Shown here: positions 1-64,000 of the stretch, piece after piece
Position numbering within the stretch: the stretch's first letter is position 1
How the letters are laid out: each line of letters opens with the position of its first letter
DNA from: an uncultured Flavobacteriaceae bacterium
GTDB taxonomy: Bacteria; Bacteroidota; Bacteroidia; Flavobacteriales; Flavobacteriaceae
DNA: 64,000 bases
NCBI GenBank assembly: GCA_947500575.1
Contig: CANMSI010000002.1
Coordinates: forward strand, 310,001-374,000
Direction of reading: 5' to 3'
Made by a program: the position numbers and the translations under genes
Notes under the pieces: model-generated
Told to the model about the DNA's origin: nothing
Seen by the model: the letters and a program-made list of their open reading frames with translations, nothing else
The model's database searches: none

Positions 1-654
1 GGCTTTACGAACGATACCGAAAAGCAAGAAATAAGAAAGCTGAATTTTGTATCTATTTTGTCGGCAATATATACCATAGCAAAGAAGAATTACAAAGAAA
101 TATCCGTGTCAGATTATGAACTGATTCCTCAAAATGATCGAAAGTTGTTCGATCTTAAGATTGAAGGTGCTACCTATCCGCTATTGGGCAAAGATTACAT
201 CTTAGATATTGGTATTCATAGATTAGAGGTGGATAATGAAACACATGATGACTTTTATTATAGCAGTCGTGTCATAGACCAAGGAGATTTATCTACCTAC
301 TACGGCTATGAGACCATAAATGCGGAAGGTCATACCCTAGCAGCAGGAAAGGTGTATCCTAAGGTATTAAATACCATGGGTGATTTTCAAAAATTAGATG
401 CATTGGCATTACTCAAGGAAGGTATCACCTATGTTAGAGTACAAAATATACCATTAGAACTATTAGAAGTTTCCCTTCCACTTCACGTGGTAGGACCAGC
501 TTTTGAGATTCCGGAATTACGAATTGAGGTTGGTATTAATCCTACCTTTATTCTAAAAAAAGATGGAAAACCAATGTATGCCGTTGTCAATGGTTTCCTT
601 TTAAATCTTAAAGATGGGAAAGGAAATTTTGGAAATGGAATGATATTTAGATAG
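1..654 (+). CDS. Hypothetical protein, 5' end outside the window
   Basis: The reading frame is open from the first base, so the TTG at 58 need not be the start and the gene probably begins before the window. About 217 residues are visible. I do not recognise the family. The visible part has no membrane segment or clear catalytic motif, is mixed alpha/beta in composition and ends in a Gly/Asn-rich tail (GKGNFGNGMIFR). The stop codon lies inside a strong inverted repeat that also faces the end of the convergent A2M gene. No function is proposed. Confidence 0.6.
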   Translation, partial: GFTNDTEKQEIRKLNFVSILSAIYTIAKKNYKEISVSDYELIPQNDRKLFDLKIEGATYPLLGKDYILDIGIHRLEVDNETHDDFYYSSRVIDQGDLSTYYGYETINAEGHTLAAGKVYPKVLNTMGDFQKLDALALLKEGITYVRVQNIPLELLEVSLPLHVVGPAFEIPELRIEVGINPTFILKKDGKPMYAVVNGFLLNLKDGKGNFGNGMIFR

Positions 655-690
655 AGTAATCTTCAGCCTAAGTATACTGAAGATTACTCT
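653..690. terminator. Bidirectional hairpin between convergent genes
   Basis: A perfect 14-bp inverted repeat (AGAGTAATCTTCAG at 653-666, its complement at 677-690) with a 10-base loop lies between the two convergent genes. Neither side has a long T-run, so it may work as a bidirectional terminator or a 3'-end stabiliser. The left arm overlaps the stop codon of the upstream gene. Confidence 0.6.
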
Positions 691-698
691 TAGTGTAT

Positions 699-3600
699 TT
701 AATTGTTAATTCGGATGGTATTTCCTTTGCTCCAATGCCGGTCTTCATCACTGTAATATAGATATACGGTACTTGGAGGCGCGGTATAGTAACCTGGAAT
801 TTCGGCCTTTAAATCCAGATTAATAATTTGACCACTATTGGGGCCTATTTCTCTCCAATAGAACACCATATAATTATCGAATATTTCGTAAAATGCTACC
901 TTTTTTTCTTCCAATAATTCTTTTAGCTGCCAAGTTTGCACAGATGTTCCAGATGGGATACCTACAATAGCTGTGGTCATAGGTATTCCAGTGTTTGTTG
1001 TATTTTTTACTTGCACTTGCATTCTTGTATTGTCTCCCACATTTACCTCTTTATCAAAGATTTTAGTTGTCAAAACAACTTTACAATTCTCCGAAGAATT
1101 GGGAAGAGAACTATCCCAAGTAATATTCATGGTATACGGGAATGCAGTTTTTTGGTCTTTATAAACCACTTCAACTTTCTGTTTTCCGGTGCTAAGGTAT
1201 TTTTCTAACCCCTTTATATTAATTCTTCCAGAAGAAGTCATTTCAAGTGTATGTGAGAGGCTTGCTCCATTAACAATCAATGTAATTACTTTATTCTCTT
1301 CGGTTAATGCACTTCTATATGATCTATTATAAGCAATTAAAGCCTTTAAGGCCATGGATGTAGATTGTGTAGAACCGAATCTTCCATGTGCTCTGTACCT
1401 AACTAGTTGTTCAACTCCTTTTGTTATAAACGTTAAGTGTTTTTCATCATCCTGAATCAGAGCTAGTAAGGTAAATGCTAATGTTTCAATAATCTGAGCA
1501 TTACCATATGAACGAGTTATGGTGTTGGACACCGGTAACCTTGAAAAACCAAAATCTTCTATATTTTCTATCATGGCTTTAATTAAAACCCTTTCATTTT
1601 CTATTTCACCTAAATTATGACTTGCCAAGGCTAGCAATGCCATTTTATAAGAATCTTTGGTTTTAAGTGCATCCTTATACGCATACTGATACTCTTTTTT
1701 AAAATTGACCCCGATGTCTGACTCGCTTAATGCATATACGATATAGGCATTATTTACATCTTCTGGGGCTGCAGAGAAGCCATATTTACCACTATTCTGT
1801 TTAAACCCACCTTCACCATTTCTTCTGCTTAATAACCAATTTATGGTGCGTGCAATCATTTTGTTATCTACACCTCCATACACTTCCTTCATTTCCTTAA
1901 ACTGCATTAAACCATATGCCGAGAGGGCTTCATGGGGTGGCGTATCTCCGTACCATTCAAATCCATCTTCCTTAGTTTCATAAGCTGCTAATTTTTTATA
2001 ACCTTCTTTAATGTAGGCCAAAGCTCTCTTCTCTACTTCAGGATTGCTCTTTCCCGTTTCTTGGAGATATTTTAAAATTAAAATGTTAGGGTAGGTAGAA
2101 GACGATACTTGTTCAAAGCAGCCGGAAGGCTTTCTTATGAGTCCTTCTATTCCATTCATAACATCTCCAATTATGTCTGTATAAATATTGAATTCAGCTG
2201 TTAAGCTATGATCAACTGCATTATTAATATTGAACTCAAATGTTTGATTCTTAATCCCTGAAATAGCTACTTCGGTAGGGAAGTAAGGGCTTATGAGATC
2301 TACCTCTTTTTTAACTTGATCAACAAAATTTTCTGTTTCAATTTTAATATCAATTAATGCATTCTTATCTTTTTGTTTGGGAATTACAATCATATTTTTA
2401 ATTGTAGAGGCATTTGGCGCTATGGTTATTTCTGTATCAAACTCTTTTGCTAATACCATGGATTTTGGAAGCGATAGCGTCAGAGAGCCTTTAATAAGCT
2501 TGGAAGATTCATTATTAATAATTACTGGAACAACCACCGTATCATTCAGTGTAAGATAATTTGGGGTCTTGAAGTCCATATTTAATAATCTTCTGGTACT
2601 GTACTCTTTTTCTTTTCTTCCCACAATGCCATTGTATCCAATACCTTCTGCAATTATTTTAAAAGAGCTAATAGCATCAGAATTGTAAAAACTAAAACTA
2701 GCTTTTCCATTTTTATCTGTCTGAATTATGGGATTCCAATAGATGGTATTTCTAAAATCTGTTCGCTCGCTTGTTTCTTGTTTCTTTCCATATTTAGGCA
2801 TATAGAATTGTTTACTGCTGTAGGTAGCTTTGCCATGATTTCCATAAAAAGTCTGTACTACATAATTATTGTAGGCGGCATTATTCAATCGTTTCTTTCC
2901 GTAATTATTTATGCTACCATTATTCTTTGTGTTAATAATAATTACTCCGTTACTTCCTCTGCTTCCATATAGCGTTGTTGCAGCCATATCTTTCAAAACG
3001 GTAATAGTTTCAATATCACTTGGGTTAATTTCAGCTATACCCGTATTTTGAATTGTGGCATTATTCATTGGTACACCATCAATTACAAACAAGGGTTGGT
3101 TGTTTCCTGATAAAGAAGCGGTTCCTCTTACTCTAACTTGAGCAGTGCTACCGTAAATACTGCTTGCATTGGTAATAGTAACTCCTGCTACCTGACCTGC
3201 TAAAACAGATTCTACTTCTGTTCCTGGCAAAATATCTTCAGATGACACCACCGCTACACTTCCAGATAGATCTCTTTTCACCATAGTTCCATAGCCTAAC
3301 ACAACCACTTCTTCCAAAGCCTCACTGTCCTCTATAAGTAGAGCGGATGCGGCAGTGGTTGATTTCTGATTTCTCTTTACCTCTTCTTTAATTGATTGCT
3401 GTAGCGGTTTTGTATTTATATTGGGGTTCTCAATGACTCCTTGTTCTATAAGAATTGAAGATATTTCATTATTTGCATTTATTCCTCTTACATTTTGCTG
3501 TCCATTTTTATAAATTATTAAATCCTTATTGTTGTCTGTATATGCTAGCATGGTATAAGTTGTTCCAGGCTTTATTTTAAAATGAAATTCTCCTTTTTCC

Positions 3601-5312
3601 GTTGTATCAAATACCCGCACTTTTCCTCCGTTCTGGTCAAATAAAAGTAAATGCGCTTGCTCTGGATATCCTTGTTTATTTAAGATACTCCCAGACTGAG
3701 TTGTATGCCGCTCTGGTTTAAATTCTGCGTTTTCAAAACCTAGGTTATTGTTTAAAGTGTAATTTCTCCACCCATGCGTAAGCATTAAATAATCAATCCC
3801 TTTGGTAGCCTTGGGTTCCGTTTCATCAAAATAGAACATAGGTTCATGTATTTTTCCTTTCAGTTCTGAGGAAAGCAATAAATGAGAGATGATATGATCT
3901 TGCTTGTCATCAGCCAAAGACAATAGCTTATTATCGGCAATAGCTAAAGAAAGATTGGCCGGTATTGGGTTATTATTCTTATCACTGGTATAAAGAGAGA
4001 CTATTACTTCTTCTCTGGTTTCGTAAATTGTCTTTTTTAGATCAATATCAATTTTTAAAAGCTTGGTTGGATGTAAAAAAATTAGGCGTTCCGCTAGGAT
4101 ATGCCCCTTGGTGTCTAAAAGCGAGAACTTTGTAACTCCTATAGAAAAATCTTTAGCATTGATGACTATTTTCTTTTGATCTTTCTGGAGCACTTTCTTC
4201 AATAAGCTACCACTGGCATTCGTCACCTTTAAGCTGAGTTGATTTTTGGATAGATTATGTATGTTTAGAGTCACTTCATCTCCAGCATGTTCAGCACTAA
4301 AAGAGACTCCATTTTTATAAATAATCGGTAAGGGGATTCTTTTTTTAGATCTAAATGGTTTTTGTATGAGCGCATAATAATTTTTGCCTGTTTTTGGTGT
4401 CATGCTAAAGCCACCCATACCATCATGATAACTCTGGAAGGTGGTAATCGTAGTTCCCAATTCATCTACAATGACCCCTGATACATCTGCAGGTTTTCCA
4501 AACTCGTTTACAGATTTCAAGGCAACTATTGTGGGCACTTCATATATCAATTTCCCACTTTCAGGAAAAAATTGAAGATCCACCTTATTCAAAAGTATAG
4601 GTACGCTTCTTGAGATGGATTCCGTAGTTCCTTTATGAGGTATAAGAACATTGAGAACTACATCCGTTGAGTTCAGAGAATCTGGTAATGTAAATGTTGG
4701 AGAAGCATCACCGTCCGAGGATGTTTCCATAGTTTTGTTTAGGAAGACCACACCATTAATTTTAACTTCATAACGGATGTTTTTATTTCCTAAAGCTTTG
4801 TTTTTGAGGTCTTTGAAGTTGCAAATTGCTTTCACCTGAGAAGCTGCTCCATACCCTTCTTTTTCAAACTCTAATTTCATCAGAAGATTTGGTTTTACTA
4901 CCTTTTGAAGGTTCAGTTTTTTTGTAAAGAATAGGTCATCATCAAAGTTTCGCATCCAGTTGGTATGCATTTTTAGGGTATAAAGTCCACCTACCCAATG
5001 CTGTTGAATTTTAAAATCTCCATAGGCATACCCATGTTCAATATCTAGCTGAAGTGTTTTTACAACCGCTCCTTTTGGAGATATTAAATCTGCATACATA
5101 ATATCGCTAATATTAGAGGGCTGGTTAAAACTGTTAACTATATAAGATTTAAACCAAATTGTTTCTCCAGGAAAATAAATAGGACGATCTGTATGGGTAT
5201 ATATTTTTTCAAATGGAGTCACCGAATTGTTTTCTTGCACAAAGGATAATGCTAGTACGGAAATACTTAATACAAATAGGGATCTTATGGTTTTGAATAT
5301 AGGTGGCTTCAT
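699..5312 (-). CDS. Alpha-2-macroglobulin-like protein containing an internal TonB plug domain
   Basis: A 1537-residue exported protein. Residues 1-30 are a signal peptide without a lipobox Cys. An MG2-like macroglobulin domain follows (THTDRPIYFPGETIWFKSY near 38-57), then further macroglobulin-type beta domains. Residues about 660-800 form a SusC-type plug: a TonB-box-like EEVVVLGYGT, then VLAGQVAGV, QVRVRG, PLFVIDGVP, INPSDIETITVLKD and TLYGSRGSNGVIIINT. The A2M part resumes afterwards, with a thioester motif GCFEQ at 1064-1068 (CxEQ retained) and an alpha/alpha thioester domain. A2M proteins trap proteases by covalent capture; plugs close TonB-dependent barrels. The gene follows the barrel gene by 2 bp on the same strand, and that barrel appears to lack a plug. 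The domain calls are strong; the joint function is inference. Confidence 0.85.
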   Translation of the reverse strand: MKPPIFKTIRSLFVLSISVLALSFVQENNSVTPFEKIYTHTDRPIYFPGETIWFKSYIVNSFNQPSNISDIMYADLISPKGAVVKTLQLDIEHGYAYGDFKIQQHWVGGLYTLKMHTNWMRNFDDDLFFTKKLNLQKVVKPNLLMKLEFEKEGYGAASQVKAICNFKDLKNKALGNKNIRYEVKINGVVFLNKTMETSSDGDASPTFTLPDSLNSTDVVLNVLIPHKGTTESISRSVPILLNKVDLQFFPESGKLIYEVPTIVALKSVNEFGKPADVSGVIVDELGTTITTFQSYHDGMGGFSMTPKTGKNYYALIQKPFRSKKRIPLPIIYKNGVSFSAEHAGDEVTLNIHNLSKNQLSLKVTNASGSLLKKVLQKDQKKIVINAKDFSIGVTKFSLLDTKGHILAERLIFLHPTKLLKIDIDLKKTIYETREEVIVSLYTSDKNNNPIPANLSLAIADNKLLSLADDKQDHIISHLLLSSELKGKIHEPMFYFDETEPKATKGIDYLMLTHGWRNYTLNNNLGFENAEFKPERHTTQSGSILNKQGYPEQAHLLLFDQNGGKVRVFDTTEKGEFHFKIKPGTTYTMLAYTDNNKDLIIYKNGQQNVRGINANNEISSILIEQGVIENPNINTKPLQQSIKEEVKRNQKSTTAASALLIEDSEALEEVVVLGYGTMVKRDLSGSVAVVSSEDILPGTEVESVLAGQVAGVTITNASSIYGSTAQVRVRGTASLSGNNQPLFVIDGVPMNNATIQNTGIAEINPSDIETITVLKDMAATTLYGSRGSNGVIIINTKNNGSINNYGKKRLNNAAYNNYVVQTFYGNHGKATYSSKQFYMPKYGKKQETSERTDFRNTIYWNPIIQTDKNGKASFSFYNSDAISSFKIIAEGIGYNGIVGRKEKEYSTRRLLNMDFKTPNYLTLNDTVVVPVIINNESSKLIKGSLTLSLPKSMVLAKEFDTEITIAPNASTIKNMIVIPKQKDKNALIDIKIETENFVDQVKKEVDLISPYFPTEVAISGIKNQTFEFNINNAVDHSLTAEFNIYTDIIGDVMNGIEGLIRKPSGCFEQVSSSTYPNILILKYLQETGKSNPEVEKRALAYIKEGYKKLAAYETKEDGFEWYGDTPPHEALSAYGLMQFKEMKEVYGGVDNKMIARTINWLLSRRNGEGGFKQNSGKYGFSAAPEDVNNAYIVYALSESDIGVNFKKEYQYAYKDALKTKDSYKMALLALASHNLGEIENERVLIKAMIENIEDFGFSRLPVSNTITRSYGNAQIIETLAFTLLALIQDDEKHLTFITKGVEQLVRYRAHGRFGSTQSTSMALKALIAYNRSYRSALTEENKVITLIVNGASLSHTLEMTSSGRINIKGLEKYLSTGKQKVEVVYKDQKTAFPYTMNITWDSSLPNSSENCKVVLTTKIFDKEVNVGDNTRMQVQVKNTTNTGIPMTTAIVGIPSGTSVQTWQLKELLEEKKVAFYEIFDNYMVFYWREIGPNSGQIINLDLKAEIPGYYTAPPSTVYLYYSDEDRHWSKGNTIRINN

Positions 5313-5314
5313 AA

Positions 5315-8164
5315 TTATAGTTTAATGTTAACGGTTAATCCTATTTCTGTACTGATAGGAGTATTAAAAAAATTCAGATTTTGTCCAGAATTATGTGCAT
5401 AAAGACTACTGTAAGGAGATGCTCCTCTATACTTTGTGCGAGTGATTAAATTCTGAGCATAACACCCTATTTCTAGTGTTCTTATAAATTTATGCTCGTT
5501 GTTTTCAATGAATTTATAATTGATGTTTAATGATTTGAGGTTCAGATACGTTCCATCTACAATGGCATCTTCGGCTACGCCTTCATATCCGTAACGGATA
5601 AACCGATTCCCCTCTATACCATTTATTGGATTGGCAAAATCTACCGGAATCGTATTTGTAGTTCCTGCGGTATTTACACCTTCGAAAACAAAACCACTAA
5701 TACTGCGGGTAGTAGCAGATAACTGAGATGTGCCTAAGTAGTTCAATACGTTTTGGGTTCCGTTCCATACGTCACCGCCATTTTGATAATCAATCACAAA
5801 ATTGATATGTAGTTTTTTCCAACTAAATGAATTAGAAAAACCAAGGTTGAAATTAGGGGTAGGGTCTCCAATAATTTGAGGAGTATCTGCTACAAGTGGA
5901 TATCCATTGTCATCTATGATGTTATTTCCTTGAGCATCTCTTGCATAAGCAGTTCCTACGATGGTACCAACCGGATATCCTTCTATAAGGTTTTTGGAAG
6001 TGGATGAGAATCCGGCAATAGGAATTCTATCTGTGTCCTCATATATTTCTCGTGTAGCAGTAGTATAGCTAGAAAATACGATTTTGGGGGTATAAACAAG
6101 TCCATTATAGTTTCCAAAATAGGTGCTAAGGCTAAGATCAAATCCACTATTTTGAACAGTAGCAACATTGCTAAGTGTAAATTCACCTCCTTCTATTATT
6201 GGAAAGACACTATTTTTTAGTGTGTTATTATAGTAAGTAGCTTCAAAATCCAGATTACTATTGCCTAAGTAAAAAACCATACTTGTTCCCAATTCAAAGA
6301 GCTCTTCTTCTTCAAATTGCACATTATCTGTCACAAATAAATCGTTGTTCGCAGTGTATCCAAAACTATCTTGAGGCAATAATAGAAGAGAGTTATGACT
6401 TAAATTTGAATAAAACATGGGCAAGTGATTTATATCTTTAGAGACTCCACTGCTTATTTCAAGTTTTCTCACCCAATGAAAATCAAAAAATTCATTAAGG
6501 TTTAGCTTAAAGGCCAATGTTGGTAGAAACCATTTACTACCCTGAATAGTAGATGAAAAAGAATTATTGGATAAGGACACTTGCCCCTCTCTGTTTAAAA
6601 AATTGAAGCTAGCCTTGTTCACCAATCGCAAACTATTTCTATCAAAAGACCTTTCGGAATTGAACGTATTAACAAAGGATTCACTAGTAAAGGAATCAAA
6701 ACCGCTGACCTCTTTGAAACGATATTGTAGGCGTTGATAATTATAATTTACTGACGACATTAATTCTAAGCTAGAATTGTCAAGATCAATCCAATAAGAA
6801 AGGCTGGTATGCGCGTCAAAATTACCTTGTTCAAATTCTTTATCACTTTTATATCCGTCTAGAAACCCTACCGTACCAGGTAGTACTCCAAAATGCTGTT
6901 GGTCCTTTTTATTTTGATAACTTAATTTGGTAGTAAGGTCCATATTTTCAGTAATTGTAAGATCGTTTTGTAGGTTTGCTATAAATGTTTGGGAAGCTGT
7001 CTGGTTTCTATTTTTTTCTAGTAACCAATATGGGTTATTAAAAGAACTAGGACTAAAACTACGCTGCGAACTATTTGCAATGGCTATTCCTTGTGAATTT
7101 TCAAAACTGGGAGGTGTTGCCAAATAGTTTTGATACACATTATTTTGAAACCCATTTAAATTGGGTTGATTTTCCTCTTCTTTACTATATTTTAAAAAAG
7201 CTTTCCAACGGATATAAGCATTGGTATCTCCGTTCTTTTTATAGTGAAGTGTTAATTGATCATACGTACTTCGTTCCTCATTATACAGGTCTTTTCTGCG
7301 CGTATTATCGTAATCTACTCCCCATAAGTAGCTAGATGTAGCGATATTAAAAAAGAGTTTATTGGAAGTATTAATAATGGTTTCATATGGATTGTTATTG
7401 TACAGAATTGCCTTTTGCGCATTCCCTGTTCCAATTGGAACCAAAGCACCATTTATATCAAAGGGATAAAATCCGTCACTAAATTCTAAAGCACCGAGAC
7501 GAGGCCCATATGAAAATATTTCATTAGTTTCTGGACCAAAGAATTGATTTTGCCCAGCAAATGGTCTTCCTTGACTAAATTCTTTTTGAAGCAATGGTAG
7601 ATTACGATCATTAATAAACTGAACGCCCGCTTGTGTGCGTAAGCCTACTTCAAAAAAGATATCTGGTTTAAAATAGGTGAGCTTAACCGTATTGGGTAAA
7701 ACTTCAATATCACTTATTCTATTAAATGGGAAATACCCATTTCTTTTATTGTAAGGTTTGAATTGATGACTTTCATCATATACAAGCGCATTCTTTGATT
7801 TTGATTGTTTTAGCGCCTCTAAGTAGTCTTTTTGAATAATTGGAACAACTGCTTCTCTTTTTACATGGGAATTGGCAGAGGATTTTCCAAACATTTCTTC
7901 GGTTACGATAATTTCATAGGTTTTGAATCCAATGTAGGTGATAACTAGTACATCGCCTACTTCACATTCAATTTGATAATTACCGTCAAAATCGGTCTGA
8001 GTTCCAAGGCTCGTGCCTTTTATTAGGATGTTTACACCGGGTAATGGAAGTCCGTCGCTGTCTTTCATAGTACCAGATGCTGTGCCCGTCTGAGCTAATC
8101 CATAAACACTAAATATACAGCTGATATAGAAGAGTAATGCGGTCCTAGGTAGTTGTTTTTTCAT
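5315..8164 (-). CDS. SusC-like outer-membrane beta-barrel lacking a recognisable plug
   Basis: The start is placed at ATG 8164 (MKKQLPRTALLFYISC), which gives a normal signal peptide ending ...VYGLAQTG and a 949-residue protein. A carboxypeptidase-regulatory-like domain follows (GVNILIKGTSLGTQTDFDGNY, ITYIGFKTYEI). Where SusC proteins continue with a TonB box and plug, this one has only a short linker and passes into barrel-type sequence (INDRNLPLLQKEFSQGR, FSYGPRLGALEF, then many alternating strands). The C-terminus ends in strand residues TVNIKL. The downstream gene, 2 bp away, supplies a plug inside an A2M protein. The reading frame stays open upstream to ATG 8305, adding 47 residues with two hydrophobic stretches; I favour the shorter form because it begins with a standard signal peptide. 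Confidence 0.8.
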   Translation of the reverse strand: MKKQLPRTALLFYISCIFSVYGLAQTGTASGTMKDSDGLPLPGVNILIKGTSLGTQTDFDGNYQIECEVGDVLVITYIGFKTYEIIVTEEMFGKSSANSHVKREAVVPIIQKDYLEALKQSKSKNALVYDESHQFKPYNKRNGYFPFNRISDIEVLPNTVKLTYFKPDIFFEVGLRTQAGVQFINDRNLPLLQKEFSQGRPFAGQNQFFGPETNEIFSYGPRLGALEFSDGFYPFDINGALVPIGTGNAQKAILYNNNPYETIINTSNKLFFNIATSSYLWGVDYDNTRRKDLYNEERSTYDQLTLHYKKNGDTNAYIRWKAFLKYSKEEENQPNLNGFQNNVYQNYLATPPSFENSQGIAIANSSQRSFSPSSFNNPYWLLEKNRNQTASQTFIANLQNDLTITENMDLTTKLSYQNKKDQQHFGVLPGTVGFLDGYKSDKEFEQGNFDAHTSLSYWIDLDNSSLELMSSVNYNYQRLQYRFKEVSGFDSFTSESFVNTFNSERSFDRNSLRLVNKASFNFLNREGQVSLSNNSFSSTIQGSKWFLPTLAFKLNLNEFFDFHWVRKLEISSGVSKDINHLPMFYSNLSHNSLLLLPQDSFGYTANNDLFVTDNVQFEEEELFELGTSMVFYLGNSNLDFEATYYNNTLKNSVFPIIEGGEFTLSNVATVQNSGFDLSLSTYFGNYNGLVYTPKIVFSSYTTATREIYEDTDRIPIAGFSSTSKNLIEGYPVGTIVGTAYARDAQGNNIIDDNGYPLVADTPQIIGDPTPNFNLGFSNSFSWKKLHINFVIDYQNGGDVWNGTQNVLNYLGTSQLSATTRSISGFVFEGVNTAGTTNTIPVDFANPINGIEGNRFIRYGYEGVAEDAIVDGTYLNLKSLNINYKFIENNEHKFIRTLEIGCYAQNLITRTKYRGASPYSSLYAHNSGQNLNFFNTPISTEIGLTVNIKL

Positions 8165-8338
8165 TGGTATTGTCAATTGGTTACCTAACAAACTTAGGAT
8201 GACAATGGCCGGAGTAAAAGCGATAATGAGTGAAGTGTCTGTTTCAATTAGGGAACTACAATAGGTTAAAAAACCTGCTAATACTATAAAACCCCCAATA
8301 TTCATTGAGGGTTCTGAAAAATAGTATGTCGAAATCTC

Positions 8339-8506
8339 TTAGTATCCAAAGCTCACTTTAAGTGTATGCGCGTTATTGCTTATATACCAAAGCATGCTAA
8401 CTAGCGTAAGAGCAATAGTAAAAAACAAGAATACTATTAGGTGCTGATATTTTTTTGATAATAAACCTACAGCACTATTTTGAATAATTGTATTAATTGT
8501 GTCCAT
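8339..8506 (-). CDS. 55-residue single-pass membrane peptide (copy 1)
   Basis: A short gene starting MDTINTIIQNSAVG and ending KVSFGY. Residues about 22-42 are a hydrophobic membrane helix. It has the same length, the same N-terminal pattern MDxINxIIQxSAxG and the same last three residues as the gene at 8628-8795, so the two form a homologous pair and are unlikely to be chance ORFs. No Shine-Dalgarno sequence is visible. It lies just upstream of the plugless barrel gene on the same strand. I do not know the family; a small accessory or anchoring subunit of the envelope system is only a guess. Confidence 0.65.
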   Translation of the reverse strand: MDTINTIIQNSAVGLLSKKYQHLIVFLFFTIALTLVSMLWYISNNAHTLKVSFGY

Positions 8507-8627
8507 AATTTATACATTTTAGTTGATACTCTATTGAATTTTATAAGACCAAAATTAGGTGTAAAAAATCCTTTAGAGCTCGCCGTTATACGTGAAATGG
8601 TGCTCCCTGAAAACAGGGATGGGGTAT

Positions 8628-8795
8628 TTAATAGCCAAATTGAATGGTCATATAAGGTCCGTACAACATCAGTAATACTAGCATTATTAATAATACAGAT
8701 ACTATAGATACAAATAAGGAAAGTACCATTCCTTTATGCCATGCAGATAATGGTCCAATTGCGCTTTTTTGAATAATTTCGTTGATTACATCCAT
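8628..8795 (-). CDS. 55-residue single-pass membrane peptide (copy 2)
   Basis: It starts MDVINEIIQKSAIG and ends TIQFGY, with one strongly hydrophobic helix around residues 24-45. A GGAGG ribosome binding site sits four bases before the ATG, which is notable in Bacteroidota, where such sites are often missing. Twelve of the first seventeen residues match copy 1. The conserved head is amphipathic and would sit on one side of the membrane; the FGY tail would sit on the other. Function unknown. Confidence 0.7.
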   Translation of the reverse strand: MDVINEIIQKSAIGPLSAWHKGMVLSLFVSIVSVLLIMLVLLMLYGPYMTIQFGY

Positions 8796-8799
8796 GATT

Positions 8800-8804
8800 C
8801 CTCC
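8800..8804 (-). promoter_or_regulatory. GGAGG ribosome binding site of small gene 8628-8795
   Basis: On the minus strand GGAGG is followed by AATC and then the ATG of the small membrane peptide. It decides the start of this short gene and supports that it is translated. Confidence 0.7.
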
Positions 8805-8898
8805 TTTTTAAATTCAACTTCATAATCTTTAGGTTACATGTATTGTAAGATTGGTGGTTTCTATAGATAGAACAGGTATTGCGCCAAAAACCCTACCA

Positions 8899-8934
8899 TT
8901 TAGGTTAAAACCTAAAAAACCGGGTTGAACGGTT
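8899..8934. repeat. Two adjacent inverted repeats upstream of the small peptide genes
   Basis: TTTAGGTT-AA-AACCTAAA (8899-8916) is followed directly by AACCG...CGGTT (8918-8934). They lie between the OmpA-gene terminator and the first small membrane peptide gene, where an operator or the leader of the small-peptide/barrel transcript is expected. No known operator matches. Confidence 0.4.
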
Positions 8935-8943
8935 AAAAAAAGA

Positions 8944-8983
8944 GCATAAAAAGAGGGATAACCTAGCGGTTATACCTCTTTTG
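8944..8983 (-). terminator. Rho-independent terminator of the OmpA lipoprotein gene
   Basis: Stem AAAAGAGG-G-ATAACC / GGTTAT-A-CCTCTTTT with a four-base loop (TAGC) and one mismatch. Read on the minus strand it is followed by T-rich sequence. It lies about 30 bp past the OmpA stop codon. Confidence 0.8.
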
Positions 8984-9010
8984 AATATTGTACTATATGT
9001 TACTTAGTAT

Positions 9011-9838
9011 CTATAATTCTTCCGTTTCTAAGAGTGCAAAGAATTTATCTAAATTAGGAATGATAACGATCCGAGTTCGTCTATTTTTAGACATATTTTC
9101 CTTAGAATCGTTTTCAACTAAAGGAATGTAGCTACTTCTTCCTGCGGCGATAAGTTTTGCCGGATCTACATCGTACTCTTTTTGAAGAATACGAACAATA
9201 GAGGTAGCTCTTTTTACACTAAGATCCCAGTTATCTTTAAACAACTCAGTATTGATAGTTCTAGAATCTGTATGTCCTTCTACCATCACTTCCATGCTAG
9301 GCTCAGAGTTAATTACATCTGCTAGTTTTTTAAGAATGGTATTTGCTTTGTTACTTACTTTATAGCTCCCACTATTAAATAATAGCTTATCAGAGATATT
9401 AATCATCACCACTGTTTGATCTATGCTAATATTAACATCATCTTCCTCATCTGCGATAGATTTCTTTAAATTATGAGAAATAGCAAGGTTCATAGAATCT
9501 TCTAGGGTAGTAGCATTTGCAAGTAATTTTGGATCTACCTTGCTCAAGGTAGTTCTCATTTTCTTTTTGGTATTATTGCTCATAACAGCAACATCGTTGA
9601 TAGATGATAATTGACTATCATTTACTTCCTTTAATGAATTTATTTTCTCGTTATACTCTGCCACTCGAGCTTCAATTTTAGAAACTTTAGCTTCTAAATC
9701 TTCTTTCTCTACTTGAGTTTTAGTTAACTCACTTTTTGTATTCGCCAAATTACTTTCTAAGGCAACATACTTTTTCTTTGAAACACAAGACGTTAATAAT
9801 ACTAATACCATTGCGCTTAAAAGGGATACTCTTTTCAT
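9011..9838 (-). CDS. OmpA-family outer-membrane lipoprotein
   Basis: A 275-residue lipoprotein. The signal peptide ends in the lipobox LTSC (Cys18). Residues about 25-75 are a coiled coil (heptads of Leu, Glu and Lys). The C-terminal half is an OmpA/MotB peptidoglycan-binding domain: LLFNSGSYKV, VMVEGHTDSRTIN, WDLSVKRATSIVRIL and a final SKNRRTRIVI. These domains bind diaminopimelate through the conserved Asp and Arg, both visible (HTDS, NRRTR). It probably ties the outer membrane to the wall. It is a single gene bounded by a strong terminator. Confidence 0.93.
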   Translation of the reverse strand: MKRVSLLSAMVLVLLTSCVSKKKYVALESNLANTKSELTKTQVEKEDLEAKVSKIEARVAEYNEKINSLKEVNDSQLSSINDVAVMSNNTKKKMRTTLSKVDPKLLANATTLEDSMNLAISHNLKKSIADEEDDVNISIDQTVVMINISDKLLFNSGSYKVSNKANTILKKLADVINSEPSMEVMVEGHTDSRTINTELFKDNWDLSVKRATSIVRILQKEYDVDPAKLIAAGRSSYIPLVENDSKENMSKNRRTRIVIIPNLDKFFALLETEEL

Positions 9839-9961
9839 TTTCTAAATATTTAAATTAATAAGGTGTCTGGTTAGGTATACGAGTGGTATTCCATTTAAGA
9901 TGTTTTTAATGTAGAATTAACATATCTGTTTTTTGGGAAATCCTTATAACCAGAAGAATAG

Positions 9962-9995
9962 CAATAAAAAAAAGAGACACTTTTAAGTGTCTCTT
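9962..9995 (-). terminator. Rho-independent terminator of the vWA lipoprotein gene
   Basis: A perfect 11-bp stem AAGAGACACTT / AAGTGTCTCTT (9972-9995) with a two-base loop. On the minus strand it is followed by a run of eight to nine T residues (the A-run at 9965-9973). It lies about 25 bp after the stop codon of the vWA gene. Confidence 0.9.
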
Positions 9996-10021
9996 ACATC
10001 CTATTGTGTACGATGGGTTAT

Positions 10022-11119
10022 TTATTCACAACCTCCTGTAAAGCCTTTAGCATCAAATTTTGTTTGCACGGCTCCTTGTCGGTTGCCCTGACTTACCGAA
10101 ATAGCAAGGTTATTTTCTCCACTACCATCTCTTTTTGGGCTGCAATACTCAAATAGGTAAAAACTATTTGCTTGTTGTGAGACTCTAAATGAAATATCAT
10201 TAAAAGTAGTTTCTAATTCAGCCTCATTCCCTGCAAAAACGGTAAATGTTTTGCCAATGTCTGCTAAGATATCGGTGTCTATTTCCCCTCCTAATCCAAT
10301 AGAAAAGAAAGAAATATTAGGATTTGCTTCATTCACTTTCTTCAAAGCAGCACTTTCAGAGAATCTAGATGCTTGGTCCGTGCCATCCGTAAATACTACT
10401 ATGGAGGCAGCTCCAATAATGTCATTATTGTCATTTTCCTTTAATAGATCCTCAGCAATCTCGGTGGCTTTTATCACAGCTCCGTATAAATCAGTGGAGG
10501 GATCTGTACTAATAGTGTCCGTAATTCCTTCAATAGAGGCAATCAACTCACTTTTGGAGGCCGTTAATGGATTTAATAGATGGAGTTTGTCTTCTCCATC
10601 AAACCAGTAAATCCCCATTTTAAAAGAATCTTCGGTAATTTCTGGCATTACATTGTTTACAAAACTAACAGATGCTGTTTTTAGTTCTTCCAAACTACTG
10701 CTTAAAACACTGTTACTTAAGTCTAGAACCAAAAGCGTATTATTACTAAATACTTGAGAATTTGGAGATATTCTAGCGAAAGACTCAGAGGTAGAAATGG
10801 TATTAAAACAATCATCATTTCTTCCTTGCTCATAAATAGTGAATTGATTTGCAGTTAATCCAGAAACAGGATTACCTTCGGTATCCGATACTTTAAACAA
10901 AATGGAGACCTTTCCTGGTAATGTAGTGAATTGTTCTTGTATGGATAGTACTAATTCACTTTCTCCTAAATTTAGGCAATCATCTACTGGCTTTCCTTGT
11001 CCTAATCCACCATTTTGATTAAGATTAAAGTTAACATCGTCATCCGCATTTCCGCAAGAAAAAACAAGTGTGAATACACAGAGTAGTGTAAGTAATTTGG
11101 CCATTGGTTTCATTTTCAT
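10022..11119 (-). CDS. vWA-domain lipoprotein
   Basis: 365 residues. The N-terminus is a lipoprotein signal ending TLVFSC (Cys22). A short Asn/Gly-rich linker and a beta-sandwich-like segment precede a von Willebrand factor A domain whose first metal-site motif is DLSNS (a DxSxS MIDAS) after a hydrophobic strand (LLVLDLSNSV); later elements are STDLYGA and IVVFTDGTDQ. Such lipoproteins bind ligands or partner proteins at the cell surface through a divalent metal. It is separated from the OmpA gene by a terminator and from the divergent deacetylase gene by about 120 bp, so it is probably monocistronic. Confidence 0.88.
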   Translation of the reverse strand: MKMKPMAKLLTLLCVFTLVFSCGNADDDVNFNLNQNGGLGQGKPVDDCLNLGESELVLSIQEQFTTLPGKVSILFKVSDTEGNPVSGLTANQFTIYEQGRNDDCFNTISTSESFARISPNSQVFSNNTLLVLDLSNSVLSSSLEELKTASVSFVNNVMPEITEDSFKMGIYWFDGEDKLHLLNPLTASKSELIASIEGITDTISTDPSTDLYGAVIKATEIAEDLLKENDNNDIIGAASIVVFTDGTDQASRFSESAALKKVNEANPNISFFSIGLGGEIDTDILADIGKTFTVFAGNEAELETTFNDISFRVSQQANSFYLFEYCSPKRDGSGENNLAISVSQGNRQGAVQTKFDAKGFTGGCE

Positions 11120-11247
11120 AAGTTTATATGTTCATGAAGAAAAACGTTCAAAAGCCTTTTAAATTATAGTATTTTTTAAAAAAAATGTTAAACATTGTTA
11201 AAGGGTATTGTTCCTTTTTTTGTAGTTTCAGATACTAATACTTGTAT

Positions 11248-12195
11248 ATGCGTTTACATTATAGACTCATTTTTATATTTCTTATTGGGTACTGCAGCAC
11301 CCACCATTTAACAGCACAAACCAAGACCTTAGCGGAACGTTTGGGCTATTCTAAGGATGCAAAATTATTGATCATACACGCTGATGATTTGGGCGTTTCA
11401 CATTCTGAGAATATGGCAAGTATCAAAGGATTAGAAGAAAGTCCCGTAAATTCTGCAAGTATTATGGTGCCTTGTCCGTGGTTCCCAGAAATTGCAACAT
11501 ATGCTAAAAAAAATAAGACGATGGATTTGGGTTTGCACTTAACACTCAATAGCGAATGGAAGCATTATAAATGGGCCGGTGTCACTTCTAAAGATTCCAT
11601 TGCCAGCTTATTAAATGAAGATGGGTATTTCTATGCTTCCGTAGATAGTCTCATAAACCATGCAAACCCTTCGGAAGTTTCGTTGGAATTAAGAAACCAG
11701 GTAAAAAGGGCATATGCTTTTGATATTGATGTTACACATTTAGATACGCATATGGGCGCTGTTATATGGACTCCAGAACTTCTGGAAGCTTACATAAAAA
11801 CTGGACAAGAGTTTCAACTTCCTGTGTTGTTAGATAAGGATATGAAACTCTTAAAGCATACAAGCGTTGCAAAGTTACTTACAAGGCAAGATGTTATTCT
11901 TGATCGTATTCTTACTGCAGAACCTAAAGACTTTGATAATGGTATGGAACTTTATTACTCTCAAGTGATAGAAAACCTTCAACCAGGGGTTAACTGCTTG
12001 TTAATTCATTTGGCTTATGATAATGCGGAAATGAAAGCAGTTACAGAAGGGCATAAATACTGGGGATCGGACTGGAGACAAGCAGATTTTGATTTTTTCA
12101 CAAGTAAAAAAGCCAAAGAACTTCTAAATAAGCATCATATTGTTCTTATTACTTGGCGTCAATTGCGAGATGAAATTACCAGAGGAGAAAAATAG
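11248..12195 (+). CDS. Exported YdjC/ChbG-family carbohydrate deacetylase
   Basis: The family hydrolyses N-acetyl groups from sugars such as diacetylchitobiose. Diagnostic metal-site residues are visible: HADDLGVS soon after the mature N-terminus, GLHLTLNSEW, and THLDTHMG further on. A signal peptide (MRLHYRLIFIFLIGYC, ending HLTAQ) indicates export, unlike cytosolic ChbG. I use ATG 11248; a TTG two codons earlier is also in frame. 315 residues is close to the usual family length. It stands alone, diverging from the vWA lipoprotein gene. The exact substrate cannot be read from the sequence. Confidence 0.88.
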   Translation: MRLHYRLIFIFLIGYCSTHHLTAQTKTLAERLGYSKDAKLLIIHADDLGVSHSENMASIKGLEESPVNSASIMVPCPWFPEIATYAKKNKTMDLGLHLTLNSEWKHYKWAGVTSKDSIASLLNEDGYFYASVDSLINHANPSEVSLELRNQVKRAYAFDIDVTHLDTHMGAVIWTPELLEAYIKTGQEFQLPVLLDKDMKLLKHTSVAKLLTRQDVILDRILTAEPKDFDNGMELYYSQVIENLQPGVNCLLIHLAYDNAEMKAVTEGHKYWGSDWRQADFDFFTSKKAKELLNKHHIVLITWRQLRDEITRGEK

Positions 12196-12309
12196 ATGTT
12201 AAAATTCAAGAAGCATTGTTAAATCTAAAACAAGCCTTTTTATTTTTGGTATCTTAGATTCACTTTAGGGGTAACCTGCGAATACACCCAAAATAAATTA
12301 AAAATTAAG

Positions 12310-12564
12310 ATGACCATTTTATTATTTGGAATTACAAAAGACATTGTAGGTAGTTCTTCTTTGTCCATGCCAAGTTCTAGTGAATTCGGAGCTAAAAAAA
12401 ATAAAACTGTTGGTGAACTAAAAGAGTATTTAGGACGCACTTATCCAGCTTTATGCAATTTATCTTCTTTAGCCGTTGCTGTAAATAATTCGTATGCTGA
12501 AGATGACAAGATCATTGATAATTTTGATCAAATTGCATTGATTCCTCCTGTAAGTGGAGGTTAA
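12310..12564 (+). CDS. moaD: MoaD/ThiS-like sulfur carrier, small subunit of molybdopterin synthase
   Basis: 84 residues with the ubiquitin-like pattern and the essential C-terminal Gly-Gly (IPPVSGG). The C-terminal glycine is adenylated and then thiocarboxylated to donate sulfur to precursor Z. The next gene, 11 bp downstream, encodes the matching MoeB-type activating enzyme. ThiS is the alternative, but the Moco genes on both sides favour MoaD. No moaE or moaC gene is present in this window. Confidence 0.88.
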   Translation: MTILLFGITKDIVGSSSLSMPSSSEFGAKKNKTVGELKEYLGRTYPALCNLSSLAVAVNNSYAEDDKIIDNFDQIALIPPVSGG

Positions 12565-12575
12565 CAGTATTAAAA

Positions 12576-13643
12576 ATGAGTCATCGGTACATAAGACAAA
12601 CTATTTTAAAAGATTTTGGTGTTCAAGGACAACAAAGGCTAGCTAATGCCAGGGTTTTGGTAGTAGGTTTAGGAGGCTTGGGCATACCGGTAGTGCAATA
12701 TCTAAATGCAATGGGCATTGGTACTTTGGGTTTGGTGGAACAAGATGTTGTAGATATTACAAACTTGCAACGACAGGTATTGTATGCTGAAAAAGATATA
12801 GGACGACCAAAATTGGAAGTTATTCTAGAGAAGCTTCAAGCACAAAATTCTACAACAAATCTTATCCCATTCGGTACTTTTCTTAACCGAGAAAATGCTT
12901 TGAGAATTATAACAGATTTTGATGTTATTGTAGATGCATCTGATAATTTTGCAACGCGCTACCTTATCAATGATGCCTGTATTATTTTAAACAAACCATT
13001 TGTTTATGGGGCTTTACATGATTTTGAAGGGCAGTTAAGTGTGTTTAACTATAAAAACGGACCTAGTTATCGGTGTTTGTTTCCAAGCATGCCTTCAATA
13101 AATGAAATTCCCAATTGCAATGAGAATGGAGTCCTAGGGATTATTCCTGGAATTGTTGGAAATTTACAAGCTTTGGAAGTTGTCAAGGTGGTCGCTGGAG
13201 TAGGCGAGGTACTTTCTGGTAAATTATTATTATATAATGGCTTAAATAATTCTTTTGTTACCATCAATTTTGATCGTCAACCTAAATATTGTGATATCAC
13301 CAACTTGCAAAGCAGTTATGAAGATGCCATTTGCAGCCCAGAACACTATCTAAGTGCAGAAGAATTACAAAGAAGTTTAGATAATAGTTCGTCTATACAG
13401 CTTGTAGATGTAAGAACCGCAGAAGAATTTGAAAATTATTGTATTCCTGGTTCAGTGAACATTCCATTGGATAGCTTAGAAAATCAAATTCATAAAATAG
13501 ATCTAACAGACAAGGTCTATCTTATTTGCCAGTCGGGTAAGCGTAGTGAGATTGCCCTTAAAAACCTTCAAGAACAACATCCAAAAACTGTATTTTTAAG
13601 TATATTCGGAGGTATTAATCAGTTTCTTGCTACATGCTCTTAA
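12576..13643 (+). CDS. moeB: MoeB-type adenylyltransferase with C-terminal rhodanese domain
   Basis: 355 residues. The N-terminal ThiF/MoeB/E1-like domain has the ATP-binding loop GLGGLGIP, the NLQRQ motif and DASDNFATRYL. It activates the MoaD C-terminus. A rhodanese domain (about 265-350) has the active-site loop CQSGKRS and could pass sulfur to MoaD, as in fused MOCS3-like proteins. The two zinc CxxC pairs of E. coli MoeB are incomplete here: SYRC and YCDI each keep one Cys, so the structural zinc may be absent. It overlaps the next gene by 10 bp. Confidence 0.9.
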   Translation: MSHRYIRQTILKDFGVQGQQRLANARVLVVGLGGLGIPVVQYLNAMGIGTLGLVEQDVVDITNLQRQVLYAEKDIGRPKLEVILEKLQAQNSTTNLIPFGTFLNRENALRIITDFDVIVDASDNFATRYLINDACIILNKPFVYGALHDFEGQLSVFNYKNGPSYRCLFPSMPSINEIPNCNENGVLGIIPGIVGNLQALEVVKVVAGVGEVLSGKLLLYNGLNNSFVTINFDRQPKYCDITNLQSSYEDAICSPEHYLSAEELQRSLDNSSSIQLVDVRTAEEFENYCIPGSVNIPLDSLENQIHKIDLTDKVYLICQSGKRSEIALKNLQEQHPKTVFLSIFGGINQFLATCS

Positions 13644-14413
13644 CCGTTCAAGAATTACTTCTTTTAATGCTTGGCTTTTTGCTTATTGCTACACTATATT
13701 CTTCCGTTGGATTCGGTGGTGGCTCTAGTTATTTAGCACTTCTTACTCTAGTTTTTATTAGTTTTTTTACCATTAGAAGTATTGCGTTACTTTGTAATCT
13801 AGTGGTTGTGAGTAGTAGCAGTTATCTTTATTTCAAAAGAGGACATTTGAACTTTAAGAAATTTCTCCCATTTGTGCTCACGAGTATTCCATTAGCTTTT
13901 TTAGGAGCACGCTTTCGATTGCAAGAACATGTCTTTTTTATCCTTTTAGGAGCTGCTTTAATTATTTCTGCTATTGCCTTAATTTTTCAAACACTTCAAC
14001 CTAAGAGATCAACGAGTATTAGTCCAAATTATCCACTTTATATTACGTATATTTTAGGGGCGGGAATTGGCTTTTTATCCGGCTTGGTCGGTATTGGAGG
14101 TGGAATTTTTTTGGCTCCCATTTTAAATCATATGAAATGGGATACTTCTATTAAAATTGCGGCCCTTGCAAGTTTTTTTATCCTTGTTAATTCAATCTCA
14201 GGAATTGGAGGACTGTTAAGTAGTGGTACTTTTCAACTGCCATGGGTAGAAGCAGGTGGACTTATCTTAGCGGTATTTATTGGAGGGCAAATAGGAATTA
14301 GAATAAGCCTAAACAAGCTAACAGGTAACGGTATTAAAGTTGTTACTGCTATTTTAGTACTAGCTGTTGGAATTAGAGTGCTTCTAATAAATGGTTTTCA
14401 ATTAGACTTCTAG
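13634..14413 (+). CDS. TSUP-family (TauE/SafE) membrane transporter
   Basis: 259 residues with about eight membrane helices arranged as two repeats, each with the family's Gly-rich motif (SSVGFGGGSS near the start, GLVGIGGGIFLAP at the middle). TSUP proteins move sulfite, sulfonates or similar anions. The ATG lies inside the end of moeB, so translation is probably coupled. In this setting a sulfur-oxyanion role linked to molybdoenzyme chemistry is plausible, but the substrate is unknown. Confidence 0.87.
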   Translation: MLLTVQELLLLMLGFLLIATLYSSVGFGGGSSYLALLTLVFISFFTIRSIALLCNLVVVSSSSYLYFKRGHLNFKKFLPFVLTSIPLAFLGARFRLQEHVFFILLGAALIISAIALIFQTLQPKRSTSISPNYPLYITYILGAGIGFLSGLVGIGGGIFLAPILNHMKWDTSIKIAALASFFILVNSISGIGGLLSSGTFQLPWVEAGGLILAVFIGGQIGIRISLNKLTGNGIKVVTAILVLAVGIRVLLINGFQLDF

Positions 14414-14419
14414 TAGACT

Positions 14420-14875
14420 TTACTGAACAACTTCTTTTTGCTTTCCAAAACGAATGAACTGGTAGAAATACCTAAAATTACCATTGTACCAAATTGCAAA
14501 AATAAAGGCACTGTATAATAACCAATCTGGTAATACTGCGGTAAAGTAATATGTTTTAAGAATTAAAAATACAAATGCTGTACTGGCAATCCCAAGCGAT
14601 ATCCAAGTTCTTTTATCCTTACGGTTCATTAAGATCATCAACAATATAACGCCACCCATTACTGGTTTCGCATGCAATAGAAACGGTACTAACTGGGCGT
14701 TCTCCACATCAAAAAACATAACAATGGCGCTCATATAAGCGGTCATACAAAGGGGGCATTTCGGAATTAAAATTAATAGGAGGGTAGAAAGGAAAGACAT
14801 CACACTATTAGAACTGTTCACTTTTTTTGGAGTGATCATTTTGTTCTTACAGCAAGATGATTTTACGGTTTCCAT
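14420..14875 (-). CDS. Small Cys-containing membrane protein in the Moco operon
   Basis: 151 residues with about four hydrophobic helices. The N-terminus has a CC pair (SSCCKNKM) and the first helix ends in PKCPLCMTAY, a CxxC motif like those at the membrane entrance of MerC-type metal carriers. I do not recognise a characterised family. It follows moeA by 5 bp on the same strand, so it is probably cotranscribed with moaA and moeA. A metal or thiol role is a guess from the cysteines and context. Confidence 0.75.
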   Translation of the reverse strand: METVKSSCCKNKMITPKKVNSSNSVMSFLSTLLLILIPKCPLCMTAYMSAIVMFFDVENAQLVPFLLHAKPVMGGVILLMILMNRKDKRTWISLGIASTAFVFLILKTYYFTAVLPDWLLYSAFIFAIWYNGNFRYFYQFIRFGKQKEVVQ

Positions 14876-14880
14876 GTTAT

Positions 14881-16095
14881 TCAGAACTTGTTTCTGTAGG
14901 GTATAAAGGGGAAGACTTCTCCCTTCCTAAATATAGTCTTATTTTGGGGTAAAACAAAAAAGCCGTCTGTCTTTACCAAATTAGCGTAGTCACCAGAGCC
15001 ATTCCCCTTCATGGGTTTGGCCTTCATAATGCCATTGGGATCACTTATTAATTGTCCTTCCAAAAAGTAAATAAGATTGGGGGTAAATGTTACTTCTTCA
15101 TCCAGTGCCACAAACATCGTATTACTTATAATCCCCAAAGATTTTTTAATCCAATATTGCACATAAACATAGGCGCAAACATAGGCAGATACAGGGTTTC
15201 CTGGTAACGCAAATATTTTTTTTTGGTCCTTACTTGTACCAAACCAAAATGGTTTTCCAGGACGTTGTTGAATTTTATGAAAGTGTTTGCTTACTTCTAA
15301 AGAGGCTAAAACATCGGGTAGGAAATCATATTTGCCTTTAGAAACCCCTCCAGTAAAAATGAGTAACTCATACTCCTTCAATAATTGTTTAATAATGGTT
15401 TCCATTGCTACCTTATCATCTGGTAAATGTTTAAGATCTGGTTGAAACCCCCATTCCTTAAAGGTATTTCTAAGGCCATAAACACTACACCTCCTAACTT
15501 GGTGTAGCTTAGGAGTTTCTGCCACTGTGACCAACTCATCACCACTAGATATAATAACCGTTTTTGGGAGTTTTTTTACCATCAGTTTTGCCTTCCCAAT
15601 AGCAGCAGCTACATTAATTTCTGCACTGGATAGTTGCTCTCCTTTCTCCACAATCGTGGTGCCTTGCCCTATGTCTATGCCTTTAAAATGAATATTCTGT
15701 TTAAACTTAAGTGCATCTAATTGAATGGTTGCCTGTCCATTTTCTAATTTTAAATCCTCGTAGCGAATAACAGTATCAGCACCATGAGGCATAATAGCTC
15801 CTGTCATTATCTCAATGCATTTTGAATGATCTAATAAACTTTGCTGTGGGCTTCCTGCCGGTGCTGTAGCTTCTATTGGGAAAGTGCGCTGACCAGATTC
15901 AAAGGCTTTGTACGCTATACAGATGCCATCCATGGTTACTCTATCAAAGGGAGGGAAATCACGATCGGCAATCAAATCTTCTGCCAAATAGGCCCCCACA
16001 CAATCTTCTAAGAATCGTTCTTCTGTTGGGAAATGGTCTTTATGATCTTCTAAAATAGTTAAGGCCGATTCGTATGTGATGAATGTATTTTCCAT
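14881..16095 (-). CDS. moeA: Molybdopterin molybdotransferase MoeA
   Basis: It inserts molybdate into adenylylated molybdopterin. Family motifs present: DFPPFDRVTMDG, EATAPAGSP, IMTGAIMPHGADTVI, ISSGDEL, FTGGVSKGKYDF and ALPGNPVSAYV. I take ATG 16095, one base away from the moaA stop at 16097, because an earlier ATG (16113) would overlap moaA and adds a non-conserved MLLVVD. 404 residues is the normal length. The gene lies between moaA and the small membrane protein gene on one transcript. Confidence 0.95.
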   Translation of the reverse strand: MENTFITYESALTILEDHKDHFPTEERFLEDCVGAYLAEDLIADRDFPPFDRVTMDGICIAYKAFESGQRTFPIEATAPAGSPQQSLLDHSKCIEIMTGAIMPHGADTVIRYEDLKLENGQATIQLDALKFKQNIHFKGIDIGQGTTIVEKGEQLSSAEINVAAAIGKAKLMVKKLPKTVIISSGDELVTVAETPKLHQVRRCSVYGLRNTFKEWGFQPDLKHLPDDKVAMETIIKQLLKEYELLIFTGGVSKGKYDFLPDVLASLEVSKHFHKIQQRPGKPFWFGTSKDQKKIFALPGNPVSAYVCAYVYVQYWIKKSLGIISNTMFVALDEEVTFTPNLIYFLEGQLISDPNGIMKAKPMKGNGSGDYANLVKTDGFFVLPQNKTIFRKGEVFPFIPYRNKF

Positions 16096-16096
16096 A

Positions 16097-17080
16097 TCAA
16101 CCACCAATAACACTCATACTTTCCATATTTTTGGAACCTCCTTTTCGCATTTTTTCAGCTTCAAATCCGTCCTTTGGTTTTAGTCGGAGCAAATCTTGGA
16201 ATTTTAATTGGAGTTCTTTATCGGAGACTCCGGTTCGCATATAATCTCTAATATTAAAAACACCATCATCGTACAGACAATTCTTAATGTCTCCTTTAGA
16301 CGAAATCCTTAAACGATTGCAGGTATTACAAAAAGTACGAGAAAATGCTGCTATGACCCCAATATTTCCCTGATGATTTGGAACCTTATACAAATTAGCA
16401 GTATCTCCATGTTTCATATCAAGGGTTTTTAAATTAGGGAAATGTGTCTTTAAGTCTTTATAGATATCCTTTGCACTATACATTTTAAGATTCTCTTTAT
16501 AACCTCCATTAAAGGGCATTTCTTCTATGAAACGCACGTCTACTGAATGATCTTTTGCCAATTCCGCAAGGGGAATAATGTCCTGGGTGTTAATCCCGCT
16601 CATTATTACAGCATTCAATTTTATTTTAAAATCGTTGGCTAGTAACATGTGAAAAGTTTCGAAGACCTTCTCAAAGTCGTCTCGGCGTGTAATTTTGTGA
16701 AAACGATCCTTATTTAATGAGTCAATACTTAAATTGATCTTATGGATTCCTAATTCCTTCAGTCTTGGAATATGTTTTTGTAATAAAGTACCATTGGAGG
16801 TAATATTTATGGAATCAAAGGCCCCTAACCTAGAAGTGCTTTCTAAGAGCTCCATAAAATCTTTTCTTAAAAAAGGTTCTCCTCCTGTAAAACGGACTTT
16901 CTTAAAACCAATAGTTCCCAAAACACCTAATAATCGAGTGATTTCCTCATAACTTAGCAAATGTGCTTTAGGCTCATAGGGAATTCCCTCTGCTGGCATA
17001 CAATAAAAACAACGAAGGTTGCAGCGATCCGTTACGGCAATGCGCACATAGTCTATTGTTCTGTTAAACGAATCCTTCAT
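16097..17080 (-). CDS. moaA: GTP 3',8-cyclase MoaA (radical SAM)
   Basis: First step of molybdopterin synthesis. The radical-SAM cluster motif CNLRCFYC (Cys20, 24, 27) follows IAVTDR. RFTGGEPFLRKD is the SAM-binding GGEP motif, and the C-terminal second cluster is CNTCNRLRISSKG...NCL. The tail ends MSVIGG, the conserved double glycine needed for activity in MoaA. I place the start at ATG 17080 (MKDSFNRTIDY) because family members start about 20 residues before the first Cys; the frame remains open to ATG 17137. The gene is divergent from the XdhC-like gene. Confidence 0.95.
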   Translation of the reverse strand: MKDSFNRTIDYVRIAVTDRCNLRCFYCMPAEGIPYEPKAHLLSYEEITRLLGVLGTIGFKKVRFTGGEPFLRKDFMELLESTSRLGAFDSINITSNGTLLQKHIPRLKELGIHKINLSIDSLNKDRFHKITRRDDFEKVFETFHMLLANDFKIKLNAVIMSGINTQDIIPLAELAKDHSVDVRFIEEMPFNGGYKENLKMYSAKDIYKDLKTHFPNLKTLDMKHGDTANLYKVPNHQGNIGVIAAFSRTFCNTCNRLRISSKGDIKNCLYDDGVFNIRDYMRTGVSDKELQLKFQDLLRLKPKDGFEAEKMRKGGSKNMESMSVIGG

Positions 17081-17170
17081 AGCATTCCTTGGATAATAAG
17101 AATATTCAATATAGCTATTTTTAGATATATTAGCCATGTTATTGCTAAAAAGAAAAGACCCATTTTCAGA

Positions 17171-18274
17171 ATGAAAGAAATTAAATCCATCCTTAAGCTT
17201 TATAAGGCCTTTGAAAATTCTAAGGAAAAATGTGCTATTGCTCAGGTAGTACGAGTAGAAGAGTCGTCTTATCGGCGTGAAGGTGCCAGGATGCTTGTTT
17301 TTGAGTCTGGTATTTTTGAAGGCGGCATTAGTGGCGGATGCTTAGAAGGAGATGCATTACAACGTTCTCAGATTGCCATTTTAAAGCAACAGCCTTCTAT
17401 TGTTACCTATGATACCTCTAAAGAAAAAGAAATTGGCGTTGGTTTAGGCTGTAATGGCATTATTGATGTTTTAATATCTCCTATCTCAGAAGATGCAGAA
17501 GTAATGACCATGTTACAAAAGTGTATCGATGAACGCGGAGAACATATTATTGCAACCATTACCGCATTGAATACGGAAGTACCTGGGGTAGTGCTGGGTA
17601 GGAGTTTTTATTACAATGCGGCTTCTGTCTCCTTAGATGAATGCTCGCATGAAGGCCTGCGTAGCTTTTGCTTGAATAAAATTTCTGAGGTATTAGAAAA
17701 GAAAAAATCAAGGACCTTTCATTATGAATCAGAAGGGTTCAATGCTAGTATTTTTATTGAGCTCATTCCTCCTCAGTTTCACCTAGCCATTTATGGCGAT
17801 AATTATGACGTATATCCTATCATAGAAATGGCCCAATTAATGGATTGGGAGCTAAGCTTAGTAGGGAATATACAAAAGCTAAAGAAAGAGAAATTACAGT
17901 CGGTAACTAATTTATATCCCAAAGAACTGGAAGCAAGGCCATCTATTGATGAGCGTACTGCAATTATTCTCATGGCGCATGATTATAAAACCGACTATGA
18001 GAATATGGCGTTGTTAACCAAAACCAACGCGCCCTATATAGCATCCTTGGGTCCGCGGAAGCGTTTTGACAAAATGATTACTGAATTCAAATCAAATGGC
18101 ATTGAATTTTCGAAGGATGAGCAGCAACGTATTTTTGCTCCTTGTGGTTTGGAGATCGGTGCCAACACTCCAGAAGAAATAGCACTAAGTCTTTTTAGCG
18201 AAATTTTAAGTGTATTTACTGGAAATAATGGTGGAATGCTCCGTTTAAAGGAGGGGCCAATTCATGAACGTTAG
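17171..18274 (+). CDS. XdhC/CoxI-family molybdoenzyme maturation protein
   Basis: A 367-residue protein. The N-terminal XdhC_CoxI domain includes VRVEESSYRREGARM and the GGISGGCLEGD motif, whose Cys is implicated in carrying sulfur to the cofactor. The C-terminal half is Rossmann-like (PQFHLAIYGDN, then AIILMAHDYKTD and SLGPRKRFDKM). XdhC binds Mo cofactor and, together with a cysteine desulfurase, sulfurates it before insertion into xanthine-dehydrogenase-type enzymes. The convergent neighbour is exactly such a desulfurase. The start is ATG 17171; the frame is open farther upstream, but that part is antisense to moaA. Confidence 0.9.
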   Translation: MKEIKSILKLYKAFENSKEKCAIAQVVRVEESSYRREGARMLVFESGIFEGGISGGCLEGDALQRSQIAILKQQPSIVTYDTSKEKEIGVGLGCNGIIDVLISPISEDAEVMTMLQKCIDERGEHIIATITALNTEVPGVVLGRSFYYNAASVSLDECSHEGLRSFCLNKISEVLEKKKSRTFHYESEGFNASIFIELIPPQFHLAIYGDNYDVYPIIEMAQLMDWELSLVGNIQKLKKEKLQSVTNLYPKELEARPSIDERTAIILMAHDYKTDYENMALLTKTNAPYIASLGPRKRFDKMITEFKSNGIEFSKDEQQRIFAPCGLEIGANTPEEIALSLFSEILSVFTGNNGGMLRLKEGPIHER

Positions 18275-19449
18275 TGATCTTTTCTTTCCCAAAGGATATT
18301 ATTTTCTCGCTGCTTTTTAACTTCTTCGGAAATTACAGCAATAGCCATACTAATATCCTCCTCTGTAGTATTTCTGCCAAGACTAAGTCTTAAAGAAGCA
18401 AAGGCTATGGTGGGGGATATTCCCATTGCCACTAGAACGTGAGATGGTTCTACCGACGCCGAATTACATGCAGACCCGTTGGATACGGCAATGGTCTTTG
18501 ATAGCGCACTAAGCAAGCTTGCACCGTCTACAAATGGAAAGGAAATGTTTACAGTATTTGGTAGCCGCATATCCGATCTACAATTAGAAACACTTAAGTC
18601 TATTGCTAGTAATCCTTTTTCTAGTCGATTGCGCAGCACTTCGGTTCGTATTTTTTCTTTTTCTAAAGTAGCATATGCCACTTCTATCGCTTTTGCAAAA
18701 CCAACAATTAAGGGGGTGTTCAAAGTTCCACCTCGTTTTCCTTTTTGTTGTCCGCCTCCTTGAATAAAACTTACGATGGAATGCGCTTCCTCCATTTCCT
18801 TCATATAAACCAACCCTATACCCTTTGGGCCATACACCTTATGTGCAGAAAAACACGCAAAATCAACCAAGTGCAATACGGAGGTGATATCTATTTTGCC
18901 CAAAGCCTGGGTAGTATCGGAAAATAAAAGACTGCCATTGGCACGGGTAAGCTTTGCAATTTCTTCAAGGGGTTGTATAGTGCCGGTTTCGTTATTCGCA
19001 AATAGAACGGAAACCAATATTGTGTCTGTTCTGAGCTCACTTTTCAATTGTTCTAAAGAAATTAATCCATCAATACCTACATCTAAATAAGTGATTTCAA
19101 ATCCATCTTTTTCAAGAAAGTGACAGGTATCTAAAACTGCTTTGTGCTCTGCCTTTGTGGTAATAATATGTTTCCCTTTGGTTTTCTTTTTTCTAACAAC
19201 ACCTTTAAGAATCATATTAATACTCTCTGTTGCTCCTGAGGTATATACTAAGCTATTTGAAGACACGCCTAATGTTTTTGCAATGGATAAAGTAGCATCT
19301 TCAATGGCGCTCTTTGCCAACCAACCATAGGGGTGTTGACTACTGGAAGGGTTCCCAAAGTTTTCTGTAAAATAGGGTAACATGGCATTAACTACCTCTT
19401 TGTCACAAGGAGTTGTAGCGTTGTAATCAAAATAAAGTTGGGTATACAT
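18271..19449 (-). CDS. PLP-dependent cysteine desulfurase (NifS/IscS type)
   Basis: 392 residues. The PLP-binding lysine is Lys204 in FSAHKVYGPKG, and the persulfide-forming cysteine is Cys328 in NGSACNSASVEPS. Other family motifs are FDYNATTP, FGNPSSSQHP, YTSGATESIN and FANNETGTIQP. Its 3' end overlaps the XdhC-like gene by 4 bp and its 5' end faces the CO dehydrogenase operon. This suggests it supplies sulfur for the sulfurated Mo cofactor and not for general Fe-S assembly, although a housekeeping role cannot be excluded. Start at ATG 19449; a second ATG is three codons upstream. Confidence 0.92.
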   Translation of the reverse strand: MYTQLYFDYNATTPCDKEVVNAMLPYFTENFGNPSSSQHPYGWLAKSAIEDATLSIAKTLGVSSNSLVYTSGATESINMILKGVVRKKKTKGKHIITTKAEHKAVLDTCHFLEKDGFEITYLDVGIDGLISLEQLKSELRTDTILVSVLFANNETGTIQPLEEIAKLTRANGSLLFSDTTQALGKIDITSVLHLVDFACFSAHKVYGPKGIGLVYMKEMEEAHSIVSFIQGGGQQKGKRGGTLNTPLIVGFAKAIEVAYATLEKEKIRTEVLRNRLEKGLLAIDLSVSNCRSDMRLPNTVNISFPFVDGASLLSALSKTIAVSNGSACNSASVEPSHVLVAMGISPTIAFASLRLSLGRNTTEEDISMAIAVISEEVKKQRENNILWERKDH

Positions 19450-19580
19450 ACATAACACTTTTTAGTGTATTGAGTTAAAGGTAAGCAATATCTTAAAATA
19501 GAAATTGTATCATATCTGCTGGAGAATAGTAAGAGAATTCACGCTAATAATTATCAAATTGCTAAACATCCATGGTTGTA

Positions 19581-19612
19581 TTTGTCATATCCGAATAAAT
19601 ACGATATATTTA
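19581..19612 (+). promoter_or_regulatory. Candidate Bacteroidota promoter for the cox operon
   Basis: TTTG (19581-19584) is followed, after a 20-base spacer, by TATATTTA (19605-19612), close to the Bacteroidota pattern TTTG / TAnnTTTG. The coxM ATG is 33 bp farther on. The match to the -7 box is imperfect at its last base. Confidence 0.45.
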
Positions 19613-19645
19613 ATACTTACTTCATAAATAAATCCTTAAAAAATT

Positions 19646-20515
19646 ATGATCCCTGCTAATTTTATTTATCACAAAGCTACTTCTGTGAAAGAAGCCATTG
19701 CTTTGGTACAAACGCATGGTGAAGAAGCAAAATACATGTCGGGAGGCCACAGTCTTCTGCCCATGATGAAATTGCGTTTCGCCACTCCAGAACACATTAT
19801 TGATATCAGTAAAATTGATGGTCTATCCTATATCAAAGAAGATGGTGACTTCCTGAAAATTGGAGCGCTAACTACGCAAACGGATATGGAATACAATGCA
19901 TTGATTCTTGATAAGTACGCTATTTTTTCAGATGCAATTAAACTTACTGCAGATCCATCTGTTCGCAACGTAGGCACCATCGGTGGTAACATTGCCCATG
20001 GCGATGCTGCTAATGATCAACCCGCACTTATGTTGGCCATGAGGGCTACCATTGTTGCAGAGGGTACTGATGGGGAAAAAGAAATTCCAATTGATGAATT
20101 TTTCCATGGATTTTACATGACAGCACTCGAACCCGCTGACATACTTACGGAAATCCGAGTCCCTAAAGCAAAGAAGGGGAGCGGAGGAGCTTATCACAAA
20201 GTAGAGCGAAAGGTTGGAGACTATGCTACCGCTGGTGTTGCGGTACATGTAGAATTAGATGATATGGGTGTTTGCCAAGAAATTGGAATTGGATTAACCA
20301 ATGTAAGTGCTGTGCCAATGCGCTTGGATAGAGGTGAAGCACTTTTAAAGGGTAAGAAGATTACAGAAGACCTAATTGAAGAAGTAGGAACAATGGCAAG
20401 CGAGGATTGTGAGCCGACCTCAGATTTAAGAGGATCCGAAGCCTATAAAAGATCTATAGTAAACACCATTACAAAACGCATGATTCGCCTCGCATTAGAA
20501 CGAGCACAACACTAA
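19646..20515 (+). CDS. coxM: Aerobic CO dehydrogenase, FAD-binding medium subunit
   Basis: 289 residues of the CoxM / xanthine dehydrogenase FAD-subunit family. FAD-binding motifs: [13 protein letters not shown] near 32-44 and [17 protein letters not shown] near 112-128. It passes electrons from the Fe-S subunit to the membrane quinone pool. It is first in the order M-S-L, which is characteristic of form I enzymes (form II operons usually run S-L-M). The next gene starts 11 bp downstream. Confidence 0.93.
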
Positions 20516-20526
20516 AAAAAATTGAA

Positions 20527-21012
20527 ATGAAACATACAGTAACGATGACGATAAACGGGGAAAGCGTAACTGCGGAAGTGGATTCGCGTTTGCTCCTTGT
20601 ACATTTTATCAGAGAAAATTTAGATCTTACCGGCACCCATATTGGTTGTGATACTTCGAATTGCGGAGCATGCACCATTCTTTTGGATGGAAAATCAATT
20701 AAATCTTGCACCTATCTTGCAGTAAGAGCGGATGGAGCAGAAATTACGACCATAGAAGGGATTGCTGCAGAAGGAACCAACCATCCACTACAACAAGCCT
20801 TTCACGATCAGCATGGACTGCATTGCGGATTTTGCACGCCAGGTATGATTATGAGATCTATTGACCTATTAAAAAATAACCCTAACCCAACTGAGGAAGA
20901 AATTCGGTGGGGTATTTCTGGTAATCTATGCAGGTGTACCGGATATAATAATATTGTAAAGTCGGTACAACAAGCGGCTAAGGAATTGCAGAAAGAATCA
21001 GAATCAGTCTAA
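20527..21012 (+). CDS. coxS: Aerobic CO dehydrogenase, [2Fe-2S] small subunit
   Basis: 161 residues with both clusters intact. The plant-ferredoxin-type cluster is Cys41, 46, 49 and 61 ([10 protein letters not shown]...SC) and the C-terminal cluster is Cys100, 103, 135 and 137 (CGFC...CRC). It relays electrons from the Mo site in CoxL to FAD in CoxM. Length and spacing are normal for CoxS. Confidence 0.95.
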
Positions 21013-21031
21013 CCTCTTAATAAAAGAAATT

Positions 21032-23389
21032 ATGTTTAAATGTAAAACATCACCAGAGGTAGGCGGAATGGGTCACTCTGTAAAAAGAAAAGAAGATGCT
21101 CGTTTTTTACATGGTAAGGGAAACTATGTAGATGATGTAAAACTTCCTGGTATGCTTACCATGGTAATGGTACGAAGTCCGTATGCCTACGCAAAAATAA
21201 AAAGCATCAATAAAGAAAAGGCCTTGGCTATACCAGGTGTATTGGCTGTCATAACAGGAAACGATCTAGCACAATACAATCTGCATTGGATGCCCACATT
21301 ATTATCCGATACGCAAATGGTATTGCCTACGGATACGGTGATGCACCAATCACAAGAAGTATGTGCTGTAATTGCCACGGATAGATATATAGCAGTTGAT
21401 GGGGCAGAGGCAGTAGAAGTAGACTATGAACCCATGCAAGCCATTGTAGATCCGTTTAAAGCTTTGGATGAAGACGCGCCCCTCTTGCGACCCGATAAAG
21501 AGGGCCAAGAAGACAATCAAATTTACCATTGGGAACGCGGAGATAGAGCAAAAACCGATGAAGTTATTGCAAACGCAGATGTGGTGGTAAAAGAGCGCAT
21601 TTACCTACCAAGAATTCATGTAGCTTCTATTGAAACTTGCGGTTGCGTGGCTTCCTATGACAAAGACACACAAAAATTATTAGTGTATTTAACCACTCAA
21701 GCGCCACATGCTATTAGAACGGTAGTTGCTTTGGTCGCGGGCCATGTAGGTCTTTCAGAAGAAAAAATAAGAATTATTTCACCAGACATTGGTGGTGGCT
21801 TTGGTGGTAAAGTACCAGTATATCCTGCCTATGTAGTAGCTATTGCTGCTACTTTTCTAATCGGAAAACCCGTTAAATGGATAGAAGATCGTTCTGAAAA
21901 TCTAGTAAACGGATTTGCACGCGATTACCATATGGATTGTGAACTTGCGGCAACCAAAGAGGGTAAAATACAGGCTTTCAAGGTAAGCACTCTTGCAGAT
22001 CATGGGTATACAGATTCTTCTGCAAATCCGTCCAAATATCCTACTGGAATGTTTTCTATTTGTACAGGCTCCTATGACTACGAACATGCTTTTGCAGAAT
22101 TGGATGCTGTTTATACCAACAAAGCACCTGGTGGGGTGGCGTATCGTTGTTCGTTCCGAGTAACGGAAGCTGTACATGCTATAGAACGAATGGTTGATAA
22201 ATTAGCAGCTGAGATAGACAAGGATCCTGCACTCTTACGTTTGGAGAATTTTATAAAGAAAGAACAATTTCCTTATGATTCTCCTTTGGGATGGAGCTAT
22301 GATAGTGGAGACTACGAAGCTACTTTGCACAAAGCCATGGAAATGATTGGCTATGAAGATTATAAAAAAGAACAAGCCGAGAAACGAAAGGAAGGCAAGT
22401 TAATGGGAATAGGCATCTGTACTTTTACAGAAGTAGTAGGCGCTGGGCCATCTAAAGACTTTGATATTCTGGGTATTGCTATGTTTGATAGTGCCGAGAT
22501 TAGAGTACATCCTACTGGAAAAGCGCTAGCACGTTTTGGAACCAAATCGCAAGGTCAGGGACATGAGACTACATATGCTCAGATATTGGCAGAAGAGTTA
22601 GGAATCCCATATACCGATATTGAAATAGATGAGGGAGATACAGATACCGCTCCTTACGGATTGGGTACCTATGCAAGTAGAAGTACTCCCACCGCTGGGG
22701 CTGCTGCAGCCATTGCTGCAAGAAAGTTAAAGGATAAAGGCAAGAAGATTGCTGCACATTTATTGGAAGTAAGTGAAGAAGACATTGAATGGGAAGTAGG
22801 GAAGTACTTTGTAAAAGGAGCTCCAGAAAAATCAAAAACTATTCAAGATGTTGCGTTTGCTGCTTATACCAATATCCCTCCAGGAATGGAACCAGGATTT
22901 GAAGCAACACATTATTATGATCCACCAAATTTAACCTTTCCTAATGGAGCTTATATCTGTGTTGTAGAAGTAGAGAAAGAAACGGGTGCCATTGATGTAA
23001 AACGCTTTGTAGCGATTGATGATTGTGGGAATATTATAAACCCCATGATCGTTGAAGGACAAGTGCATGGTGGACTAACCCAAGGCATTGCTCCGGCGAT
23101 GTATGAAGGAATAGAATACGATGACGAAGGCAATGTGTTGAATGGTACCTTAATGGATTATCTGGTGCCAACGGCAGTTGAATCTCCGCATTGGGAAACA
23201 GGGCATACCATTACACCATCTCCTCATCATCCTTTAGGAGCCAAAGGAGTTGCAGAATCACCAACAGTAGGAGCGCCACCAGCGATAGCAAATGCTATTA
23301 TTGATGCCTTGGCGCCTTTAGGAATCAAGCATTTAGATATTCCAATTACGCCAGCGAAGGTTTGGGAAGCCATACAGGCGCATTCTTAA
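21032..23389 (+). CDS. coxL: Form I aerobic CO dehydrogenase, molybdopterin-copper large subunit
   Basis: 785 residues of the xanthine oxidase Mo-subunit family. The active-site loop is AYRCSFR at 370-376, the form I signature AYxCSFR; Cys373 would hold the copper of the Mo-S-Cu centre (form II enzymes have AYRGAGR). Other cofactor residues: GGFGGK, SQGQGHETTY and the catalytic Glu742 in GVAESPTVGAPP. The enzyme oxidises CO to CO2 in the cytoplasm at the membrane face. It lies between coxS and coxG; a hairpin separates it from coxG. The exact CSFR loop and gene order make the assignment strong; activity is not proven by sequence. Confidence 0.95.
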   Translation: MFKCKTSPEVGGMGHSVKRKEDARFLHGKGNYVDDVKLPGMLTMVMVRSPYAYAKIKSINKEKALAIPGVLAVITGNDLAQYNLHWMPTLLSDTQMVLPTDTVMHQSQEVCAVIATDRYIAVDGAEAVEVDYEPMQAIVDPFKALDEDAPLLRPDKEGQEDNQIYHWERGDRAKTDEVIANADVVVKERIYLPRIHVASIETCGCVASYDKDTQKLLVYLTTQAPHAIRTVVALVAGHVGLSEEKIRIISPDIGGGFGGKVPVYPAYVVAIAATFLIGKPVKWIEDRSENLVNGFARDYHMDCELAATKEGKIQAFKVSTLADHGYTDSSANPSKYPTGMFSICTGSYDYEHAFAELDAVYTNKAPGGVAYRCSFRVTEAVHAIERMVDKLAAEIDKDPALLRLENFIKKEQFPYDSPLGWSYDSGDYEATLHKAMEMIGYEDYKKEQAEKRKEGKLMGIGICTFTEVVGAGPSKDFDILGIAMFDSAEIRVHPTGKALARFGTKSQGQGHETTYAQILAEELGIPYTDIEIDEGDTDTAPYGLGTYASRSTPTAGAAAAIAARKLKDKGKKIAAHLLEVSEEDIEWEVGKYFVKGAPEKSKTIQDVAFAAYTNIPPGMEPGFEATHYYDPPNLTFPNGAYICVVEVEKETGAIDVKRFVAIDDCGNIINPMIVEGQVHGGLTQGIAPAMYEGIEYDDEGNVLNGTLMDYLVPTAVESPHWETGHTITPSPHHPLGAKGVAESPTVGAPPAIANAIIDALAPLGIKHLDIPITPAKVWEAIQAHS

Positions 23390-23400
23390 TAGTGAAAAAA

Positions 23401-23444
23401 ATGCGAATTACTTTCTTTCTGTAATAGAGGGAAGGTAATTTGCA
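23401..23444 (+). promoter_or_regulatory. Intra-operon hairpin between coxL and coxG
   Basis: ATGCGAATTAC and its near-complement GTAATTTGCAT can pair over about 11-13 bp with one or two mismatches. No T-run follows, and the next gene is in the same direction. It may be an mRNA-stabilising or partial terminator element that sets enzyme subunits and maturation factors at different levels. Confidence 0.5.
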
Positions 23445-23482
23445 TATTCTAATAATCCCCAATTCTTAAAAAAGAAAAGAAG

Positions 23483-23953
23483 ATGAAAACTAATTTAAAT
23501 AAATCGTTTGAAGTACCTCAAGGAACCGACCTTGTTTGGGAACACTTAATTGATCCTGAAAAAATCATGGACTGTGTACCAGGAGTATCTATAGATGAAA
23601 AGGTTGGAGAAAATCATTATAAAGGAAAAGTAGGTATGAAATTTGGCCCTATGGGGGTAAAGTATGATGCTGATATTTACTACGATGAAATTGATCTCGA
23701 AAATCGGAAAATCATTATTACAGGAAACGGTGTAGACGCTAAAGGAAATGGGAATGCTGAAATGAAAATGGCTATTGATATTACTGAATTAGATGCAGGT
23801 GGAGTAAAAATGGATGCTATTATGGACGTAACTGTAAATGGTAAGATAGCGCAATTTGGCTCTAGGCTTATTGATACCGTTTCCAATCAATTATTTAAGC
23901 AATTTGTTTCCAATTTTTCTAAAAAACTGGCTGCTGCAGAAGCTGCTGCCTAA
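23483..23953 (+). CDS. coxG: CoxG, SRPBCC-fold CO dehydrogenase membrane-recruitment subunit
   Basis: 156 residues of the CoxG family (SRPBCC fold): FEVPQGTDLVWEHLIDPEK, CVPGV, YKGKVGMKFGPM and FGSRLIDTVSNQLFKQF. In studied systems CoxG helps attach the enzyme to the membrane. This protein stops in an Ala/Glu-rich helix (KKLAAAEAAA) and has no hydrophobic C-terminal segment, so it may lack the anchor of longer CoxG proteins. It is the first gene after the hairpin, followed by coxD. Confidence 0.92.
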   Translation: MKTNLNKSFEVPQGTDLVWEHLIDPEKIMDCVPGVSIDEKVGENHYKGKVGMKFGPMGVKYDADIYYDEIDLENRKIIITGNGVDAKGNGNAEMKMAIDITELDAGGVKMDAIMDVTVNGKIAQFGSRLIDTVSNQLFKQFVSNFSKKLAAAEAAA

Positions 23954-24001
23954 GCGAGTAAAGTTAGGATCTGAGTTTTATACGAATTTAAAATTGAGTT
24001 A

Positions 24002-24874
24002 TTGAATAAGGAAATTAAGGCACTTATAAAGGATTTTTATGAACACGATTATATCCTTAATGAGGAAATGGCGACCGCGTTATTTTTACTCCAAAATTTA
24101 GAGAAACCCTTGCTCTTGGAAGGAAACCCAGGGGTTGGAAAAACAATGCTTGCTAAAACTTTGGCATTGCATCTTCAAACGGATCTGATTCGGTTACAAT
24201 GCTATGAAGGTTTAGATGTTAGTACTACTATTTATGAATGGAACTATCAGAAGCAATTGCTCCATATTAAGTTGTTTGAGCAAGAAAAGGATAAAAAAAT
24301 TCTAGGAGATCAAATTTTTGGGATGGATTATATCTTGAAGCGTCCACTTTTGAAAGCCATTAGTGCTAAAAAGCCGGTGGTGCTATTGATTGATGAAATT
24401 GACAGGGCAGATGAAGAGTTTGAAGCCTATTTATTAGAATTACTTTCAGATTTTCAAATAAGCATTCCTGAATTAGGTACCATACAGGCAATATCAAAAC
24501 CTATGGTTGTTCTCACTTCAAATAGAACTCGTGAGCTTAGCGATGCGCTAAGAAGGCGCTGTTTGTACCATTGGGTAGATTTTCCTTCCAAGACCAAAGA
24601 AATAGATATTATTGCTAAAAAACTTCCCCAGATTGATGAACATCTGGCTACCCAAGTGGTTACATTTATTCATAACTTACGAAAGGCAAGCTTGCACAAA
24701 CCGCCAGGTATTGCAGAATCATTGGATTGGGCGAAGACACTGCTTCTGATGAACGCGGACAATATTACAGATGAGATAGTACGCACTACCATTGGGAGTG
24801 TTTTAAAACACAAAGACGATGTGGAGTTTGTTCGTAATAAAACTGTGCAAGAGTTTTTATACCCAATCGATTAA
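24002..24874 (+). CDS. coxD: CoxD, MoxR-type AAA+ ATPase
   Basis: 290 residues. Walker A GNPGVGKT (41-48), Walker B VVLLIDEID (Asp131-Glu132) and a sensor/arginine-finger region (LTSNRTRELSDALRRRC). In Oligotropha, CoxD works with CoxE in building the sulfur and copper parts of the Mo-S-Cu site. The start is TTG 24002; no ATG lies before the conserved N-terminus. It is followed by the vWA partner 11 bp downstream, the usual MoxR-vWA pairing. Confidence 0.92.
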   Translation: MNKEIKALIKDFYEHDYILNEEMATALFLLQNLEKPLLLEGNPGVGKTMLAKTLALHLQTDLIRLQCYEGLDVSTTIYEWNYQKQLLHIKLFEQEKDKKILGDQIFGMDYILKRPLLKAISAKKPVVLLIDEIDRADEEFEAYLLELLSDFQISIPELGTIQAISKPMVVLTSNRTRELSDALRRRCLYHWVDFPSKTKEIDIIAKKLPQIDEHLATQVVTFIHNLRKASLHKPPGIAESLDWAKTLLLMNADNITDEIVRTTIGSVLKHKDDVEFVRNKTVQEFLYPID

Positions 24875-24885
24875 AGAATTCTACT

Positions 24886-26019
24886 TTGGTTGAAGTAAAC
24901 AAAACATTTAGAGAACGCTTAATTGATTTTACAGGCTATTGTAGGGAACGTCAATTTGTTTTAGGACCACAAGAGACGCAAGATGCATTTATCATTGCAG
25001 AAAAGGGCTATGTGCTAGATCGTCGCTTATTTCAATACAGTCTAAAAGCAATCTACTGCAAGCGAAAGGAGCATTTTGATCGATTTGATGAAATGTTTGA
25101 CCGTTTTTGGAGTAGACATTACGAGGAAAAACTTGAACAGCGAAAAAAGAAACTTCAACAAATAAAAAAAGAGCCAGATACTGCATCTGTAATCTTTTTA
25201 GGAACCAAGTTTCAAGTACCAAAAAAGGAAAAGGAACAAGAGGCCAAAGAAACCAAAGGCGCCAATGAAAGTATTCGTTTGCGACAGACCGATTTTTCAA
25301 AAGTAGCTATTGCCGATAAGGAAAAACTAGAAGAATTAGCAGAAGAGTTGTTTCATCAAATGAGTATGCGTTTTAAAAGGCGCTTAGAGAATGCCAACAA
25401 GGGAAGTATCAATATTAGGAAAACCATTCGGAAAAGTATTTCAAAAGGAGGTTGGATGCTAGATTTGGCCCATTTTAAAAAAAGAAAAGAAAAACGAAAA
25501 GTTGTTTTTATCTTAGATGTAAGCGGTTCTATGGATACCTACAGTTATTACCTCTTACGATATGTAATGGTGTTAAAAAAGTACTTTAAGAGTTTAGAGT
25601 TTTTTACCTTTAGTACATATTTAACGCACGTAACACCATTATTGCGAGCAAATAATGAACAACAAATTTTAAAACAGATAGGTAAAAACGTGCACTCCTG
25701 GTCTAGTGGCACTAAGATTGGAGAATCGCTTACCGAGTTTCTTGCTTCCTATGGAAGTAAATTTTTAAGTCAAAAGCATATTGTTGTTGTTTTAAGTGAT
25801 GGCTTGGAAACCGGCAGTGTAACTCAATTAAGAGAAGCGGTGCGTACCATTCGGCGAAAATGTAAGACCTTAGTTTGGTTAAATCCATTGAAAGGAATGA
25901 AAGGATATCAGCCCATTCAAAAAGGAATGGTGAATGTGATGCCACATCTGGATGCCTTTGAATCGGCACATAATTTGGATAGCTTGTTAAAATTAGAAAA
26001 ACTCTTAATGGATGTTTAA
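24886..26019 (+). CDS. coxE: CoxE, vWA-domain partner of CoxD
   Basis: 377 residues. A basic, charged N-terminal half leads to a VWA_CoxE domain with a MIDAS DVSGSM (Asp211, Ser213, Ser215) and the later VVLSDGLETG. CoxE forms a chaperone pair with the CoxD ATPase for metal insertion into CoxL. Like coxD it starts with TTG (24886); no ATG precedes the conserved start. The end overlaps coxF by 8 bp, which suggests coupled translation. Confidence 0.92.
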   Translation: MVEVNKTFRERLIDFTGYCRERQFVLGPQETQDAFIIAEKGYVLDRRLFQYSLKAIYCKRKEHFDRFDEMFDRFWSRHYEEKLEQRKKKLQQIKKEPDTASVIFLGTKFQVPKKEKEQEAKETKGANESIRLRQTDFSKVAIADKEKLEELAEELFHQMSMRFKRRLENANKGSINIRKTIRKSISKGGWMLDLAHFKKRKEKRKVVFILDVSGSMDTYSYYLLRYVMVLKKYFKSLEFFTFSTYLTHVTPLLRANNEQQILKQIGKNVHSWSSGTKIGESLTEFLASYGSKFLSQKHIVVVLSDGLETGSVTQLREAVRTIRRKCKTLVWLNPLKGMKGYQPIQKGMVNVMPHLDAFESAHNLDSLLKLEKLLMDV

Positions 26020-27016
26020 TGAACTTGCCTTAAAAATCGAAGAACAACTTGCTTTAGGCGCAGACTTTGCCATTGCACAAGTAATAGATCGTATTGCGCC
26101 GAGTTCCGGTAAAATAGGTGATAAAGCACTTATTTTGGAAACAGGAGAGCTTATTGGTTGGATTGGCGGTGGATGCGTCAGAGGTATCGTGATCAAGGAA
26201 GCTTTAGATGTCATAAAAACGAAACACTATAGAAGAGTGCGAATTTCTCCAGAAGGAGGAACCGCGGAAACTGCAAATTATAAAGAATACGTTATGTCTT
26301 GTCAAAGTAAAGGAACTTTAGAAGTTTTGATAGAGCCAGTAATACCGCAACCCGAGCTTATTTTGATTGGTAAATCCAATATTGCAAGAAAATTAGCGCA
26401 ATTAGCGGTGGCGGCCGATTTTAAAGTATCTGTCTTGGCTATTGGTGCTGACGTTCAAATGTTTCCTCAAGTGCATCTGATAGCAGATGAAGTTGACTTC
26501 GGTACTTTCAAAACTTTAAATAATGCATACATCATTGTTACTACTCAAGGTGAAGATGATGAATTATCAGTTAAAAAAGCGCTACAAACATCAGCTGCAT
26601 ACGTTGGTTTCGTAGCTAGTGCAAAAAAATCTGAAGACATAAGAACCTTCTTGGAGAAAGAAGGAATAAAGGAAGAACGCATTGCTCAATTAAGAAGCCC
26701 TGTGGGCTTGGATATCAATGCCAAACTGGCCAGCGAGGTTGCCATAAGTATTTTAGCAGAAGTAATAGATCATTTCAGAAATGGAAATGCTGTGGAGAAT
26801 ATGCCGGTTCATACATTAAAAAAAGAGGAAGAAACTACCTCTGCAGCTAATGCTTTTGAGGAAGAATACTACATCAACCCCGTTTGTAATGTTCCTGTTT
26901 CTAAAAAGAATCCAAAACACATTCTGGAATACGAAGGTGAAAAAGTATATTTTTGTTGTGATGGATGCAAACTCAGCTTTGAGGGTAATCCTTCTAAATA
27001 TATAAAATCTACTTAA
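26012..27016 (+). CDS. coxF: CoxF/XdhC-type maturation factor fused to a C-terminal YHS metal domain
   Basis: 334 residues. Residues about 1-110 are an XdhC_CoxI domain with GWIGGGCVRG (Cys kept; the usual following Glu is Arg). A Rossmann-like XdhC_C domain extends to about 260. After an acidic linker the last 45 residues form a YHS domain: NPVCNVPVS, YEGEKVYFCCDGCK, with Cys292, 315, 316 and 319. YHS domains occur in heavy-metal and copper-handling proteins. The fusion would put a metal-binding module on the factor that sulfurates the Mo cofactor of a Mo-Cu enzyme; that link is inference. It is distinct from the XdhC homologue at 17171. Confidence 0.88.
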   Translation: MFNELALKIEEQLALGADFAIAQVIDRIAPSSGKIGDKALILETGELIGWIGGGCVRGIVIKEALDVIKTKHYRRVRISPEGGTAETANYKEYVMSCQSKGTLEVLIEPVIPQPELILIGKSNIARKLAQLAVAADFKVSVLAIGADVQMFPQVHLIADEVDFGTFKTLNNAYIIVTTQGEDDELSVKKALQTSAAYVGFVASAKKSEDIRTFLEKEGIKEERIAQLRSPVGLDINAKLASEVAISILAEVIDHFRNGNAVENMPVHTLKKEEETTSAANAFEEEYYINPVCNVPVSKKNPKHILEYEGEKVYFCCDGCKLSFEGNPSKYIKST

Positions 27017-27039
27017 TTTAGTATGCTTAAGCCCCAATA

Positions 27040-27645
27040 ATGATATCATCCAAAGACGATATTGCCATTCTTATTTTAGCAGCTGGTGCTTCCACGCGAA
27101 TGGGCAGTGTTAAACAGCTATTGCCGTGGAACAATTCCACCTTGCTTGAAAATGCTATTAGTATGGCGGTTAAGACTACCGCAAGAGATGTTATTACCGT
27201 ACTAGGTGCCAATGCGTCTGTAATTCAAGAAAAAATTAAAATAAAAGGGAGTATTCTACTGAAAAATCAAGACTGGCATAAGGGCATAGGTAGTTCTATT
27301 GCCTGTGGTATCCGAGTTTTAAATGGAAGGGAAGAATCGTATCAAGGAATTCTTATCATGTTAGCAGACCAACCCATGTTAGGAACCGAATATTTAAATA
27401 AAATGATTGATACTTTTCTAAATCAGAAAAACCAAGTTGTTGCCACAAATTATAAGGGTAGGGCGGGGGTGCCCGCAATTTTTGGCGCTTCTTATTTCAA
27501 GGAACTCACCAAACTTACCACTGATTTTGGTGCCAAGAATATGTTGGATAGAGATCAGCATTTGATAACGATACTGGACCCGGATGGAAAAACTGCCGAC
27601 ATAGATACCCCAGAAGACTATAAAAACCTACATAACAACGATTAG
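27040..27645 (+). CDS. mocA: MobA/MocA-like molybdopterin cytidylyltransferase
   Basis: 201 residues of the MobA-like NTP-transferase family. The nucleotide loop is LAAGASTRMGSVKQLLPW, with LADQPML as the metal-binding Asp motif and RAGVPAIFG further on. MocA adds CMP to Mo-molybdopterin to make the dinucleotide cofactor (MCD), the form used by CO dehydrogenases. Position right after coxF supports CTP over GTP specificity. The next gene follows after 2 bp. Confidence 0.9.
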   Translation: MISSKDDIAILILAAGASTRMGSVKQLLPWNNSTLLENAISMAVKTTARDVITVLGANASVIQEKIKIKGSILLKNQDWHKGIGSSIACGIRVLNGREESYQGILIMLADQPMLGTEYLNKMIDTFLNQKNQVVATNYKGRAGVPAIFGASYFKELTKLTTDFGAKNMLDRDQHLITILDPDGKTADIDTPEDYKNLHNND

Positions 27646-27647
27646 AT

Positions 27648-28745
27648 ATGCAACTATTACGTCCAAAAATAAGCATCGGATTCCTTATTTTTTCCACTTG
27701 TTTTATGCTAAGCTCTCAAGAGATGGGCTTTGAAGAATATAATCCAACACCAACAATTGTTCTTCCAAAAAATGAGGTTAAAAAAGCAAAGTTTCCTTTT
27801 ATAGATGTTCATAGTCACCAGTTTCGTATGGCCACACAGAACCTATCAGATCTTATTTCGGATATGGATCAAATGAATATGGGCATCATGGTAAATTTAA
27901 GCGGAGGAAATGGTGAGAATTTACGTTTGGCAATGGAAAATGTAAATAAAAATTATCCAAATCGTTTTGTTGTTTTTGCCAATGTTGATTTTGAAAATGT
28001 AGGTACTGAGGGATGGGCAGAAAAAACGGTAGCTCAACTTACCGCTGATGTTAAAAATGGAGCTAAAGGATTAAAAATATATAAAAGTTTAGGTTTGCGT
28101 TATAAGGATGTTTCAGGGAACAGATTGGCTGTTGATGATGAGCGTTTGGACCCAATTTGGGCAAAATGTGGTGAACTAGGTATCCCGGTATTGATTCATT
28201 CTGCCGACCCAAAGTCTTTCTGGGACCCATTTGATAGTGATAATGAGCGTTGGTTAGAGTTAAAAACACGTCCAGGAAGAAAGCGGTCTGCTACAGACCC
28301 TGTTCCTTGGGAACAAATAATAAGCGAGCAACACAATGTATTCAAGAAACACAAAAAAACTAAGTTTATCAATGCGCATATGGGTTGGTATGCCAATAAT
28401 TTAGCCAAATTAGGAGAATTGTTAGACGCAATGCCAAATATGTCTGTAGGAATAGGTGCTATCATTGCAGAATTAGGAAGACAGCCTAGGAATGCCCATG
28501 CATTTTTTGTTAAATATCAAGACCGTATTCTATTTGGAAAAGATAGCTGGAAACCTAAAGAATTCCCAACCTATTTTAGGGTGTTAGAAACCGATGATGA
28601 GTATTTCCCCTATTACAAAAAATACCATGCTTTTTGGGCCATGTATGGTTTAGACTTGCCAGATGAAGTACTAAGAAAAGTATATTACAAAAATGCGCTG
28701 AACTTAATTCCCGGATTGGATAAGAGCTTGTTCCCTAATAATTAA
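27648..28745 (+). CDS. Exported amidohydrolase-family TIM-barrel protein
   Basis: 365 residues. The N-terminus is a signal peptide (SIGFLIFSTCFMLSSQEMG). Metal-dependent hydrolase motifs of the amidohydrolase_2 type: FIDVHSHQF near 48-56, VLIHSADP, FINAHMGW and LFGKDSW near the C-terminus. The gene begins 2 bp after mocA, so it belongs to the cox transcript, yet no exported hydrolase is part of the known CO dehydrogenase pathway. Relatives hydrolyse or decarboxylate small cyclic or carboxylic compounds; the substrate here is unknown. Confidence 0.82.
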   Translation: MQLLRPKISIGFLIFSTCFMLSSQEMGFEEYNPTPTIVLPKNEVKKAKFPFIDVHSHQFRMATQNLSDLISDMDQMNMGIMVNLSGGNGENLRLAMENVNKNYPNRFVVFANVDFENVGTEGWAEKTVAQLTADVKNGAKGLKIYKSLGLRYKDVSGNRLAVDDERLDPIWAKCGELGIPVLIHSADPKSFWDPFDSDNERWLELKTRPGRKRSATDPVPWEQIISEQHNVFKKHKKTKFINAHMGWYANNLAKLGELLDAMPNMSVGIGAIIAELGRQPRNAHAFFVKYQDRILFGKDSWKPKEFPTYFRVLETDDEYFPYYKKYHAFWAMYGLDLPDEVLRKVYYKNALNLIPGLDKSLFPNN

Positions 28746-28859
28746 TAGATGTTTAGGCCCAATTTAGGAGACTTCACCTGCTAGCTTTTCTTTTTTCTTA
28801 AAATTTATGTGACATTTATGGAACAGTGTTTACTAATGCAGTAACCATAATAAGAATCT

Positions 28860-29345
28860 ATGGACAAAACTGAGGCATTTACTCAGATGGTACGAAATAA
28901 TGAGGGAATCATTTTTAAGATGACAACGATCTATACCAATAATGATCAGGATCAAAAAGATCTTTATCAGGATATTGTCTATCAGCTATGGAAATCTTAT
29001 GACAGCTTTCGAAACGAGTCTAAAATTAGTACTTGGATGTACCGAGTTGGAATGAACACTGCTATAAATTCCTTTAAAAAAGCCAAACGAAGACCTAACC
29101 AAGTTTCTATAGATCAAGTGATAGTGCGGCAAACGGAGCATTATGATATGGAATTCGAAGAACGTCTAAAGCTCCTATATGCTCATATAAAACAACTTAA
29201 TGTATTAGAAAAAGGGCTTATGCTATTATTATTAGAAGGCAAAAAATATGAGGAAATAGCAGAAATTACTGGTTTAACCCCTAGCAATGTAGGAACTAAA
29301 ATCTCCAGAATTAAACAAAAATTAAAGTCACAAATCATTAAATAG
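28860..29345 (+). CDS. ECF-type RNA polymerase sigma factor
   Basis: 161 residues. Region 2 is visible as DLYQDIVYQLWKSYDSF and STWMYRVGMNTAIN; region 4 is a helix-turn-helix ending YEEIAEITGLTPSNVGTKI. ECF sigma factors direct transcription of small regulons and are usually held by a membrane partner. The next gene, 8 bp downstream, encodes a membrane protein that may be that partner. Its targets cannot be read from the sequence. Confidence 0.93.
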   Translation: MDKTEAFTQMVRNNEGIIFKMTTIYTNNDQDQKDLYQDIVYQLWKSYDSFRNESKISTWMYRVGMNTAINSFKKAKRRPNQVSIDQVIVRQTEHYDMEFEERLKLLYAHIKQLNVLEKGLMLLLLEGKKYEEIAEITGLTPSNVGTKISRIKQKLKSQIIK

Positions 29346-29353
29346 TAAAGGCT

Positions 29354-29953
29354 ATGAACTTAGAAGAAATACAAGCTGTCTGGTCAGAAATGAGTGATCA
29401 ATTAGAAAATCAAAAGAAACTTACAAACGAAATAATTATGCAAATGACACAACAACGTTATACGAATAAATTTAAAAAAATTACTTTTTACGAAACTATT
29501 GGTGCTCTCATTTGTTTCGCTGCTGCTTTAGGTATCATACTCAATTTTCATAAACTAGACACCTGGTACTTAATGCTTTGTGGTGGGCTTACCTTGTTAT
29601 TCACCCTCTTTTTGCCCATTGCTGTATTAAGATCACTTTCTCGAATTTCTAAGGTTAATCTTGTTGAGAGTAGTTATAAGGACACAATTGTGCATTATTC
29701 AAAGGAAAAAAAACATCTGCTTATGTTGCAGCAATTTGGTATGTACGCAGGTTTCATAGTCTTTTTTTGCGCCATACCTGTTTCGTCTAAAATTCTATCT
29801 AATAAAGATTTTTTCATGATGGAAAAAAGTATAGGTTTTTACCTATTCGTAGCAGTAGTACTTGTTTTTCTATTTTTCTTTGTTAGATGGGGATACGGAT
29901 GCTATAAGCGAATTACCAATTCTGCAGAAGATATATTGAAAGAACTGGAATAG
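29354..29953 (+). CDS. Membrane protein partnered with the ECF sigma factor
   Basis: 199 residues. A cytoplasmic N-terminal helix (MNLEEIQAVWSEMSDQLENQ) is followed by about four membrane helices in two pairs (around 46-85 and 125-180). The first part resembles the short conserved segment found in proteins encoded next to flavobacterial sigma factors. A role as anti-sigma factor is inferred from position only; no zinc anti-sigma motif is present. Confidence 0.75.
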   Translation: MNLEEIQAVWSEMSDQLENQKKLTNEIIMQMTQQRYTNKFKKITFYETIGALICFAAALGIILNFHKLDTWYLMLCGGLTLLFTLFLPIAVLRSLSRISKVNLVESSYKDTIVHYSKEKKHLLMLQQFGMYAGFIVFFCAIPVSSKILSNKDFFMMEKSIGFYLFVAVVLVFLFFFVRWGYGCYKRITNSAEDILKELE

Positions 29954-29969
29954 GTAAAATGCGTTTTAT

Positions 29970-30710
29970 TTAAACAAAATTCACTTCGTCCAGATTGAAA
30001 TAAGAAATCCGTTTTGGTTCGCCTTTAATGGCTAAAGCTCCTAAATATCCCTTGGCTGGCACAAAAGAAACTAACTGCCACTTAGTTCTTTCGGAGAGAT
30101 CCCAATGTGTTTTTAAGAGTGCGGCATCCGAGTCGTTCTCCAAAGAGACCGCAAATAAGTTAAGCGGGAAAGATAATCCACTACCTTCTGCTTTAATAAA
30201 GGATTCTTTGCGTGTCCAGCAACGGAAAAAAGCTCTTTGCTGATCATCATTTGGTCTATTTTTTAAGGCAGTAATTTCTTCTTTGGAAAAGAAACCACTA
30301 GCAAGATCTATCGGATCAAAATCATGTTTAATTTTCTCGATATCCACGCCTATGCTTGCTGCATGCCCAAAAGCGAATACAGCCATATTTCCAGAGTGTG
30401 AAATATTGAATTTGAGATTAGTATCTACTGCATAAGATGGCTTTCCGTGGGAACTATAGTTAAAAGGTATGTCTGTCGGGTTGGAATTTAAATAATAACC
30501 AGATAACTTTCTGAGAATACCTCTTGCCGCAATAAATGCTACTCGATCTTTCTCAAAATGAAATTTTCGAGCTCTTTGTCTTTCGTCAGTGGAAAGCAGG
30601 CTATGATATTGTTCTTTATTTTTTTGATCTACATCTATTCTGGCATACCAAACATGAAGTGTATCTTGCTTTATAGAGAGTTGTTCAGTATTTACCATGG
30701 CCATGCTCAC
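29970..30710 (-). CDS. Sfp-type 4'-phosphopantetheinyl transferase
   Basis: 246 residues. It transfers phosphopantetheine from CoA to the carrier domains of the peptide synthetases. Motifs: FNISHSG, the Mg-binding GVDIE (Asp123, Glu125) and WTRKESFIKAEG (Trp165, Lys168, Glu169, Lys173). The start overlaps the end of the C-PCP-TE gene by 4 bp (ATGA), so it is the last gene of the minus-strand synthetase transcript and is dedicated to this cluster. Confidence 0.95.
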   Translation of the reverse strand: MSMAMVNTEQLSIKQDTLHVWYARIDVDQKNKEQYHSLLSTDERQRARKFHFEKDRVAFIAARGILRKLSGYYLNSNPTDIPFNYSSHGKPSYAVDTNLKFNISHSGNMAVFAFGHAASIGVDIEKIKHDFDPIDLASGFFSKEEITALKNRPNDDQQRAFFRCWTRKESFIKAEGSGLSFPLNLFAVSLENDSDAALLKTHWDLSERTKWQLVSFVPAKGYLGALAIKGEPKRISYFNLDEVNFV

Positions 30711-33121
30711 TGGGGTTCTTTATTTTTTACTTGCAGGCATTCATCAATTGCACTAGCAGCATATTGGACATCTGGTTCTTCAAACAATGTTCTATGGTCT
30801 CCATTGATATACATTTCTGTAACTTCATATTCCACTATTTTCTTCCAAGAATCTACCAATTCAATGTTCATGCGGTTGTTCTGTTTTTTGGTCATAATAA
30901 GCGTTACTCCTGTATCAACTGTTTTCCAAAGATATTGGTTATATAAATGAACCAAATGAGCTCTCATTTTTTCAATATTCTTTTCCTCCTCAGAACCAAC
31001 CATATGAATCCATATTGGTTTCACATAACGGTCTACTCGTTCCATGAACATATTTCTTACCGCTTTAAAAGGGTTGGAGGTAAGTCTTTTAACCAAGCCT
31101 GAAATGCGCATTTTAATACGTGTTTTGGTAAGTAAGTGTTCTTGTTCTGCCATGGTATCCATGACGATTAGGTTTATTTCCTTATCAATTTTCTTTAGAT
31201 AAGAAGCCATTTCTAAGCCAACTGCTGTACTAAAACAATAGACCATTACATTATAAATACCTTCTGGTTGTATGGCTCGTATTTCTTCTGCATAGTCTAT
31301 GGCCATCTGTTCTATACTAGTATGCATTTGTTTTCCATCATATACCCCTGAAGGCTGTAACGCATAAACAGGCCTGTCCTGATCTATGTAATTTGTAAGC
31401 TGGTTATAGAAGAAAACATGCCCTCCACCGGCATGAATGCAGAACAACGGGGCTTTTGAACCTTTGGCACGTATGGGCACAAGATATTTCCAAGATATTA
31501 CTTCACCATCTTTATTAAGTATGCTGGCAAGCGTTGCTATCGTTGGATTTTCTAGTAAAGTTGTTGGAGGTAGTTTCACCCCCATTTTTTCCTCAATCTT
31601 AGCAAAAAGTTTAATGGCGATGATTGATTTTCCACCAAGTTCGAAAAAGTTATCATGTACACTTATTGAATGCCTTCCAAAAACAATCTCCCAGATCTCT
31701 GTCAATTCCAATTCCACTTTATTTTTAGGTGGAGTATATTGAAGTTTAGGAGCTTCCAGGATAGGTTGTTTTGCCGAGATAAATTCTTTTTCTAATTCCT
31801 GAGTACCCAAAGTACCTAATAGGTCACCAATTATAGTATGGGTCTGTAAGGAAGAATTAGTAAGTATTAATTCCAAATTTTCTAATAACCATGCGATGGT
31901 TTTAGATGAAATAATTTCGGAATTGGTTATTAAATTTAAATCAAAGTATGTTCCTGTTTTAATAATTAAGGTAACAGGGTAGGTAGTAGTTAGACCACTT
32001 TTAAAGTCGCTTACGTGTATTCCACCACTGTGCATATCTTTCCAAGGAAAATTTTCAAAAACGAACAGACTATCAAACAAAGGAACGCCTTCAGAATGAT
32101 TGGTCCATGAAGTGATTTCTTCTAATGAGAAGTGTTCATAATTTCTTGCTTGCTGCTGTTGCGATTGTAATTTTTCAAAATATTCCTTCAGATTTTCAGA
32201 ATTCTCATAGGTAGATCGAACAGGAAGTACATTCATGAACATTCCTGTCATTAATTCAATATTTGGAAAAGTAGCAGACCTACCAGAAACGGTAGTTCCA
32301 AAACAGGTATCATTAATTCCAAAATATTTTGCCAATAGCAACGCCCAAATTCCTTGAAATAAAGAATTGGTGGTCACATGACATTGTTTTGCCAGAAGTT
32401 TTAAATGATTCGAAGCTTCTTCAGACAGTTTTAAATGCTGTTGTTTATAGGTTCCGGCCGACGCATTCAATGAAGTGGCAAATAGCGAAGGAGATTCAAA
32501 TGTTTCAAATGTAGAACTCCAAAAATCTATAGCGGCTTGTTTATCTAATTTTTGCAACCAATTAAGGTAAGTTTTGTAAGATGGAATTGTTTCCAAACTT
32601 ACTAGAGAACTATTTACAAGACCATTATAGGTTTCAAAGACCTCTTGAAGTATGGTACTAGAAGACCATCCATCTAACAGTAAATGATGACAACACCATA
32701 ATAAACAGTGGTTTTCGTGTCCTAATTTAATAAGTGAAATTTGTGAAAGTGGTCCTTTTTCAAAATCCACTCCAGTGTCATTTTTTTCTCTATCCAATGC
32801 AATCAATGCGTTTTTCTGTTCTTCATCGGTCAATTCGGACCAATCCAAAAGTGTAAAACGCATTTGACCATCCGGTCGGACCACCTGTAATGGATTCTGA
32901 ATGTTTTTCCAATGTACAGATGTTCTAAGAATGGGATGCCTGAGTACCACCTTTTGCCATGCATCTTTGAAATATTTTTCATTTAATGCACCCTTTAAAG
33001 CACAACTAACATGGAGAAAACCTTGATCCTCTTTATTCATCAAATGATGAAACAAGAGTCCCTGCTGCATGGTAGTCAACGGGTAAATCGCTTCAATTTT
33101 AGGTTTTTGTTTTGTGTCCAT
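30707..33121 (-). CDS. NRPS termination protein: C-PCP-TE, no adenylation domain
   Basis: 804 residues. A condensation domain (1-440) has the active-site HHLLLDG (His145, His146, Asp150). A peptidyl carrier domain follows (470-535) with FFELGGKS, Ser499 being the phosphopantetheine site. A thioesterase (550-800) has nucleophile Ser631, Asp655 and His776 (GDHRTLFEEP). The nucleophile elbow is CFSTA, not the usual GxSxG. No adenylation domain precedes the carrier, so this carrier must be charged by another protein, or the domain only passes the chain to the thioesterase. The gene sits 3 bp after the split-module gene and releases the product. Confidence 0.93.
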   Translation of the reverse strand: MDTKQKPKIEAIYPLTTMQQGLLFHHLMNKEDQGFLHVSCALKGALNEKYFKDAWQKVVLRHPILRTSVHWKNIQNPLQVVRPDGQMRFTLLDWSELTDEEQKNALIALDREKNDTGVDFEKGPLSQISLIKLGHENHCLLWCCHHLLLDGWSSSTILQEVFETYNGLVNSSLVSLETIPSYKTYLNWLQKLDKQAAIDFWSSTFETFESPSLFATSLNASAGTYKQQHLKLSEEASNHLKLLAKQCHVTTNSLFQGIWALLLAKYFGINDTCFGTTVSGRSATFPNIELMTGMFMNVLPVRSTYENSENLKEYFEKLQSQQQQARNYEHFSLEEITSWTNHSEGVPLFDSLFVFENFPWKDMHSGGIHVSDFKSGLTTTYPVTLIIKTGTYFDLNLITNSEIISSKTIAWLLENLELILTNSSLQTHTIIGDLLGTLGTQELEKEFISAKQPILEAPKLQYTPPKNKVELELTEIWEIVFGRHSISVHDNFFELGGKSIIAIKLFAKIEEKMGVKLPPTTLLENPTIATLASILNKDGEVISWKYLVPIRAKGSKAPLFCIHAGGGHVFFYNQLTNYIDQDRPVYALQPSGVYDGKQMHTSIEQMAIDYAEEIRAIQPEGIYNVMVYCFSTAVGLEMASYLKKIDKEINLIVMDTMAEQEHLLTKTRIKMRISGLVKRLTSNPFKAVRNMFMERVDRYVKPIWIHMVGSEEEKNIEKMRAHLVHLYNQYLWKTVDTGVTLIMTKKQNNRMNIELVDSWKKIVEYEVTEMYINGDHRTLFEEPDVQYAASAIDECLQVKNKEPQ

Positions 33122-33124
33122 ATA

Positions 33125-35095
33125 TTATTCCAATGTGCTAAACAAACTATCTAAATCATCTTGATTTAGCGAGGTTTCAGGAAAATCTGATGGAGTGTAT
33201 TTCCCAGAATACGTACTTGTGCAATGTGCTATAATTTCTTTAAGATTCTCTTTAAATCGGGCAATAAGCTTTTCGATAGTTGCTTCTTCGTATTGAGTAT
33301 GGCTGTAACTCCAAGTTGTTTCTAGCACATCATCCACCAAGACAGCATTTATTTCCAACGCATAGTATCGTTCACTTTCTGGATGTCTTGTCCCTTGAGT
33401 AATGGATTTTGCTTTGATGGTATCATTCGCTTCAGAACTATTTTGTCTGCCCAAAAAATTAAATACGATTTCTGGATAAGGCACAGGTTCCAAAGATTTT
33501 TTGAGGTACCTTAATACTCCATAACCAATTCCGCCATTTGGTATAGTTCGCAATTGTTCTTTAACACCGATGATCCCTTTTTCAATACTTTCAAAAGCTA
33601 GTACGTCTAATTTTATAGGGAAGTATGCGGTAAACCAACCTGTGGTATTTGTCAAATCAATGGTGGTGCTATTTGTTTCTCTACCATGTTTTTCTACACC
33701 AAAAGCAACAGCCTTACTTTGACTCCAATTTCCAATAGTTTGCGTCAAAGCTGCAAGGAGTAATTCATCTGTTTTGGTTTTATATGCCTCATTTGCCTTA
33801 TCGAGAAGCGAGTGGGTGATGGATGAATTAAAATTTGCTGAATGAACCTTAATATCCTTTTCAAGCAAAGGGAGTATACCAACTTTATCCTTGGGAAGGG
33901 GAGTGGCATTGGAAGTTTGGGCTATCCAAAAACTTTCTTCTTTCTCCAATTCTACTGACTTAGCAGCCTCTTTTAGATGGACTGTCCAGCTCAATATCGA
34001 ATTACTCTCATTAGATGAAACAGTTGATCCATCAGACAGCGGCTGAAGTGCAGTTCGTAAATCGTCTAAAATAATTTGCCATGACAGCGCGTCCACCACC
34101 AAATGATGTGCAACTATAAAACAAATATCGGCCTCGTCATTATGAGTCTTGAAATAAACACATTTGAAAAGAGAACCTTCAGATAAATTAAAGCCGCTTT
34201 GGACCGCATCCATTTGTGCATCAATAGTTTGCTGTTGGTTGGTTGCATCTCTATCAGAAACATCTATATACCTTAGCGAATCTATTTCTGAAGGTGCTTT
34301 TATGTATGCTTTCCAACCATCATCTTCCATTAGAAAACTAGATCTTAAAGCATTGTGTTTTGTAATAATTGAATCTATTACCAGCTTAATAGTATCTTCT
34401 TTCAAATTGCGTATTCCCTCCAGTTGCATGGTTTGATTCCAATAGTGTGGCGCATTTTTATATGTTTCAAAAAACCAATGCTGTATAGGGCTTAAAGGAA
34501 GGGGTCCTTTAAATGCGGGTAGTAGATCGTTTTCTTTTACAAGTTTCTTTTGCTTATCGGAGAACAGCGCAATTTCGGCTATAGTTTGATGGTCAAATAA
34601 GTCGTTTGAAGCTAGTTCTATTCCTAGCTTACGTGCCCTAGCAATAATCTGAATACTTAATATGGAATCCCCGCCAATCTCAAAGAAGTTGTCATGAACA
34701 CTAATCGGTTTAAAATTTAATACCTCTTCCCAGATTTGAATCAGGTTTTGTTCTAATTCGCTACTGGATGCATTTACTTCTTCTTTTTTTGGTGGCTTTT
34801 GTAAGTTTTGCAACCCTTTCTTATCTACTTTGCCATTAGGAAGCAAAGGAATTTTATCTGTTACGGTCATAACAGAGGGAATCATATAATCTGGTAATCG
34901 CTCTCTTAGAAGTGATTTGATTTCATTAATATCTATAGCAGCTGCATCACCCTCGATATACGCTACCAAACGTTTTGGTTTTTCTGAAGAACTATCTAAC
35001 GGATGCTGATTCATTGTCTGCATTAATTTTCTTAAGACAAGACCGCGCTCTTCTTCCGAGAGTTGTTTTATTTTATTTTTTAAAGCTTCTCCCAT
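33125..35095 (-). CDS. NRPS: C-terminal part of a split adenylation domain, PCP and epimerization domain
   Basis: 656 residues from ATG 35095. A helical head (ALKNKIKQLSEEERGL) leads into adenylation motifs A9 (LPDYMIPS, 67-74) and A10 (NGKVDKKGL, catalytic Lys89) without the large A subdomain. Then come a carrier (NFFEIGGDS, Ser144) and an epimerization domain (His330, His331, Asp335 in HHLVVDALSW; GGIGYGVLRYL; VFNFLGRQ). The ATG overlaps the methyltransferase stop as TAATG, so translation is coupled. It must pair with the protein from 35903-38833 to make one working adenylation domain. The E domain predicts a D-configured residue. An in-frame ATG at 35137 would lie inside the methyltransferase gene. 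Confidence 0.92.
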   Translation of the reverse strand: MGEALKNKIKQLSEEERGLVLRKLMQTMNQHPLDSSSEKPKRLVAYIEGDAAAIDINEIKSLLRERLPDYMIPSVMTVTDKIPLLPNGKVDKKGLQNLQKPPKKEEVNASSSELEQNLIQIWEEVLNFKPISVHDNFFEIGGDSILSIQIIARARKLGIELASNDLFDHQTIAEIALFSDKQKKLVKENDLLPAFKGPLPLSPIQHWFFETYKNAPHYWNQTMQLEGIRNLKEDTIKLVIDSIITKHNALRSSFLMEDDGWKAYIKAPSEIDSLRYIDVSDRDATNQQQTIDAQMDAVQSGFNLSEGSLFKCVYFKTHNDEADICFIVAHHLVVDALSWQIILDDLRTALQPLSDGSTVSSNESNSILSWTVHLKEAAKSVELEKEESFWIAQTSNATPLPKDKVGILPLLEKDIKVHSANFNSSITHSLLDKANEAYKTKTDELLLAALTQTIGNWSQSKAVAFGVEKHGRETNSTTIDLTNTTGWFTAYFPIKLDVLAFESIEKGIIGVKEQLRTIPNGGIGYGVLRYLKKSLEPVPYPEIVFNFLGRQNSSEANDTIKAKSITQGTRHPESERYYALEINAVLVDDVLETTWSYSHTQYEEATIEKLIARFKENLKEIIAHCTSTYSGKYTPSDFPETSLNQDDLDSLFSTLE

Positions 35096-35886
35096 TATTT
35101 GACGGCTTTTATAACGGCTATAGAATCTGCCCACCATGTATCTTTTACGTCTTGTGGCATTTTTAAAGGAACTACTTGAACCGAGAATGAACTAAAATAA
35201 CGTAATAATAGACGTTGATGTTCTCTACTCAAAGAATCCACCTCGTTTGAAAAATAGGTAAATGCCCCATTGTCTTTTAAGTGTGTCTGTGCATATGGAA
35301 AGAAATGTTCAGCAAATGTGATACTTCCATTTACATAGCGCATGTATTCATCCTCATTTAGCGGATAGGTATGGAAAAAGATCCCATCAAATGTTCCGAG
35401 ATCATCAATAGTATCTTGCCACAACCCATGAACCAAAGAAATTTCTTTCTCTGCATATTTTTCTTTCCAATGGTGGTATTGATCTACCACGGCATCATTA
35501 CATTCAATAATAGTGTGGGATTGAATAGATTGCTCTTGAATTAAATCGGCAGAGATGCCTCTTCCAAACCCAATTTCTAAGATATCGCCACCATTGGAAG
35601 TTACTACCTCAGACATGGCTTTCATCACTGGAATTTGCCAATCTTCCATGATCTCTTGATCTTCTAATACTTTTTGCTCTCTATCATCCAAGGAATTAAT
35701 GGTGGCCCCGGGCACAAAGCTCTTAGTTTGCTCATGTAAAGCATTGATATCTGCAGTAAATTCTTTTAGGGCTCTATTTACTACAGCATTTCTTTGCGCC
35801 GCTCTTGGAGGTGCAATAAAGTCGTTGTCATTAAGTACAACTGTAACCTCAAAAGCTTCCGATCTTTTTATTCTTTTCATGCTCAT
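35095..35886 (-). CDS. GAMT-like SAM-dependent methyltransferase lying inside a split NRPS module
   Basis: 263 residues. SAM-binding motif I GGDILEIGFGRGIS (99-112) is followed by HTIIECND (124-131), GLWQDT, FDGIFFHTYPL and a late GAFTYFSNEVD. This pattern is that of guanidinoacetate / arginine N-methyltransferases and not of the usual NRPS N-methyltransferase domain. The gene is exactly where methyltransferase domains are inserted in interrupted adenylation domains (between A8 and A9), but it is a separate protein with flanking stop and start codons. The likely target is an amino or guanidino nitrogen of the amino acid activated by the split domain. Confidence 0.88.
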   Translation of the reverse strand: MSMKRIKRSEAFEVTVVLNDNDFIAPPRAAQRNAVVNRALKEFTADINALHEQTKSFVPGATINSLDDREQKVLEDQEIMEDWQIPVMKAMSEVVTSNGGDILEIGFGRGISADLIQEQSIQSHTIIECNDAVVDQYHHWKEKYAEKEISLVHGLWQDTIDDLGTFDGIFFHTYPLNEDEYMRYVNGSITFAEHFFPYAQTHLKDNGAFTYFSNEVDSLSREHQRLLLRYFSSFSVQVVPLKMPQDVKDTWWADSIAVIKAVK

Positions 35887-35902
35887 TTTTTATCAACTAC
35901 CA

Positions 35903-38833
35903 TTAAGATAGTTGCTGCAATACATATTTTTTTTCCTCACTATCCAAAGATGCCACGGAGTCTAGTAACTCGTTAATTTCTACTTCGGTTAGATAGCGTT
36001 CTAAAAGAGTCAATAATTCTTCAGGATCAGTACCATTCTCAATATGCTCGGATAGATGAATCGTTGCAGTTTCTGCCATGAGCACAGCTTTATCTACTAA
36101 TGGATGTTCTAAAATGACTTTTTCAATCTCATCCAATTCAATTCTATAACCACGTATTTTTACTTGTTGATCTAACCTGCCAAGAAATTGGATACAACCA
36201 TCGGATCTGTACCGAGCTAAATCTCCTGTTTTATATAATTTTTCACCCTCTGTCTTGCTAAAAGGATCATCCACTAATACTGAATTGCTAAGCTCAGATC
36301 TATTGATATATTCTTTCGTCAATCCTGGTCCTCCAATATAAATCTCTCCTTTAGCACCAAAGGGAACTTTTTCCATATCCGAATTTAAGAGGTATATTTT
36401 AGCATTTGCCACTGGTTTACCGATAGGCACTCCATTAATAATATCTTCCCTCAATATCTGATGCGCAATACACCAAACAGTTGCTTCTGTAGGACCGTAT
36501 TCATTGTATAATTTTACCTCTGGTAATACTTTAAAATGCTCTTTGCAAACATTAGAAGAACATGCTTCCCCTGCAACCATTACAGTTGTTAAACTTCCAA
36601 TGCGTGCACTATCCACATGTTCCAGAATTAATTGATACAGGGAAGGGAGCATTAATGTATGACTCACTTTATTCTTTTGAATAGAAGCTGCAATCTCTTC
36701 AATATCTTGTTCTATTCGCTTTTCGGAAATAACGAGATTACCTCCGGTGCATAGCGTCCAAAAAATCCCTGCTTTGGAACTATCAAATGAAATGGAAGAC
36801 ATTAGTAAAAAGGCTGTTGGATTCTGATCATAAAAATCCAAACGACCCATAGTGGATTGGATGATGTTCCGATGGGTTATTGGCACTCCTTTAGGCTGAC
36901 CCGTACTGCCCGAGGTATAAATAATGTATGCTAATTGATCTTGAGTAACAGTAGGGAGTGATATGTTATCCTCTGTTCCTGTAACATCTAATTCATCAAT
37001 GCAAATAATTGGGACATCAATCTCCTTAAAAAAGTCGTTTAATTTCGTCTCAGTAAGAATAATATCCGCTTTTGCATCTTCTAGTATATAACTCATCCGT
37101 TGCGGCGGATAATCAGGGTCTATAGGCAAATAAGCCTGCCCTGCTTTTAAAATAGCTAGAAGACCAATAATCATCTCCAAAGAACGATCCATACACAATC
37201 CAATGACACCATTCACAGCTTTGGTCTGTGCTAGCAATTTTTTAGCAATTAGTTCTGATTGCTGATCTAACTCTTTATAGCTAATGGATTTATCTAAATA
37301 ACTTACGGCATTTTTATCTGGATACTGTTGGCATATTTCCTCAATGATCTTGTGTATTCCTGCATAGTTTTCAAAAGGGTTTTGGTTCGCGGCATCCGAA
37401 TAGAAAAATAATTGCTTTTCCATAGCTGTTTCCATTGGGATATTGGAAATTATATTTTGCGGATTTTCTACTACCCCTTCTAGGAGTAGCTTAAAGTACT
37501 CTTGAAACCTTTGAATGGTTGCTTCCTTGAATAGATCGGTAGCATATTCAAAAGTGGCAGAGAGCTGTCCGTTATTCTCGGCAATGTACAAGGTAAGATC
37601 AAACTTAGATACTCCAGTATCAAAGGAATCATGTGCTAGTTCTAGACCTTCCCCAAAGTTTGGTGTTGGCGGCACTGCATGGTACAAGAACATCACTTCA
37701 AAAAATGGATTGCTGCTAAGAGACCTTTGCGGTTGAATGTTTTTTACCAATAAATCAAAAGGTACATTTTTATGAGTAAAGGCTTGCATGGTAGTCTCCT
37801 TTACCATTTTCACTAATGTTTCAAAAGACATTGATGGCTCCAGTTCCGTTCTTAGAACAACGGTGTCATTAAAAAAACCTATAATACCTTCAAGTGCTTT
37901 TTGATCCCTGTTGGCAATGGGAGAACCAATGAGAACATCTTTCTGCCCTGTATATCTGAATAACAACAAATAGTAAATCGATAATAGAAAAACATAAGGG
38001 GTAACATCCATCTTCCTAGATAATGCTAAAACCTCTTTAGAAAGACGAGGAGTAAGTTCTTGTACATTAAATGCTCCTTTAAAAGAAGACCGTATGGGAC
38101 GTTTATAGTCTGTAGGAATATCTAGTGGAGCTAACTCTCCAGACAATTTTTTCTTCCAGTATTCAATTCCTTTGGAACTTACTTCAGTATTTTGTTGCCA
38201 ATATGCATAATCTACATATTGAATTTCTGTTTTTAAAAAACCAGCCGGATTTTGATCTATAAGAGCGCGGTAATGAGCGGCTAGTTGATCTCTAAAAATA
38301 CCCATTGACCATTTGTCTGTAACAATATGATGTAGGGTTAATTGCAGTATGTGATGTTCCTTATGCAGTTGAATTAAGGATACTCTGATTAAAGGACCAT
38401 CCGTAAGGTTAAAAGAAAAGTTTGCATCAGCATGCATAATTTTATGCGCTTCTTTTTCTGCTTCAACCTGCTCTAAATGACAATAATTATATTGGAATAT
38501 TGGCAGTACCGCCTTTTCATTAATTTTCTGAAACACCTTGCCATCTTCTATTTGATAAGTAGATCTTAAAATTGCATGATCTGCATATACTTTTTGGAGG
38601 CTTTTTACCAAAAAATCAGTTTTTAAAATACCCTTTAAAACATATGATTCTGCATAATTATAGAACGTGTTTTGAGGATATAATTGCTGTAAAAACCATA
38701 AGCGCTGCTGCCCATTAGACAATGGGAGACGAATATTATCTGGTGCTTTTGAAATGGTATTAGAAGGAGTACTGGTTTTATTCCTGTTTTTCCATTTGCT
38801 TAGCAACGAATCTTTTGTGTTTTCTTTTTTCAA
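35903..38833 (-). CDS. NRPS: condensation domain plus N-terminal part of a split adenylation domain
   Basis: 976 residues. The condensation domain (35-460) has HHIVTDK (His168, His169, Asp173; the usual Gly is Lys). The adenylation domain starts near 490 with IIYTSGSTGQPKG, YNEYGPTEATVW, KTGDLARY and A8 KIRGYRIELDEIE (892-904), then ends after an 80-residue helical tail without A9 or A10. Those motifs are on the protein from 33125-35095. I read the specificity code as about DSAMMAEVW, which I cannot assign to an amino acid. The tail helix (EEKKYVLQQLS) and the head of the partner protein (LSEEERGLVLRKL) look alike and may form a docking pair. Confidence 0.92.
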   Translation of the reverse strand: MKKENTKDSLLSKWKNRNKTSTPSNTISKAPDNIRLPLSNGQQRLWFLQQLYPQNTFYNYAESYVLKGILKTDFLVKSLQKVYADHAILRSTYQIEDGKVFQKINEKAVLPIFQYNYCHLEQVEAEKEAHKIMHADANFSFNLTDGPLIRVSLIQLHKEHHILQLTLHHIVTDKWSMGIFRDQLAAHYRALIDQNPAGFLKTEIQYVDYAYWQQNTEVSSKGIEYWKKKLSGELAPLDIPTDYKRPIRSSFKGAFNVQELTPRLSKEVLALSRKMDVTPYVFLLSIYYLLLFRYTGQKDVLIGSPIANRDQKALEGIIGFFNDTVVLRTELEPSMSFETLVKMVKETTMQAFTHKNVPFDLLVKNIQPQRSLSSNPFFEVMFLYHAVPPTPNFGEGLELAHDSFDTGVSKFDLTLYIAENNGQLSATFEYATDLFKEATIQRFQEYFKLLLEGVVENPQNIISNIPMETAMEKQLFFYSDAANQNPFENYAGIHKIIEEICQQYPDKNAVSYLDKSISYKELDQQSELIAKKLLAQTKAVNGVIGLCMDRSLEMIIGLLAILKAGQAYLPIDPDYPPQRMSYILEDAKADIILTETKLNDFFKEIDVPIICIDELDVTGTEDNISLPTVTQDQLAYIIYTSGSTGQPKGVPITHRNIIQSTMGRLDFYDQNPTAFLLMSSISFDSSKAGIFWTLCTGGNLVISEKRIEQDIEEIAASIQKNKVSHTLMLPSLYQLILEHVDSARIGSLTTVMVAGEACSSNVCKEHFKVLPEVKLYNEYGPTEATVWCIAHQILREDIINGVPIGKPVANAKIYLLNSDMEKVPFGAKGEIYIGGPGLTKEYINRSELSNSVLVDDPFSKTEGEKLYKTGDLARYRSDGCIQFLGRLDQQVKIRGYRIELDEIEKVILEHPLVDKAVLMAETATIHLSEHIENGTDPEELLTLLERYLTEVEINELLDSVASLDSEEKKYVLQQLS

Positions 38834-38857
38834 TGCAATACTGTTATATTAAGAAAT

Positions 38858-40096
38858 TTACTCCCATAAACCGAGGTATACTGCCAAATCCCGGATTCGC
38901 ATTTTTACATAATCATAGACTCCCAGTTCAATATCAAATATACGTTCAACACACCAATACAGGGATACTATGATAAGTATGATAGAACCGTAGAATAGGA
39001 TTTTTGGATAAAGCTTGGACTTTCGTAAGAAGTACAATATTGGAAAAATCAATGCAATGATAACTACTTGTCCAATTTCTACGCCTACATTAAAGCCTAA
39101 TAGGGAGAGGGTTAAAAATTCGTTTGTCAATCCTAAATCACTCAGAACACTGGCAAAGCCAAAGCCATGGAAAAGTCCAAATACAAAGGCAATCAACCAA
39201 TCTTTTCCCTTAAAAATAGGGCGTATATTATGAAATGCTGCTAATCCAATAGAAAATGCAATTATAGATTCTACAATTCTTGAAGGTAGCGATACCAACT
39301 CCAAGGAGGCCAAACTTAAGGTAATGGTATGTGCTATGGTAAAAAAGGTAACCACCTTTAAAATATACAAGAATGCTGGTTTAAACCTTGCTACAGGTTG
39401 CCATATACTAGCACCTTTTGATGTGCTTGTCACAGAATCTTCTTGTCTTCTTCTTACTACAGAGGGCAGAATAAGTGCTAAAAGAAACAATATATGATCT
39501 AAACCAATCCATATATGCCAAATACCTTGTTTTATCATGGCCATAAAACCATTCCAAACAGAAACATCTGTGACAGATAGGGTTTCGTCTGTATCATTTG
39601 GGGTAAAAGTTAAAGAAATATTTGCTTCATTATTAATAATACCCGCTTTCCAATTGTATTCAATAATTAAAAAACCACGATGGGTATAATCTTTTTCGAA
39701 AACGGCGCTATAATGAACATCTAGGTCATCTGGTAAGACTTCTGTGTTTTGTAAATCGAACTTCACCAAGAGATAATTGCCTAAACTCACATTTAGTAGA
39801 TCAACATCCTTCAAAACGATTGGATGCTCTCCGTACACCGATTTAAAGGAAGTATTCTTCATTAAATACGCTTGTATATCCTTTATGTAAGGCTGAAGCT
39901 CTTCTAAAGAAGTGTTCTTATCCAGTTGGAGGTTAAATACCTTATTAATTTCATTAATATTCAATTCCCATCGCCCTTCAATACCGTCGTTTTCATAGAT
40001 TCTAAGGTATACATAGCTCTGATTTGGAATGTGAGCTTCTCCAAAAAAGGGAATAAAAAATAGCAATACTAAAGCGTATTTCAATAGTTGATTCAT
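38858..40096 (-). CDS. HupE/UreJ-family membrane protein with extracytoplasmic N-terminal domain
   Basis: 412 residues. A signal peptide and a soluble domain of about 180 residues come before a helical membrane domain of the HupE/UreJ_2 family. Its motifs include IWHIWIGLDHILFLLAL, LFGLFHGFGFASVL and GFNVGVEIGQ, whose His and Asp residues suggest metal binding. HupE/UreJ proteins are linked to nickel, cobalt or other metal transport. It is the first gene of the minus-strand synthetase transcript, 24 bp before the C-A gene. This links the peptide product to metal handling, though the metal is unknown. Confidence 0.87.
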   Translation of the reverse strand: MNQLLKYALVLLFFIPFFGEAHIPNQSYVYLRIYENDGIEGRWELNINEINKVFNLQLDKNTSLEELQPYIKDIQAYLMKNTSFKSVYGEHPIVLKDVDLLNVSLGNYLLVKFDLQNTEVLPDDLDVHYSAVFEKDYTHRGFLIIEYNWKAGIINNEANISLTFTPNDTDETLSVTDVSVWNGFMAMIKQGIWHIWIGLDHILFLLALILPSVVRRRQEDSVTSTSKGASIWQPVARFKPAFLYILKVVTFFTIAHTITLSLASLELVSLPSRIVESIIAFSIGLAAFHNIRPIFKGKDWLIAFVFGLFHGFGFASVLSDLGLTNEFLTLSLLGFNVGVEIGQVVIIALIFPILYFLRKSKLYPKILFYGSIILIIVSLYWCVERIFDIELGVYDYVKMRIRDLAVYLGLWE

Positions 40097-40356
40097 AGCA
40101 TTTGTTTTGATGTTGAGAAATTCTTACTTGGAATTCAAATCTCTCTTCTTTGAAAGGAAATAATGATGCAAGTAAATAAAAAAAAACTGACTATCTAAAA
40201 AATTCCGTTAAAGTGATCGCTTTTTAGCCAAGCAAAGTAAAATAACCGAGAGATGATTCATTTTATCGATTCCTTGGGAATATCTACGGATGATGGTATT
40301 TAAATTTTCTATCTTGTGAAAAAAAACGCCAGTTCCCCTACCTTAAAATTGGAGTA

Positions 40357-41427
40357 ATGCTTAAAAAAGAAAAGAAAACAATCGTTCTCTCAGCAGAGGA
40401 TGTGAATACGATTGTGGAAAAATTTGGGTTCAATAAGTTAATGGATATACTTATTGATAGATTAACCCATACCATCCATAATTATGAGCCTGAGACCCTC
40501 AAGATTCCTATTCGATCAGGATTTAACTATACCGCCGAAAACCCTGGATTGATAGAATGGATGCCTGTTCATCAAAAAGGAGAAGAGGTTGTAATTAAAG
40601 TAGTAGGGTACCATCCTCAGAATCCTGAAAAATTTAATCTCCCAACCATCTTATCTTCTATTTCCGCTTATGATACCAGCACTGGACATTTAATGGGGAT
40701 AGCAGATGGTGTGTTATTAACGGCGCTTAGAACCGGAGCTGCTTCAGCAATTGCAAGTAAATTAATGGCTAAAGTAGATAGTAGTATCTTAGGTCTCATT
40801 GGCTGTGGCGCACAATCAATTACACAATTACATGCCCTCTCTCGCATATTTGAGTTAAAAAAAGTTCTAATTTACGACATAGACGTAGATACCATGCATT
40901 CTTTTGAGGAGCGTATTTCTATGTTAAACTTGGATATAGCAGTTAAAAGAAGTTCAATCAATGAAATTATTGGACAATCAGACATCGTCTGTACAGAAAC
41001 TTCTATTGAAGTGGGGACAGGACCGCTCTTTCAAAATTTACCATTTAAAAAACACTTACATATCAATGCCGTAGGTTCGGATTTTCCTGGGAAAACTGAA
41101 CTTCCTATCGACTTTTTAAAACAGAGTTTTGTTTGTCCTGATTTTCTAGCACAAGCAAAAATTGAAGGTGAATGTCAACAATTGCGTGATAATGAGATAG
41201 GGATAGACTTAGTAGGTTTAACCAAGAATCATATGAATTACAAACATGTGAAGGAACAAACTTCAGTTTTCGATTCCACGGGTTGGGCGTTGGAAGATAT
41301 GGTAGTAATGGATTTATTTTTAGACTTGGCCAAAACCTTTAATATTGGTCTTGAAGTGGCTATTGAGAATATTTCTCAAGATGTTAAAAATCCCTACCAT
41401 TTTTTGCTAAAAGAAGTAACGGTATAG
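40357..41427 (+). CDS. Ornithine cyclodeaminase / mu-crystallin family enzyme
   Basis: 356 residues. The NAD-binding Rossmann motif is GLIGCGAQSITQLHAL, following ALRTGAASAIASK; INAVGSDFPGKTELP is the conserved active-site segment with Asp. Family members turn ornithine into proline, lysine into pipecolate, or make Dap precursors (SbnB). The next three genes are the set that oxidises prolyl-carrier to pyrrolyl-carrier, so proline supply from ornithine is the simplest reading. It leads the plus-strand half of the cluster, divergent from the HupE-like gene across a 260-bp intergenic region. Confidence 0.88.
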   Translation: MLKKEKKTIVLSAEDVNTIVEKFGFNKLMDILIDRLTHTIHNYEPETLKIPIRSGFNYTAENPGLIEWMPVHQKGEEVVIKVVGYHPQNPEKFNLPTILSSISAYDTSTGHLMGIADGVLLTALRTGAASAIASKLMAKVDSSILGLIGCGAQSITQLHALSRIFELKKVLIYDIDVDTMHSFEERISMLNLDIAVKRSSINEIIGQSDIVCTETSIEVGTGPLFQNLPFKKHLHINAVGSDFPGKTELPIDFLKQSFVCPDFLAQAKIEGECQQLRDNEIGIDLVGLTKNHMNYKHVKEQTSVFDSTGWALEDMVVMDLFLDLAKTFNIGLEVAIENISQDVKNPYHFLLKEVTV

Positions 41428-41542
41428 CCCTATAGTACCTTAAATCCATTTTAGAAAATTATTTATTGCGATAGAGATTTTATTTTTTTTTATATAACAG
41501 ACTCTTTCACTAACATACTTCTAAACTAAAGCATTCGTATTT

Positions 41543-42694
41543 ATGAATTTTTCATTAACCGATGAGCAACAAGCATACAAAGAAAAGGTAATTGAATTTG
41601 CCCAAAATGAACTTAATACCTCCTATACCGAAAGGGATAGAGACAGTGTCTTTTCTAGAGAGGATTGGGAAAAGTGTGCGAAATTTGGTTTACAAGGTCT
41701 CGCTACGCCAACTGCGTATGGAGGATCCGCAGACGAAGTAAATATCCTTACTGCTACGGTTGCCATGGAAGGTTTTGGTTACGGTTGTAAAGACAACGGT
41801 TTGGCATTTGGACTGAATGCCCAAATGTGGACGGTACAATTTCCAATTGCTCAATTTGGAACCGAAAGTCAGAAGAAAAAGTTCTTACCAAAATTAGCTG
41901 CGGGAACCTGGATTGGTTGCCATGCACTTACAGAACCCAATGCTGGTTCTGACGTGTATAGTATGGAAACTACTGCCACAAAAGTAGACGGTGGATACAT
42001 CCTAAATGGGAGTAAACGCTATATTACTTTTGCGCCCATATCGGACGTTGTCTTGGTATTCGTCAAAACCAATCCCAAACTAGGGAAATGGGGAATGAGT
42101 GCTTTTCTAGTAGAAAAAGGAATGGAAGGCTTTACCGCAGGTCTTAATAGACCTAAAATGGGTTTAAGAACAGTACCCTTTGGAGATCTCTTTTTTGAAG
42201 ATTGTTTTGTACCCGATGAAAACCTTCTAGGAAAAGAAGGTGCTGGTTGGGCTATTACAAATAGTTCCTTGGAACATGATAGATGTACTATTCTGGCCGG
42301 ACAACTGGGTGCTATGGAATACCAACTTGAGGAGACTATTAAATTTGTAAAAGATAGAAAGCAATTTGGGCAAGCTATAAGCCAGTTTCAATCCGTTTCT
42401 AATCGCATAGCTAATATGAAACTCCGAATAGAGACTTCAAGACTATTACTGTATAAAGTAGCTTGGTTAAAAAGTCAAGGAGCTTCTACTATGATGGAAT
42501 CTGCTTTACTGAAATTACACTTAAGTGAAAGTTTTGTTGACTCTAGCTTAGATGCGATACGCAACCATGGCGGACATGGGTATCTATCTGAAAACGAAAT
42601 TGAACGAAATTTAAGAGATGCTGTGGGTGGTGTTATTTATGCAGGCACTTCAGATATTCAAAGAAATATTATTTCCAAATTATTAGGACTATAA
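41543..42694 (+). CDS. Acyl-CoA dehydrogenase-like flavoenzyme, likely prolyl-S-PCP oxidase
   Basis: 383 residues. ACAD motifs: HALTEPNAGSDVYSMET, FITFAPIS-type middle domain, QLGAMEYQLEETIKFVKDRKQF, NHGGHGYLSE and the C-terminal YAGTSDIQRNIISKLL. It is an FAD enzyme. In pyoluteorin- and prodiginine-type pathways, a member of this family (PltE, RedW) oxidises proline bound to a carrier to pyrrole-2-carboxyl. The neighbours (adenylation enzyme 13 bp downstream, then a free carrier) match that set. Ordinary fatty-acid oxidation is the alternative, but no other such gene is nearby. Confidence 0.88.
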   Translation: MNFSLTDEQQAYKEKVIEFAQNELNTSYTERDRDSVFSREDWEKCAKFGLQGLATPTAYGGSADEVNILTATVAMEGFGYGCKDNGLAFGLNAQMWTVQFPIAQFGTESQKKKFLPKLAAGTWIGCHALTEPNAGSDVYSMETTATKVDGGYILNGSKRYITFAPISDVVLVFVKTNPKLGKWGMSAFLVEKGMEGFTAGLNRPKMGLRTVPFGDLFFEDCFVPDENLLGKEGAGWAITNSSLEHDRCTILAGQLGAMEYQLEETIKFVKDRKQFGQAISQFQSVSNRIANMKLRIETSRLLLYKVAWLKSQGASTMMESALLKLHLSESFVDSSLDAIRNHGGHGYLSENEIERNLRDAVGGVIYAGTSDIQRNIISKLLGL

Positions 42695-42707
42695 AGAAAA
42701 ATATTGA

Positions 42708-44261
42708 ATGATTTCTACTTTACCACATATCGTTGAGAATGCCGCGAGTATGTTTCCTGAAAGGGAGGCTTTTCGTTGTGGTAAGGCATCTATCAGTTTT
42801 ACCGAACTGGATGTAAAAACCAATCAACTTTCAGCCTACCTTAGGAAGAAAGGATTGAAAAAAGGAGATAGAGTTGGTATCTATATGGATCGCTGTTTAG
42901 AAACGACCCTCGCCGTTTATGGCATAATGAAGGCAGGTGGTGTCTATGTTCCTTTAGATTCCTTGGCACCGCATCCTCGTACGCTCTTTCTTCTAGAAGA
43001 TTGTGGAATTGAATTTTTAGTGACAACTCCCAAACAATTTAAAAGAGTTTCTGCATTACTCGCAGCGAATAAAACGCTTGCAAATATCGTTGGAATTTCT
43101 AAAGAAATTGGAGTTGACGCTATAGGCTGGGAAGCAATATCAGAAATATCATTGGAATCCTATAGTCCTGTTGAAATTTTAGAGACAGATTTAGCATATA
43201 TCATGTATACTTCTGGTTCTACTGGGGCACCAAAAGGAATAATGCATACGCATCTTAGTGGGCTAACGTACGCTAAGAGTGCAGCTGAAGTTTATGAAGT
43301 TACAAAAGAAGATAGAATAGCCGGACATGCGCCCTTGCATTTTGATATTTCTACCTTTAATTACTTTACATCACCTCTAGTAGGAGCAGCCAATGTTATT
43401 ATACCAGATGCCTATACCAAGTTACCAGCAAGTTTATCTACACTTATAGAACAAGAAAAAATAAGTATTTGGTACTCCGTACCCTTGGCTTTAGTGCAAT
43501 TACTAACACAAGGAGTCTTAGAGAAACGAGATTTATCATGTCTACGCTGGGTACTTTTTGGTGGGGAAAATTTTGCCCCTAAATACTTGAGAGAACTTAT
43601 GAATGAATGGCCTCAGGCAACATTTTGCAATGTCTATGGCCCTGCGGAAATTAACCAATGTACTTATTATCACGTACCAAGTTTGCCAGAAAATGACATG
43701 CAAATTCCTTTGGGGAAAATTTGGAAAAGTGCAATCCATAAGATCTTAGATGAGCAAGATTTGGAGGTGCCAAAAGGAGAAGCTGGTGAACTTGTGGTTG
43801 CCACACCAACCATGATGCAAGGTTATTGGAATAACGCAGCACTGACCATGAAATCAATTTTTATAGCTAAGAATGCTAAAGAAATTGATCAGAAGTATTA
43901 TAGAACAGGAGATATCGTAAGAGAGAACGAAAATGGAGAATTAATTTTTCTAGGAAGAAATGATCGACAGGTAAAATTAAGAGGGTATAGAGTAGAATTG
44001 GATGAAATTGAAGCGGTTCTCACAAGACATGAAGGAGTAGAGGAAGCGGCAGCTGTTATTAACAAAGTGGATGAAAATACAACAGGGATTTATGTGGCGG
44101 TTATACTTCATGCCAATCAAGTATTCGAAAGTGATGATCTAATTGCTTTTTGCAAATCTCATTTACCCTCGTATGCAGTGCCGCATCAAATAGAAATACG
44201 ATCCAATTTCCCAAGAACCAGCTCAGGCAAAATAAAACGCTCAGCAATTACAACAATATAA
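42708..44261 (+). CDS. Free-standing amino-acid adenylation enzyme, likely L-prolyl-AMP ligase
   Basis: 517 residues, complete from A1 to A10: MYTSGSTGAPKG, HFDISTFNYFTSPL, WYSVPLALVQLL, NVYGPAEINQC, RTGDIV, KLRGYRVELDEIE and the final SGKIKR lysine. The sequence resembles PltF/RedM-type ligases that load proline on a separate carrier. I read the specificity code as about DIFSLGVQC. It is placed between the ACAD-like oxidase and a 77-residue carrier, as expected for a pyrrole starter unit. Confidence 0.88.
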   Translation: MISTLPHIVENAASMFPEREAFRCGKASISFTELDVKTNQLSAYLRKKGLKKGDRVGIYMDRCLETTLAVYGIMKAGGVYVPLDSLAPHPRTLFLLEDCGIEFLVTTPKQFKRVSALLAANKTLANIVGISKEIGVDAIGWEAISEISLESYSPVEILETDLAYIMYTSGSTGAPKGIMHTHLSGLTYAKSAAEVYEVTKEDRIAGHAPLHFDISTFNYFTSPLVGAANVIIPDAYTKLPASLSTLIEQEKISIWYSVPLALVQLLTQGVLEKRDLSCLRWVLFGGENFAPKYLRELMNEWPQATFCNVYGPAEINQCTYYHVPSLPENDMQIPLGKIWKSAIHKILDEQDLEVPKGEAGELVVATPTMMQGYWNNAALTMKSIFIAKNAKEIDQKYYRTGDIVRENENGELIFLGRNDRQVKLRGYRVELDEIEAVLTRHEGVEEAAAVINKVDENTTGIYVAVILHANQVFESDDLIAFCKSHLPSYAVPHQIEIRSNFPRTSSGKIKRSAITTI

Positions 44262-44270
44262 TTTAGTACT

Positions 44271-44504
44271 ATGGAAGAAAAAATTGTAGCATTCGTGAAT
44301 GATCAGATTTCAAGCAATCAAACGGATGAAAAAATAGAGGCTCAGGACGACCTGCTTGGCGGAGGTATCCTTGATTCTCTTGGGATGATGCGCTTAATTA
44401 GTTTTATTGAAACTGAATTTGGAATTAAGGTGCCACCAGAGGATATGACCATTGAAAATTTCATAAATATTGAGACCATTACTGGATATATTTCTAGTAA
44501 ATAA
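44271..44504 (+). CDS. Free-standing peptidyl carrier protein
   Basis: 77 residues: a complete acyl-carrier fold with the phosphopantetheine serine Ser36 in GGILDSLGMMRL. It would carry the starter residue between the ligase, the oxidase and the condensation domain of the following synthetase, which begins 20 bp downstream. Confidence 0.92.
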   Translation: MEEKIVAFVNDQISSNQTDEKIEAQDDLLGGGILDSLGMMRLISFIETEFGIKVPPEDMTIENFINIETITGYISSK

Positions 44505-44524
44505 GCAGTTCTAATAACGCCCTA

Positions 44525-47500
44525 ATGACTCAAAGTAGGAAAAATGCTCTTCCGCTGACGCAAAGTCAGTCGTTAATGTGGACCGGACAGAAATTGAATC
44601 CGGAATCTCCCTTGTACAATGTGATACATACTTTTGACTTCACAGGAGCATTTCATGTATCTAATTTTCAAAGGGCTTTTCAAGAATTGATTGATAGGGT
44701 AGATGTATTTAGAACGGTATTTTTTGAGGAAGAGGATGTCCCTTATCAAAGTGTTTTGGATGTGTATGCGTATGAAATGGATTTTTTGGACTTTTCCTCA
44801 AAATCTAAGGACTTCTTAAACCATTTTATTAAAGAACGTTCCCAGGAGGTTTTGGACCTTCACAAACCTTTATTCGATGCTATTTTAATTAAAATGAGCG
44901 AACAAAGACATGTTTGGTATTTAAATATTCACCATGTCATTACAGATGCTACTTCGTCTACTATTATATATGATGTTATTGCAGATTTGTACAAGCAAAT
45001 TACCCAAGGCGAAGCTTTAAATGTAGAAAATGCACCAGCATTTAGTTCATATGTCCAATTTGAAAAAACACAAAACACAGCAAATGTATCGGATGCCAAA
45101 TCTTATTGGGAAGAAAAAATTGGGGCACTCTCTACGGTGCCTATTTTTTATGGAAAACAACGAAAACAATATACATCAGTTTCTAAAAGAATATCCTTTA
45201 AACTGGGAGTTAAGCTTTCAAAACAATTAAAAGAACTTGCCAAGGACCCATCTATTAGAGGTTTTACGGAGCATTTGACCCTATTTAATATTTTTTCTTC
45301 CTTACTCTTTGTATTCATCTATAGAATAAGTGGCCAGCAAACCATTGCTATTGGAGCTCCTTCTCATAATAGACCAACAAAGCGATTCAAGGAAACAGCA
45401 GGACTCTTTATTGAGATCTTTCCACTACTGGCTTCACTTTCAGAGGATGATACTTTTAATAGTGTACTTCAACGTGCAAAAATAGAGAGCAACGGTTTTT
45501 TAAAAAATGCACAAGCTGGATTGGCAGATGCAGCTACAAGCAGAAGTTTTAACGTGATTCTGAATTATATCAATGCCCGTTTTTCCGACTTGGAGGGTCT
45601 TGAGATGAAATCCAAATGGATTCATCCTGGACATTGTGATCCTGCACATCAATTACGTTGTCATATTGATGATTTTGACGCTTCGGGTGATATTGAAATA
45701 CATTTCGACTTGAATCAAGATGTGTTCGATGATGAATTGACGAAGAAAGTTCCCAATCATTTTTTAGCATTGGTGAGTGCATTTGTAGCCGATATCAACC
45801 AGAATATACATCAGCCTACTTTAATTGGTCTAGAAGAGAAAACAGAATTTCTATCTCAGTTCCAAAATAATGTACCAACATTTATTCCAATTATTAGGAA
45901 GTTCAAGGATACTGCCCAACTAAAGAAAGAGGCTACAGCTTTGGTCTTTCAGGGAAAGGAATTAAGCTATGAGCAACTTGATCAGAAATCCAATCAACTT
46001 GCTCATTATTTGAGAAAAAAAGGTATTGCAAAAGGGGATAGGGTAGCGCTGTATTTTCAACGCACACCTGAGTATATTATAAGTGTTCTTGCAGTCCTTA
46101 AAATAGGAGGAACTTTTATACCAATTCCGTCTGACCAAACCATAAAACGTCTTTCTTTTATAGTAAATGACTCAAACAGCGCAGTATTAATAACAAACAT
46201 GGATATTTCCAATAAGGATGTAGACGTACCTATTATTCCTTTATCGGATCTTATTGCAGTGATTTCTAAAGAAAAAGTAGAAGAACTACCTATTTCAGTA
46301 AATACAATGGACCCTGCATATATGATTTATACTTCTGGATCTACGGGAACACCAAAAGGAGTATTAATACCGCATGCAGCCATTGCAAATTATTTAAATT
46401 GGGCCGAGAATGCTTATGCGCATCAAGATCCATATATATTTCCGTTATGTACTTCCATAGGCTTTGATCTTACAATAACAGCCACTTTTTTACCCTTGCT
46501 AACAGGAGGCCAATTAGTAGTGTACAAGGAAAGTGCTCAGGGCCCAGATATAGCTATTATGGAAGTACTAGAAGAGAATGTAGTTAATAGCATCAAATTA
46601 ACTCCTTCTCATCTACATCTTCTCGCTGGAAAGGATGTTTCTCATTCAAACATCAAGACCATGATTGTAGGGGGTGAAGATTTCAAGACATCCCTCGCGA
46701 ATAAAATTCAAACTATTTTTGGAGCCGATCTTCGCATCTTTAATGAATACGGCCCCACAGAGGCAACCGTTGGATGTATTGTTAGTAAGTTCGATGCTCG
46801 TAGTCATTTGAATGCCTCCGTGCCTATAGGCAAACCAATTGCTCATATGCACGCCTATGTATTAGATTCCCATAAAAATTTAGTCCCAAAAGGAGTGGCA
46901 GGGGTACTTTATCTTGGCGGTATTGGTTTGGCGAGCGGTTATGCCAATGCTTCTGAAAGTACTTCTAAAAAATTCCTGGCAGACCCTTTTATAGAAGGAG
47001 CTAGAATGTATGAGACAGGAGACTTGGTTCGAATTAACAAGCCAGGTGAATTTGAATTTTTAGGAAGAGTAGATGAACAAGTAAAACTCAGAGGATATCG
47101 AATAGAGCTGGAGGATATAGAAGCAAATTTAATATCCCATGCTACAGTAGAAAACTGTTCCGTAGTTGTTTTGGAAAAGGAAAAGGTAATTCCTGAAAAC
47201 GAGGTCATTAATTGTATGGAATGTGGCTTACCCTCGAATTATCCAGAGACAGATTTTAATGAGCAAGGGGTTTGTCACATATGCACTGCCTTCAGAGGAT
47301 ATAAAGAAAAAGCACAACAATACTTTAAAACCAAAAAGGATCTAGTTGAGATTCTTAGCAAGAAACGAACTGAAAATTCATCTTATGATTGCTTATCCTT
47401 ACTAAGCGGCGGAAAAGATAGTACCTATGTATTAGCACAATTAATAGGAATGGGGCTTAAAGTTTTGGCGTTTACATTAGATAACGGTTATATCTCGGAT

Positions 47501-48658
47501 CAAGCGAAGGCAAATGTAGATCGAATTGTCTCTAAACTGCGGGTTGATCATATATATGGTACCACGGAGTACATGAATAAAATATTTGTTGATAGTCTGC
47601 ACAGACATCAAAATGTATGTAACGGATGTTTTAAAACCATCTATACTTTAAGTACGCAGATTGCATTGGAAAAACAAATTCCATTTGTAGTAACTGGTCT
47701 GTCTAGAGGTCAGTTTTTTGAGACTCGTTTGACCGAGGAATTGTTTTGGGATGAGAAGGTAGATGCCGCGCAGATAGATAGAACCATTCTAGAAGCAAGG
47801 AAATTATATCACCAGGAAGAAGATGCCGTTAAATCCCTTTTGGATGTGTCTATGTTTGAAAAGGAAGACACTTTCGAAAAGGTTCAATTTGTAGATTTTT
47901 ATAGGTACAGTGATGTAAGTCTTGAAGAAATGCTGAGATACTTGGAAGAGAAAGTAGGCTGGGTACGGCCTACGGATACAGGTAGGTCTACGAACTGTTT
48001 AATCAATCAATTAGGTATTTACGTTCATAAAAAACAGAAAGGATATAGCAACTATTCTTTTCCTTATAGCTGGGATGTGCGTATGGGACATAAGACAAGA
48101 ACGGAGACCTTGGATGAGATCAATGAAGTAATTGATGAAGGTGAGGTAAAAAGAATCATGAGTGAGATAGGCTATAGCGAACCAGCGGAGGAAGCATTGC
48201 ATTCAGAATTATTGGTGGGTTATTATACAGGAAGTCAAAAAGTTAGCTCTAAAGAGTTGAGTGCACACTTAAAAAAGGAATTGCCAGAATACATGATCCC
48301 GCAGCTTTTTAAGCATCTGGAAGAATTGCCTTTGACGTCCAATGGTAAAATTGATAAATCTGTACTTCGTAAACTAAATGCTGCACAATTAGAAATGGAT
48401 ACTCCATATATTGCTCCTAGAGGAGAAATAGAGGAGTTGCTCGCGGCAATTTGGTCAGAGGTATTAAAAATAAAACAAGTAGGTGTACACGATAATTTTA
48501 TTTCTTTAGGAGGACACTCACTTGCTGCAATTCAAACCACAGCAAGGATTAATGAAGAATTAGAAATAGAATTGCCGTTGAATAAAGTATTTGAATTTCC
48601 AACGGTTGAACAATATTCAGCATATATAGAAAACACCCTAATTGAACTTTTACAATAA
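44525..48658 (+). CDS. NRPS C-A-PCP whose adenylation domain is interrupted by a PP-loop (AANH/amidotransferase-like) domain
   Basis: 1377 residues. Condensation domain 1-440 (His136, His137, Asp141 in HHVITDA). Adenylation motifs: YTSGSTGTPKG (602-612), FNEYGPTEATVG (739-750), A8 KLRGYRIELEDIE (854-866). Between A8 and A9 lies a 300-residue insert (about 893-1205): CMEC/CHIC pairs (897, 900, 917, 920), PP-loop SGGKDS (961-966), CNGC (1032, 1035) and STNC (1158), close to N-acetyl-sugar amidotransferases. A9 LPEYMIP (1253-1259) and A10 NGKIDK (Lys1275) follow, then a carrier (Ser1332). The specificity code reads DLTKIGEVGK, one conservative change from the Asn code DLTKLGEVGK. The insert probably makes an amidine, thioamide or related group on the carrier-bound chain; which one is inference. 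Confidence 0.93.
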   Translation: MTQSRKNALPLTQSQSLMWTGQKLNPESPLYNVIHTFDFTGAFHVSNFQRAFQELIDRVDVFRTVFFEEEDVPYQSVLDVYAYEMDFLDFSSKSKDFLNHFIKERSQEVLDLHKPLFDAILIKMSEQRHVWYLNIHHVITDATSSTIIYDVIADLYKQITQGEALNVENAPAFSSYVQFEKTQNTANVSDAKSYWEEKIGALSTVPIFYGKQRKQYTSVSKRISFKLGVKLSKQLKELAKDPSIRGFTEHLTLFNIFSSLLFVFIYRISGQQTIAIGAPSHNRPTKRFKETAGLFIEIFPLLASLSEDDTFNSVLQRAKIESNGFLKNAQAGLADAATSRSFNVILNYINARFSDLEGLEMKSKWIHPGHCDPAHQLRCHIDDFDASGDIEIHFDLNQDVFDDELTKKVPNHFLALVSAFVADINQNIHQPTLIGLEEKTEFLSQFQNNVPTFIPIIRKFKDTAQLKKEATALVFQGKELSYEQLDQKSNQLAHYLRKKGIAKGDRVALYFQRTPEYIISVLAVLKIGGTFIPIPSDQTIKRLSFIVNDSNSAVLITNMDISNKDVDVPIIPLSDLIAVISKEKVEELPISVNTMDPAYMIYTSGSTGTPKGVLIPHAAIANYLNWAENAYAHQDPYIFPLCTSIGFDLTITATFLPLLTGGQLVVYKESAQGPDIAIMEVLEENVVNSIKLTPSHLHLLAGKDVSHSNIKTMIVGGEDFKTSLANKIQTIFGADLRIFNEYGPTEATVGCIVSKFDARSHLNASVPIGKPIAHMHAYVLDSHKNLVPKGVAGVLYLGGIGLASGYANASESTSKKFLADPFIEGARMYETGDLVRINKPGEFEFLGRVDEQVKLRGYRIELEDIEANLISHATVENCSVVVLEKEKVIPENEVINCMECGLPSNYPETDFNEQGVCHICTAFRGYKEKAQQYFKTKKDLVEILSKKRTENSSYDCLSLLSGGKDSTYVLAQLIGMGLKVLAFTLDNGYISDQAKANVDRIVSKLRVDHIYGTTEYMNKIFVDSLHRHQNVCNGCFKTIYTLSTQIALEKQIPFVVTGLSRGQFFETRLTEELFWDEKVDAAQIDRTILEARKLYHQEEDAVKSLLDVSMFEKEDTFEKVQFVDFYRYSDVSLEEMLRYLEEKVGWVRPTDTGRSTNCLINQLGIYVHKKQKGYSNYSFPYSWDVRMGHKTRTETLDEINEVIDEGEVKRIMSEIGYSEPAEEALHSELLVGYYTGSQKVSSKELSAHLKKELPEYMIPQLFKHLEELPLTSNGKIDKSVLRKLNAAQLEMDTPYIAPRGEIEELLAAIWSEVLKIKQVGVHDNFISLGGHSLAAIQTTARINEELEIELPLNKVFEFPTVEQYSAYIENTLIELLQ

Positions 48659-48676
48659 AGTTTCGTAGGTATTGAT

Positions 48677-49135
48677 ATGAAAGGTAGAAAAAACATAAGG
48701 TCTTTGTTCTTAAGAAGAATAGCAGTACTAATTAGTATTTGCTATCTCTTGGGACCTTTGCATCAGCCAATGAATACATTTCTACATTTTGTGTCACACC
48801 AATTGGAGGCACCAGCACATATTCTGTCTCATGAAAATGATCTTGCAAATCATGGGGTCAATGACGACGAGGCACATGGTATGCTGGTCAATCAGGAAAC
48901 TCATGATCACCAAATAATTGATTTATTAGAATCGTTTTTAAAAACCTCCAATTCGAAACAACCTATAGAAGATTCCTTCATAAGTAAAGTGCAAATTGAT
49001 AAGCATAAGGTTGAGTTCTATGAATTAGTAATTCATCCCATAGTATACACTAACAAAACAATAGTTGATTCTAGTTCATATCTGCTTCTAAGTGGATATC
49101 AACGGAACCTTGATCGTCCTCCAGCTTCTCTATAA
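48677..49135 (+). CDS. His-rich small membrane or exported protein
   Basis: 152 residues. A basic head and one hydrophobic segment (FLRRIAVLISICYLLG) lead into a stretch rich in His, Asp and Glu (about 36-80: HFVSHQ, HILSHEND, HGVNDDEAHG, ETHDHQ) and a C-terminal polar region. There is no known catalytic motif. His-rich proteins of this size are often encoded before TonB-dependent metal receptors, as here. A role in binding or sensing a metal such as copper or zinc is inferred from composition and place. Confidence 0.7.
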   Translation: MKGRKNIRSLFLRRIAVLISICYLLGPLHQPMNTFLHFVSHQLEAPAHILSHENDLANHGVNDDEAHGMLVNQETHDHQIIDLLESFLKTSNSKQPIEDSFISKVQIDKHKVEFYELVIHPIVYTNKTIVDSSSYLLLSGYQRNLDRPPASL

Positions 49136-49217
49136 GCAACTCAAATTTTTACATCAAAGAAATACAAATAACGCTTTCAATAGTATTGAGAGTTAGCTGT
49201 TTGTGCACTATCAATCT

Positions 49218-49231
49218 GTCCTATAGGACAA
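49218..49231. promoter_or_regulatory. 14-bp perfect palindrome before the TonB receptor gene
   Basis: TGTCCTATAGGACA, with CAAT on the left and ATTG on the right that extend the dyad after one unpaired base. It lies 30 bp before the receptor start, where an operator for a metal-responsive repressor would be expected. I do not recognise it as a known Fur, Zur or CsoR site. I did not find the same sequence upstream of the HupE-like or cyclodeaminase genes. Confidence 0.5.
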
Positions 49232-49261
49232 TTGAGAACGCATCATCAATAAAATTAATTT

Positions 49262-51496
49262 ATGAAAAAGTATATAATAGTAGGCATTTTCATCGCTTTT
49301 ATGGGAACCCTCAGCGCACATGAGCTTAAGGGAACAATTACTACAGAAGATGGTTTGCCAATAGAAGGGGCAGGAGTTTATAATAAGACCACTGGGGGGT
49401 ATACCTACTCCAATGTTTCGGGTTATTTTGAATTGGATGACATCTCAGAAGGAAATCTCATTAATTTTTATAGTTTAGGTTACGAAAAACAGGAAATTAC
49501 CATCGCTGTTAATCAATTGGATGCTACCATTGCTGTAGTATTAATAGAGGCGGCGGTATCACTAGATCAGGTAGTATTGGTCTCCAAAGTAAATGCGTTG
49601 AGTCATTTTGTGAATGTAGATGTTAAAGCGAATCCTGTAAAATCTGCCCAAGAAATCCTTAGAAAAGTACCCGGTTTAATCATTGGACAACATGCTGGTG
49701 GAGGAAAGGCAGAGCAAATATTTTTAAGAGGGTTTGATGTAGATCATGGAACAGACATTGCTATTAATGTAGATGGTTTACCCGTAAATATGGTATCACA
49801 TGCCCATGGGCAGGGATATGCAGATTTGCACTTTGTAATTCCAGAAACCATTGATAACATTGACTTTGGCAAAGGACCTTATTATGCCAATAAGGGGAAT
49901 TTTAATACTGCTGGATATATAGATTTAAATACTAAGAAAACCTTAGACGAAAATTTAATCTCTATTGAGGCTGGGCAATTCAATACACTCAGAGCAGTAG
50001 GCTTACTAAAGCTTTCTGAAGGTGAATACAGCAATGCCTATTTTGCCTCTGAATATGTACTCACAGATGGTGTTTTTGAATCACCTCAAAATTTCAATCG
50101 TCTTAATCTTATGGGACGATATAATTATAATAATCTGGAAGATGAGGAATTAACTATTTCATTATCTCATTTCCAGAGCAAGTGGAATGCTTCTGGTCAA
50201 ATCCCAGTAAGAGCAGTAGAACAAGGTCTTATAGGAAGGTTTGGTGCTATAGACGATACCGAAGGTGGTATTACAAGTAGGAGCAACCTCTGGGTAAACC
50301 ACTCCAAACAAATAGATGAGCACCAGCGTATTAAAACCAAAGCTTTTCTCTCCAAGTACGACTTTGAGTTGTATTCCAACTTTACCTTCTTTTTAGAAGA
50401 TCCTGTGAATGGTGATCAAATAAGACAGAAAGAAGATCGCACCATTATTGGAGCAGAAACCGTGTATGATCGATCGTATCATCTAGAAAACCATGATGCA
50501 CAGTTTAAATATGAAGCAGGAATTGGATTTCGCTATGACGATAACAATGATGTTGAATTATCGCGAACACGAAATCGAAGAGAAACTCTGGAACGCTTGG
50601 CTTTTGGTGATATCGATGAATTAAATGGGTATGCCTTTCTAGGAGGTACTTATAAAAACAAAAAGTGGACTTTAAATCCGAGCTTAAGATTGGATTATCT
50701 CAAATTTGATTATACCGATTTTTTAAGCGAACAATTTGATAATCAAAGCGAGAGTGATGTAATTTTGAGTCCAAAGTTCAACGCACTCTTTGCCGCTTCG
50801 CCTAATGTGCAACTTTTTGCAAAAACAGGAATTGGTTTTCATTCCAATGATACTAGAGTGGTTACCGCCGGTACTGGAGAAAAAACCCTGCCTGCGGCTT
50901 TTGGATCTGATATTGGTGTTATCCTAAAGCCCATAGAAAAGATGGTGATCAATGCTGCCCTTTGGAATCTGTATTTACAGCAAGAATTTGTGTATGTTGG
51001 TGATGCTGGTGTGGTTGAACCCAGCGGGAAAACAGCTCGATATGGAGTAGATTTTGGTATTCGATATCAATTTACAGATTGGTTATATGCCAATGCAGAC
51101 CTTAACTATACCCATGCGAGAAGTACTGAGGAAGCAGATGGCGAAGATTTTATTCCCTTAGCACCCGATTTTACATCTTCTGGGGGTATTTCTATTCAGA
51201 ATTTGGGAAAAGTATCTGGCGGACTAAGTTATCGATATGTAGATGATAGACCTGCCAATGAAGACAACTCCATTATTGCAGAAGGATATCTTGTAACCGA
51301 TTTTAACCTGAATTATAATTTCGCAAAAGGATGGTCCTTTGGGATCATTGTAGAAAATTTATTTGATGTTGAATGGAATGAAACACAGTTTGCCACCAAT
51401 ACGAGATTAATGAATGAACCAACTGGAGTAGAGGAAATTACGTTTACACCAGGGACGCCATTTTATCTTAGAGCCAAATTATCGGTAAACTTTTAG
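49262..51496 (+). CDS. TonB-dependent outer-membrane receptor, probable metallophore or metal receptor
   Basis: 744 residues. Signal peptide (IIVGIFIAFMGTLSAHELKG), a carboxypeptidase-regulatory-like domain (TTEDGLPIEGAGVY, YFELDDISEG), a plug with QEILRKVPGLIIG, FLRGFDVDHGTDI, VDGLPVN and SHAHGQGYADLHF, then a 22-strand-type barrel ending ...RAKLSVNF. It is a classical receptor (FhuA/CirA size), not a SusC. The His-containing HAHGQGY segment of this receptor subfamily and the His-rich gene before it suggest metal or metal-complex import. It closes the plus-strand part of the peptide cluster. Confidence 0.9.
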   Translation: MKKYIIVGIFIAFMGTLSAHELKGTITTEDGLPIEGAGVYNKTTGGYTYSNVSGYFELDDISEGNLINFYSLGYEKQEITIAVNQLDATIAVVLIEAAVSLDQVVLVSKVNALSHFVNVDVKANPVKSAQEILRKVPGLIIGQHAGGGKAEQIFLRGFDVDHGTDIAINVDGLPVNMVSHAHGQGYADLHFVIPETIDNIDFGKGPYYANKGNFNTAGYIDLNTKKTLDENLISIEAGQFNTLRAVGLLKLSEGEYSNAYFASEYVLTDGVFESPQNFNRLNLMGRYNYNNLEDEELTISLSHFQSKWNASGQIPVRAVEQGLIGRFGAIDDTEGGITSRSNLWVNHSKQIDEHQRIKTKAFLSKYDFELYSNFTFFLEDPVNGDQIRQKEDRTIIGAETVYDRSYHLENHDAQFKYEAGIGFRYDDNNDVELSRTRNRRETLERLAFGDIDELNGYAFLGGTYKNKKWTLNPSLRLDYLKFDYTDFLSEQFDNQSESDVILSPKFNALFAASPNVQLFAKTGIGFHSNDTRVVTAGTGEKTLPAAFGSDIGVILKPIEKMVINAALWNLYLQQEFVYVGDAGVVEPSGKTARYGVDFGIRYQFTDWLYANADLNYTHARSTEEADGEDFIPLAPDFTSSGGISIQNLGKVSGGLSYRYVDDRPANEDNSIIAEGYLVTDFNLNYNFAKGWSFGIIVENLFDVEWNETQFATNTRLMNEPTGVEEITFTPGTPFYLRAKLSVNF

Positions 51497-51508
51497 GGTA
51501 TCATTACA

Positions 51509-52672
51509 TTAAAGATAAGCAGCTACCATAAATCCAATATAGGTTCCTAGTGCATTTCCTATGGACCCTATAATGATGGAAGGTAAAATAAGCTCATTTC
51601 TTTTAAAATTTTTAGCCAAGGCCAGTGCAGTTGTACCTCCTCCTACATTGGCCTGTGATGCTATGGCTATTAATTCCCAATCGTACTTTAAAAGAAGGTT
51701 TGTGCCAAAAATAAAAATACCGTGTACAAGCACTGTAATGCTAACAAAAATTAACAATGTAAGGGCTAAAGAACCAGCTGATGCCAGTGCCGCAAAATCA
51801 CAATAAGCACCTACTACCGCCAAAAAAAGATATACTCCCCAACTTCCTAAAAGCATGTTTCCTTTTATTTTACTTACAAACGAAATTTGTGCTAATAGTA
51901 AAGCAATAGTGGTAAGTATCAAAATGGAAGGTATTACAAAGCCCCATTGTTCTAATAGCTGGGTTAAAAAATCGGAAATAAAAAGGGTAAAACAACTAAT
52001 TCCAATTAACAAAGAAATAGATGTAATTGTAAGGGTTTCCGACTCATCTGTTGGAGGGTGGCCCTGTTGTGCTTCCAATCCCTCTTGTTCGGACCTCATT
52101 AATTTGGATCTGGGTATGAATCTTTGGAGAAATACAGGAATGGCAATGGTTAAAAAGAACCAAAGCGTGGTAACTACATTATCTACGGCCACTGCACTGG
52201 TATAAATAGTTCCTTTATCTACTACCTCATAGTGCAATGCTACCGCATTAAAATTGATGCTCCCTCCCGTATAAGTACCTGCAAACATCCCCGCTAAAGC
52301 ATTGTAAACTCCCTCAAAACTAGCGTTATCTTTTATTACAAATGCCGCTACCAGTATTCCTAAAACAGTCCCTATACTTCCAAGTATAAAAGCAAAGAGT
52401 ATGGGAAATCCTATTTTTTTTAATTGCCCAAGATTTACATTTAAGAGTAACAAAAAAAGTGAGCCAGGGGCTATGTATTCAAAAATACCATCGTACGTAA
52501 GATTGGAAGAAGTAGGAACTAAACCTATATTCGCTAACACCGCGGTAACAATTATGACCAATAAGGCAATTCCAAACTTTTTGAAGAATGCTTTTTTTGA
52601 TAGCCAATCGGAAATGACTAATACACTAGCAAGCATAGCAATGATATACAAGGGGTTGGTGGTAAACTCCAT
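51509..52672 (-). CDS. DUF819-family integral membrane protein
   Basis: 387 residues with about ten to eleven membrane helices. The conserved segment AGMFAGTYTGGSINFNAVA and the late FGTNLLLKYDWELIAIASQANVGGGTTA region match DUF819 (YjcL-like) proteins, whose function is not established. It is convergent with the receptor gene and stands alone, so membership of the peptide cluster is doubtful. Confidence 0.88.
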   Translation of the reverse strand: MEFTTNPLYIIAMLASVLVISDWLSKKAFFKKFGIALLVIIVTAVLANIGLVPTSSNLTYDGIFEYIAPGSLFLLLLNVNLGQLKKIGFPILFAFILGSIGTVLGILVAAFVIKDNASFEGVYNALAGMFAGTYTGGSINFNAVALHYEVVDKGTIYTSAVAVDNVVTTLWFFLTIAIPVFLQRFIPRSKLMRSEQEGLEAQQGHPPTDESETLTITSISLLIGISCFTLFISDFLTQLLEQWGFVIPSILILTTIALLLAQISFVSKIKGNMLLGSWGVYLFLAVVGAYCDFAALASAGSLALTLLIFVSITVLVHGIFIFGTNLLLKYDWELIAIASQANVGGGTTALALAKNFKRNELILPSIIIGSIGNALGTYIGFMVAAYL

Positions 52673-52802
52673 AGAATTCTAAATATACTAATCTTTAGAG
52701 AATCTATCTAGTCTCAGTGTAAAGTGTATTTTACATTCTTTTGTCATTCCATTGTAAGCAACAATAGGTGTATTACGACTATCATGAAAAAATAATAAAG
52801 AC

Positions 52803-53258
52803 ATGAAAAAACGTATACTTTTTACCCTCTTATTAGGAAGCATTTTTACTTTACAAGCGCAACAACTAAACACAGTATCTAATGCTGTAGCGAAAACACT
52901 ACCAGATGGATGGTACACTTTTGAACATGAAGGAGCTAAATTTGATGTAGAAATAAAAGTGGGCTATATCGTAAAAGGGAATATTCAATGGTTTAATAAG
53001 GATAGTTTTTCTGGAGATCTGGTTGGAAGTGAGTTATCTGGAAAAGGCACCTATACATGGAGTAATGGAGAAAAATATGAGGGTTCTTTTAAAGGGAATC
53101 AGCGTCATGGTAAAGGAACCATGTATTGGAAGAATGGTGAGAAATTTCATGGAAAATGGAAAAACAATACTCAGAACGGCAAGGGTAAATTATGGAAAGC
53201 AGATGGCAGCATTGTTGAAGGAGTATGGGAAAACGGAGTATTAATTAAGCAAAAATAG
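52803..53258 (+). CDS. Exported MORN-repeat protein
   Basis: 151 residues. Signal peptide MKKRILFTLLLGSIFTLQAQ, then a globular segment and three to four MORN repeats (about 75-145): SGKGTYTWSNGEKYEGSFKG, HGKGTMYWKNGEKFHGKW, NGKGKLWKADGSIVEGVW. MORN repeats form a beta meander that can bind lipids or proteins. It is monocistronic and its biological role is unknown. Confidence 0.88.
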   Translation: MKKRILFTLLLGSIFTLQAQQLNTVSNAVAKTLPDGWYTFEHEGAKFDVEIKVGYIVKGNIQWFNKDSFSGDLVGSELSGKGTYTWSNGEKYEGSFKGNQRHGKGTMYWKNGEKFHGKWKNNTQNGKGKLWKADGSIVEGVWENGVLIKQK

Positions 53259-53406
53259 CGGGTAGATAAATGGTATTGAAACTACCCTTGTATTAGATAC
53301 TAAAAATTGTTGATAATTTGATTATTTAATAATAGTCCAAAACAGGTTTTTCCTACAAAATAGTATTACTTTTAGGTTGACTAATAATCCTTAAAATCAA
53401 CCTAAT

Positions 53407-56400
53407 ATGATTACAAAATTACTTCGCCCTTTGGTAGTGGGGCTCATTCTCTTAGTAACTACTGCTGGCTTTTCGCAGTCAGTTTTTATTAACGAAATAC
53501 ATTATGACAATGCCGGTAGTGATGTAAATGAAGCTATCGAAATTGCAGGACCGGCAGGAACAGACCTTAACGGCTGGTCTCTAGTATTGTATAACGGTTC
53601 TAATGGAACCGTCTACAATACAATTACGTTATCTGGTATAATCGCAGATCAACAAGCAGGCTTTGGTACTATTGTAGAAGTACTTCCATCTAATGGACTT
53701 CAAAATGGAGCTCCAGATGGAATTGCTTTGGTAGATGGTACTAATCTTGTACAATTTTTAAGCTATGAAGGAACACTTACCGCCGTTGGTGGACCTGCTG
53801 ATGGTCTAACAAGTGAGGACATAGGAATTGCTGAAACTTCTGGCACACCTATAGGAGCTTCCTTGGCACTTATTGGAGAGGGTACAGATTATACCGCTTT
53901 TAGCTGGGCTGTGGCAGATACCAATAGTTATGGTGAAGTAAATACCGACCAATCTTTTGGAATGGTTGAAGTAATTCCTTTGATTAATGAATTTGTATTT
54001 AATCATACAGGAAGTGATACCGATGAATTCGTGGAAGTATTTGCGATTCCCAATTTTGATCTAAGCAATTTTACATTATTAGAAATCGAAGGTGATAGCA
54101 ATGCTCCAGGGACCATTGACGAGGTAATATCTCTTAGCAGTACAGATGCTAATGGATATTTTACAACCGGATTTTCTTCCAATACTTTTGAAAATGGAAC
54201 AGTTTCTTTACTGCTTGTTAGTGGTTTTACAGGAAGCTTAGGTGATGATCTTGATACGGATGATGATGGGGTTCTGGATGTCTTGCCCTGGGATGCGATC
54301 GTGGATGCGGTAGCCGTTAATGATGGTGGCGCAGCCGATTTTAGCTATGGTGGTACTAGCTTACCACAAAATTTTCCTGGATCCACTTTTACGGTTGGTG
54401 GTGCCTCAAGGATTCCTAACGGAGTGGATACTGATGCTCCCAGTGATTGGATAAGAAACAGCTTTGACGGACAGGGACTTCCTAGTTTTCCGGATGCTAT
54501 GGCAGAAAATGGAGAAGGACTTAATACTCCTGGAGCCGAAAATGAGGTAGCGGTTATTGTACAACCTATTAACCTTATAATTAATGAAATAGATGCAGAT
54601 ACACCTGGAACCGATACCATGGAATTTGTGGAACTGTATGACGGTGGTGTAGGAAATGCTCCTTTAGATGGCTACGTATTGGTTACCTATAATGGGAACG
54701 GTGATACAAGTTATAATGCCTATGATTTGGATGGTTTTGCAACCAATGCAAATGGATTCTTTGTCCTAGGAAATGCAGATGTACCTAATGTATCTATCGT
54801 GTTTGGAAGTAATGGCTTGCAAAACGGTGCTGATGCTGTTGCATTATATCAGGCAGATGCAAGTGATTTTCCTAATGGAACTGCACTTTCGCTCACCAAT
54901 CTTGTAGATGCCATTGTGTATGATACCAATGATGCGCCAGATATAGAATTATTAACACTTCTTAATTTTGGAGAGGCACAATTGAATGAAGACGCTTTAG
55001 GAGAAAAAGATTTGCACTCTTTGCAACGTTTCGCTAATGGATCTGGTGATCCGCTGGCTACTTCTACTTATGTAAATGCCATACCAACACCTGGTACTAC
55101 AAATACAAATGCAACAGAACCTATAAATCTAGTTATTAATGAGTTAGATGTGGATACTGCGAGTACTGATACTGAAGAATTTATTGAGATCTATGACGGG
55201 GGTAGCGGTAATACGTCCTTAGATGGTTTTATTTTAGTTCTTTATAACGGAAATGGTGATACTAGCTATAACACCATTGATTTGACAGGAGCTACTACAG
55301 ATGCAGATGGTTATTTTGTAGTTGGAAATGCTGCAGTTCTTAATGTGGATTTGGTAGTGTCTTCCAATACATTCCAAAATGGTGCAGATGCGGTTGGGCT
55401 TTACCAAGCTGATGCCAGTAGTTTTCCAAATGGTACCGCTGTTAATGTTGACGGCTTAATAGATGCCGTTGTTTATGATACAGACGATGATGATGATCTT
55501 GAATTATTAGTATTATTAAATGCGGGAGAACCACAGTTAAATGAAAATGAGAATGGAAGTAAGGATTCAGAATCTTTGCAACGCATTCCAAATGGGCAGG
55601 GTGGAGTAAGGAATACAAGCGGATATGTAGCTTCTACACCTACTCCTGGTGCAGCAAATGATGTAGTGATTATGCCAGGTGAAATCATCGCGATATCGGA
55701 TGCTAGAGCCGCTGCAGCGGGGAGTATTGTAACTATTACGGGTATATTAACGGCATCGGATAATTTTGCAGGTCCGGCCTTTATACAGGATACTACAGGA
55801 GCTATTGCAGTATTTGATCAAACGGTTCATGGAGACGGAGCTTTCATGATTGGAGATTCTTTAACGATTACGGGTACAAGAACCGCCTTTAATGGCTTAG
55901 AACAAATCAGTCCGGTTGCTGTAGTAAGCGATAATTCACCCGCAAATACGAGCATCCCACCAAGAACTATTACCCTTGCTGAGCTAGGGAATTTCCCAGG
56001 GGAATTAGTGCGTATAGAGAATGTTAGCTTTCCTAATCCAGGAGATTTACTTTTTGGGAATTCTAATTTTGTTCTCACCGATGCTAGCGGCACTGGAGAA
56101 ATGAGAATCGACAATGATGTAATTGATTTAGTTGGCTTAGTGCAACCAAGCACTTGTTTTGAAATTATAGGGGTCGTAGGAAGATTCAATGATACCTTCC
56201 AATTACTTCCTAGAATTGCCAGTGATTTACCTTGCGCAGAACCTTTTGTACCGCCAGGAGACACCATTGGAATACCAAAAGACGAAACTTTTGATGTGGT
56301 GGCATGGAATATTGAATGGTTTGGGGATGAAAATAATTCACCAGCCGCAGGAAATCCATTGTCCGATCCAATTCAAAGAGATAGTGTGGCTACGATCTTA

Positions 56401-58053
56401 CTTCAATTAGATGCCGATGTTTATGCAGTGGAAGAAATTGCAGACGATGCGTTGTTTGATGAGTTGGTAAATGCATTACCAGGCTATGATTATGTGCTTT
56501 CTACCGCGTTTTCTAATCCTGGAGGAACACCACCTTTTCAGAAATTAGGTTTTATCTATAAGACCGAAACGGTCAGTCCAGTAAGTACGCAGGTATTGCT
56601 CCAAACAATACATCCGCTATACAATGGAGGCGATGATAGTGCACTGATAGATTATCCAAGTACTACTACGCGCTTTTATGCTAGTGGAAGATTACCCTTT
56701 CTAATGACAGCAGATGTAACCATTAATGGGGCAACGGAGCAATTAGATTTAATTGCATTACATGCGAGAGCTAATAGTGGAAATCAGGCTCAAAATAGAT
56801 ACGATATGCGTACCTATGATGTGGGTGTTCTTAAAGATTCTTTAGATGCACAATTTGCGGATAGAAAGGTAATTTTATTGGGCGACTATAATGATGATGT
56901 AGATGAGACAGTTGCTGATATTACTTCTACGACAGCTTCGAGTTTTGAAGTCTATGTGAATGATCCTGATAATTACAATATCGTTAGTTCCGTACTAAGT
57001 GATCAGGGATTGCGCTCTTTTGTTTTTAGAGAGAACATGATTGATCATATTGGTATTACTAATGAATTATTTGATAACTACATTGATGGTTCTGTTACAG
57101 TGCATTATGAAGTATATGATAATGATTATGCTAGAACAGCTTCGGATCATTTTCCGGTCTCGGCTAGGTTCCAACTAACACCATTAACCTTAGCAGCTGC
57201 CAATACCACAAATGTTAGTTGTAATGGTGCCGGTGATGGTACTGCCACAGTTGAAATTATAGGAGGGGCAGCACCGTATGAATATGCATGGAATGATGGA
57301 CAAACCACGGCTACAGCAACCGGGCTTGCTCCAGGTTCTTATACCGTAGTTGTAACGGATTTTCTGGGAAGAATGATAGTTTCTGATCCTTTAATAATAT
57401 CAGAACCAGCGCCTATTAGCTTTACTGTTAGTCAGGCATCAGAAGTATTCCTAGGCTATGCTCCTGCGGCTTGTACTACGCTGTCTTTAGACAGTATTGT
57501 GGCACAATCAGAGAACTTTACGGTTAGCTGGAGTACTGGTGAAACAGGGGAAAGTATAGAGGTATGCCCAGAAGAGACAACTACCTATACCGTTACGCTT
57601 ACCAATGAAGATGGATGTACACTAACTCAAGAAATTGAGGTAGAAGTTATTGATATTAGCTGTGGTAATAATCCATATTTACCTAAAGTAGAAATTTGCC
57701 ATAGAGGTAGAACCATTTGTATTCCTGTATGGGCGGTACAATGGCATTTAAATCATGGTGATACTTTAGGCGCTTGTGATGATAACAATGATTTGGTAGT
57801 TACCAAGGTAGAGGTTGTACCAAATCCGGTAAGAAATAGAGCGCGTTTAATCATAAAAAGCAATGCTGCTGTAACTGCAAACTTTGTATTATATGATTTT
57901 TACGGACGTGTACGCTTCAATCAAAGCTTGGAAATTCCAGAAGACAATTCTCAAGTGCTATTGAATATTCGTACATTACCTCGTGGTTTGTATTTCCTTA
58001 AAACAAATGTAAACGGAGTACTCCAACAAAGTACAAGAATTATTAAAAGATAA
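53407..58053 (+). CDS. Secreted multidomain nuclease (lamin-tail, OB, EEP nuclease, SprB repeat, T9SS signal)
   Basis: 1548 residues. After a signal peptide there are four lamin-tail-like domains (about 25-170, 190-375, 387-571, 572-756; the last two are a near-duplicate pair), then an OB-like segment (TITGILTASDNF) and an endonuclease/exonuclease/phosphatase domain (960-1255). EEP residues: WNIEW (Asn968, Glu970), VYAVEEI, LIALHARAN, LLGDYNDD and SDHFPV (Asp1247, His1248). An SprB-type repeat (NVSCNGAGDGTATV), a Cys-rich CHRG...GAC segment and a type IX sorting domain (VVPNPVRN ... GLYFLKT) follow. The order resembles ExeM-type extracellular DNases. It is probably a cell-surface or released nuclease. 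Confidence 0.92.
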   Translation: MITKLLRPLVVGLILLVTTAGFSQSVFINEIHYDNAGSDVNEAIEIAGPAGTDLNGWSLVLYNGSNGTVYNTITLSGIIADQQAGFGTIVEVLPSNGLQNGAPDGIALVDGTNLVQFLSYEGTLTAVGGPADGLTSEDIGIAETSGTPIGASLALIGEGTDYTAFSWAVADTNSYGEVNTDQSFGMVEVIPLINEFVFNHTGSDTDEFVEVFAIPNFDLSNFTLLEIEGDSNAPGTIDEVISLSSTDANGYFTTGFSSNTFENGTVSLLLVSGFTGSLGDDLDTDDDGVLDVLPWDAIVDAVAVNDGGAADFSYGGTSLPQNFPGSTFTVGGASRIPNGVDTDAPSDWIRNSFDGQGLPSFPDAMAENGEGLNTPGAENEVAVIVQPINLIINEIDADTPGTDTMEFVELYDGGVGNAPLDGYVLVTYNGNGDTSYNAYDLDGFATNANGFFVLGNADVPNVSIVFGSNGLQNGADAVALYQADASDFPNGTALSLTNLVDAIVYDTNDAPDIELLTLLNFGEAQLNEDALGEKDLHSLQRFANGSGDPLATSTYVNAIPTPGTTNTNATEPINLVINELDVDTASTDTEEFIEIYDGGSGNTSLDGFILVLYNGNGDTSYNTIDLTGATTDADGYFVVGNAAVLNVDLVVSSNTFQNGADAVGLYQADASSFPNGTAVNVDGLIDAVVYDTDDDDDLELLVLLNAGEPQLNENENGSKDSESLQRIPNGQGGVRNTSGYVASTPTPGAANDVVIMPGEIIAISDARAAAAGSIVTITGILTASDNFAGPAFIQDTTGAIAVFDQTVHGDGAFMIGDSLTITGTRTAFNGLEQISPVAVVSDNSPANTSIPPRTITLAELGNFPGELVRIENVSFPNPGDLLFGNSNFVLTDASGTGEMRIDNDVIDLVGLVQPSTCFEIIGVVGRFNDTFQLLPRIASDLPCAEPFVPPGDTIGIPKDETFDVVAWNIEWFGDENNSPAAGNPLSDPIQRDSVATILLQLDADVYAVEEIADDALFDELVNALPGYDYVLSTAFSNPGGTPPFQKLGFIYKTETVSPVSTQVLLQTIHPLYNGGDDSALIDYPSTTTRFYASGRLPFLMTADVTINGATEQLDLIALHARANSGNQAQNRYDMRTYDVGVLKDSLDAQFADRKVILLGDYNDDVDETVADITSTTASSFEVYVNDPDNYNIVSSVLSDQGLRSFVFRENMIDHIGITNELFDNYIDGSVTVHYEVYDNDYARTASDHFPVSARFQLTPLTLAAANTTNVSCNGAGDGTATVEIIGGAAPYEYAWNDGQTTATATGLAPGSYTVVVTDFLGRMIVSDPLIISEPAPISFTVSQASEVFLGYAPAACTTLSLDSIVAQSENFTVSWSTGETGESIEVCPEETTTYTVTLTNEDGCTLTQEIEVEVIDISCGNNPYLPKVEICHRGRTICIPVWAVQWHLNHGDTLGACDDNNDLVVTKVEVVPNPVRNRARLIIKSNAAVTANFVLYDFYGRVRFNQSLEIPEDNSQVLLNIRTLPRGLYFLKTNVNGVLQQSTRIIKR
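54568..55677 (+). repeat. Tandem 555-bp coding duplication of a lamin-tail domain
   Basis: Two 185-residue units, 54568-55122 and 55123-55677, have the same length and share long segments (YNGNGDTSYN, QNGADAV, LYQADAS, FPNGTA). Both end in TPGTTN / TPGAAN linkers. The equal length and close match point to a fairly recent in-frame duplication inside the secreted nuclease. Confidence 0.8.
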
Positions 58054-58098
58054 GGATACTATGTGTTGAGTCCGACTAATCATTAGACTCAAACCGGG

Positions 58099-58131
58099 CG
58101 CCTCGGGCTTCAAAGTTCGAGGCGTTTTCTT
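58099..58131 (+). terminator. Rho-independent terminator after the secreted nuclease gene
   Basis: Stem CGCCTCG (58099-58105) / CGAGGCG (58118-58124) with a 12-base loop, followed by TTTTCTTTTG. A second dyad (GAGTC...GACTC around an internal CTAATCATTAG) lies just before it. It sits about 45 bp after the stop codon. Confidence 0.85.
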
Positions 58132-58219
58132 TTGTTCATCTTTTAGAAATATACCTTGGCACCCATATGGAAGTCGAAAAAATAAGGGGGAATTACTTTT
58201 CCGACTTCGATATATACAA

Positions 58220-58843
58220 TCAACCAATTTCTTGCAATTTCATAAGTGCTTCTGATTTGGAGTTTACATTTAGTTTTAAGTAAATGTTTTGAATATGAAA
58301 GTTAATAGCGCTTGTAGTCACAAATAATTTTTCCGCAATGGTTTTATACGTAGCTCCTTGACTCAAATGATCAATAATTTGGTTTTCCCTTTCAGAGAAC
58401 GACTTGTATGATTTTCTTTGAAACATGGATATCACCTTTTTAGCAATGTCATTGCTCATAATAGCTCCCTCATTTTGAATAGATTTAAGGGCATGGTACA
58501 AGCGTTTTTTACTAATGGGTTTTGTAAGATAACCGTTAGCACCATTTTTAAATGCTTTTTTAATAATTTCAAAGTCGCTCTGATCACTGATCATTATGAT
58601 TTTTACATCTGGATCTTTCTCGCGAAAAGAGTTGATTCCATCGATACCACTTTTTTCAGGCATCACTACTTCAGAAACGATGATATCTGGGGAGATTGTA
58701 TCATAGTCCAATAAAGCTTCATCTACCGAGGCGTAGATGCCTTCTAGAGCATAGTTGGTATAATCTTCGAAATAATTCTTGTACGTATTATGGAATAGTA
58801 CATCATTGTCAATTACAATAATTTTTAGTGTGTGGGGTTTCAT
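58220..58843 (-). CDS. NarL/LuxR-type response regulator with Glu at the phosphorylation site
   Basis: 207 residues. The receiver domain (1-125) keeps the acidic pocket IDND near 11-14, the Thr/Ser switch (MISDQSD) and the conserved Lys in YLTKP. The segment that normally reads PDxxLxDxxMP is PDIIVSEVVMP, so position 58 is Glu instead of the phosphoacceptor Asp. The C-terminal LuxR helix-turn-helix (SERENQIIDHLSQG, TIAEKLFVTTSAINFHI) is complete. Glu often mimics the phosphorylated state, so it may be constitutively active. No sensor kinase gene is adjacent. Confidence 0.9.
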   Translation of the reverse strand: MKPHTLKIIVIDNDVLFHNTYKNYFEDYTNYALEGIYASVDEALLDYDTISPDIIVSEVVMPEKSGIDGINSFREKDPDVKIIMISDQSDFEIIKKAFKNGANGYLTKPISKKRLYHALKSIQNEGAIMSNDIAKKVISMFQRKSYKSFSERENQIIDHLSQGATYKTIAEKLFVTTSAINFHIQNIYLKLNVNSKSEALMKLQEIG

Positions 58844-59479
58844 AGCTTATCGTGTTAAATTGTGGGGGTTGGAAACCTATAGAATTTAGATTTCATTAGT
58901 TAAATTTTAGAACGATCGTTGTATCTATCTGTAGACTTTAGATTTCATTTATTCAAAAAAGGACATAGGAAGTGCTATCAAGGTGTTGTTTGCCAATATA
59001 CATCACCAAAACTCTAAACAAGATCGCAAGTACATCTTGCGGATGCTTTAGAAATAAAATTTGTGTAAACTCCTAAGTGCTAGGGTATGAATAAATGATA
59101 TATCCCTAGGTCAGATAGACATTAAAAAGTGAACTGTGTTGCCATTTCTGTAAAAGGTGCTCCTTAAAAAAGAGAATAGGAGGGACCTTGAATTTGGAAT
59201 AACTTTTAAGACTTTTCCTTGATGGGATTACGAGGTTAAGATTAGATTTCATGTAGTGGGGGGATTTGGGGTTTTACATAAAGTTATATAATTAAATTTA
59301 CTAAAATTTTATGAATGCTTACTATTTATATAGGTTTTTTCGTTCAAATGCACACTTTTTGTTCGTTAAAGTATTCCAACCCAATTCTTCATCTAAAATA
59401 ACTAATCTTAAATTAATCCCCACATCTAGAATATCAAATTGGGCTGGAATTATTATGGCATCTTTATACTATATATAGT
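58844..59479. other. 636-bp intergenic region
   Basis: AT-rich, with no ORF that I can support. TAGATTTCAT occurs three times (58887, 58939, 59243). The first two lie close to the response-regulator start and might be binding sites, but the motif is AT-rich and could be chance. No terminator or RNA gene is evident. Confidence 0.5.
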
Positions 59480-61372
59480 TTATTCTTCGTACATATTTAC
59501 TGCGGTAGCTGTGGAGTTATCTACCTGCATAATCCACTTTTCATCTTGGTATGTACCATCTAGGTTAGAAACAAATGCGGTTTCTGCATCTGCCTTATAG
59601 TTGTAGTCTGCAAGGTATACGTAGTATAAGCCATTATCCTTATTATAGAATTTTTTGGCATTTAAACCTTGAGATTTTAAATCTTTCATAAAAGCATCTA
59701 AATACTTTCTTGTTTTATATACATTGGCAATTACATAGTAGCCAGATTTTACTCCTATGATATCTGCTTGATCCAATACTTTGATAGGTAGTTTTTCATA
59801 CTTTTTAAGGGGTGTACTTGCCACCGTTTCAATTTTCTTTTCAATCTTTTTCGGTGTTTTACTTTCATTGGAGGCTAGCATTGTGTGCTTGCTTGGTTTT
59901 ATATCTTTTAAACCTTCTTCGATTGCCTGTCTTACATCATTGCGTACAGATCTAACAATCATTTCAAACCTTCTTTCAAATTCTTTTTTGCGCGCAGCTT
60001 CCAGGGAATCTTGTCGAAGTATCAGCTCGTCTAGAATAAGACTGTTTTGATACGCCAGACTATTAAAATCGGTATCTGTGTTCTTTTCTTTTCTTCTTTT
60101 TCTTATGTACCGTTTCGTTTCCTTTTTCTTAGGTGTAGGCAATTCAATATCGTTATCTATACTAGCGGTTCCCATTAGATTATTCTTGAAACTTGGAAGT
60201 TCATTAAATCTAGGGTCCGATGCATGTCTCATTTGGGGATTGTTCGTAGTGCCAGCAACATCGGATAAATCTGCTTCTTCCATTGTATTACTGTTTTTTG
60301 AGACGTTGGCGGCTGTGGCATTATCCCTTTCAGCAATTAACTGTAATATTTGCTCCTCATAGTTGCGAATAATATTGTCTACTTTTTGATCATTGGAAGC
60401 GTCGGCAAAGAGGTAATCGTTATTGCTATCTTTAAATGTATAGGCCAAGGACACTTCATGGTTCCATCCCAGATTAGCCTCGTTTTGTGAAAGGTCTTTT
60501 TCTAGCAGATACCCTAAAGACATTTTTTCACTTAAGTTAAATCCAACACCCATAGACAAACCATATTCATCATCCATAGTAGTGGTTAACCAACCATATT
60601 TAGGTAAGTCTAATAACACGGATCCAACATAAGAAACACTTTGATCTTCGTTTTTTCCAATTTGTAATAGCGGCATTAAACGAGCATTTGCAAACAATCC
60701 TCTGTTGGTCATAAACGAATGCGTGTATTGTAAGGAAGCTTTAATATTTGTTGTATTCAAACCGGTAGTAAAATCGTTTGTAGTCTGATTGTATTTGAAT
60801 AAATCTTCTGCATACAAACCAATATCAAATTTTCCTAGCGATAAAGTAACCCCTGGTTGAATAGCCAGTTTGCTTTCTTTTTTCGCCTTTAAAATTTCAG
60901 GATCATCTTCAGAGGTAATGGCTCTGTTCTTATCCAATCCAACATTAAAATAGGTTATATTGGTGCCAAAGGTTAGTTTACTATTGGTGCCTAGTTGAAC
61001 GGATGTTGCATAGTTGGCGTTAAATCCAAATTCTTGAACAACACCAGCCCATTGGCTATAGACTCCTATCCCTAGAGCGGTTCGTTCATTCAACTTATTA
61101 CTAAATCCAAGAAAATAATTTTGACTGTTATCTTCAAAAGTCGCGTATTGATTCCGATGCAAAATATTGAGATAGGATTTATTTTCTCGCACAAGAGAAA
61201 ATGTTGGATTAATTAAAAATCGATTAAAAAACAGCTGATTGTGATAAGTGCTGTTAGAGTTTAATCCGCTGCTTTGTTCTTCTTGGCTGCGTAAGCTCTG
61301 TAGGCAAAGTAACATTGCTAAGAGTAACAGCAGGGCCATTTTGTTTGAGGGTGTACTAGTATAGCTCATCAT
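59480..61372 (-). CDS. PorP/SprF-family outer-membrane protein with C-terminal SPOR domain
   Basis: 630 residues. Signal peptide (MALLLLLAMLLCLQSLRSQ), then a PorP/SprF barrel (about 30-310: FFNRFLINPTFSLVREN, LGIGVYSQWAGVVQEFG, GWLTTTMDDEYGLSMGVGF). A charged linker with KKKETKRYIRKRRKEKN leads to a C-terminal SPOR-like domain (about 540-615: GYYVIANVYKTRKYLDAF, YYVYLADYNYKADAETA). PorP/SprF proteins work with type IX secretion and SprB-type adhesins; SPOR domains bind denuded peptidoglycan. The PD40 gene upstream on the same strand is a usual companion. Confidence 0.88.
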   Translation of the reverse strand: MMSYTSTPSNKMALLLLLAMLLCLQSLRSQEEQSSGLNSNSTYHNQLFFNRFLINPTFSLVRENKSYLNILHRNQYATFEDNSQNYFLGFSNKLNERTALGIGVYSQWAGVVQEFGFNANYATSVQLGTNSKLTFGTNITYFNVGLDKNRAITSEDDPEILKAKKESKLAIQPGVTLSLGKFDIGLYAEDLFKYNQTTNDFTTGLNTTNIKASLQYTHSFMTNRGLFANARLMPLLQIGKNEDQSVSYVGSVLLDLPKYGWLTTTMDDEYGLSMGVGFNLSEKMSLGYLLEKDLSQNEANLGWNHEVSLAYTFKDSNNDYLFADASNDQKVDNIIRNYEEQILQLIAERDNATAANVSKNSNTMEEADLSDVAGTTNNPQMRHASDPRFNELPSFKNNLMGTASIDNDIELPTPKKKETKRYIRKRRKEKNTDTDFNSLAYQNSLILDELILRQDSLEAARKKEFERRFEMIVRSVRNDVRQAIEEGLKDIKPSKHTMLASNESKTPKKIEKKIETVASTPLKKYEKLPIKVLDQADIIGVKSGYYVIANVYKTRKYLDAFMKDLKSQGLNAKKFYNKDNGLYYVYLADYNYKADAETAFVSNLDGTYQDEKWIMQVDNSTATAVNMYEE

Positions 61373-61482
61373 GGGGAATGTTAGTATTAAACTATAGTAT
61401 AGGTGTTCAGCTGATGTAGATCATATACAGATCTTGCCATATCATCAGAGTAGGGTCAAATAAAATAAACAATGTGTGATTT

Positions 61483-62715
61483 CTATTCGTCTTCAAAGAC
61501 GGTAGAGGAGTAGTTCACCTTTAAATCCGTATTAAAAGCAGCTAAAACATTGTAATCTCTTTCTTTTTCAGATCTAGGTTTCTTGTTCTGATTATAGGAA
61601 AAGGCAACTTTACGAACGTTTCCATCGGTATCTCCTCTATTAGACAAGACGTAGCCCATTCCTTTTTCGGACAATGCAATTGAAAAATCATCCTCCTCAC
61701 TATTAATAGGGCTTCCTAGGTTTACTGCTAAACCAACTTTTTTAGTGCCAATTTGAGCCATAAAAACATCGAGACCACCATAACTATCATGTCCTTCGGA
61801 AGCAAAAAATAAAGTATTTCCTCCCACAATATTAGGATGAAGGTCGTTTTTCTTGGTGTTTACTTTGGCTCCAAGGTTTCTAGCTTTACTTAAATTGCCA
61901 TCTTCATTGATATTGGAAACATAGATATCGTACTCACCATAGGTTCCTGGCATATTAGAGGCAAAAAACAGACGTTTCCCATCTTCCGACACTGCTGGGT
62001 GCATGGCAGAGAAGTTCTTTGGACATAAAGCAATCTGCTTTATATTTTTCCATTCGCCATCTACCTTATCAGCCTTGTAAATTTTATGTACTAATTGTTT
62101 TTTAGAGAAAATACCATAAGTGGGTTTTACATAAATAGCTTTGCTTAAGAAAGCTGTTTTACCATCTGCTGTTAACGCAATAGAAGAGCTGGTAGAGGCA
62201 GCATTTTGCTTATCTCTAATACCATTGGGAGCTGGGTGGTGTGCCACCAAGACATCATCTTCTACAAAGTTCTTTCTTCCAAAGTTAAGTTCCCTGTATT
62301 CACTTCTATGGGGTCTTTTGTTCTTCTGATATTCATCTTTTATCTGGTTTAACCACTCTTTTCTCTGAGAGGTATTAGAAACCGTCATGCCGCCCATTTT
62401 TTTAACTGCATACTGGTATCTTTTGTTGTAATTCGAAGGTAAAACTCCCTCGTCTGTACTTTCCATTAACTGGTGATACCAAAAAATAGCGGTTTCATAC
62501 TTTTCCATTAAAAAGTTAGCATTTCCAAGATCTGCGAATATTTCAATATCGGAATAGCCAAGATCTTTTAACTTTTCATAGTTAGCTTGTCGCTTATTGG
62601 TTTCCGATAAATTGGAGCTAGTAACAAGAGATCTGGAGTTCTGCGCTGTCGTTGTAAAACACATGAAGCTAATCATACATCCTAAGGCAATTTTGTAGGT
62701 AATTCTAATTTTCAT
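61483..62715 (-). CDS. Exported PD40 beta-propeller protein (PorE-like without the OmpA domain)
   Basis: 410 residues. Signal peptide ending TTAQNSRS, a TPR-like helical segment (about 40-125: FADLGNANFLMEKYETAIFW) and several PD40 blades (SEDGKRLFFASNMPGTYGEYDIY, HPNIVGGNTLFFASEGHDSYGGLDVF, SEKGMGYVLSNR). Proteins of this kind, usually with a C-terminal OmpA domain, accompany PorP/SprF proteins in gliding and type IX secretion loci. Here the OmpA domain is absent, and the SPOR domain of the downstream gene may replace it as the wall-binding part. That replacement is inference. Confidence 0.85.
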   Translation of the reverse strand: MKIRITYKIALGCMISFMCFTTTAQNSRSLVTSSNLSETNKRQANYEKLKDLGYSDIEIFADLGNANFLMEKYETAIFWYHQLMESTDEGVLPSNYNKRYQYAVKKMGGMTVSNTSQRKEWLNQIKDEYQKNKRPHRSEYRELNFGRKNFVEDDVLVAHHPAPNGIRDKQNAASTSSSIALTADGKTAFLSKAIYVKPTYGIFSKKQLVHKIYKADKVDGEWKNIKQIALCPKNFSAMHPAVSEDGKRLFFASNMPGTYGEYDIYVSNINEDGNLSKARNLGAKVNTKKNDLHPNIVGGNTLFFASEGHDSYGGLDVFMAQIGTKKVGLAVNLGSPINSEEDDFSIALSEKGMGYVLSNRGDTDGNVRKVAFSYNQNKKPRSEKERDYNVLAAFNTDLKVNYSSTVFEDE

Positions 62716-62858
62716 GAGATAAGATTTTGGGGTTACTGATGACTCAAAGTTCTAGAATTGTTTTTAACCACCAACTAATAAAAATTCATAGGATTTGTTT
62801 TTTTAACACAAAATATATACGTTGTAATGCTCAATAAAAACGATGAAATACCCTTTAG

Positions 62859-64000
62859 CTAGGGCTTTGCGTACCATTTTGCAATAGTATTCTCTGCAGG
62901 CTTAAAACGAGGTGAAAAATTGAGACTTTGATAGGAATTGTCCTCTGAAGTACGTGTATTCCACTCCCAAATGTAGGTACCAGCGAACCATTTTTTATGC
63001 CATAAGCGTTGATAAAGTGCCTCAAATGCAAGTTGCTGAGTTTTGTCTGATTTTTGATTCACAAGGATACTAGATAGCGAACTCCATTCCCAAGGTTTAA
63101 TGGTTGCAGCAGCATCACTCTTATAGCCCACTTCCGTAAAGAGAATGGGAAGCTCATGTTTTTGGTGTAAGGCTTCTAATTTGGTAATATGCCTATCCCA
63201 GCCCTTTAGAATAGCCTCTAATGGAGGATTCTTCTCTTTGGTAAGCGGAAAATAAGCCTGAATTCCCATATAGTCTAGCTCGTTCCAAAAATCAATTAGT
63301 TCAAATTCTCCATCCCAATTAGCTGCATAGGTAAGTTTGCCTTTGTATACCTCTTTTATTTCTGAAACCAAATTACGCCATCTCTCTGGTTGTTTCTTTA
63401 AGGACGACTTCAACTCTGTGCCAATACAGAGAAGTTCTACATTGGAAATTTGTGCCATCTGGGCATAATGCAGCATATTAGCTTTATAGGAGTCAAACCA
63501 CGTATCCCAACCTTCCTCTGTGTCATGTTTAATACTAGAGCGCCAACCATCACTCATCCAAAGATGTGGTTTTAATTGCACATGAATGCCTTTTGCATGT
63601 AATTGGCCTATGGTTTTTATAAAGGAAGAATCGCGCCTGGACCATGTACCTATCTTTTTAGGCACCCCCATCACAGCTGTTCTAGGGTTTTCCTGATACA
63701 TAAAGGGAACCACCGCCACCCATTCGATATTGTTTCGAACCAAGTCCGAAATACCTACTTCATTATCATCTTCCCAACCAAAAACACTCATGCCTCTATG
63801 CTTTCCATCTTTTTCATACATATCCTTGGCAATCCCCGTACTATTTTCAATGCTTGGGTCCCATTGATAATTAAAATCTTCATACCCATTGCTATATACC
63901 AATAACTTAAATACCAGAAGAACTCCTATAACGGGGAGTGCAAATCTGTAAGCAAAGCGTTTTAAACTTGTTTTGAGGCCTTTTTTCTTATATATTCTAA
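62859..64000 (-). CDS. GH113-like glycoside hydrolase, 5' end beyond the window
   Basis: The frame is open to the right edge, so the start is not in the window. The visible N-terminal part has a basic segment and one hydrophobic helix (RFALPVIGVLLVFKLLVY), suggesting a signal anchor. The rest is a TIM barrel of the GH113 type: GMSVFGWEDD, VVPFMYQENP, QLKPHLWMSDGW, LLCIGTEL (likely acid/base Glu), YMGIQAYFP, LFTEVGYKS (likely nucleophile Glu) and GTYIWEWNT. GH113 members are beta-mannanases; the substrate here is not proven. Confidence 0.87.
   Translation of the reverse strand, partial: RIYKKKGLKTSLKRFAYRFALPVIGVLLVFKLLVYSNGYEDFNYQWDPSIENSTGIAKDMYEKDGKHRGMSVFGWEDDNEVGISDLVRNNIEWVAVVPFMYQENPRTAVMGVPKKIGTWSRRDSSFIKTIGQLHAKGIHVQLKPHLWMSDGWRSSIKHDTEEGWDTWFDSYKANMLHYAQMAQISNVELLCIGTELKSSLKKQPERWRNLVSEIKEVYKGKLTYAANWDGEFELIDFWNELDYMGIQAYFPLTKEKNPPLEAILKGWDRHITKLEALHQKHELPILFTEVGYKSDAAATIKPWEWSSLSSILVNQKSDKTQQLAFEALYQRLWHKKWFAGTYIWEWNTRTSEDNSYQSLNFSPRFKPAENTIAKWYAKP

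What the first reader, a model, noticed from the sequence alone, without database searches (positions are those of the whole stretch)
29970..51496. Compact NRPS cluster predicting a small pyrrole-capped, sulfur- or amidine-modified peptide
Reading the line in order: pyrrolyl carrier; C-A(PP-loop)-PCP with Asn code; C-A-MT-PCP-E giving a methylated D residue; C-PCP-TE release. The set includes its own activating enzyme and metal-uptake proteins and runs as two divergent arms from a shared 260-bp region at 40097-40356. I do not recognise it as the cluster of any known compound.
Basis: inference. Interest (0 to 1): 0.75.

Follow-up and report, generated by a model that had tools for sequence, protein, structure and literature searches.

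The report
Widespread asparagine-histidine peptide synthetase cluster
This stretch holds a complete assembly line for a small pyrrole-capped peptide built around a chemically altered asparagine and a histidine; relatives of the line, with the same two amino-acid codes and usually the same membrane transporter, occur in many marine and soil bacteria, and no product is known.

Summary
The cluster is real and complete (29970-51496; 260-bp divergent promoter region). The methyltransferase is not an NRPS domain but a separate guanidinoacetate-methyltransferase-like protein, encoded between two halves of a naturally split histidine adenylation domain. Specificity codes read Asn (DLTKIGEVG) and His (DSALMAEVW). 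The PP-loop insert resembles the "AMDH"/alpha-ANH-like inserts of Asn modules in cystobactamid CysH and albicidin AlbIV, so beta-cyanoalanine or isoasparagine is more likely than an amidine. A thioamide stays open, because three cysteines in the arrangement reported for the [4Fe-4S] thioamide synthetase CtaC are invariant (79-81 sequences). One genome scan gave 80 related loci in Bacteroidota, Balneolota, Acidobacteria, Proteobacteria, Verrucomicrobiota and Chloroflexi. Where readable, the Asn-type code was found in 77 of 78 and the His-type code in 43 of 44; a HupE/UreJ-type permease lies beside 51 of 60 loci with enough flank. Cap and tailoring vary (pyrrole set in 26 of 60). Best reading: an uncharacterised peptide family with a fixed [modified Asn]-His core, probably a metal ligand. 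The metal, the product and the Asn chemistry are inferred, not shown. No paper on this cluster turned up in 10 open-access searches.

The parts
29970..30710 (-). 4'-phosphopantetheinyl transferase (activates the carrier domains)
   Evidence: Pfam ACPS 4e-20, AASDHPPT_N 2.8e-12; 33% homolog at the end of the Rhodohalobacter cluster
30707..33121 (-). C-PCP-TE protein, no A domain
   Evidence: Condensation 5.9e-78, PP-binding 6.9e-13, Thioesterase 2e-13; same A-less layout in Rhodohalobacter
33125..35137 (-). second half of the split His module: A subdomain (A10)-PCP-E
   Evidence: PP-binding, Condensation/E (TIGR01720 3.4e-43); N-terminal helix LSxEERxLLL-type shared with other split loci
35095..35886 (-). 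stand-alone GAMT-like N-methyltransferase (263 aa)
   Evidence: no Pfam hit; PDB guanidinoacetate N-methyltransferase 8.3e-24; intact homologs in 6 of 80 loci, relics in 3 of 80
35903..38833 (-). first half of the split His module: C-A core (A1-A8), code DSALMAEVW
   Evidence: Condensation 3.1e-93, AMP-binding 9.7e-79; code; C-terminal tail seen in 14 other split loci
38858..40096 (-). HupE/UreJ_2-type membrane protein with long N-terminal part
   Evidence: Pfam HupE_UreJ_2 2.7e-46; present in 51 of 60 loci with enough flank
40097..40356 (.). shared divergent intergenic region, 260 bp
   Evidence: no conserved palindrome found over 38 such regions
40357..41427 (+). ornithine/lysine cyclodeaminase family enzyme, probably supplies proline
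   Evidence: Pfam OCD_Mu_crystall 1.3e-55; best PDB lysine cyclodeaminase 5gzi 286 bits, ornithine cyclodeaminase 1u7h 115 bits
41543..42694 (+). prolyl-PCP dehydrogenase-like flavoenzyme (pyrrole formation)
   Evidence: NCBIfam PigA 408.9 bits (cut-off 500) and ProlPCPDhRedW 356 bits (cut-off 650) as best two hits
42708..44261 (+). stand-alone adenylation enzyme, prolyl-type (code DIFYLGVQC)
   Evidence: AMP-binding 8.3e-79; PDB L-proline--[L-prolyl-carrier protein] ligase 6o6e 1.8e-68
44271..44504 (+). free carrier protein, 77 aa (pyrrolyl carrier)
   Evidence: PP-binding 1.8e-6
44525..48658 (+). C-A-[PP-loop]-A10-PCP synthetase, Asn code DLTKIGEVG
   Evidence: Pfam/NCBIfam; code
47213..48184 (+). 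AMDH-like PP-loop insert: tetracysteine ribbon C897/C900/C917/C920, SGGKDS 961-966, cysteine triad C1032/C1035/C1158
   Evidence: TIGR03573 1.1e-35, 123.6 of 203.2 bits; invariance; AF2 model pLDDT 91.3; nearest fold NASAT 8wex Z 19.4, rmsd 4.3, 292 aligned
48677..49135 (+). small conserved His-containing protein, function unknown
   Evidence: no Pfam hit; homologs in 33 of 60 loci with enough flank
49262..51496 (+). TonB-dependent outer-membrane receptor
   Evidence: TonB barrel 1.6e-20, Plug 4.1e-13; 45 of 60 loci

Best explanation
A complete NRPS cluster makes a small N-acylated Asn-His-type peptide. (1) Lysine/ornithine cyclodeaminase-family enzyme, prolyl ligase, free PCP and flavin dehydrogenase make pyrrole-2-carbonyl-PCP. 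(2) The C-A-[AMDH-like PP-loop]-PCP protein loads Asn, and the inserted domain activates the side-chain amide with ATP on the carrier, giving beta-cyanoalanine (dehydration) or isoasparagine. (3) A split C-A / A10-PCP-E pair adds histidine and epimerises it; a separate GAMT-like enzyme probably N-methylates it. (4) A C-PCP-TE protein with no A domain adds an unassigned last unit, or simply passes the chain on, and releases it. (5) The product probably binds a transition metal (pyrrole N, two backbone N and the His side chain resemble a four-nitrogen Cu/Ni site) and is recovered through the TonB receptor and HupE. Shown: domain content, codes, conservation. Inferred: product, Asn chemistry, methylation site, metal function.
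For: Domains and codes. Core conservation: in 80 loci the PP-loop is embedded between A core and A10-PCP in one ORF in 74; Asn-type code in 77 of 78 readable (2 of the 77 are partial readings) and His-type in 43 of 44 readable. Roseovarius plasmid: one 2682-aa C-A-PPL-PCP-C-A-PCP-TE protein with prolyl-A, dehydrogenase, PCP and HupE/UreJ beside it. AMDH precedent: CysH dehydrates carrier-bound Asn, and its homologs sit in Asn A domains with SGGKD (passages of PMC7966384); AlbIV has a 342-aa alpha-ANH-like insert. DSALIAEVWK is listed as His and DLTKIGEVGK as Asn/cyanoalanine in PMC12283262. HupE 51 of 60 and TBDR 45 of 60 loci.
Against: The curated family nearest the insert is an amidine-forming sugar amidotransferase (TIGR03573), as is the nearest fold. 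The cysteine triad matches a thioamide synthetase. I could not compare the insert directly with CysH or AlbIV sequences. HupE homologs are common without any NRPS, so metal uptake is not proven, and no metal-regulator motif was found. Pyrrole enzymes are absent from 34 of 60 well-flanked loci, so the cap is not part of the conserved core. L096 has the insert but no His module, HupE or cap genes. TBDR similarity to known metallophore receptors is weak (CntO 24 bits).
Confidence: 0.5

Rival explanations
1. The PP-loop domain is an NRPS thioamide synthetase like CtaC: a [4Fe-4S] cluster on C1032, C1035, C1158 delivers sulfur to an adenylated amide, giving thio-asparagine or a thioamide backbone, a good soft-metal ligand.
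For: Triad invariant in 81/81, 81/81 and 79/79 aligned sequences, with spacing close to CtaC C154/C157/C284 (123 vs 127 residues between second and third Cys; CtaC numbers from PMC6772006). Family profile's best PDB hit is MmLarE with a [4Fe-4S] cluster, E 1.7e-9 (title).
Against: The insert is tied to an Asn-specific A domain, as in CysH/AlbIV, where the shown product is a nitrile or isoAsn. Triad cysteines also occur in a subset of sugar-amidotransferase-like proteins, so they do not prove sulfur transfer. CysH was dark brown when purified, so an Fe-S cluster may belong to dehydration or isomerisation too. I saw no sulfur-carrier gene in the window cluster.
Confidence: 0.22
2. The insert is an amidotransferase like WbuX/LpNASAT: it turns the Asn amide into an amidine with ammonia.
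For: TIGR03573 gives by far the strongest curated-model scores, in 34 of 34 members; closest fold 8wex.
Against: Score is 123.6 bits against a cut-off of 203.2. No HisH/HisF-like ammonia source is in the window cluster. 8wex lacks the cysteine triad at the aligned positions.
Confidence: 0.1
3. The product is not a metallophore but an antibiotic, signal or alga-active metabolite; the TonB receptor and HupE are for self-uptake, export or something unrelated.
For: HupE is kept even in clusters where no TonB receptor is in view (Roseovarius, Acidobacteria), and several HupE homologs sit next to DUF4331 genes with no metallophore genes. AMDH relatives make topoisomerase inhibitors.
Against: A receptor beside 45 of 60 loci is a usual sign of re-uptake; His plus backbone N is a standard Cu/Ni site (recalled).
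Confidence: 0.3
4. The split His A domain is an assembly or frameshift artefact.
For: Normally one polypeptide; fused in 30 of 44 judgeable loci.
Against: The same split, at the same place and with matching helical tails, occurs in 14 other loci from separate genomes, and in six of these an MT gene or relic lies in the gap.
Confidence: 0.03

Closest known systems
Cystobactamid CysH (AMDH domain)
   Same: PP-loop (SGGKD) insert in an Asn-activating NRPS module; homologs reported only in Asn A domains
   Different: CysH is a stand-alone module feeding a p-aminobenzoate line; no His module, pyrrole, HupE or TonB receptor in what I read. Read as passages only
Albicidin AlbIV alpha-ANH-like insert
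   Same: 342-aa insert, Asn-activating module, code DLTKIGEVGK, product beta-cyanoalanine (passages)
   Different: different assembly line and product class; sequence not compared here
Closthioamide CtaC
   Same: PP-loop enzyme acting on carrier-bound peptide; CxxC plus distant Cys triad, similar spacing
   Different: stand-alone protein, NRPS-independent pathway; thioamides (PMC6772006, parts 1-2 of 3 read)
N-acetyl sugar amidotransferase family (TIGR03573, LpNASAT 8wex)
   Same: tetracysteine ribbon plus PP-loop; nearest curated model and fold
   Different: acts on sugars, not embedded in NRPS; window insert scores below the curated cut-off
Prodigiosin/undecylprodigiosin pyrrole set (PigA/RedW, prolyl-carrier ligase)
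   Same: same three-part pyrrole-forming logic
   Different: below equivalog cut-offs; extra cyclodeaminase-family gene
Guanidinoacetate N-methyltransferase
   Same: E 8.3e-24 over the SAM-binding half
   Different: the aligned Asp of the YDTYPL motif is His in 7 of 7 intact homologs, and the second Glu of the MERWE motif is Gln or Leu; that these two acids bind guanidine is recalled. So probably another substrate

Membership tests
AMDH-type insert of Asn modules (CysH/AlbIV) | inserted in an A domain with Asn code | tested here: met
   window code DLTKIGEVG; 74 of 80 inserts between A core and A10-PCP in one ORF, Asn-type code 77 of 78 readable
AMDH-type insert of Asn modules (CysH/AlbIV) | ATP-binding SGGKD motif and about 340 aa | tested here: met
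   SGGKDS 81/81; about 325-335 aa between A core and A10
AMDH-type insert of Asn modules (CysH/AlbIV) | sequence homology to CysH/AlbIV inserts | not tested
   CysH not reached with the genomes available; AlbIV deliberately not fetched
AMDH-type insert of Asn modules (CysH/AlbIV) | dehydration or isomerisation of carrier-bound Asn | not testable with these tools
   needs intact-protein MS
CtaC-type thioamide synthetase | PP-loop plus [4Fe-4S] cysteine triad | tested here: met
   residues present and invariant; cluster binding itself untested
CtaC-type thioamide synthetase | sulfur insertion | not testable with these tools
   needs assay with sulfide and ATP
N-acetyl sugar amidotransferase TIGR03573 | curated cut-off 203.2 bits | tested here: not met
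   123.6 bits
Pyrrole-2-carboxyl cap pathway | prolyl-A, free PCP, prolyl-PCP dehydrogenase | tested here: met
   all three present and adjacent; dehydrogenase below equivalog cut-offs
His-activating A domain | specificity code as published for His | tested here: met
   DSALMAEVW, one letter from DSALIAEVWK listed as His in PMC12283262; substrate not assayed
Guanidinoacetate methyltransferase | acidic guanidine-binding residues (recalled) | tested here: not met
   replaced by Gln or Leu, and by His, in 7 of 7
NRPS metallophore cluster | known chelating group or metal-regulated transport | tested here: inconclusive
   TonB receptor and HupE present; no regulator motif; chelation only inferred

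The most novel reading that the evidence does not exclude
A multi-phylum family of small peptide metal ligands built on an invariant [AMDH-modified Asn]-His core with exchangeable caps, made by a synthetase whose PP-loop insert is an iron-sulfur enzyme (CtaC/TtuA-type triad), whose His adenylation domain is in some lineages naturally split into two proteins joined by paired helical tails, and whose uptake uses a HupE-type permease.
Probability: 0.3. Interest if true: 0.78.

Novelty: new variant of a known kind. Interest (0 to 1): 0.6.

Why it matters
Homologs of the AMDH insert were reported in 'numerous' clusters without known products (PMC7966384, passages). This work gives such clusters a shared, testable prediction: cap-[modified Asn]-His with HupE, in culturable type strains such as Zobellia and Arenibacter. 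It also offers a lead on the AMDH enzymology left open in that paper: an invariant cysteine triad that could hold the iron that would explain the brown colour of CysH. A naturally split adenylation domain with conserved tails would also be useful for understanding and engineering NRPS.

Tried and rejected
Rejected: MT as embedded NRPS domain. Tried without result: conserved palindrome or operator in 38 divergent promoter regions (only weak A/T-rich repeats); naming the metal from HupE neighbours on plasmids (DUF4331, transposase, TonB receptor, no metal clue); relatives of the insert in viral contigs (none by tblastn); recurrent extra genes in the flanks (a UDP-glycosyltransferase-like gene in 18 of 80 loci and a sulfotransferase-like gene in 6 of 80, none in the window cluster; the first count was full of antisense frames and was dropped). 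The Streptomyces plasmid insert (38%) lies in a different neighbourhood. The treekit tree (41 rows) separates inserts from sugar-amidotransferase-like proteins, but many inner forks are weak and I use it only to name the nearest relatives. A point on rarity: in 395 genomes of the window's phylum only G297 besides the window's own genome has a strong match (the matches of the other 20 genomes are 23-38% identical), so the family is accessory; the MT is essentially absent from 99 relatives (2 of 99, one of them the window itself, the other E 7e-4).

Papers, what I saw: PMC12283262, PMC7966384, PMC8949500, PMC10607449, PMC12914433 by passages; PMC12971057 by a term search with no hit; PMC6772006 parts 1-2 of 3; all others as search listings. 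'No paper on this cluster' rests in an open-licence library only. That a naturally split A domain is unusual is recalled; I did not search for it.
Full report
What is there. Minus arm, from the gap: HupE/UreJ_2, C-A core, a 263-aa methyltransferase, A10-PCP-E, C-PCP-TE, PPTase. Plus arm: cyclodeaminase-family enzyme, PigA/RedW-like dehydrogenase, stand-alone prolyl-type A, 77-aa PCP, C-A-[PP-loop]-A10-PCP, a small protein, a TonB receptor. The window lies in a 4.2-Mb genome; the insert's closest relatives are Flavobacteriaceae.

The methyltransferase. It has no Pfam hit, but matches guanidinoacetate N-methyltransferase structures (3orh, E 8.3e-24). It is a free protein: in Rhodohalobacter the C-A-PCP-E protein is one 1505-aa ORF and the 68%-identical MT gene lies after the PP-loop synthetase. 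Intact homologs occur in 6 of 80 loci and relics with the SAM-binding core missing in 3 of 80, so it is dispensable. The Asp of GAMT's YDTYPL motif is His in 7 of 7 intact sequences, so a guanidine substrate is unlikely. Methylation of histidine is my inference from its place between the His-module halves.

A split adenylation domain. In the window the His A domain is cut after A8 into two proteins. Of 44 loci where this can be judged, 14 have the same split and 30 are fused; 2 more are cut or unclear and 34 have no second synthetase in view. The A-core ORFs end in a tail, most of the type LLxxVxxLxxEEKxxLLxQ; the partner ORFs begin with LxxRIxxLSxEERKLLLxR-like stretches (partner in view in 13 of 14). 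That these are helices that pair is inferred. In six split loci an MT gene or relic lies in the gap; in seven no gene does.

Codes. By motif anchors the window reads DLTKIGEVG (Asn module), DSALMAEVW (second module) and DIFYLGVQC (prolyl-type). PMC12283262 (passages) lists DSALIAEVWK as His and DLTKIGEVGK as Asn and beta-cyanoalanine, the latter only in albicidin. In the 80 loci of the single genome scan (86 relatives found, best 80 kept) the first code was readable in 78: 75 full Asn-type codes, 2 partial readings of the same type, 1 odd reading (L073). The second was readable in 44: 43 His-type and one not (L096, with Pro- and Cys-like modules).

The PP-loop insert. It is embedded between A core and A10-PCP in one ORF in 74 of 80 loci; the other six are cut or broken frames. 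Invariant or nearly so: the tetracysteine ribbon, SGGKDS, C1032, C1035, C1158 (81 sequences, 79 at the last site). The curated model nearest to it is the sugar amidotransferase TIGR03573 (34 of 34 members; window 123.6 bits, cut-off 203.2). With a family profile the best PDB match is MmLarE (E 1.7e-9). The AF2 model (pLDDT 91.3) matches LpNASAT best (Z 19.4, rmsd 4.3, 292 residues; next rows Z 10.5-11.9, many tied: NAD synthetase, LarE, nitrile synthetase ArtA, TtuA, NcsA). One subset of amidotransferase-like proteins keeps the triad (L007, L008, L014, L016, L011) and another lacks it (L012, L025), as does 8wex at the aligned positions. So homology does not settle the chemistry.

Precedent decides the ranking. 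PMC7966384 (passages): the AMDH domain of CysH, inserted in an Asn A domain, dehydrates carrier-bound Asn to beta-cyanoalanine or isomerises it to isoasparagine; its homologs sit only in Asn A domains and share SGGKD; CysH is dark brown and the mechanism is unknown. AlbIV has a 342-aa alpha-ANH-like insert and yields cyanoalanine (PMC8949500, PMC12283262). Position, size, code and motif all agree with the window. I did not align the sequences. PMC6772006 (parts 1-2 of 3) reports a [4Fe-4S] triad C154/C157/C284 for the thioamide synthetase CtaC, spaced much like C1032/C1035/C1158; hence thioamide is the main rival, and an Fe-S cluster in AMDH enzymes is a testable idea.

Distribution. Loci come from Flavobacteriaceae (most), Saprospiraceae and other Bacteroidota, Balneolota, Acidobacteria, Verrucomicrobiota (Opitutales), Thiomargarita, Methyloprofundus, Tateyamaria, an Eremiobacterota bin and Chloroflexi (labels), many of them metagenome bins. 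Two Roseobacter-group plasmid records carry a compact form, the one annotated in full with a single 2682-aa synthetase beside HupE, PCP, dehydrogenase, prolyl-A and an unrelated-looking methyltransferase. Among 60 loci with enough flank: HupE 51, TBDR 45, prolyl-type A 44, dehydrogenase 26, cyclodeaminase 18, small protein 33, MT 8 (two of them relics). So the pyrrole cap of the window is one of several caps; Asn-His and HupE are the constant part. Even sampling shows rarity: 2 of 395 phylum genomes with a strong match, one of them the window's own.

Function. A pyrrole-CO-Xaa-His chain could offer pyrrole N, two deprotonated amide N and imidazole N, like the amino-terminal Cu/Ni motif (recalled chemistry). 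With TonB receptor and HupE this suggests a metal ligand. Against it: HupE homologs are widespread without NRPS (123 plasmid records with a match), their neighbours do not name a metal, and no operator was found. I hold the metallophore reading at about two in three and the Asn chemistry as nitrile/isoAsn first, thioamide second, amidine third.

Verdict. A real, intact member of an uncharacterised family: known kinds of parts, an unreported combination as far as my searches reach. New variant of a known kind.

Noticed in passing
window 35903-38833 and 33125-35137: Naturally split adenylation domain with conserved tails; same split in 14 of 44 judgeable loci.
   Followed up: partly
L044:2252-2512, L068:544-738, L086:6001-6138: Relics of the GAMT-like methyltransferase with the SAM-binding core missing: the gene is being lost in several lineages.
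   Followed up: yes
L096 (Eremiobacterota bin): AMDH-like insert in a different synthetase with Pro- and Cys-like modules, no HupE or cap genes in view: a second product type.
   Followed up: no
L138 (G821:C191:22380-23342): Second AMDH-like insert in the same genome, in a 2573-aa frame.
   Followed up: no
L126 (Streptomyces plasmid NZ_CP108680.1): 38%-identical insert at the start of a protein with a C domain, next to an asnB gene, with a tyrosine aminomutase gene further on.
   Followed up: no
L034:3-1319, L090:11435-12742, L105:15736-17010: UDP-glycosyltransferase-like gene near 18 of 80 loci, and sulfotransferase-like genes near 6 of 80: tailoring variants.
   Followed up: partly
L127, L128, L129 (plasmids): HupE/UreJ_2 homologs repeatedly follow DUF4331 genes and short hypothetical genes; function unclear.
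   Followed up: no
window 51509-52672: DUF819 protein gene on the minus strand right after the TonB receptor.
   Followed up: no
window 28860-29953: Sigma-70-like factor (28860-29345) and a small membrane-like protein just beyond the PPTase end.
   Followed up: no

Follow-up and report, generated by a model that had tools for sequence, protein, structure and literature searches.

Can an adenylation (A) domain that is interrupted by a methyltransferase (MT) be kept as a working unit when its parts are encoded as three separate proteins? This question is raised by a stretch of 64,000 nucleotides from an uncultured Flavobacteriaceae bacterium (hereafter the window), in which three consecutive genes on the minus strand encode a C-Acore protein (P0003, 35903..38833, 976 aa, start codon TTG), a free-standing, guanidinoacetate-methyltransferase-like SAM methyltransferase (P0002, 35095..35886, 263 aa) and an Asub-T-E protein (P0001, 33125..35095, 656 aa). 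The initial annotation of this DNA had seen in them the parts of an interrupted A domain that is severed at both junctions and seems designed to reassemble, and its coordinates, strand and reading frames for the three ORFs are right. The split itself is confirmed; the comparison of homologous sequences supports an interrupted A domain that was cut twice and kept functional, and a design for reassembly, with docking through helices, is what we infer from it. The corallorazine precedent, planctomycete loci with one cut, two loci with a whole A domain, the unusual family of the MT and the neighboring proteins P0006 and P0005 go beyond the initial annotation.

P0003 consists of a condensation domain (residues 36–474) and an A core at about residues 495–921 (A1–A8; 36071..37351, minus strand), whose specificity code was read as DSAMMAEVWK. 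It matches TIGR01733 over model positions 1–408 of 409 and contains neither a C-terminal A subdomain nor a T domain, so that the protein does end after A8, as first proposed. The A8 motif reads QVKIRGYRIELDEIE and is followed by about 55 further residues before the stop. This tail (35906..36070, minus strand) carries the motif L..SIE.L..EE...L..L and is helical in the model of the homologue L018. The distance from A8 to the stop is 70–94 residues in all 20 of the three-protein loci described below, and in uncut homologues about 60 residues, a normal linker, lead from A8 to A9.

The missing subdomain lies at the start of P0001 (34796..34981, minus strand). The order in this protein is a 30-residue helical head, A9 (LPDYMIP), A10 (LPNGKVD), a T domain and an E-type condensation domain; it begins just before A9 and A10, as had been stated, and both motifs precede the T domain, the arrangement that marks the corallorazine type. 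Profile comparison and structure prediction define the head (35006..35095, minus strand) as an N-terminal helical hairpin, predicted at residues 3–10 and 14–29 with pLDDT 84–91 on a disordered linker; a search of the PDB with the head peptide gave no match. Two tandem T domains stand right after Asub in L004, L007, L009, L010, L014 and L015, and one in the window.

The similarity between the helices at the two broken ends, part of the original proposal, holds when the loci are compared as profiles. In hhalign, a 20-sequence tail profile and a 20-sequence head profile reached a score of 21.7 (Prob 62), the best score of the column-shuffled controls was 13.4 (n = 50), and the real profiles thus surpassed 50 of 50. 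Tail and head flank the MT, and neither is present in L052 and L063, whose A domains are unsplit; the Acore tail with its helices and the Asub hairpin are the likely docking elements. The profile Prob of 62 and the low conservation of the tail weigh against the three-protein reading. In the model of the L018 Acore-MT protein (mean pLDDT 81.9), two helices (441–449 and 453–464) are seen in the tail, and since the confidence is low in the tail, its neighbors and the stretch preceding the MT core, the model does not give the docking geometry.

In gene order, P0002 lies between the A8 and A9 halves, as the initial annotation had it. Its stop codon TAA (35097–35095) and the ATG of P0001 (35095–35093) share one base in the sequence TAATG (35093..35097, minus strand). 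The closest solved relatives are guanidinoacetate methyltransferases (PDB 3orh, 1xcj), with E values of 8e-24 for the single sequence and 5e-26 for the profile; the homology extends over the SAM domain and leaves the first 70 or so residues unaligned. No Pfam family was assigned at E 0.001, the weak match to Methyltransf_25 having an E value of 0.013, and neither the single sequence nor the profile matched the TioS structure 5wmm at E 0.01. We take Glu46 and Asp135 to be the carboxylates that hold the guanidine in human guanidinoacetate N-methyltransferase. At the aligned positions P0002 has Q84 and H172, both acids being replaced; across the MT family the first position is Q in 24 of 27 sequences and L in three, and the second is an invariant H (27/27). 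With the guanidine-binding acids missing, a role of P0002 as a true guanidinoacetate methyltransferase was rejected. A region N-terminal to the core fold is common to the free and the fused MTs, and the MT part of the L018 model opens with a strand pair and a long helix before this fold. The residue to be methylated would be the predicted histidine, modified either at its sp2 ring nitrogen, which would suit an enzyme of this kind, or, just as possibly, at its α-amine.

Homologous loci were located via the MT of the window. A scan over 84,980 species gave 19 loci out of its 26 pattern matches, and profile searches of whole genomes added eight strong MT matches and one distant lone enzyme, so that, with the window, 28 loci carry this MT. 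The profile-search tallies, query genomes included, were 2 of 392, 5 of 241, 3 of 148, 3 of 196, 3 of 150 and 2 of 92. Near kin rarely carry the MT: besides the genome of the window itself, 99 relatives gave one weak match (E 7e-4). A search of 395 genomes of the class found the MT absent, and one of plasmids gave no match. The distant match in G799 (L041/L047) was set aside as a lone methyltransferase without any NRPS domain in 14 kb. Since the MT served as the query, every locus was to some degree bound to contain one, and fused forms bearing other MTs would escape the search.

The three-protein cut recurs in 20 of the 28 loci (the window, L003–L017, L020 and L057–L059), which span Bacteroidota, Gammaproteobacteria and one Planctomycetaceae MAG, and hence three phyla. 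In five planctomycete loci (L018, L019, L054–L056), Acore and MT are fused and the only cut precedes A9; L045 has the same fusion on a contig that ends inside the MT. Two further loci, L051/L052 and L053/L063, from Rhodohalobacter and a relative, have a whole A domain, with the MT placed beside the PP-loop NRPS. Fused homologues, which the initial annotation had suggested looking for, exist as Acore-MT proteins, and a single chain of Acore-MT-Asub occurs in none of the 27 decidable loci. Two observations concern individual loci: in L017 (4344-6095), the E piece and the C/TE piece after it occupy different, overlapping frames, suggestive of a frameshift in the MAG, and in L018 (3231-4151) and L019 (3142-4032) a methyltransferase-like gene (about 300 aa, by eye) separates the free carrier protein from the NRPS.

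In the A-core tree, the fused forms make up one clade and the whole forms another, and the three-protein form is explained with two changes; the MT tree calls for three. Both trees were midpoint-rooted with long outgroup branches and do not settle the direction of change. The VIA-align rows span essentially the A core alone and are uninformative on the MT part.

Among the alternatives to a working module built from all three proteins, the one that survives best holds that the A halves reassemble and the MT never docks, being a free tailoring enzyme whose position is a relic of a twice-cut ancestral A-MT-A domain. The two loci with a whole A domain speak for it and against the three-protein module: there the MT, if working, acts next to an A domain that is intact and sits on another protein, from which it follows that the module requires neither the split nor contact with the MT. 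Moreover, the MTs of L051/L052 and L053/L063 nest among the Flavobacteriaceae three-piece MTs (94/96, on a branch that is not starred). On the other hand, the MT is kept in every split locus, a point weakened by the MT-based search, the N-terminal region is shared by free and fused enzymes, and in the five planctomycete loci the MT is fused to Acore. A non-docking MT that is a mere relic between the halves is a possible but rather unlikely account; preferred is a module of three proteins in which the MT may dock.

The genes around the three-protein module form a recurrent set. Downstream, on the minus strand, follow the C-T-TE protein P0004 (30707..33121, 804 aa), which has no A domain, and a 4'-phosphopantetheinyl transferase (29970..30710); the T domain of P0004 must be loaded in trans, or its module merely passes the chain on. 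On the other side lie a HupE/UreJ_2-type membrane protein (38858..40096, minus strand), whose place next to the NRPS genes is conserved in many of the homologous loci, and, on the plus strand, an ornithine cyclodeaminase/mu-crystallin family protein (40357..41427), an acyl-CoA dehydrogenase family protein (41543..42694), the complete stand-alone A domain P0006 (42708..44261), whose PDB matches include prolyl-carrier-protein ligases, a free carrier protein of 77 aa (44271..44504) with counterparts in many mapped loci, the C-A-T protein P0005 (44525..48658) and a TonB-dependent receptor (49262..51496), found in several homologous loci as well. All of these genes belong to the conserved surroundings. 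As guesses, a starter of the prolyl or pyrrolyl type and a product imported through TonB would fit the cluster.

P0005 has an interrupted A domain of its own, in one chain. Its insert at about 47210-48160, between A8 and A9, is a PP-loop domain of WbuX/QueC-like type that resembles N-acetyl sugar amidotransferases (TIGR03573, E 7e-35). The code of P0005 was read as DLTLIGEVGK, which we take to be asparagine-like, and the inserted PP-loop domain could convert the amide of a side chain to an amidine or thioamide. Insertions of this type were mapped in nine sources (the window, L004, L005, L007, L020, L051, L053, L058 and L059) and are absent from the mapped planctomycete clusters; a literature search for A domains with a PP-loop insert found no description of them.

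Is the split A domain itself still active? Read with hand-placed anchors, the ten-residue codes of all 27 A cores, whether cut or not, conform to DS[AVT][MLCV][IMLV]AEVWK, and those of L008 and L055 are exactly DSALIAEVWK. The latter is a published histidine signature, with the β-hydroxy form said to be accepted too (PMC12283262). By this code the split A domain is predicted to activate histidine or a modified histidine. The motifs on both sides of the cuts are intact, as originally claimed: the A3, A5, A7 and A8 patterns are present in 27 of 27 A cores, both unsplit ones included, and A10, as GK[VILA][DN], is found in each of the 25 Asub proteins (in 23 by a stricter pattern, in L058 and L059 otherwise). 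Values of dN/dS, taken from six pairs, were below 0.43 wherever they could be computed (saturation at synonymous sites prevented this for several): 0.04–0.18 for the MT, 0.12–0.25 for Acore, 0.11–0.39 for Asub and 0.18–0.42 for the tail, the least conserved part. The MT, Acore, Asub and the tail are thus all under purifying selection.

These figures bear on a second alternative, in which the split A domain is dead and the T domain is loaded in trans by P0006 or P0005. Trans loading probably does occur somewhere in the line, as the C-T-TE protein has no A domain, and P0006 is complete, free and close to a carrier protein of its own. Nevertheless, core motifs and one substrate code kept throughout the 27 A cores, together with the low dN/dS, make a dead domain improbable. 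A redundant A domain elsewhere, which would have made the fragments dispensable according to the initial annotation, was rejected too: in the whole genome, TIGR01733 passes its cut-off in only three places, all inside the cluster, and the two other A domains there (P0006 and P0005) carry codes unlike that of the split one. An active split domain remains the preferred reading.

The gene junctions are likewise conserved. The MT stop and the Asub start overlap in 22 of 25 loci, by four bases in 13 and by one base, as in the window, in nine; they are two bases apart in two loci and 62 apart in one, and hence lie within two bases of each other in 24 of 25. Acore and MT share a frame in eight of the 20 three-protein loci, about one third being expected by chance, and programmed stop readthrough or frameshifting that would join the two was rejected, given this random frame relation and the varying gap lengths. 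The shared frame in those eight loci is also all that speaks for an assembly error, frameshift or recent decay of one interrupted A domain, an idea that can be dismissed, as the identical cut is found in 20 separate assemblies, one error would not recur across three phyla, the same-frame share matches chance, and start codons, overlaps and purifying selection are maintained. With 19 further loci showing the same cut with intact motifs, decay does not apply, in agreement with the initial annotation. The same cut has been kept in bacteria of several phyla, and the parts therefore most likely work together as separate proteins.

A precedent exists in corallorazine biosynthesis. The A domain of Crz1/Crz2 from Corallococcus coralloides is split into two pieces and active in vitro, Crz1.2 being inactive alone and active together with Crz2 (PMC11342130). 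Crz and the window system share the cut between A8 and A9, the position of A9 and A10 on the next protein together with T, and the MT in between. They differ in that Crz is cut once, with the MT embedded in Crz1, whereas the A domain of the window is cut twice and has a separate MT of the guanidinoacetate-methyltransferase lineage. Fusion of the MT to the C-terminus of the A core is found in Crz and in L018, L019, L054, L055 and L056, not in the window, and these planctomycete loci have the Crz1 domain order C-A-T-C-A-nMT. The substrate is glycine in Crz and, by prediction, histidine in the window; downstream, Crz continues with T-TD and the window with T-E followed by C-T-TE. The window system is a second occurrence of a split A domain besides corallorazine, cut twice and with an MT of another lineage.

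The interrupted A domains of TioS and KtzH carry their MT between a8 and a9 (PMC11355689). In this comparison, MT placement in gene order and A core fold are alike, but TioS and KtzH have A-MT-A in a single chain, whereas in the window A1–A8, MT and A9–A10 are three ORFs and the MT is free. In Foldseek, the TioS interrupted A domain (5wmm) was the second match of the L018 Acore-MT model (803 columns), and with an rmsd of 18.7 the two agree in their single domains, not as a rigid whole, so that A and M are placed differently relative to each other or their placement is unsure. Within the openly licensed literature, a scope outside which lies the survey of interrupted A domains by Lundy 2020 (it may describe a free or GAMT-like MT), neither a twice-cut A domain with a free MT nor this MT lineage in NRPSs was found; for methylhistidine with an NRPS and a methyltransferase, no relevant paper turned up, judged by title.

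Taken as a whole, the evidence is best explained by a three-protein module whose halves would reassemble in trans, with histidine loaded and methylated by the MT, a reading to which we assign a probability of roughly 0.7. Three translationally coupled proteins would make up one NRPS module. C-Acore and Asub-T-E would associate, with A9 and the A10 lysine contributed by Asub-T-E to complete the active site on C-Acore; once reassembled, the A domain would activate the amino acid and load the T domain of the Asub protein; and the free MT would N-methylate the carrier-bound residue before or alongside epimerization by the E domain. A stricter version, in which the holo-A domain exists only as a three-protein complex, docking of tail and hairpin, a pair kept in three phyla, clamps the GAMT-derived MT between the A halves, and an N-methylated, perhaps ring-methylated, histidine is formed on the carrier, is more tentative and, as it stands, rather doubtful.

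For the NRPS family, the cut at the A8–A9 hinge, known from a single report as a peculiarity of corallorazine synthesis, emerges as a stable design across phyla, and the inserted methyltransferase of an A domain can be a separate protein. The MT lineage is new to NRPSs as far as the literature searches show. Together, the twice-cut, once-cut and uncut loci make up a natural series through which the needs of A-domain reassembly and of methylation in trans become directly testable, and they offer natural split points for NRPS engineering.

What the first reader, a model, noticed from the sequence alone, without database searches (positions are those of the whole stretch)
47201..48139. PP-loop ATP pyrophosphatase domain inserted in an NRPS adenylation domain between A8 and A9
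The insert has the PP-loop SGGKDS, paired CxxC motifs (897/900, 917/920), CNGC (1032/1035) and a further Cys at 1158. It strongly resembles stand-alone N-acetyl-sugar amidotransferases and, more broadly, adenine-nucleotide alpha-hydrolases. Established interruptions of adenylation domains are methyltransferases, monooxygenases and ketoreductases; I know of no described PP-loop insert, though I could not search. Relatives in closthioamide and 6-thioguanine biosynthesis are implicated in C=S formation, and sugar enzymes form amidines. CxxC plus one distal Cys is also the ligand pattern of Fe-S thiolases such as TtcA. So this protein may carry out on-line thioamide or amidine formation. All A10 and carrier residues are intact.
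Basis: partly seen in the sequence, partly recalled or inferred. Interest (0 to 1): 0.93.

Follow-up and report, generated by a model that had tools for sequence, protein, structure and literature searches.

The report
Asparagine-modifying domain nested in peptide synthetase
A second, ATP-using enzyme sits inside the asparagine-loading part of a bacterial peptide synthetase; it matches in every feature I could test a kind already characterised in two antibiotic pathways, where it turns bound asparagine into a nitrile, but here it sits in a widespread, uncharacterised and probably metal-scavenging gene cluster.

Summary
In detail: residues ~889-1226 (window 47189-48202) of a 1377-aa C-A-T synthetase form a PP-loop domain inserted between A8 and A9. 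It is no artefact: 80 loci from several phyla carry the same insert, the seven named cysteines are conserved (one exception in 81), and the A-domain code is always Asn-type.

The claim that no PP-loop insert is described is wrong. Gross et al. 2021 (PMC7966384) characterised the AMDH domain: a 38-kDa, SGGKD-bearing domain inserted in the Asn-activating modules CysH (cystobactamid) and AlbIV (albicidin). CysH with AMDH dehydrates carrier-bound Asn to beta-cyanoalanine in vitro; [quoted passage not shown] Best reading: an AMDH-type amide dehydratase, not a thioamide or amidine synthase. CysH and AlbIV sequences were not held, so homology was not aligned directly.

Added here: the invariant CxxC+C triad, the [4Fe-4S] motif of LarE, TtuA and CtaC, could explain why purified CysH is brown; the insertion looks single-origin; its nearest stand-alone relatives sit beside carrier-protein genes; and the gene belongs to a cross-phylum cluster (pyrrole-type starter, Asn module, His-like module, HupE, TonB receptor) resembling a metallophore pathway.

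The parts
44525..48658 (+). C-A(PP-loop insert)-T synthetase, 1377 aa
44543..45847 (+). Condensation domain (res 7-441), HHVITD intact
45902..47188 (+). A-domain core to A8 (res 460-888); code DLTKIGEVGK, Asn-type
   Evidence: assignment of the code to Asn from general knowledge
47189..48202 (+). Inserted PP-loop (AANH/AMDH-type) domain, res 889-1226
47213..47284 (+). Tetra-Cys motif C897xxC900...C917xxC920 (zinc site in LpNASAT)
   Evidence: zinc role from PMC10607449
47405..47422 (+). PP-loop SGGKDS, res 961-966
47618..47629 (+). CNGC, res 1032-1035; aligns with the CxxC of [4Fe-4S] LarE 8cnz
47996..47998 (+). C1158, third Cys of the triad (GRSTNC)
48203..48352 (+). A9-A10 (LPEYMIP, NGK), res 1227-1276
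48437..48628 (+). Carrier (T) domain, GGHSL
40357..41427 (+). Ornithine cyclodeaminase/mu-crystallin family protein (proline supply, inferred)
41543..42694 (+). PigA/RedW-like prolyl-carrier dehydrogenase (pyrrole-2-carboxyl starter)
   Evidence: NF053553 E 2e-122, 409 bits against cut-off 500
42708..44261 (+). Stand-alone adenylating enzyme of the starter (proline inferred)
44271..44504 (+). Stand-alone carrier protein, 77 aa, GGILDSLG
48677..49135 (+). His-rich small protein conserved after the synthetase
49262..51496 (+). TonB-dependent receptor
38858..40096 (-). HupE/UreJ family membrane protein, divergent
35903..38833 (-). C-A(core to A8) of second module, code DSALMAEVW (His-like)
35095..35886 (-). 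Methyltransferase-like protein between the two halves of the split A domain
33125..35137 (-). A9-A10 part, T and epimerization-type C domain
30707..33121 (-). C-T-TE protein
29970..30710 (-). 4'-phosphopantetheinyl transferase

Best explanation
[quoted passage not shown] The A domain activates L-Asn and loads it on the T domain; the PP-loop domain binds a second ATP, adenylates the oxygen of the side-chain carboxamide, and loss of AMP gives the nitrile, i.e. carrier-bound beta-cyanoalanine (isoasparagine would need a beta-hydroxylase of the CysJ type, which is not seen in the window cluster). A [4Fe-4S] cluster held by C1032, C1035 and C1158 probably assists, for example by binding the leaving oxygen or the nitrogen. 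The condensation domain joins the modified Asn to a carrier-bound starter acid (pyrrole-2-carboxyl here), a His-like module follows, and the product is probably a metallophore taken up by the linked TonB receptor. Shown here: architecture, Asn-type code, conserved PP-loop and cysteines, fold, gene context. Shown by others for CysH: Asn loading and loss of 18 Da dependent on the domain. Inferred: that this protein does the same, the adenylation step, the Fe-S cluster, the product and its use.
For: Same host and site: PP-loop insert between A8 and A9 of an Asn-type A domain; [quoted passage not shown] AlbIV's extension is 342 aa with SGGKD against about 338 aa here. CysH loses 18 Da with Asn, CysH without AMDH does not. 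Asn-type code in all 79 of 81 sequences that cover it, although the A core falls to 32% identity, which points to Asn itself as substrate. No HisH-like protein, no NadE-like protein, no class-I glutaminase motif and no cysteine-desulfurase motif in the 80 loci: the chemistry needs no outside NH3 or sulfur donor gene. CysH is dark brown and its metal unidentified; an invariant CxxC+C triad offers an explanation. The fused domains form one clade, 100/100, within which A-insert-T proteins of CysH/AlbIV layout also fall (L260 = L145). Fold model pLDDT 88, pTM 0.86; the matches include the nitrile synthetase ArtA, Z 13.5.
Against: The CysH and AlbIV sequences are not held, so identity was not measured. 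The best PDB profile match is the [4Fe-4S] sulfur insertase LarE (E 1.6e-9). ArtA ties with LarE and many other PP-loop enzymes. A nitrile is not an obvious metal ligand. No biochemistry exists for this lineage.
Confidence: 0.72

Rival explanations
1. On-line thioamide synthase: the PP-loop adenylates the amide and sulfide bound to a [4Fe-4S] cluster replaces AMP, as in CtaC of closthioamide.
For: Triad CxxC...C as in CtaC (D77, C154, C157, C284): D-to-C 67 here and 77 there, C-to-C 123 here and 127 there. CtaC also acts on carrier-bound substrate. The A3 profile matches LarE 8cnz through PP-loop, CxxC and GxxxxxxFExR, whereas HisH-linked sugar amidotransferases match LpNASAT over full length (1e-48) and LarE not at all. 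A thioamide would suit a metallophore.
Against: The characterised domain of this layout and specificity dehydrates Asn. The triad also occurs in HisH/HisF-linked sugar amidotransferases. No sulfur-mobilising gene was seen in the loci, by a motif search only; CtaC's cluster lacks one too.
Confidence: 0.12
2. Amidine synthase: ammonia attacks the adenylated amide, as in WbpG-type N-acetyl sugar amidotransferases.
For: Best overall fold match is LpNASAT 8wex, Z 20.8 over 306 residues; TIGR03573 is the top specific family; profile-profile match to the HisH-linked group 99.9%. Stand-alone carrier-associated relatives sit beside a NAD-synthase-like gene.
Against: HisH-linked enzymes are a separate clade; no HisH-like ORF in the window or in 80 loci; score below the TIGR03573 cut-off.
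Confidence: 0.06
3. Another dehydration: the adenylated amide is closed onto a neighbouring atom (for example a pyrimidinone from acyl-Asn), or the domain works mainly as an aminomutase giving isoasparagine.
For: Adenylation is shared by all these outcomes; CysH gives isoAsn when CysJ hydroxylates Asn; a PhyH-type dioxygenase lies in the operon of L076.
Against: No hydroxylase among the annotated genes 29970-51496 of the window.
Confidence: 0.07

Closest known systems
AMDH domain of CysH (cystobactamid) and AlbIV (albicidin); PMC7966384, PMC8949500
   Same: PP-loop SGGKD domain of about 340 aa inserted in an Asn-activating A domain, followed by T
   Different: CysH/AlbIV are stand-alone A-AMDH-T modules that load another synthetase in trans; here it is a cis C-A(insert)-T module in a cluster with HupE and TonB receptor. 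Sequence identity not measured
N-acetyl sugar amidotransferases (TIGR03573: WbuX, WbpG, LpNASAT 8wex)
   Same: Tetra-Cys N-terminus, PP-loop, overall fold (Z 20.8); the HisH/HisF-linked group shares the triad
   Different: Stand-alone, act on sugars with HisH/HisF; separate clade; insert scores under the family cut-off
CtaC, closthioamide thioamide synthetase; PMC6772006
   Same: AANH enzyme on carrier-bound amides, triad of cysteines with similar spacing
   Different: Stand-alone, installs sulfur in backbone amides; sequence not held, so no alignment
[4Fe-4S]-dependent LarE (8cnz, 8cp4) and TtuA/NcsA
   Same: PP-loop and triad; LarE is the best PDB profile match from the PP-loop to residue 192 of the profile
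   Different: Sulfur transfer to a nucleotide or tRNA, no carrier protein
Interrupted A domains with methyltransferase (TioS 5wmm, KtzH)
   Same: Insertion site A8/A9; 5wmm ranks second for the A-insert-T model
   Different: Inserted enzyme is a SAM methyltransferase
'Cluster 5, subcluster 1' of the QueC family survey, PMC13329287
   Same: Probably these very proteins: 900-2603 aa, mainly Flavobacteria, next to WbpG
   Different: That paper's main text does not recognise them as peptide synthetases

Membership tests
AMDH domain (CysH/AlbIV) | Inserted within an adenylation domain | tested here: met
AMDH domain (CysH/AlbIV) | Host A domain specific for L-Asn | tested here: met
   code DL[TS]KIGE[VI]G in 79 of the 79 sequences that cover it; reading of the code as Asn is from general knowledge
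AMDH domain (CysH/AlbIV) | SGGKD motif, about 38 kDa / 342 aa | tested here: met
   SGGKDS 81/81; about 338 aa; reference values
AMDH domain (CysH/AlbIV) | Sequence homology to CysH/AlbIV (69% identical to each other) | not testable with these tools
   neither sequence is in the collections reachable here
AMDH domain (CysH/AlbIV) | Dehydration of T-bound Asn to beta-cyanoalanine | not testable with these tools
   needs intact-protein MS
AMDH domain (CysH/AlbIV) | Metal cofactor (brown protein) | not testable with these tools
   only ligand candidates seen: CxxC+C invariant
N-acetyl sugar amidotransferase TIGR03573 | Score above the curated cut-off 203.2 | tested here: not met
   121-125 bits
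N-acetyl sugar amidotransferase TIGR03573 | Tetra-Cys site and overall fold | tested here: met
N-acetyl sugar amidotransferase TIGR03573 | Genomic link to HisH/HisF or another ammonia source | tested here: not met
   no HisH-like ORF in 80 loci or in the window
CtaC-type thioamide synthetase | [4Fe-4S] triad CxxC + C after the PP-loop | tested here: met
   but also met by sugar amidotransferases
CtaC-type thioamide synthetase | Sequence homology to CtaC, sulfur insertion activity | not testable with these tools
   CtaC sequence not held
Interrupted A domain | Functional domain between A8 and A9 with A10 and carrier intact | tested here: met
Prodigiosin-type pyrrole-2-carboxyl starter unit | Prolyl-carrier dehydrogenase + adenylating enzyme + carrier protein | tested here: met
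   the PigA model is matched below its cut-off (409 of 500 bits)
Metallophore cluster | Linked TonB receptor and metal transporter | tested here: met
   HupE in 59 and TonB receptor in 62 of 80 loci
Metallophore cluster | Metal-dependent regulation or metal binding of the product | tested here: inconclusive
   no shared palindrome found in 45 divergent HupE promoters

The most novel reading that the evidence does not exclude
The domain is an on-line thioamide synthase built into an A domain: it converts T-bound Asn into thioasparagine with a [4Fe-4S]-bound sulfide, giving a new class of pyrrole-thioamide-His metallophore spread over several phyla.
Probability: 0.12. Interest if true: 0.85.

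Novelty: new member of a known kind. Interest (0 to 1): 0.42.

Why it matters
The chemistry of the AMDH domain was left open in 2021: no structure, unknown metal, no homologue linked to a product. This work gives a candidate for the metal (CxxC+C as in [4Fe-4S] LarE/TtuA/CtaC), a confident fold model, a family of stand-alone relatives beside carrier proteins, and a concrete, culturable set of hosts (for example Maribacter, Zobellia, Arenibacter, Algibacter) in which the domain sits in a conserved cluster that looks like a metallophore pathway. If the product is found it would be the first compound tied to this branch and would tell whether the domain makes nitriles, isoasparagine or thioamides.

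Tried and rejected
1) Triad as proof of sulfur chemistry: dropped when HisH/HisF-linked sugar amidotransferases (L115, L123, L143) showed CWHC + C in the same columns. 2) Amidine formation from resemblance to WbuX: no ammonia-supplying partner, separate clade. 4) Getting CysH/AlbIV by searching the phylum of L086: further fused copies, none identifiable as CysH/AlbIV. 5) viral contigs: only distant sugar-amidotransferase-like hits, no fused copy. 6) Regulatory palindrome between HupE and the operon: nothing shared. 7) Foldseek with the whole A-insert-T model was dominated by A domains, so the insert was modelled alone. 9) The survey of interrupted A domains by Lundy et al. 2020 (PMC8341866) is not held, so I cannot say whether it lists this insert. 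10) Early in the work I favoured thioamide formation; the cystobactamid paper changed that.
Full report
Observation. The 1377-aa ORF at 44525-48658(+) reads Condensation (7-441), AMP-binding (460-806), a QueC/WbuX-like PP-loop domain, AMP-binding C-terminal part (1228-1275) and carrier domain (1305-1368). Removing residues 889-1226 leaves an A domain that aligns without a break to the uninterrupted A protein encoded just upstream. The insertion point is therefore between A8 and A9, the classic site of interrupted A domains, and the insert is about 338 aa.

How real and how widespread. In five of 25 genomes of the same family (the window genome included) the fused protein is present. A scan of 84,980 species genomes gave 138 relatives, of which the best 80 were kept; all 80 are synthetases with the insert, in Flavobacteriaceae, Saprospiria, Chitinophagales, Cytophagales, Balneolota, Acidobacteriota, Acidimicrobiia and Anaerolineae. 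Further copies are on plasmids of Roseovarius and Pseudohalocynthiibacter and in another unnamed phylum (8 genomes of 396). In an even sample of the window's phylum only 2 of 395 genomes have it, with a clear gap between fused copies (570 bits or more) and ordinary sugar amidotransferases (101 bits or less). The insert is the most conserved part of the protein, SGGKDS and the triad are invariant in 81 sequences, and the ten-letter A-domain code is DL[TS]KIGE[VI]GK wherever covered, which I read as Asn from the usual code tables.

What the insert is. The insert alone folds with high confidence (pLDDT 88, pTM 0.86). Over its whole length it is closest to the N-acetyl sugar amidotransferase LpNASAT (8wex, Z 20.8); LarE, the nitrile synthetase ArtA, NcsA and other PP-loop enzymes follow at Z 12-13.5 and are tied. 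By sequence profile the strongest PDB match is the [4Fe-4S] LarE of Methanococcus maripaludis (8cnz, E 1.6e-9), with the CNGC of the insert on the cluster-binding CxxC of LarE; LpNASAT matches only in the tetra-Cys/PP-loop part (5e-8). As a control, a profile of HisH-linked sugar amidotransferases matches LpNASAT over its full length (1e-48) and does not list LarE.

Correcting my own first reading. The triad resembles that of the thioamide synthetase CtaC (D77, C154, C157, C284), and most stand-alone WbuX proteins lack it, which first suggested sulfur insertion. But sugar amidotransferases encoded beside HisH or HisH-HisF have CWHC + C in the same columns. The triad therefore does not prove sulfur chemistry.

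The literature that decides the ranking. A review (PMC8949500) and Gross et al. 2021 (PMC7966384) describe the AMDH domain: an SGGKD-bearing extension of 342 aa in AlbIV and a 38-kDa domain inserted in CysH, both Asn-activating. Purified CysH loaded with Asn loses 18 Da (beta-cyanoalanine), CysH without the domain does not; with prior beta-hydroxylation by CysJ the domain acts as an aminomutase giving isoasparagine. [quoted passage not shown] CysH was dark brown, the metal not identified. The window protein has every one of these features that I could test. Neither CysH nor AlbIV sequence could be fetched, so the last step, a direct alignment, is missing. A survey of the QueC family (PMC13329287) notes 'massive multi-domain proteins' of 900-2603 aa mainly in Flavobacteria next to WbpG, presumably this group, without calling them synthetases.

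Mechanism proposed. A domain loads Asn on T (inferred from the code). The PP-loop domain adenylates the side-chain amide oxygen (inferred from the superfamily); loss of AMP gives the nitrile (shown for CysH as loss of 18 Da, inferred here). No glutaminase, NadE-like or cysteine-desulfurase-like gene was found in the 80 loci (motif searches for two of these), in line with a reaction that needs no second nucleophile. The triad probably binds an Fe-S cluster (inferred), which would explain the colour of CysH.

Evolution. In a tree of 44 domains the fused inserts plus one Streptomyces protein form one clade (100/100); sister to them (98/92) are stand-alone proteins L147, L160, L161, L240 and L241 with the same triad and STNC motif; where neighbours could be read, they lie beside a carrier protein (L171-L173), an AMP ligase (L172, L173) and a NAD-synthase-like gene (L171, L173). 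So the parent enzyme probably already worked on carrier-bound substrates and was inserted into an Asn A domain once. A-insert-T proteins without a C domain, the CysH/AlbIV layout, occur inside the fused clade (L260 = L145). The grouping of Flavisolibacter with Acidobacteria suggests horizontal transfer.

Context. Upstream lie an ornithine-cyclodeaminase-family gene, a PigA-like prolyl-carrier dehydrogenase, a stand-alone adenylating enzyme and a carrier protein: the set that makes pyrrole-2-carboxyl starters. Downstream are a His-rich small protein and a TonB receptor; divergent are HupE and a second synthetase with a His-like code. Across 80 loci a carrier protein is found in 73, TonB receptor in 62, HupE in 59, PigA-like in 33; other loci have adenylating enzymes with other codes, so the starter varies while Asn does not. 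The window genome holds only two HupE genes. HupE and a TonB receptor suggest a metallophore; no metal could be named.

Verdict. A correct and well-spotted observation; the architecture is not new to science, but this branch, its likely cofactor and its gene cluster are undescribed as far as I could search.

Noticed in passing
window 35903-38833(-), 35095-35886(-), 33125-35137(-): The A domain of the second synthetase is split between two genes exactly at A8/A9, with a methyltransferase gene between the halves; the ~970-aa half recurs in L012, L023, L027, L030, L038, L042, L043, L051 and L073, while L016, L019, L026 and L028 have it in one ORF.
   Followed up: partly
L171, L172, L173: Stand-alone triad-bearing relatives of the insert beside a carrier protein, with an AMP ligase (L172, L173) and a NAD-synthase-like gene (L171, L173); possible uncharacterised thiotemplated pathway.
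   Followed up: partly
L115, L123, L143: Sugar amidotransferases next to HisH or HisH-HisF carry a CWHC + C triad that LpNASAT lacks; possible Fe-S amidine synthases.
   Followed up: partly
L108 12062-16882: Streptomyces plasmid: A-T protein, then the insert-type domain fused to a partial condensation domain, with asnB and an amino acid racemase; variant outside an A domain.
   Followed up: partly
L109 7746-8894: Stand-alone triad-bearing AANH protein near acyl carrier protein and ketosynthase genes on a Streptomyces plasmid.
   Followed up: no
L073, L067: Insert of Flavisolibacter groups with Pyrinomonadaceae (Acidobacteriota), 99/89: likely horizontal transfer of the cluster.
   Followed up: no
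L174-L231: Many IMG/VR viral contigs carry distant sugar-amidotransferase-like PP-loop genes.
   Followed up: no
window 699-5312(-): One ORF combines alpha-2-macroglobulin domains (MG2, A2M, TED) with a TonB plug domain.
   Followed up: no
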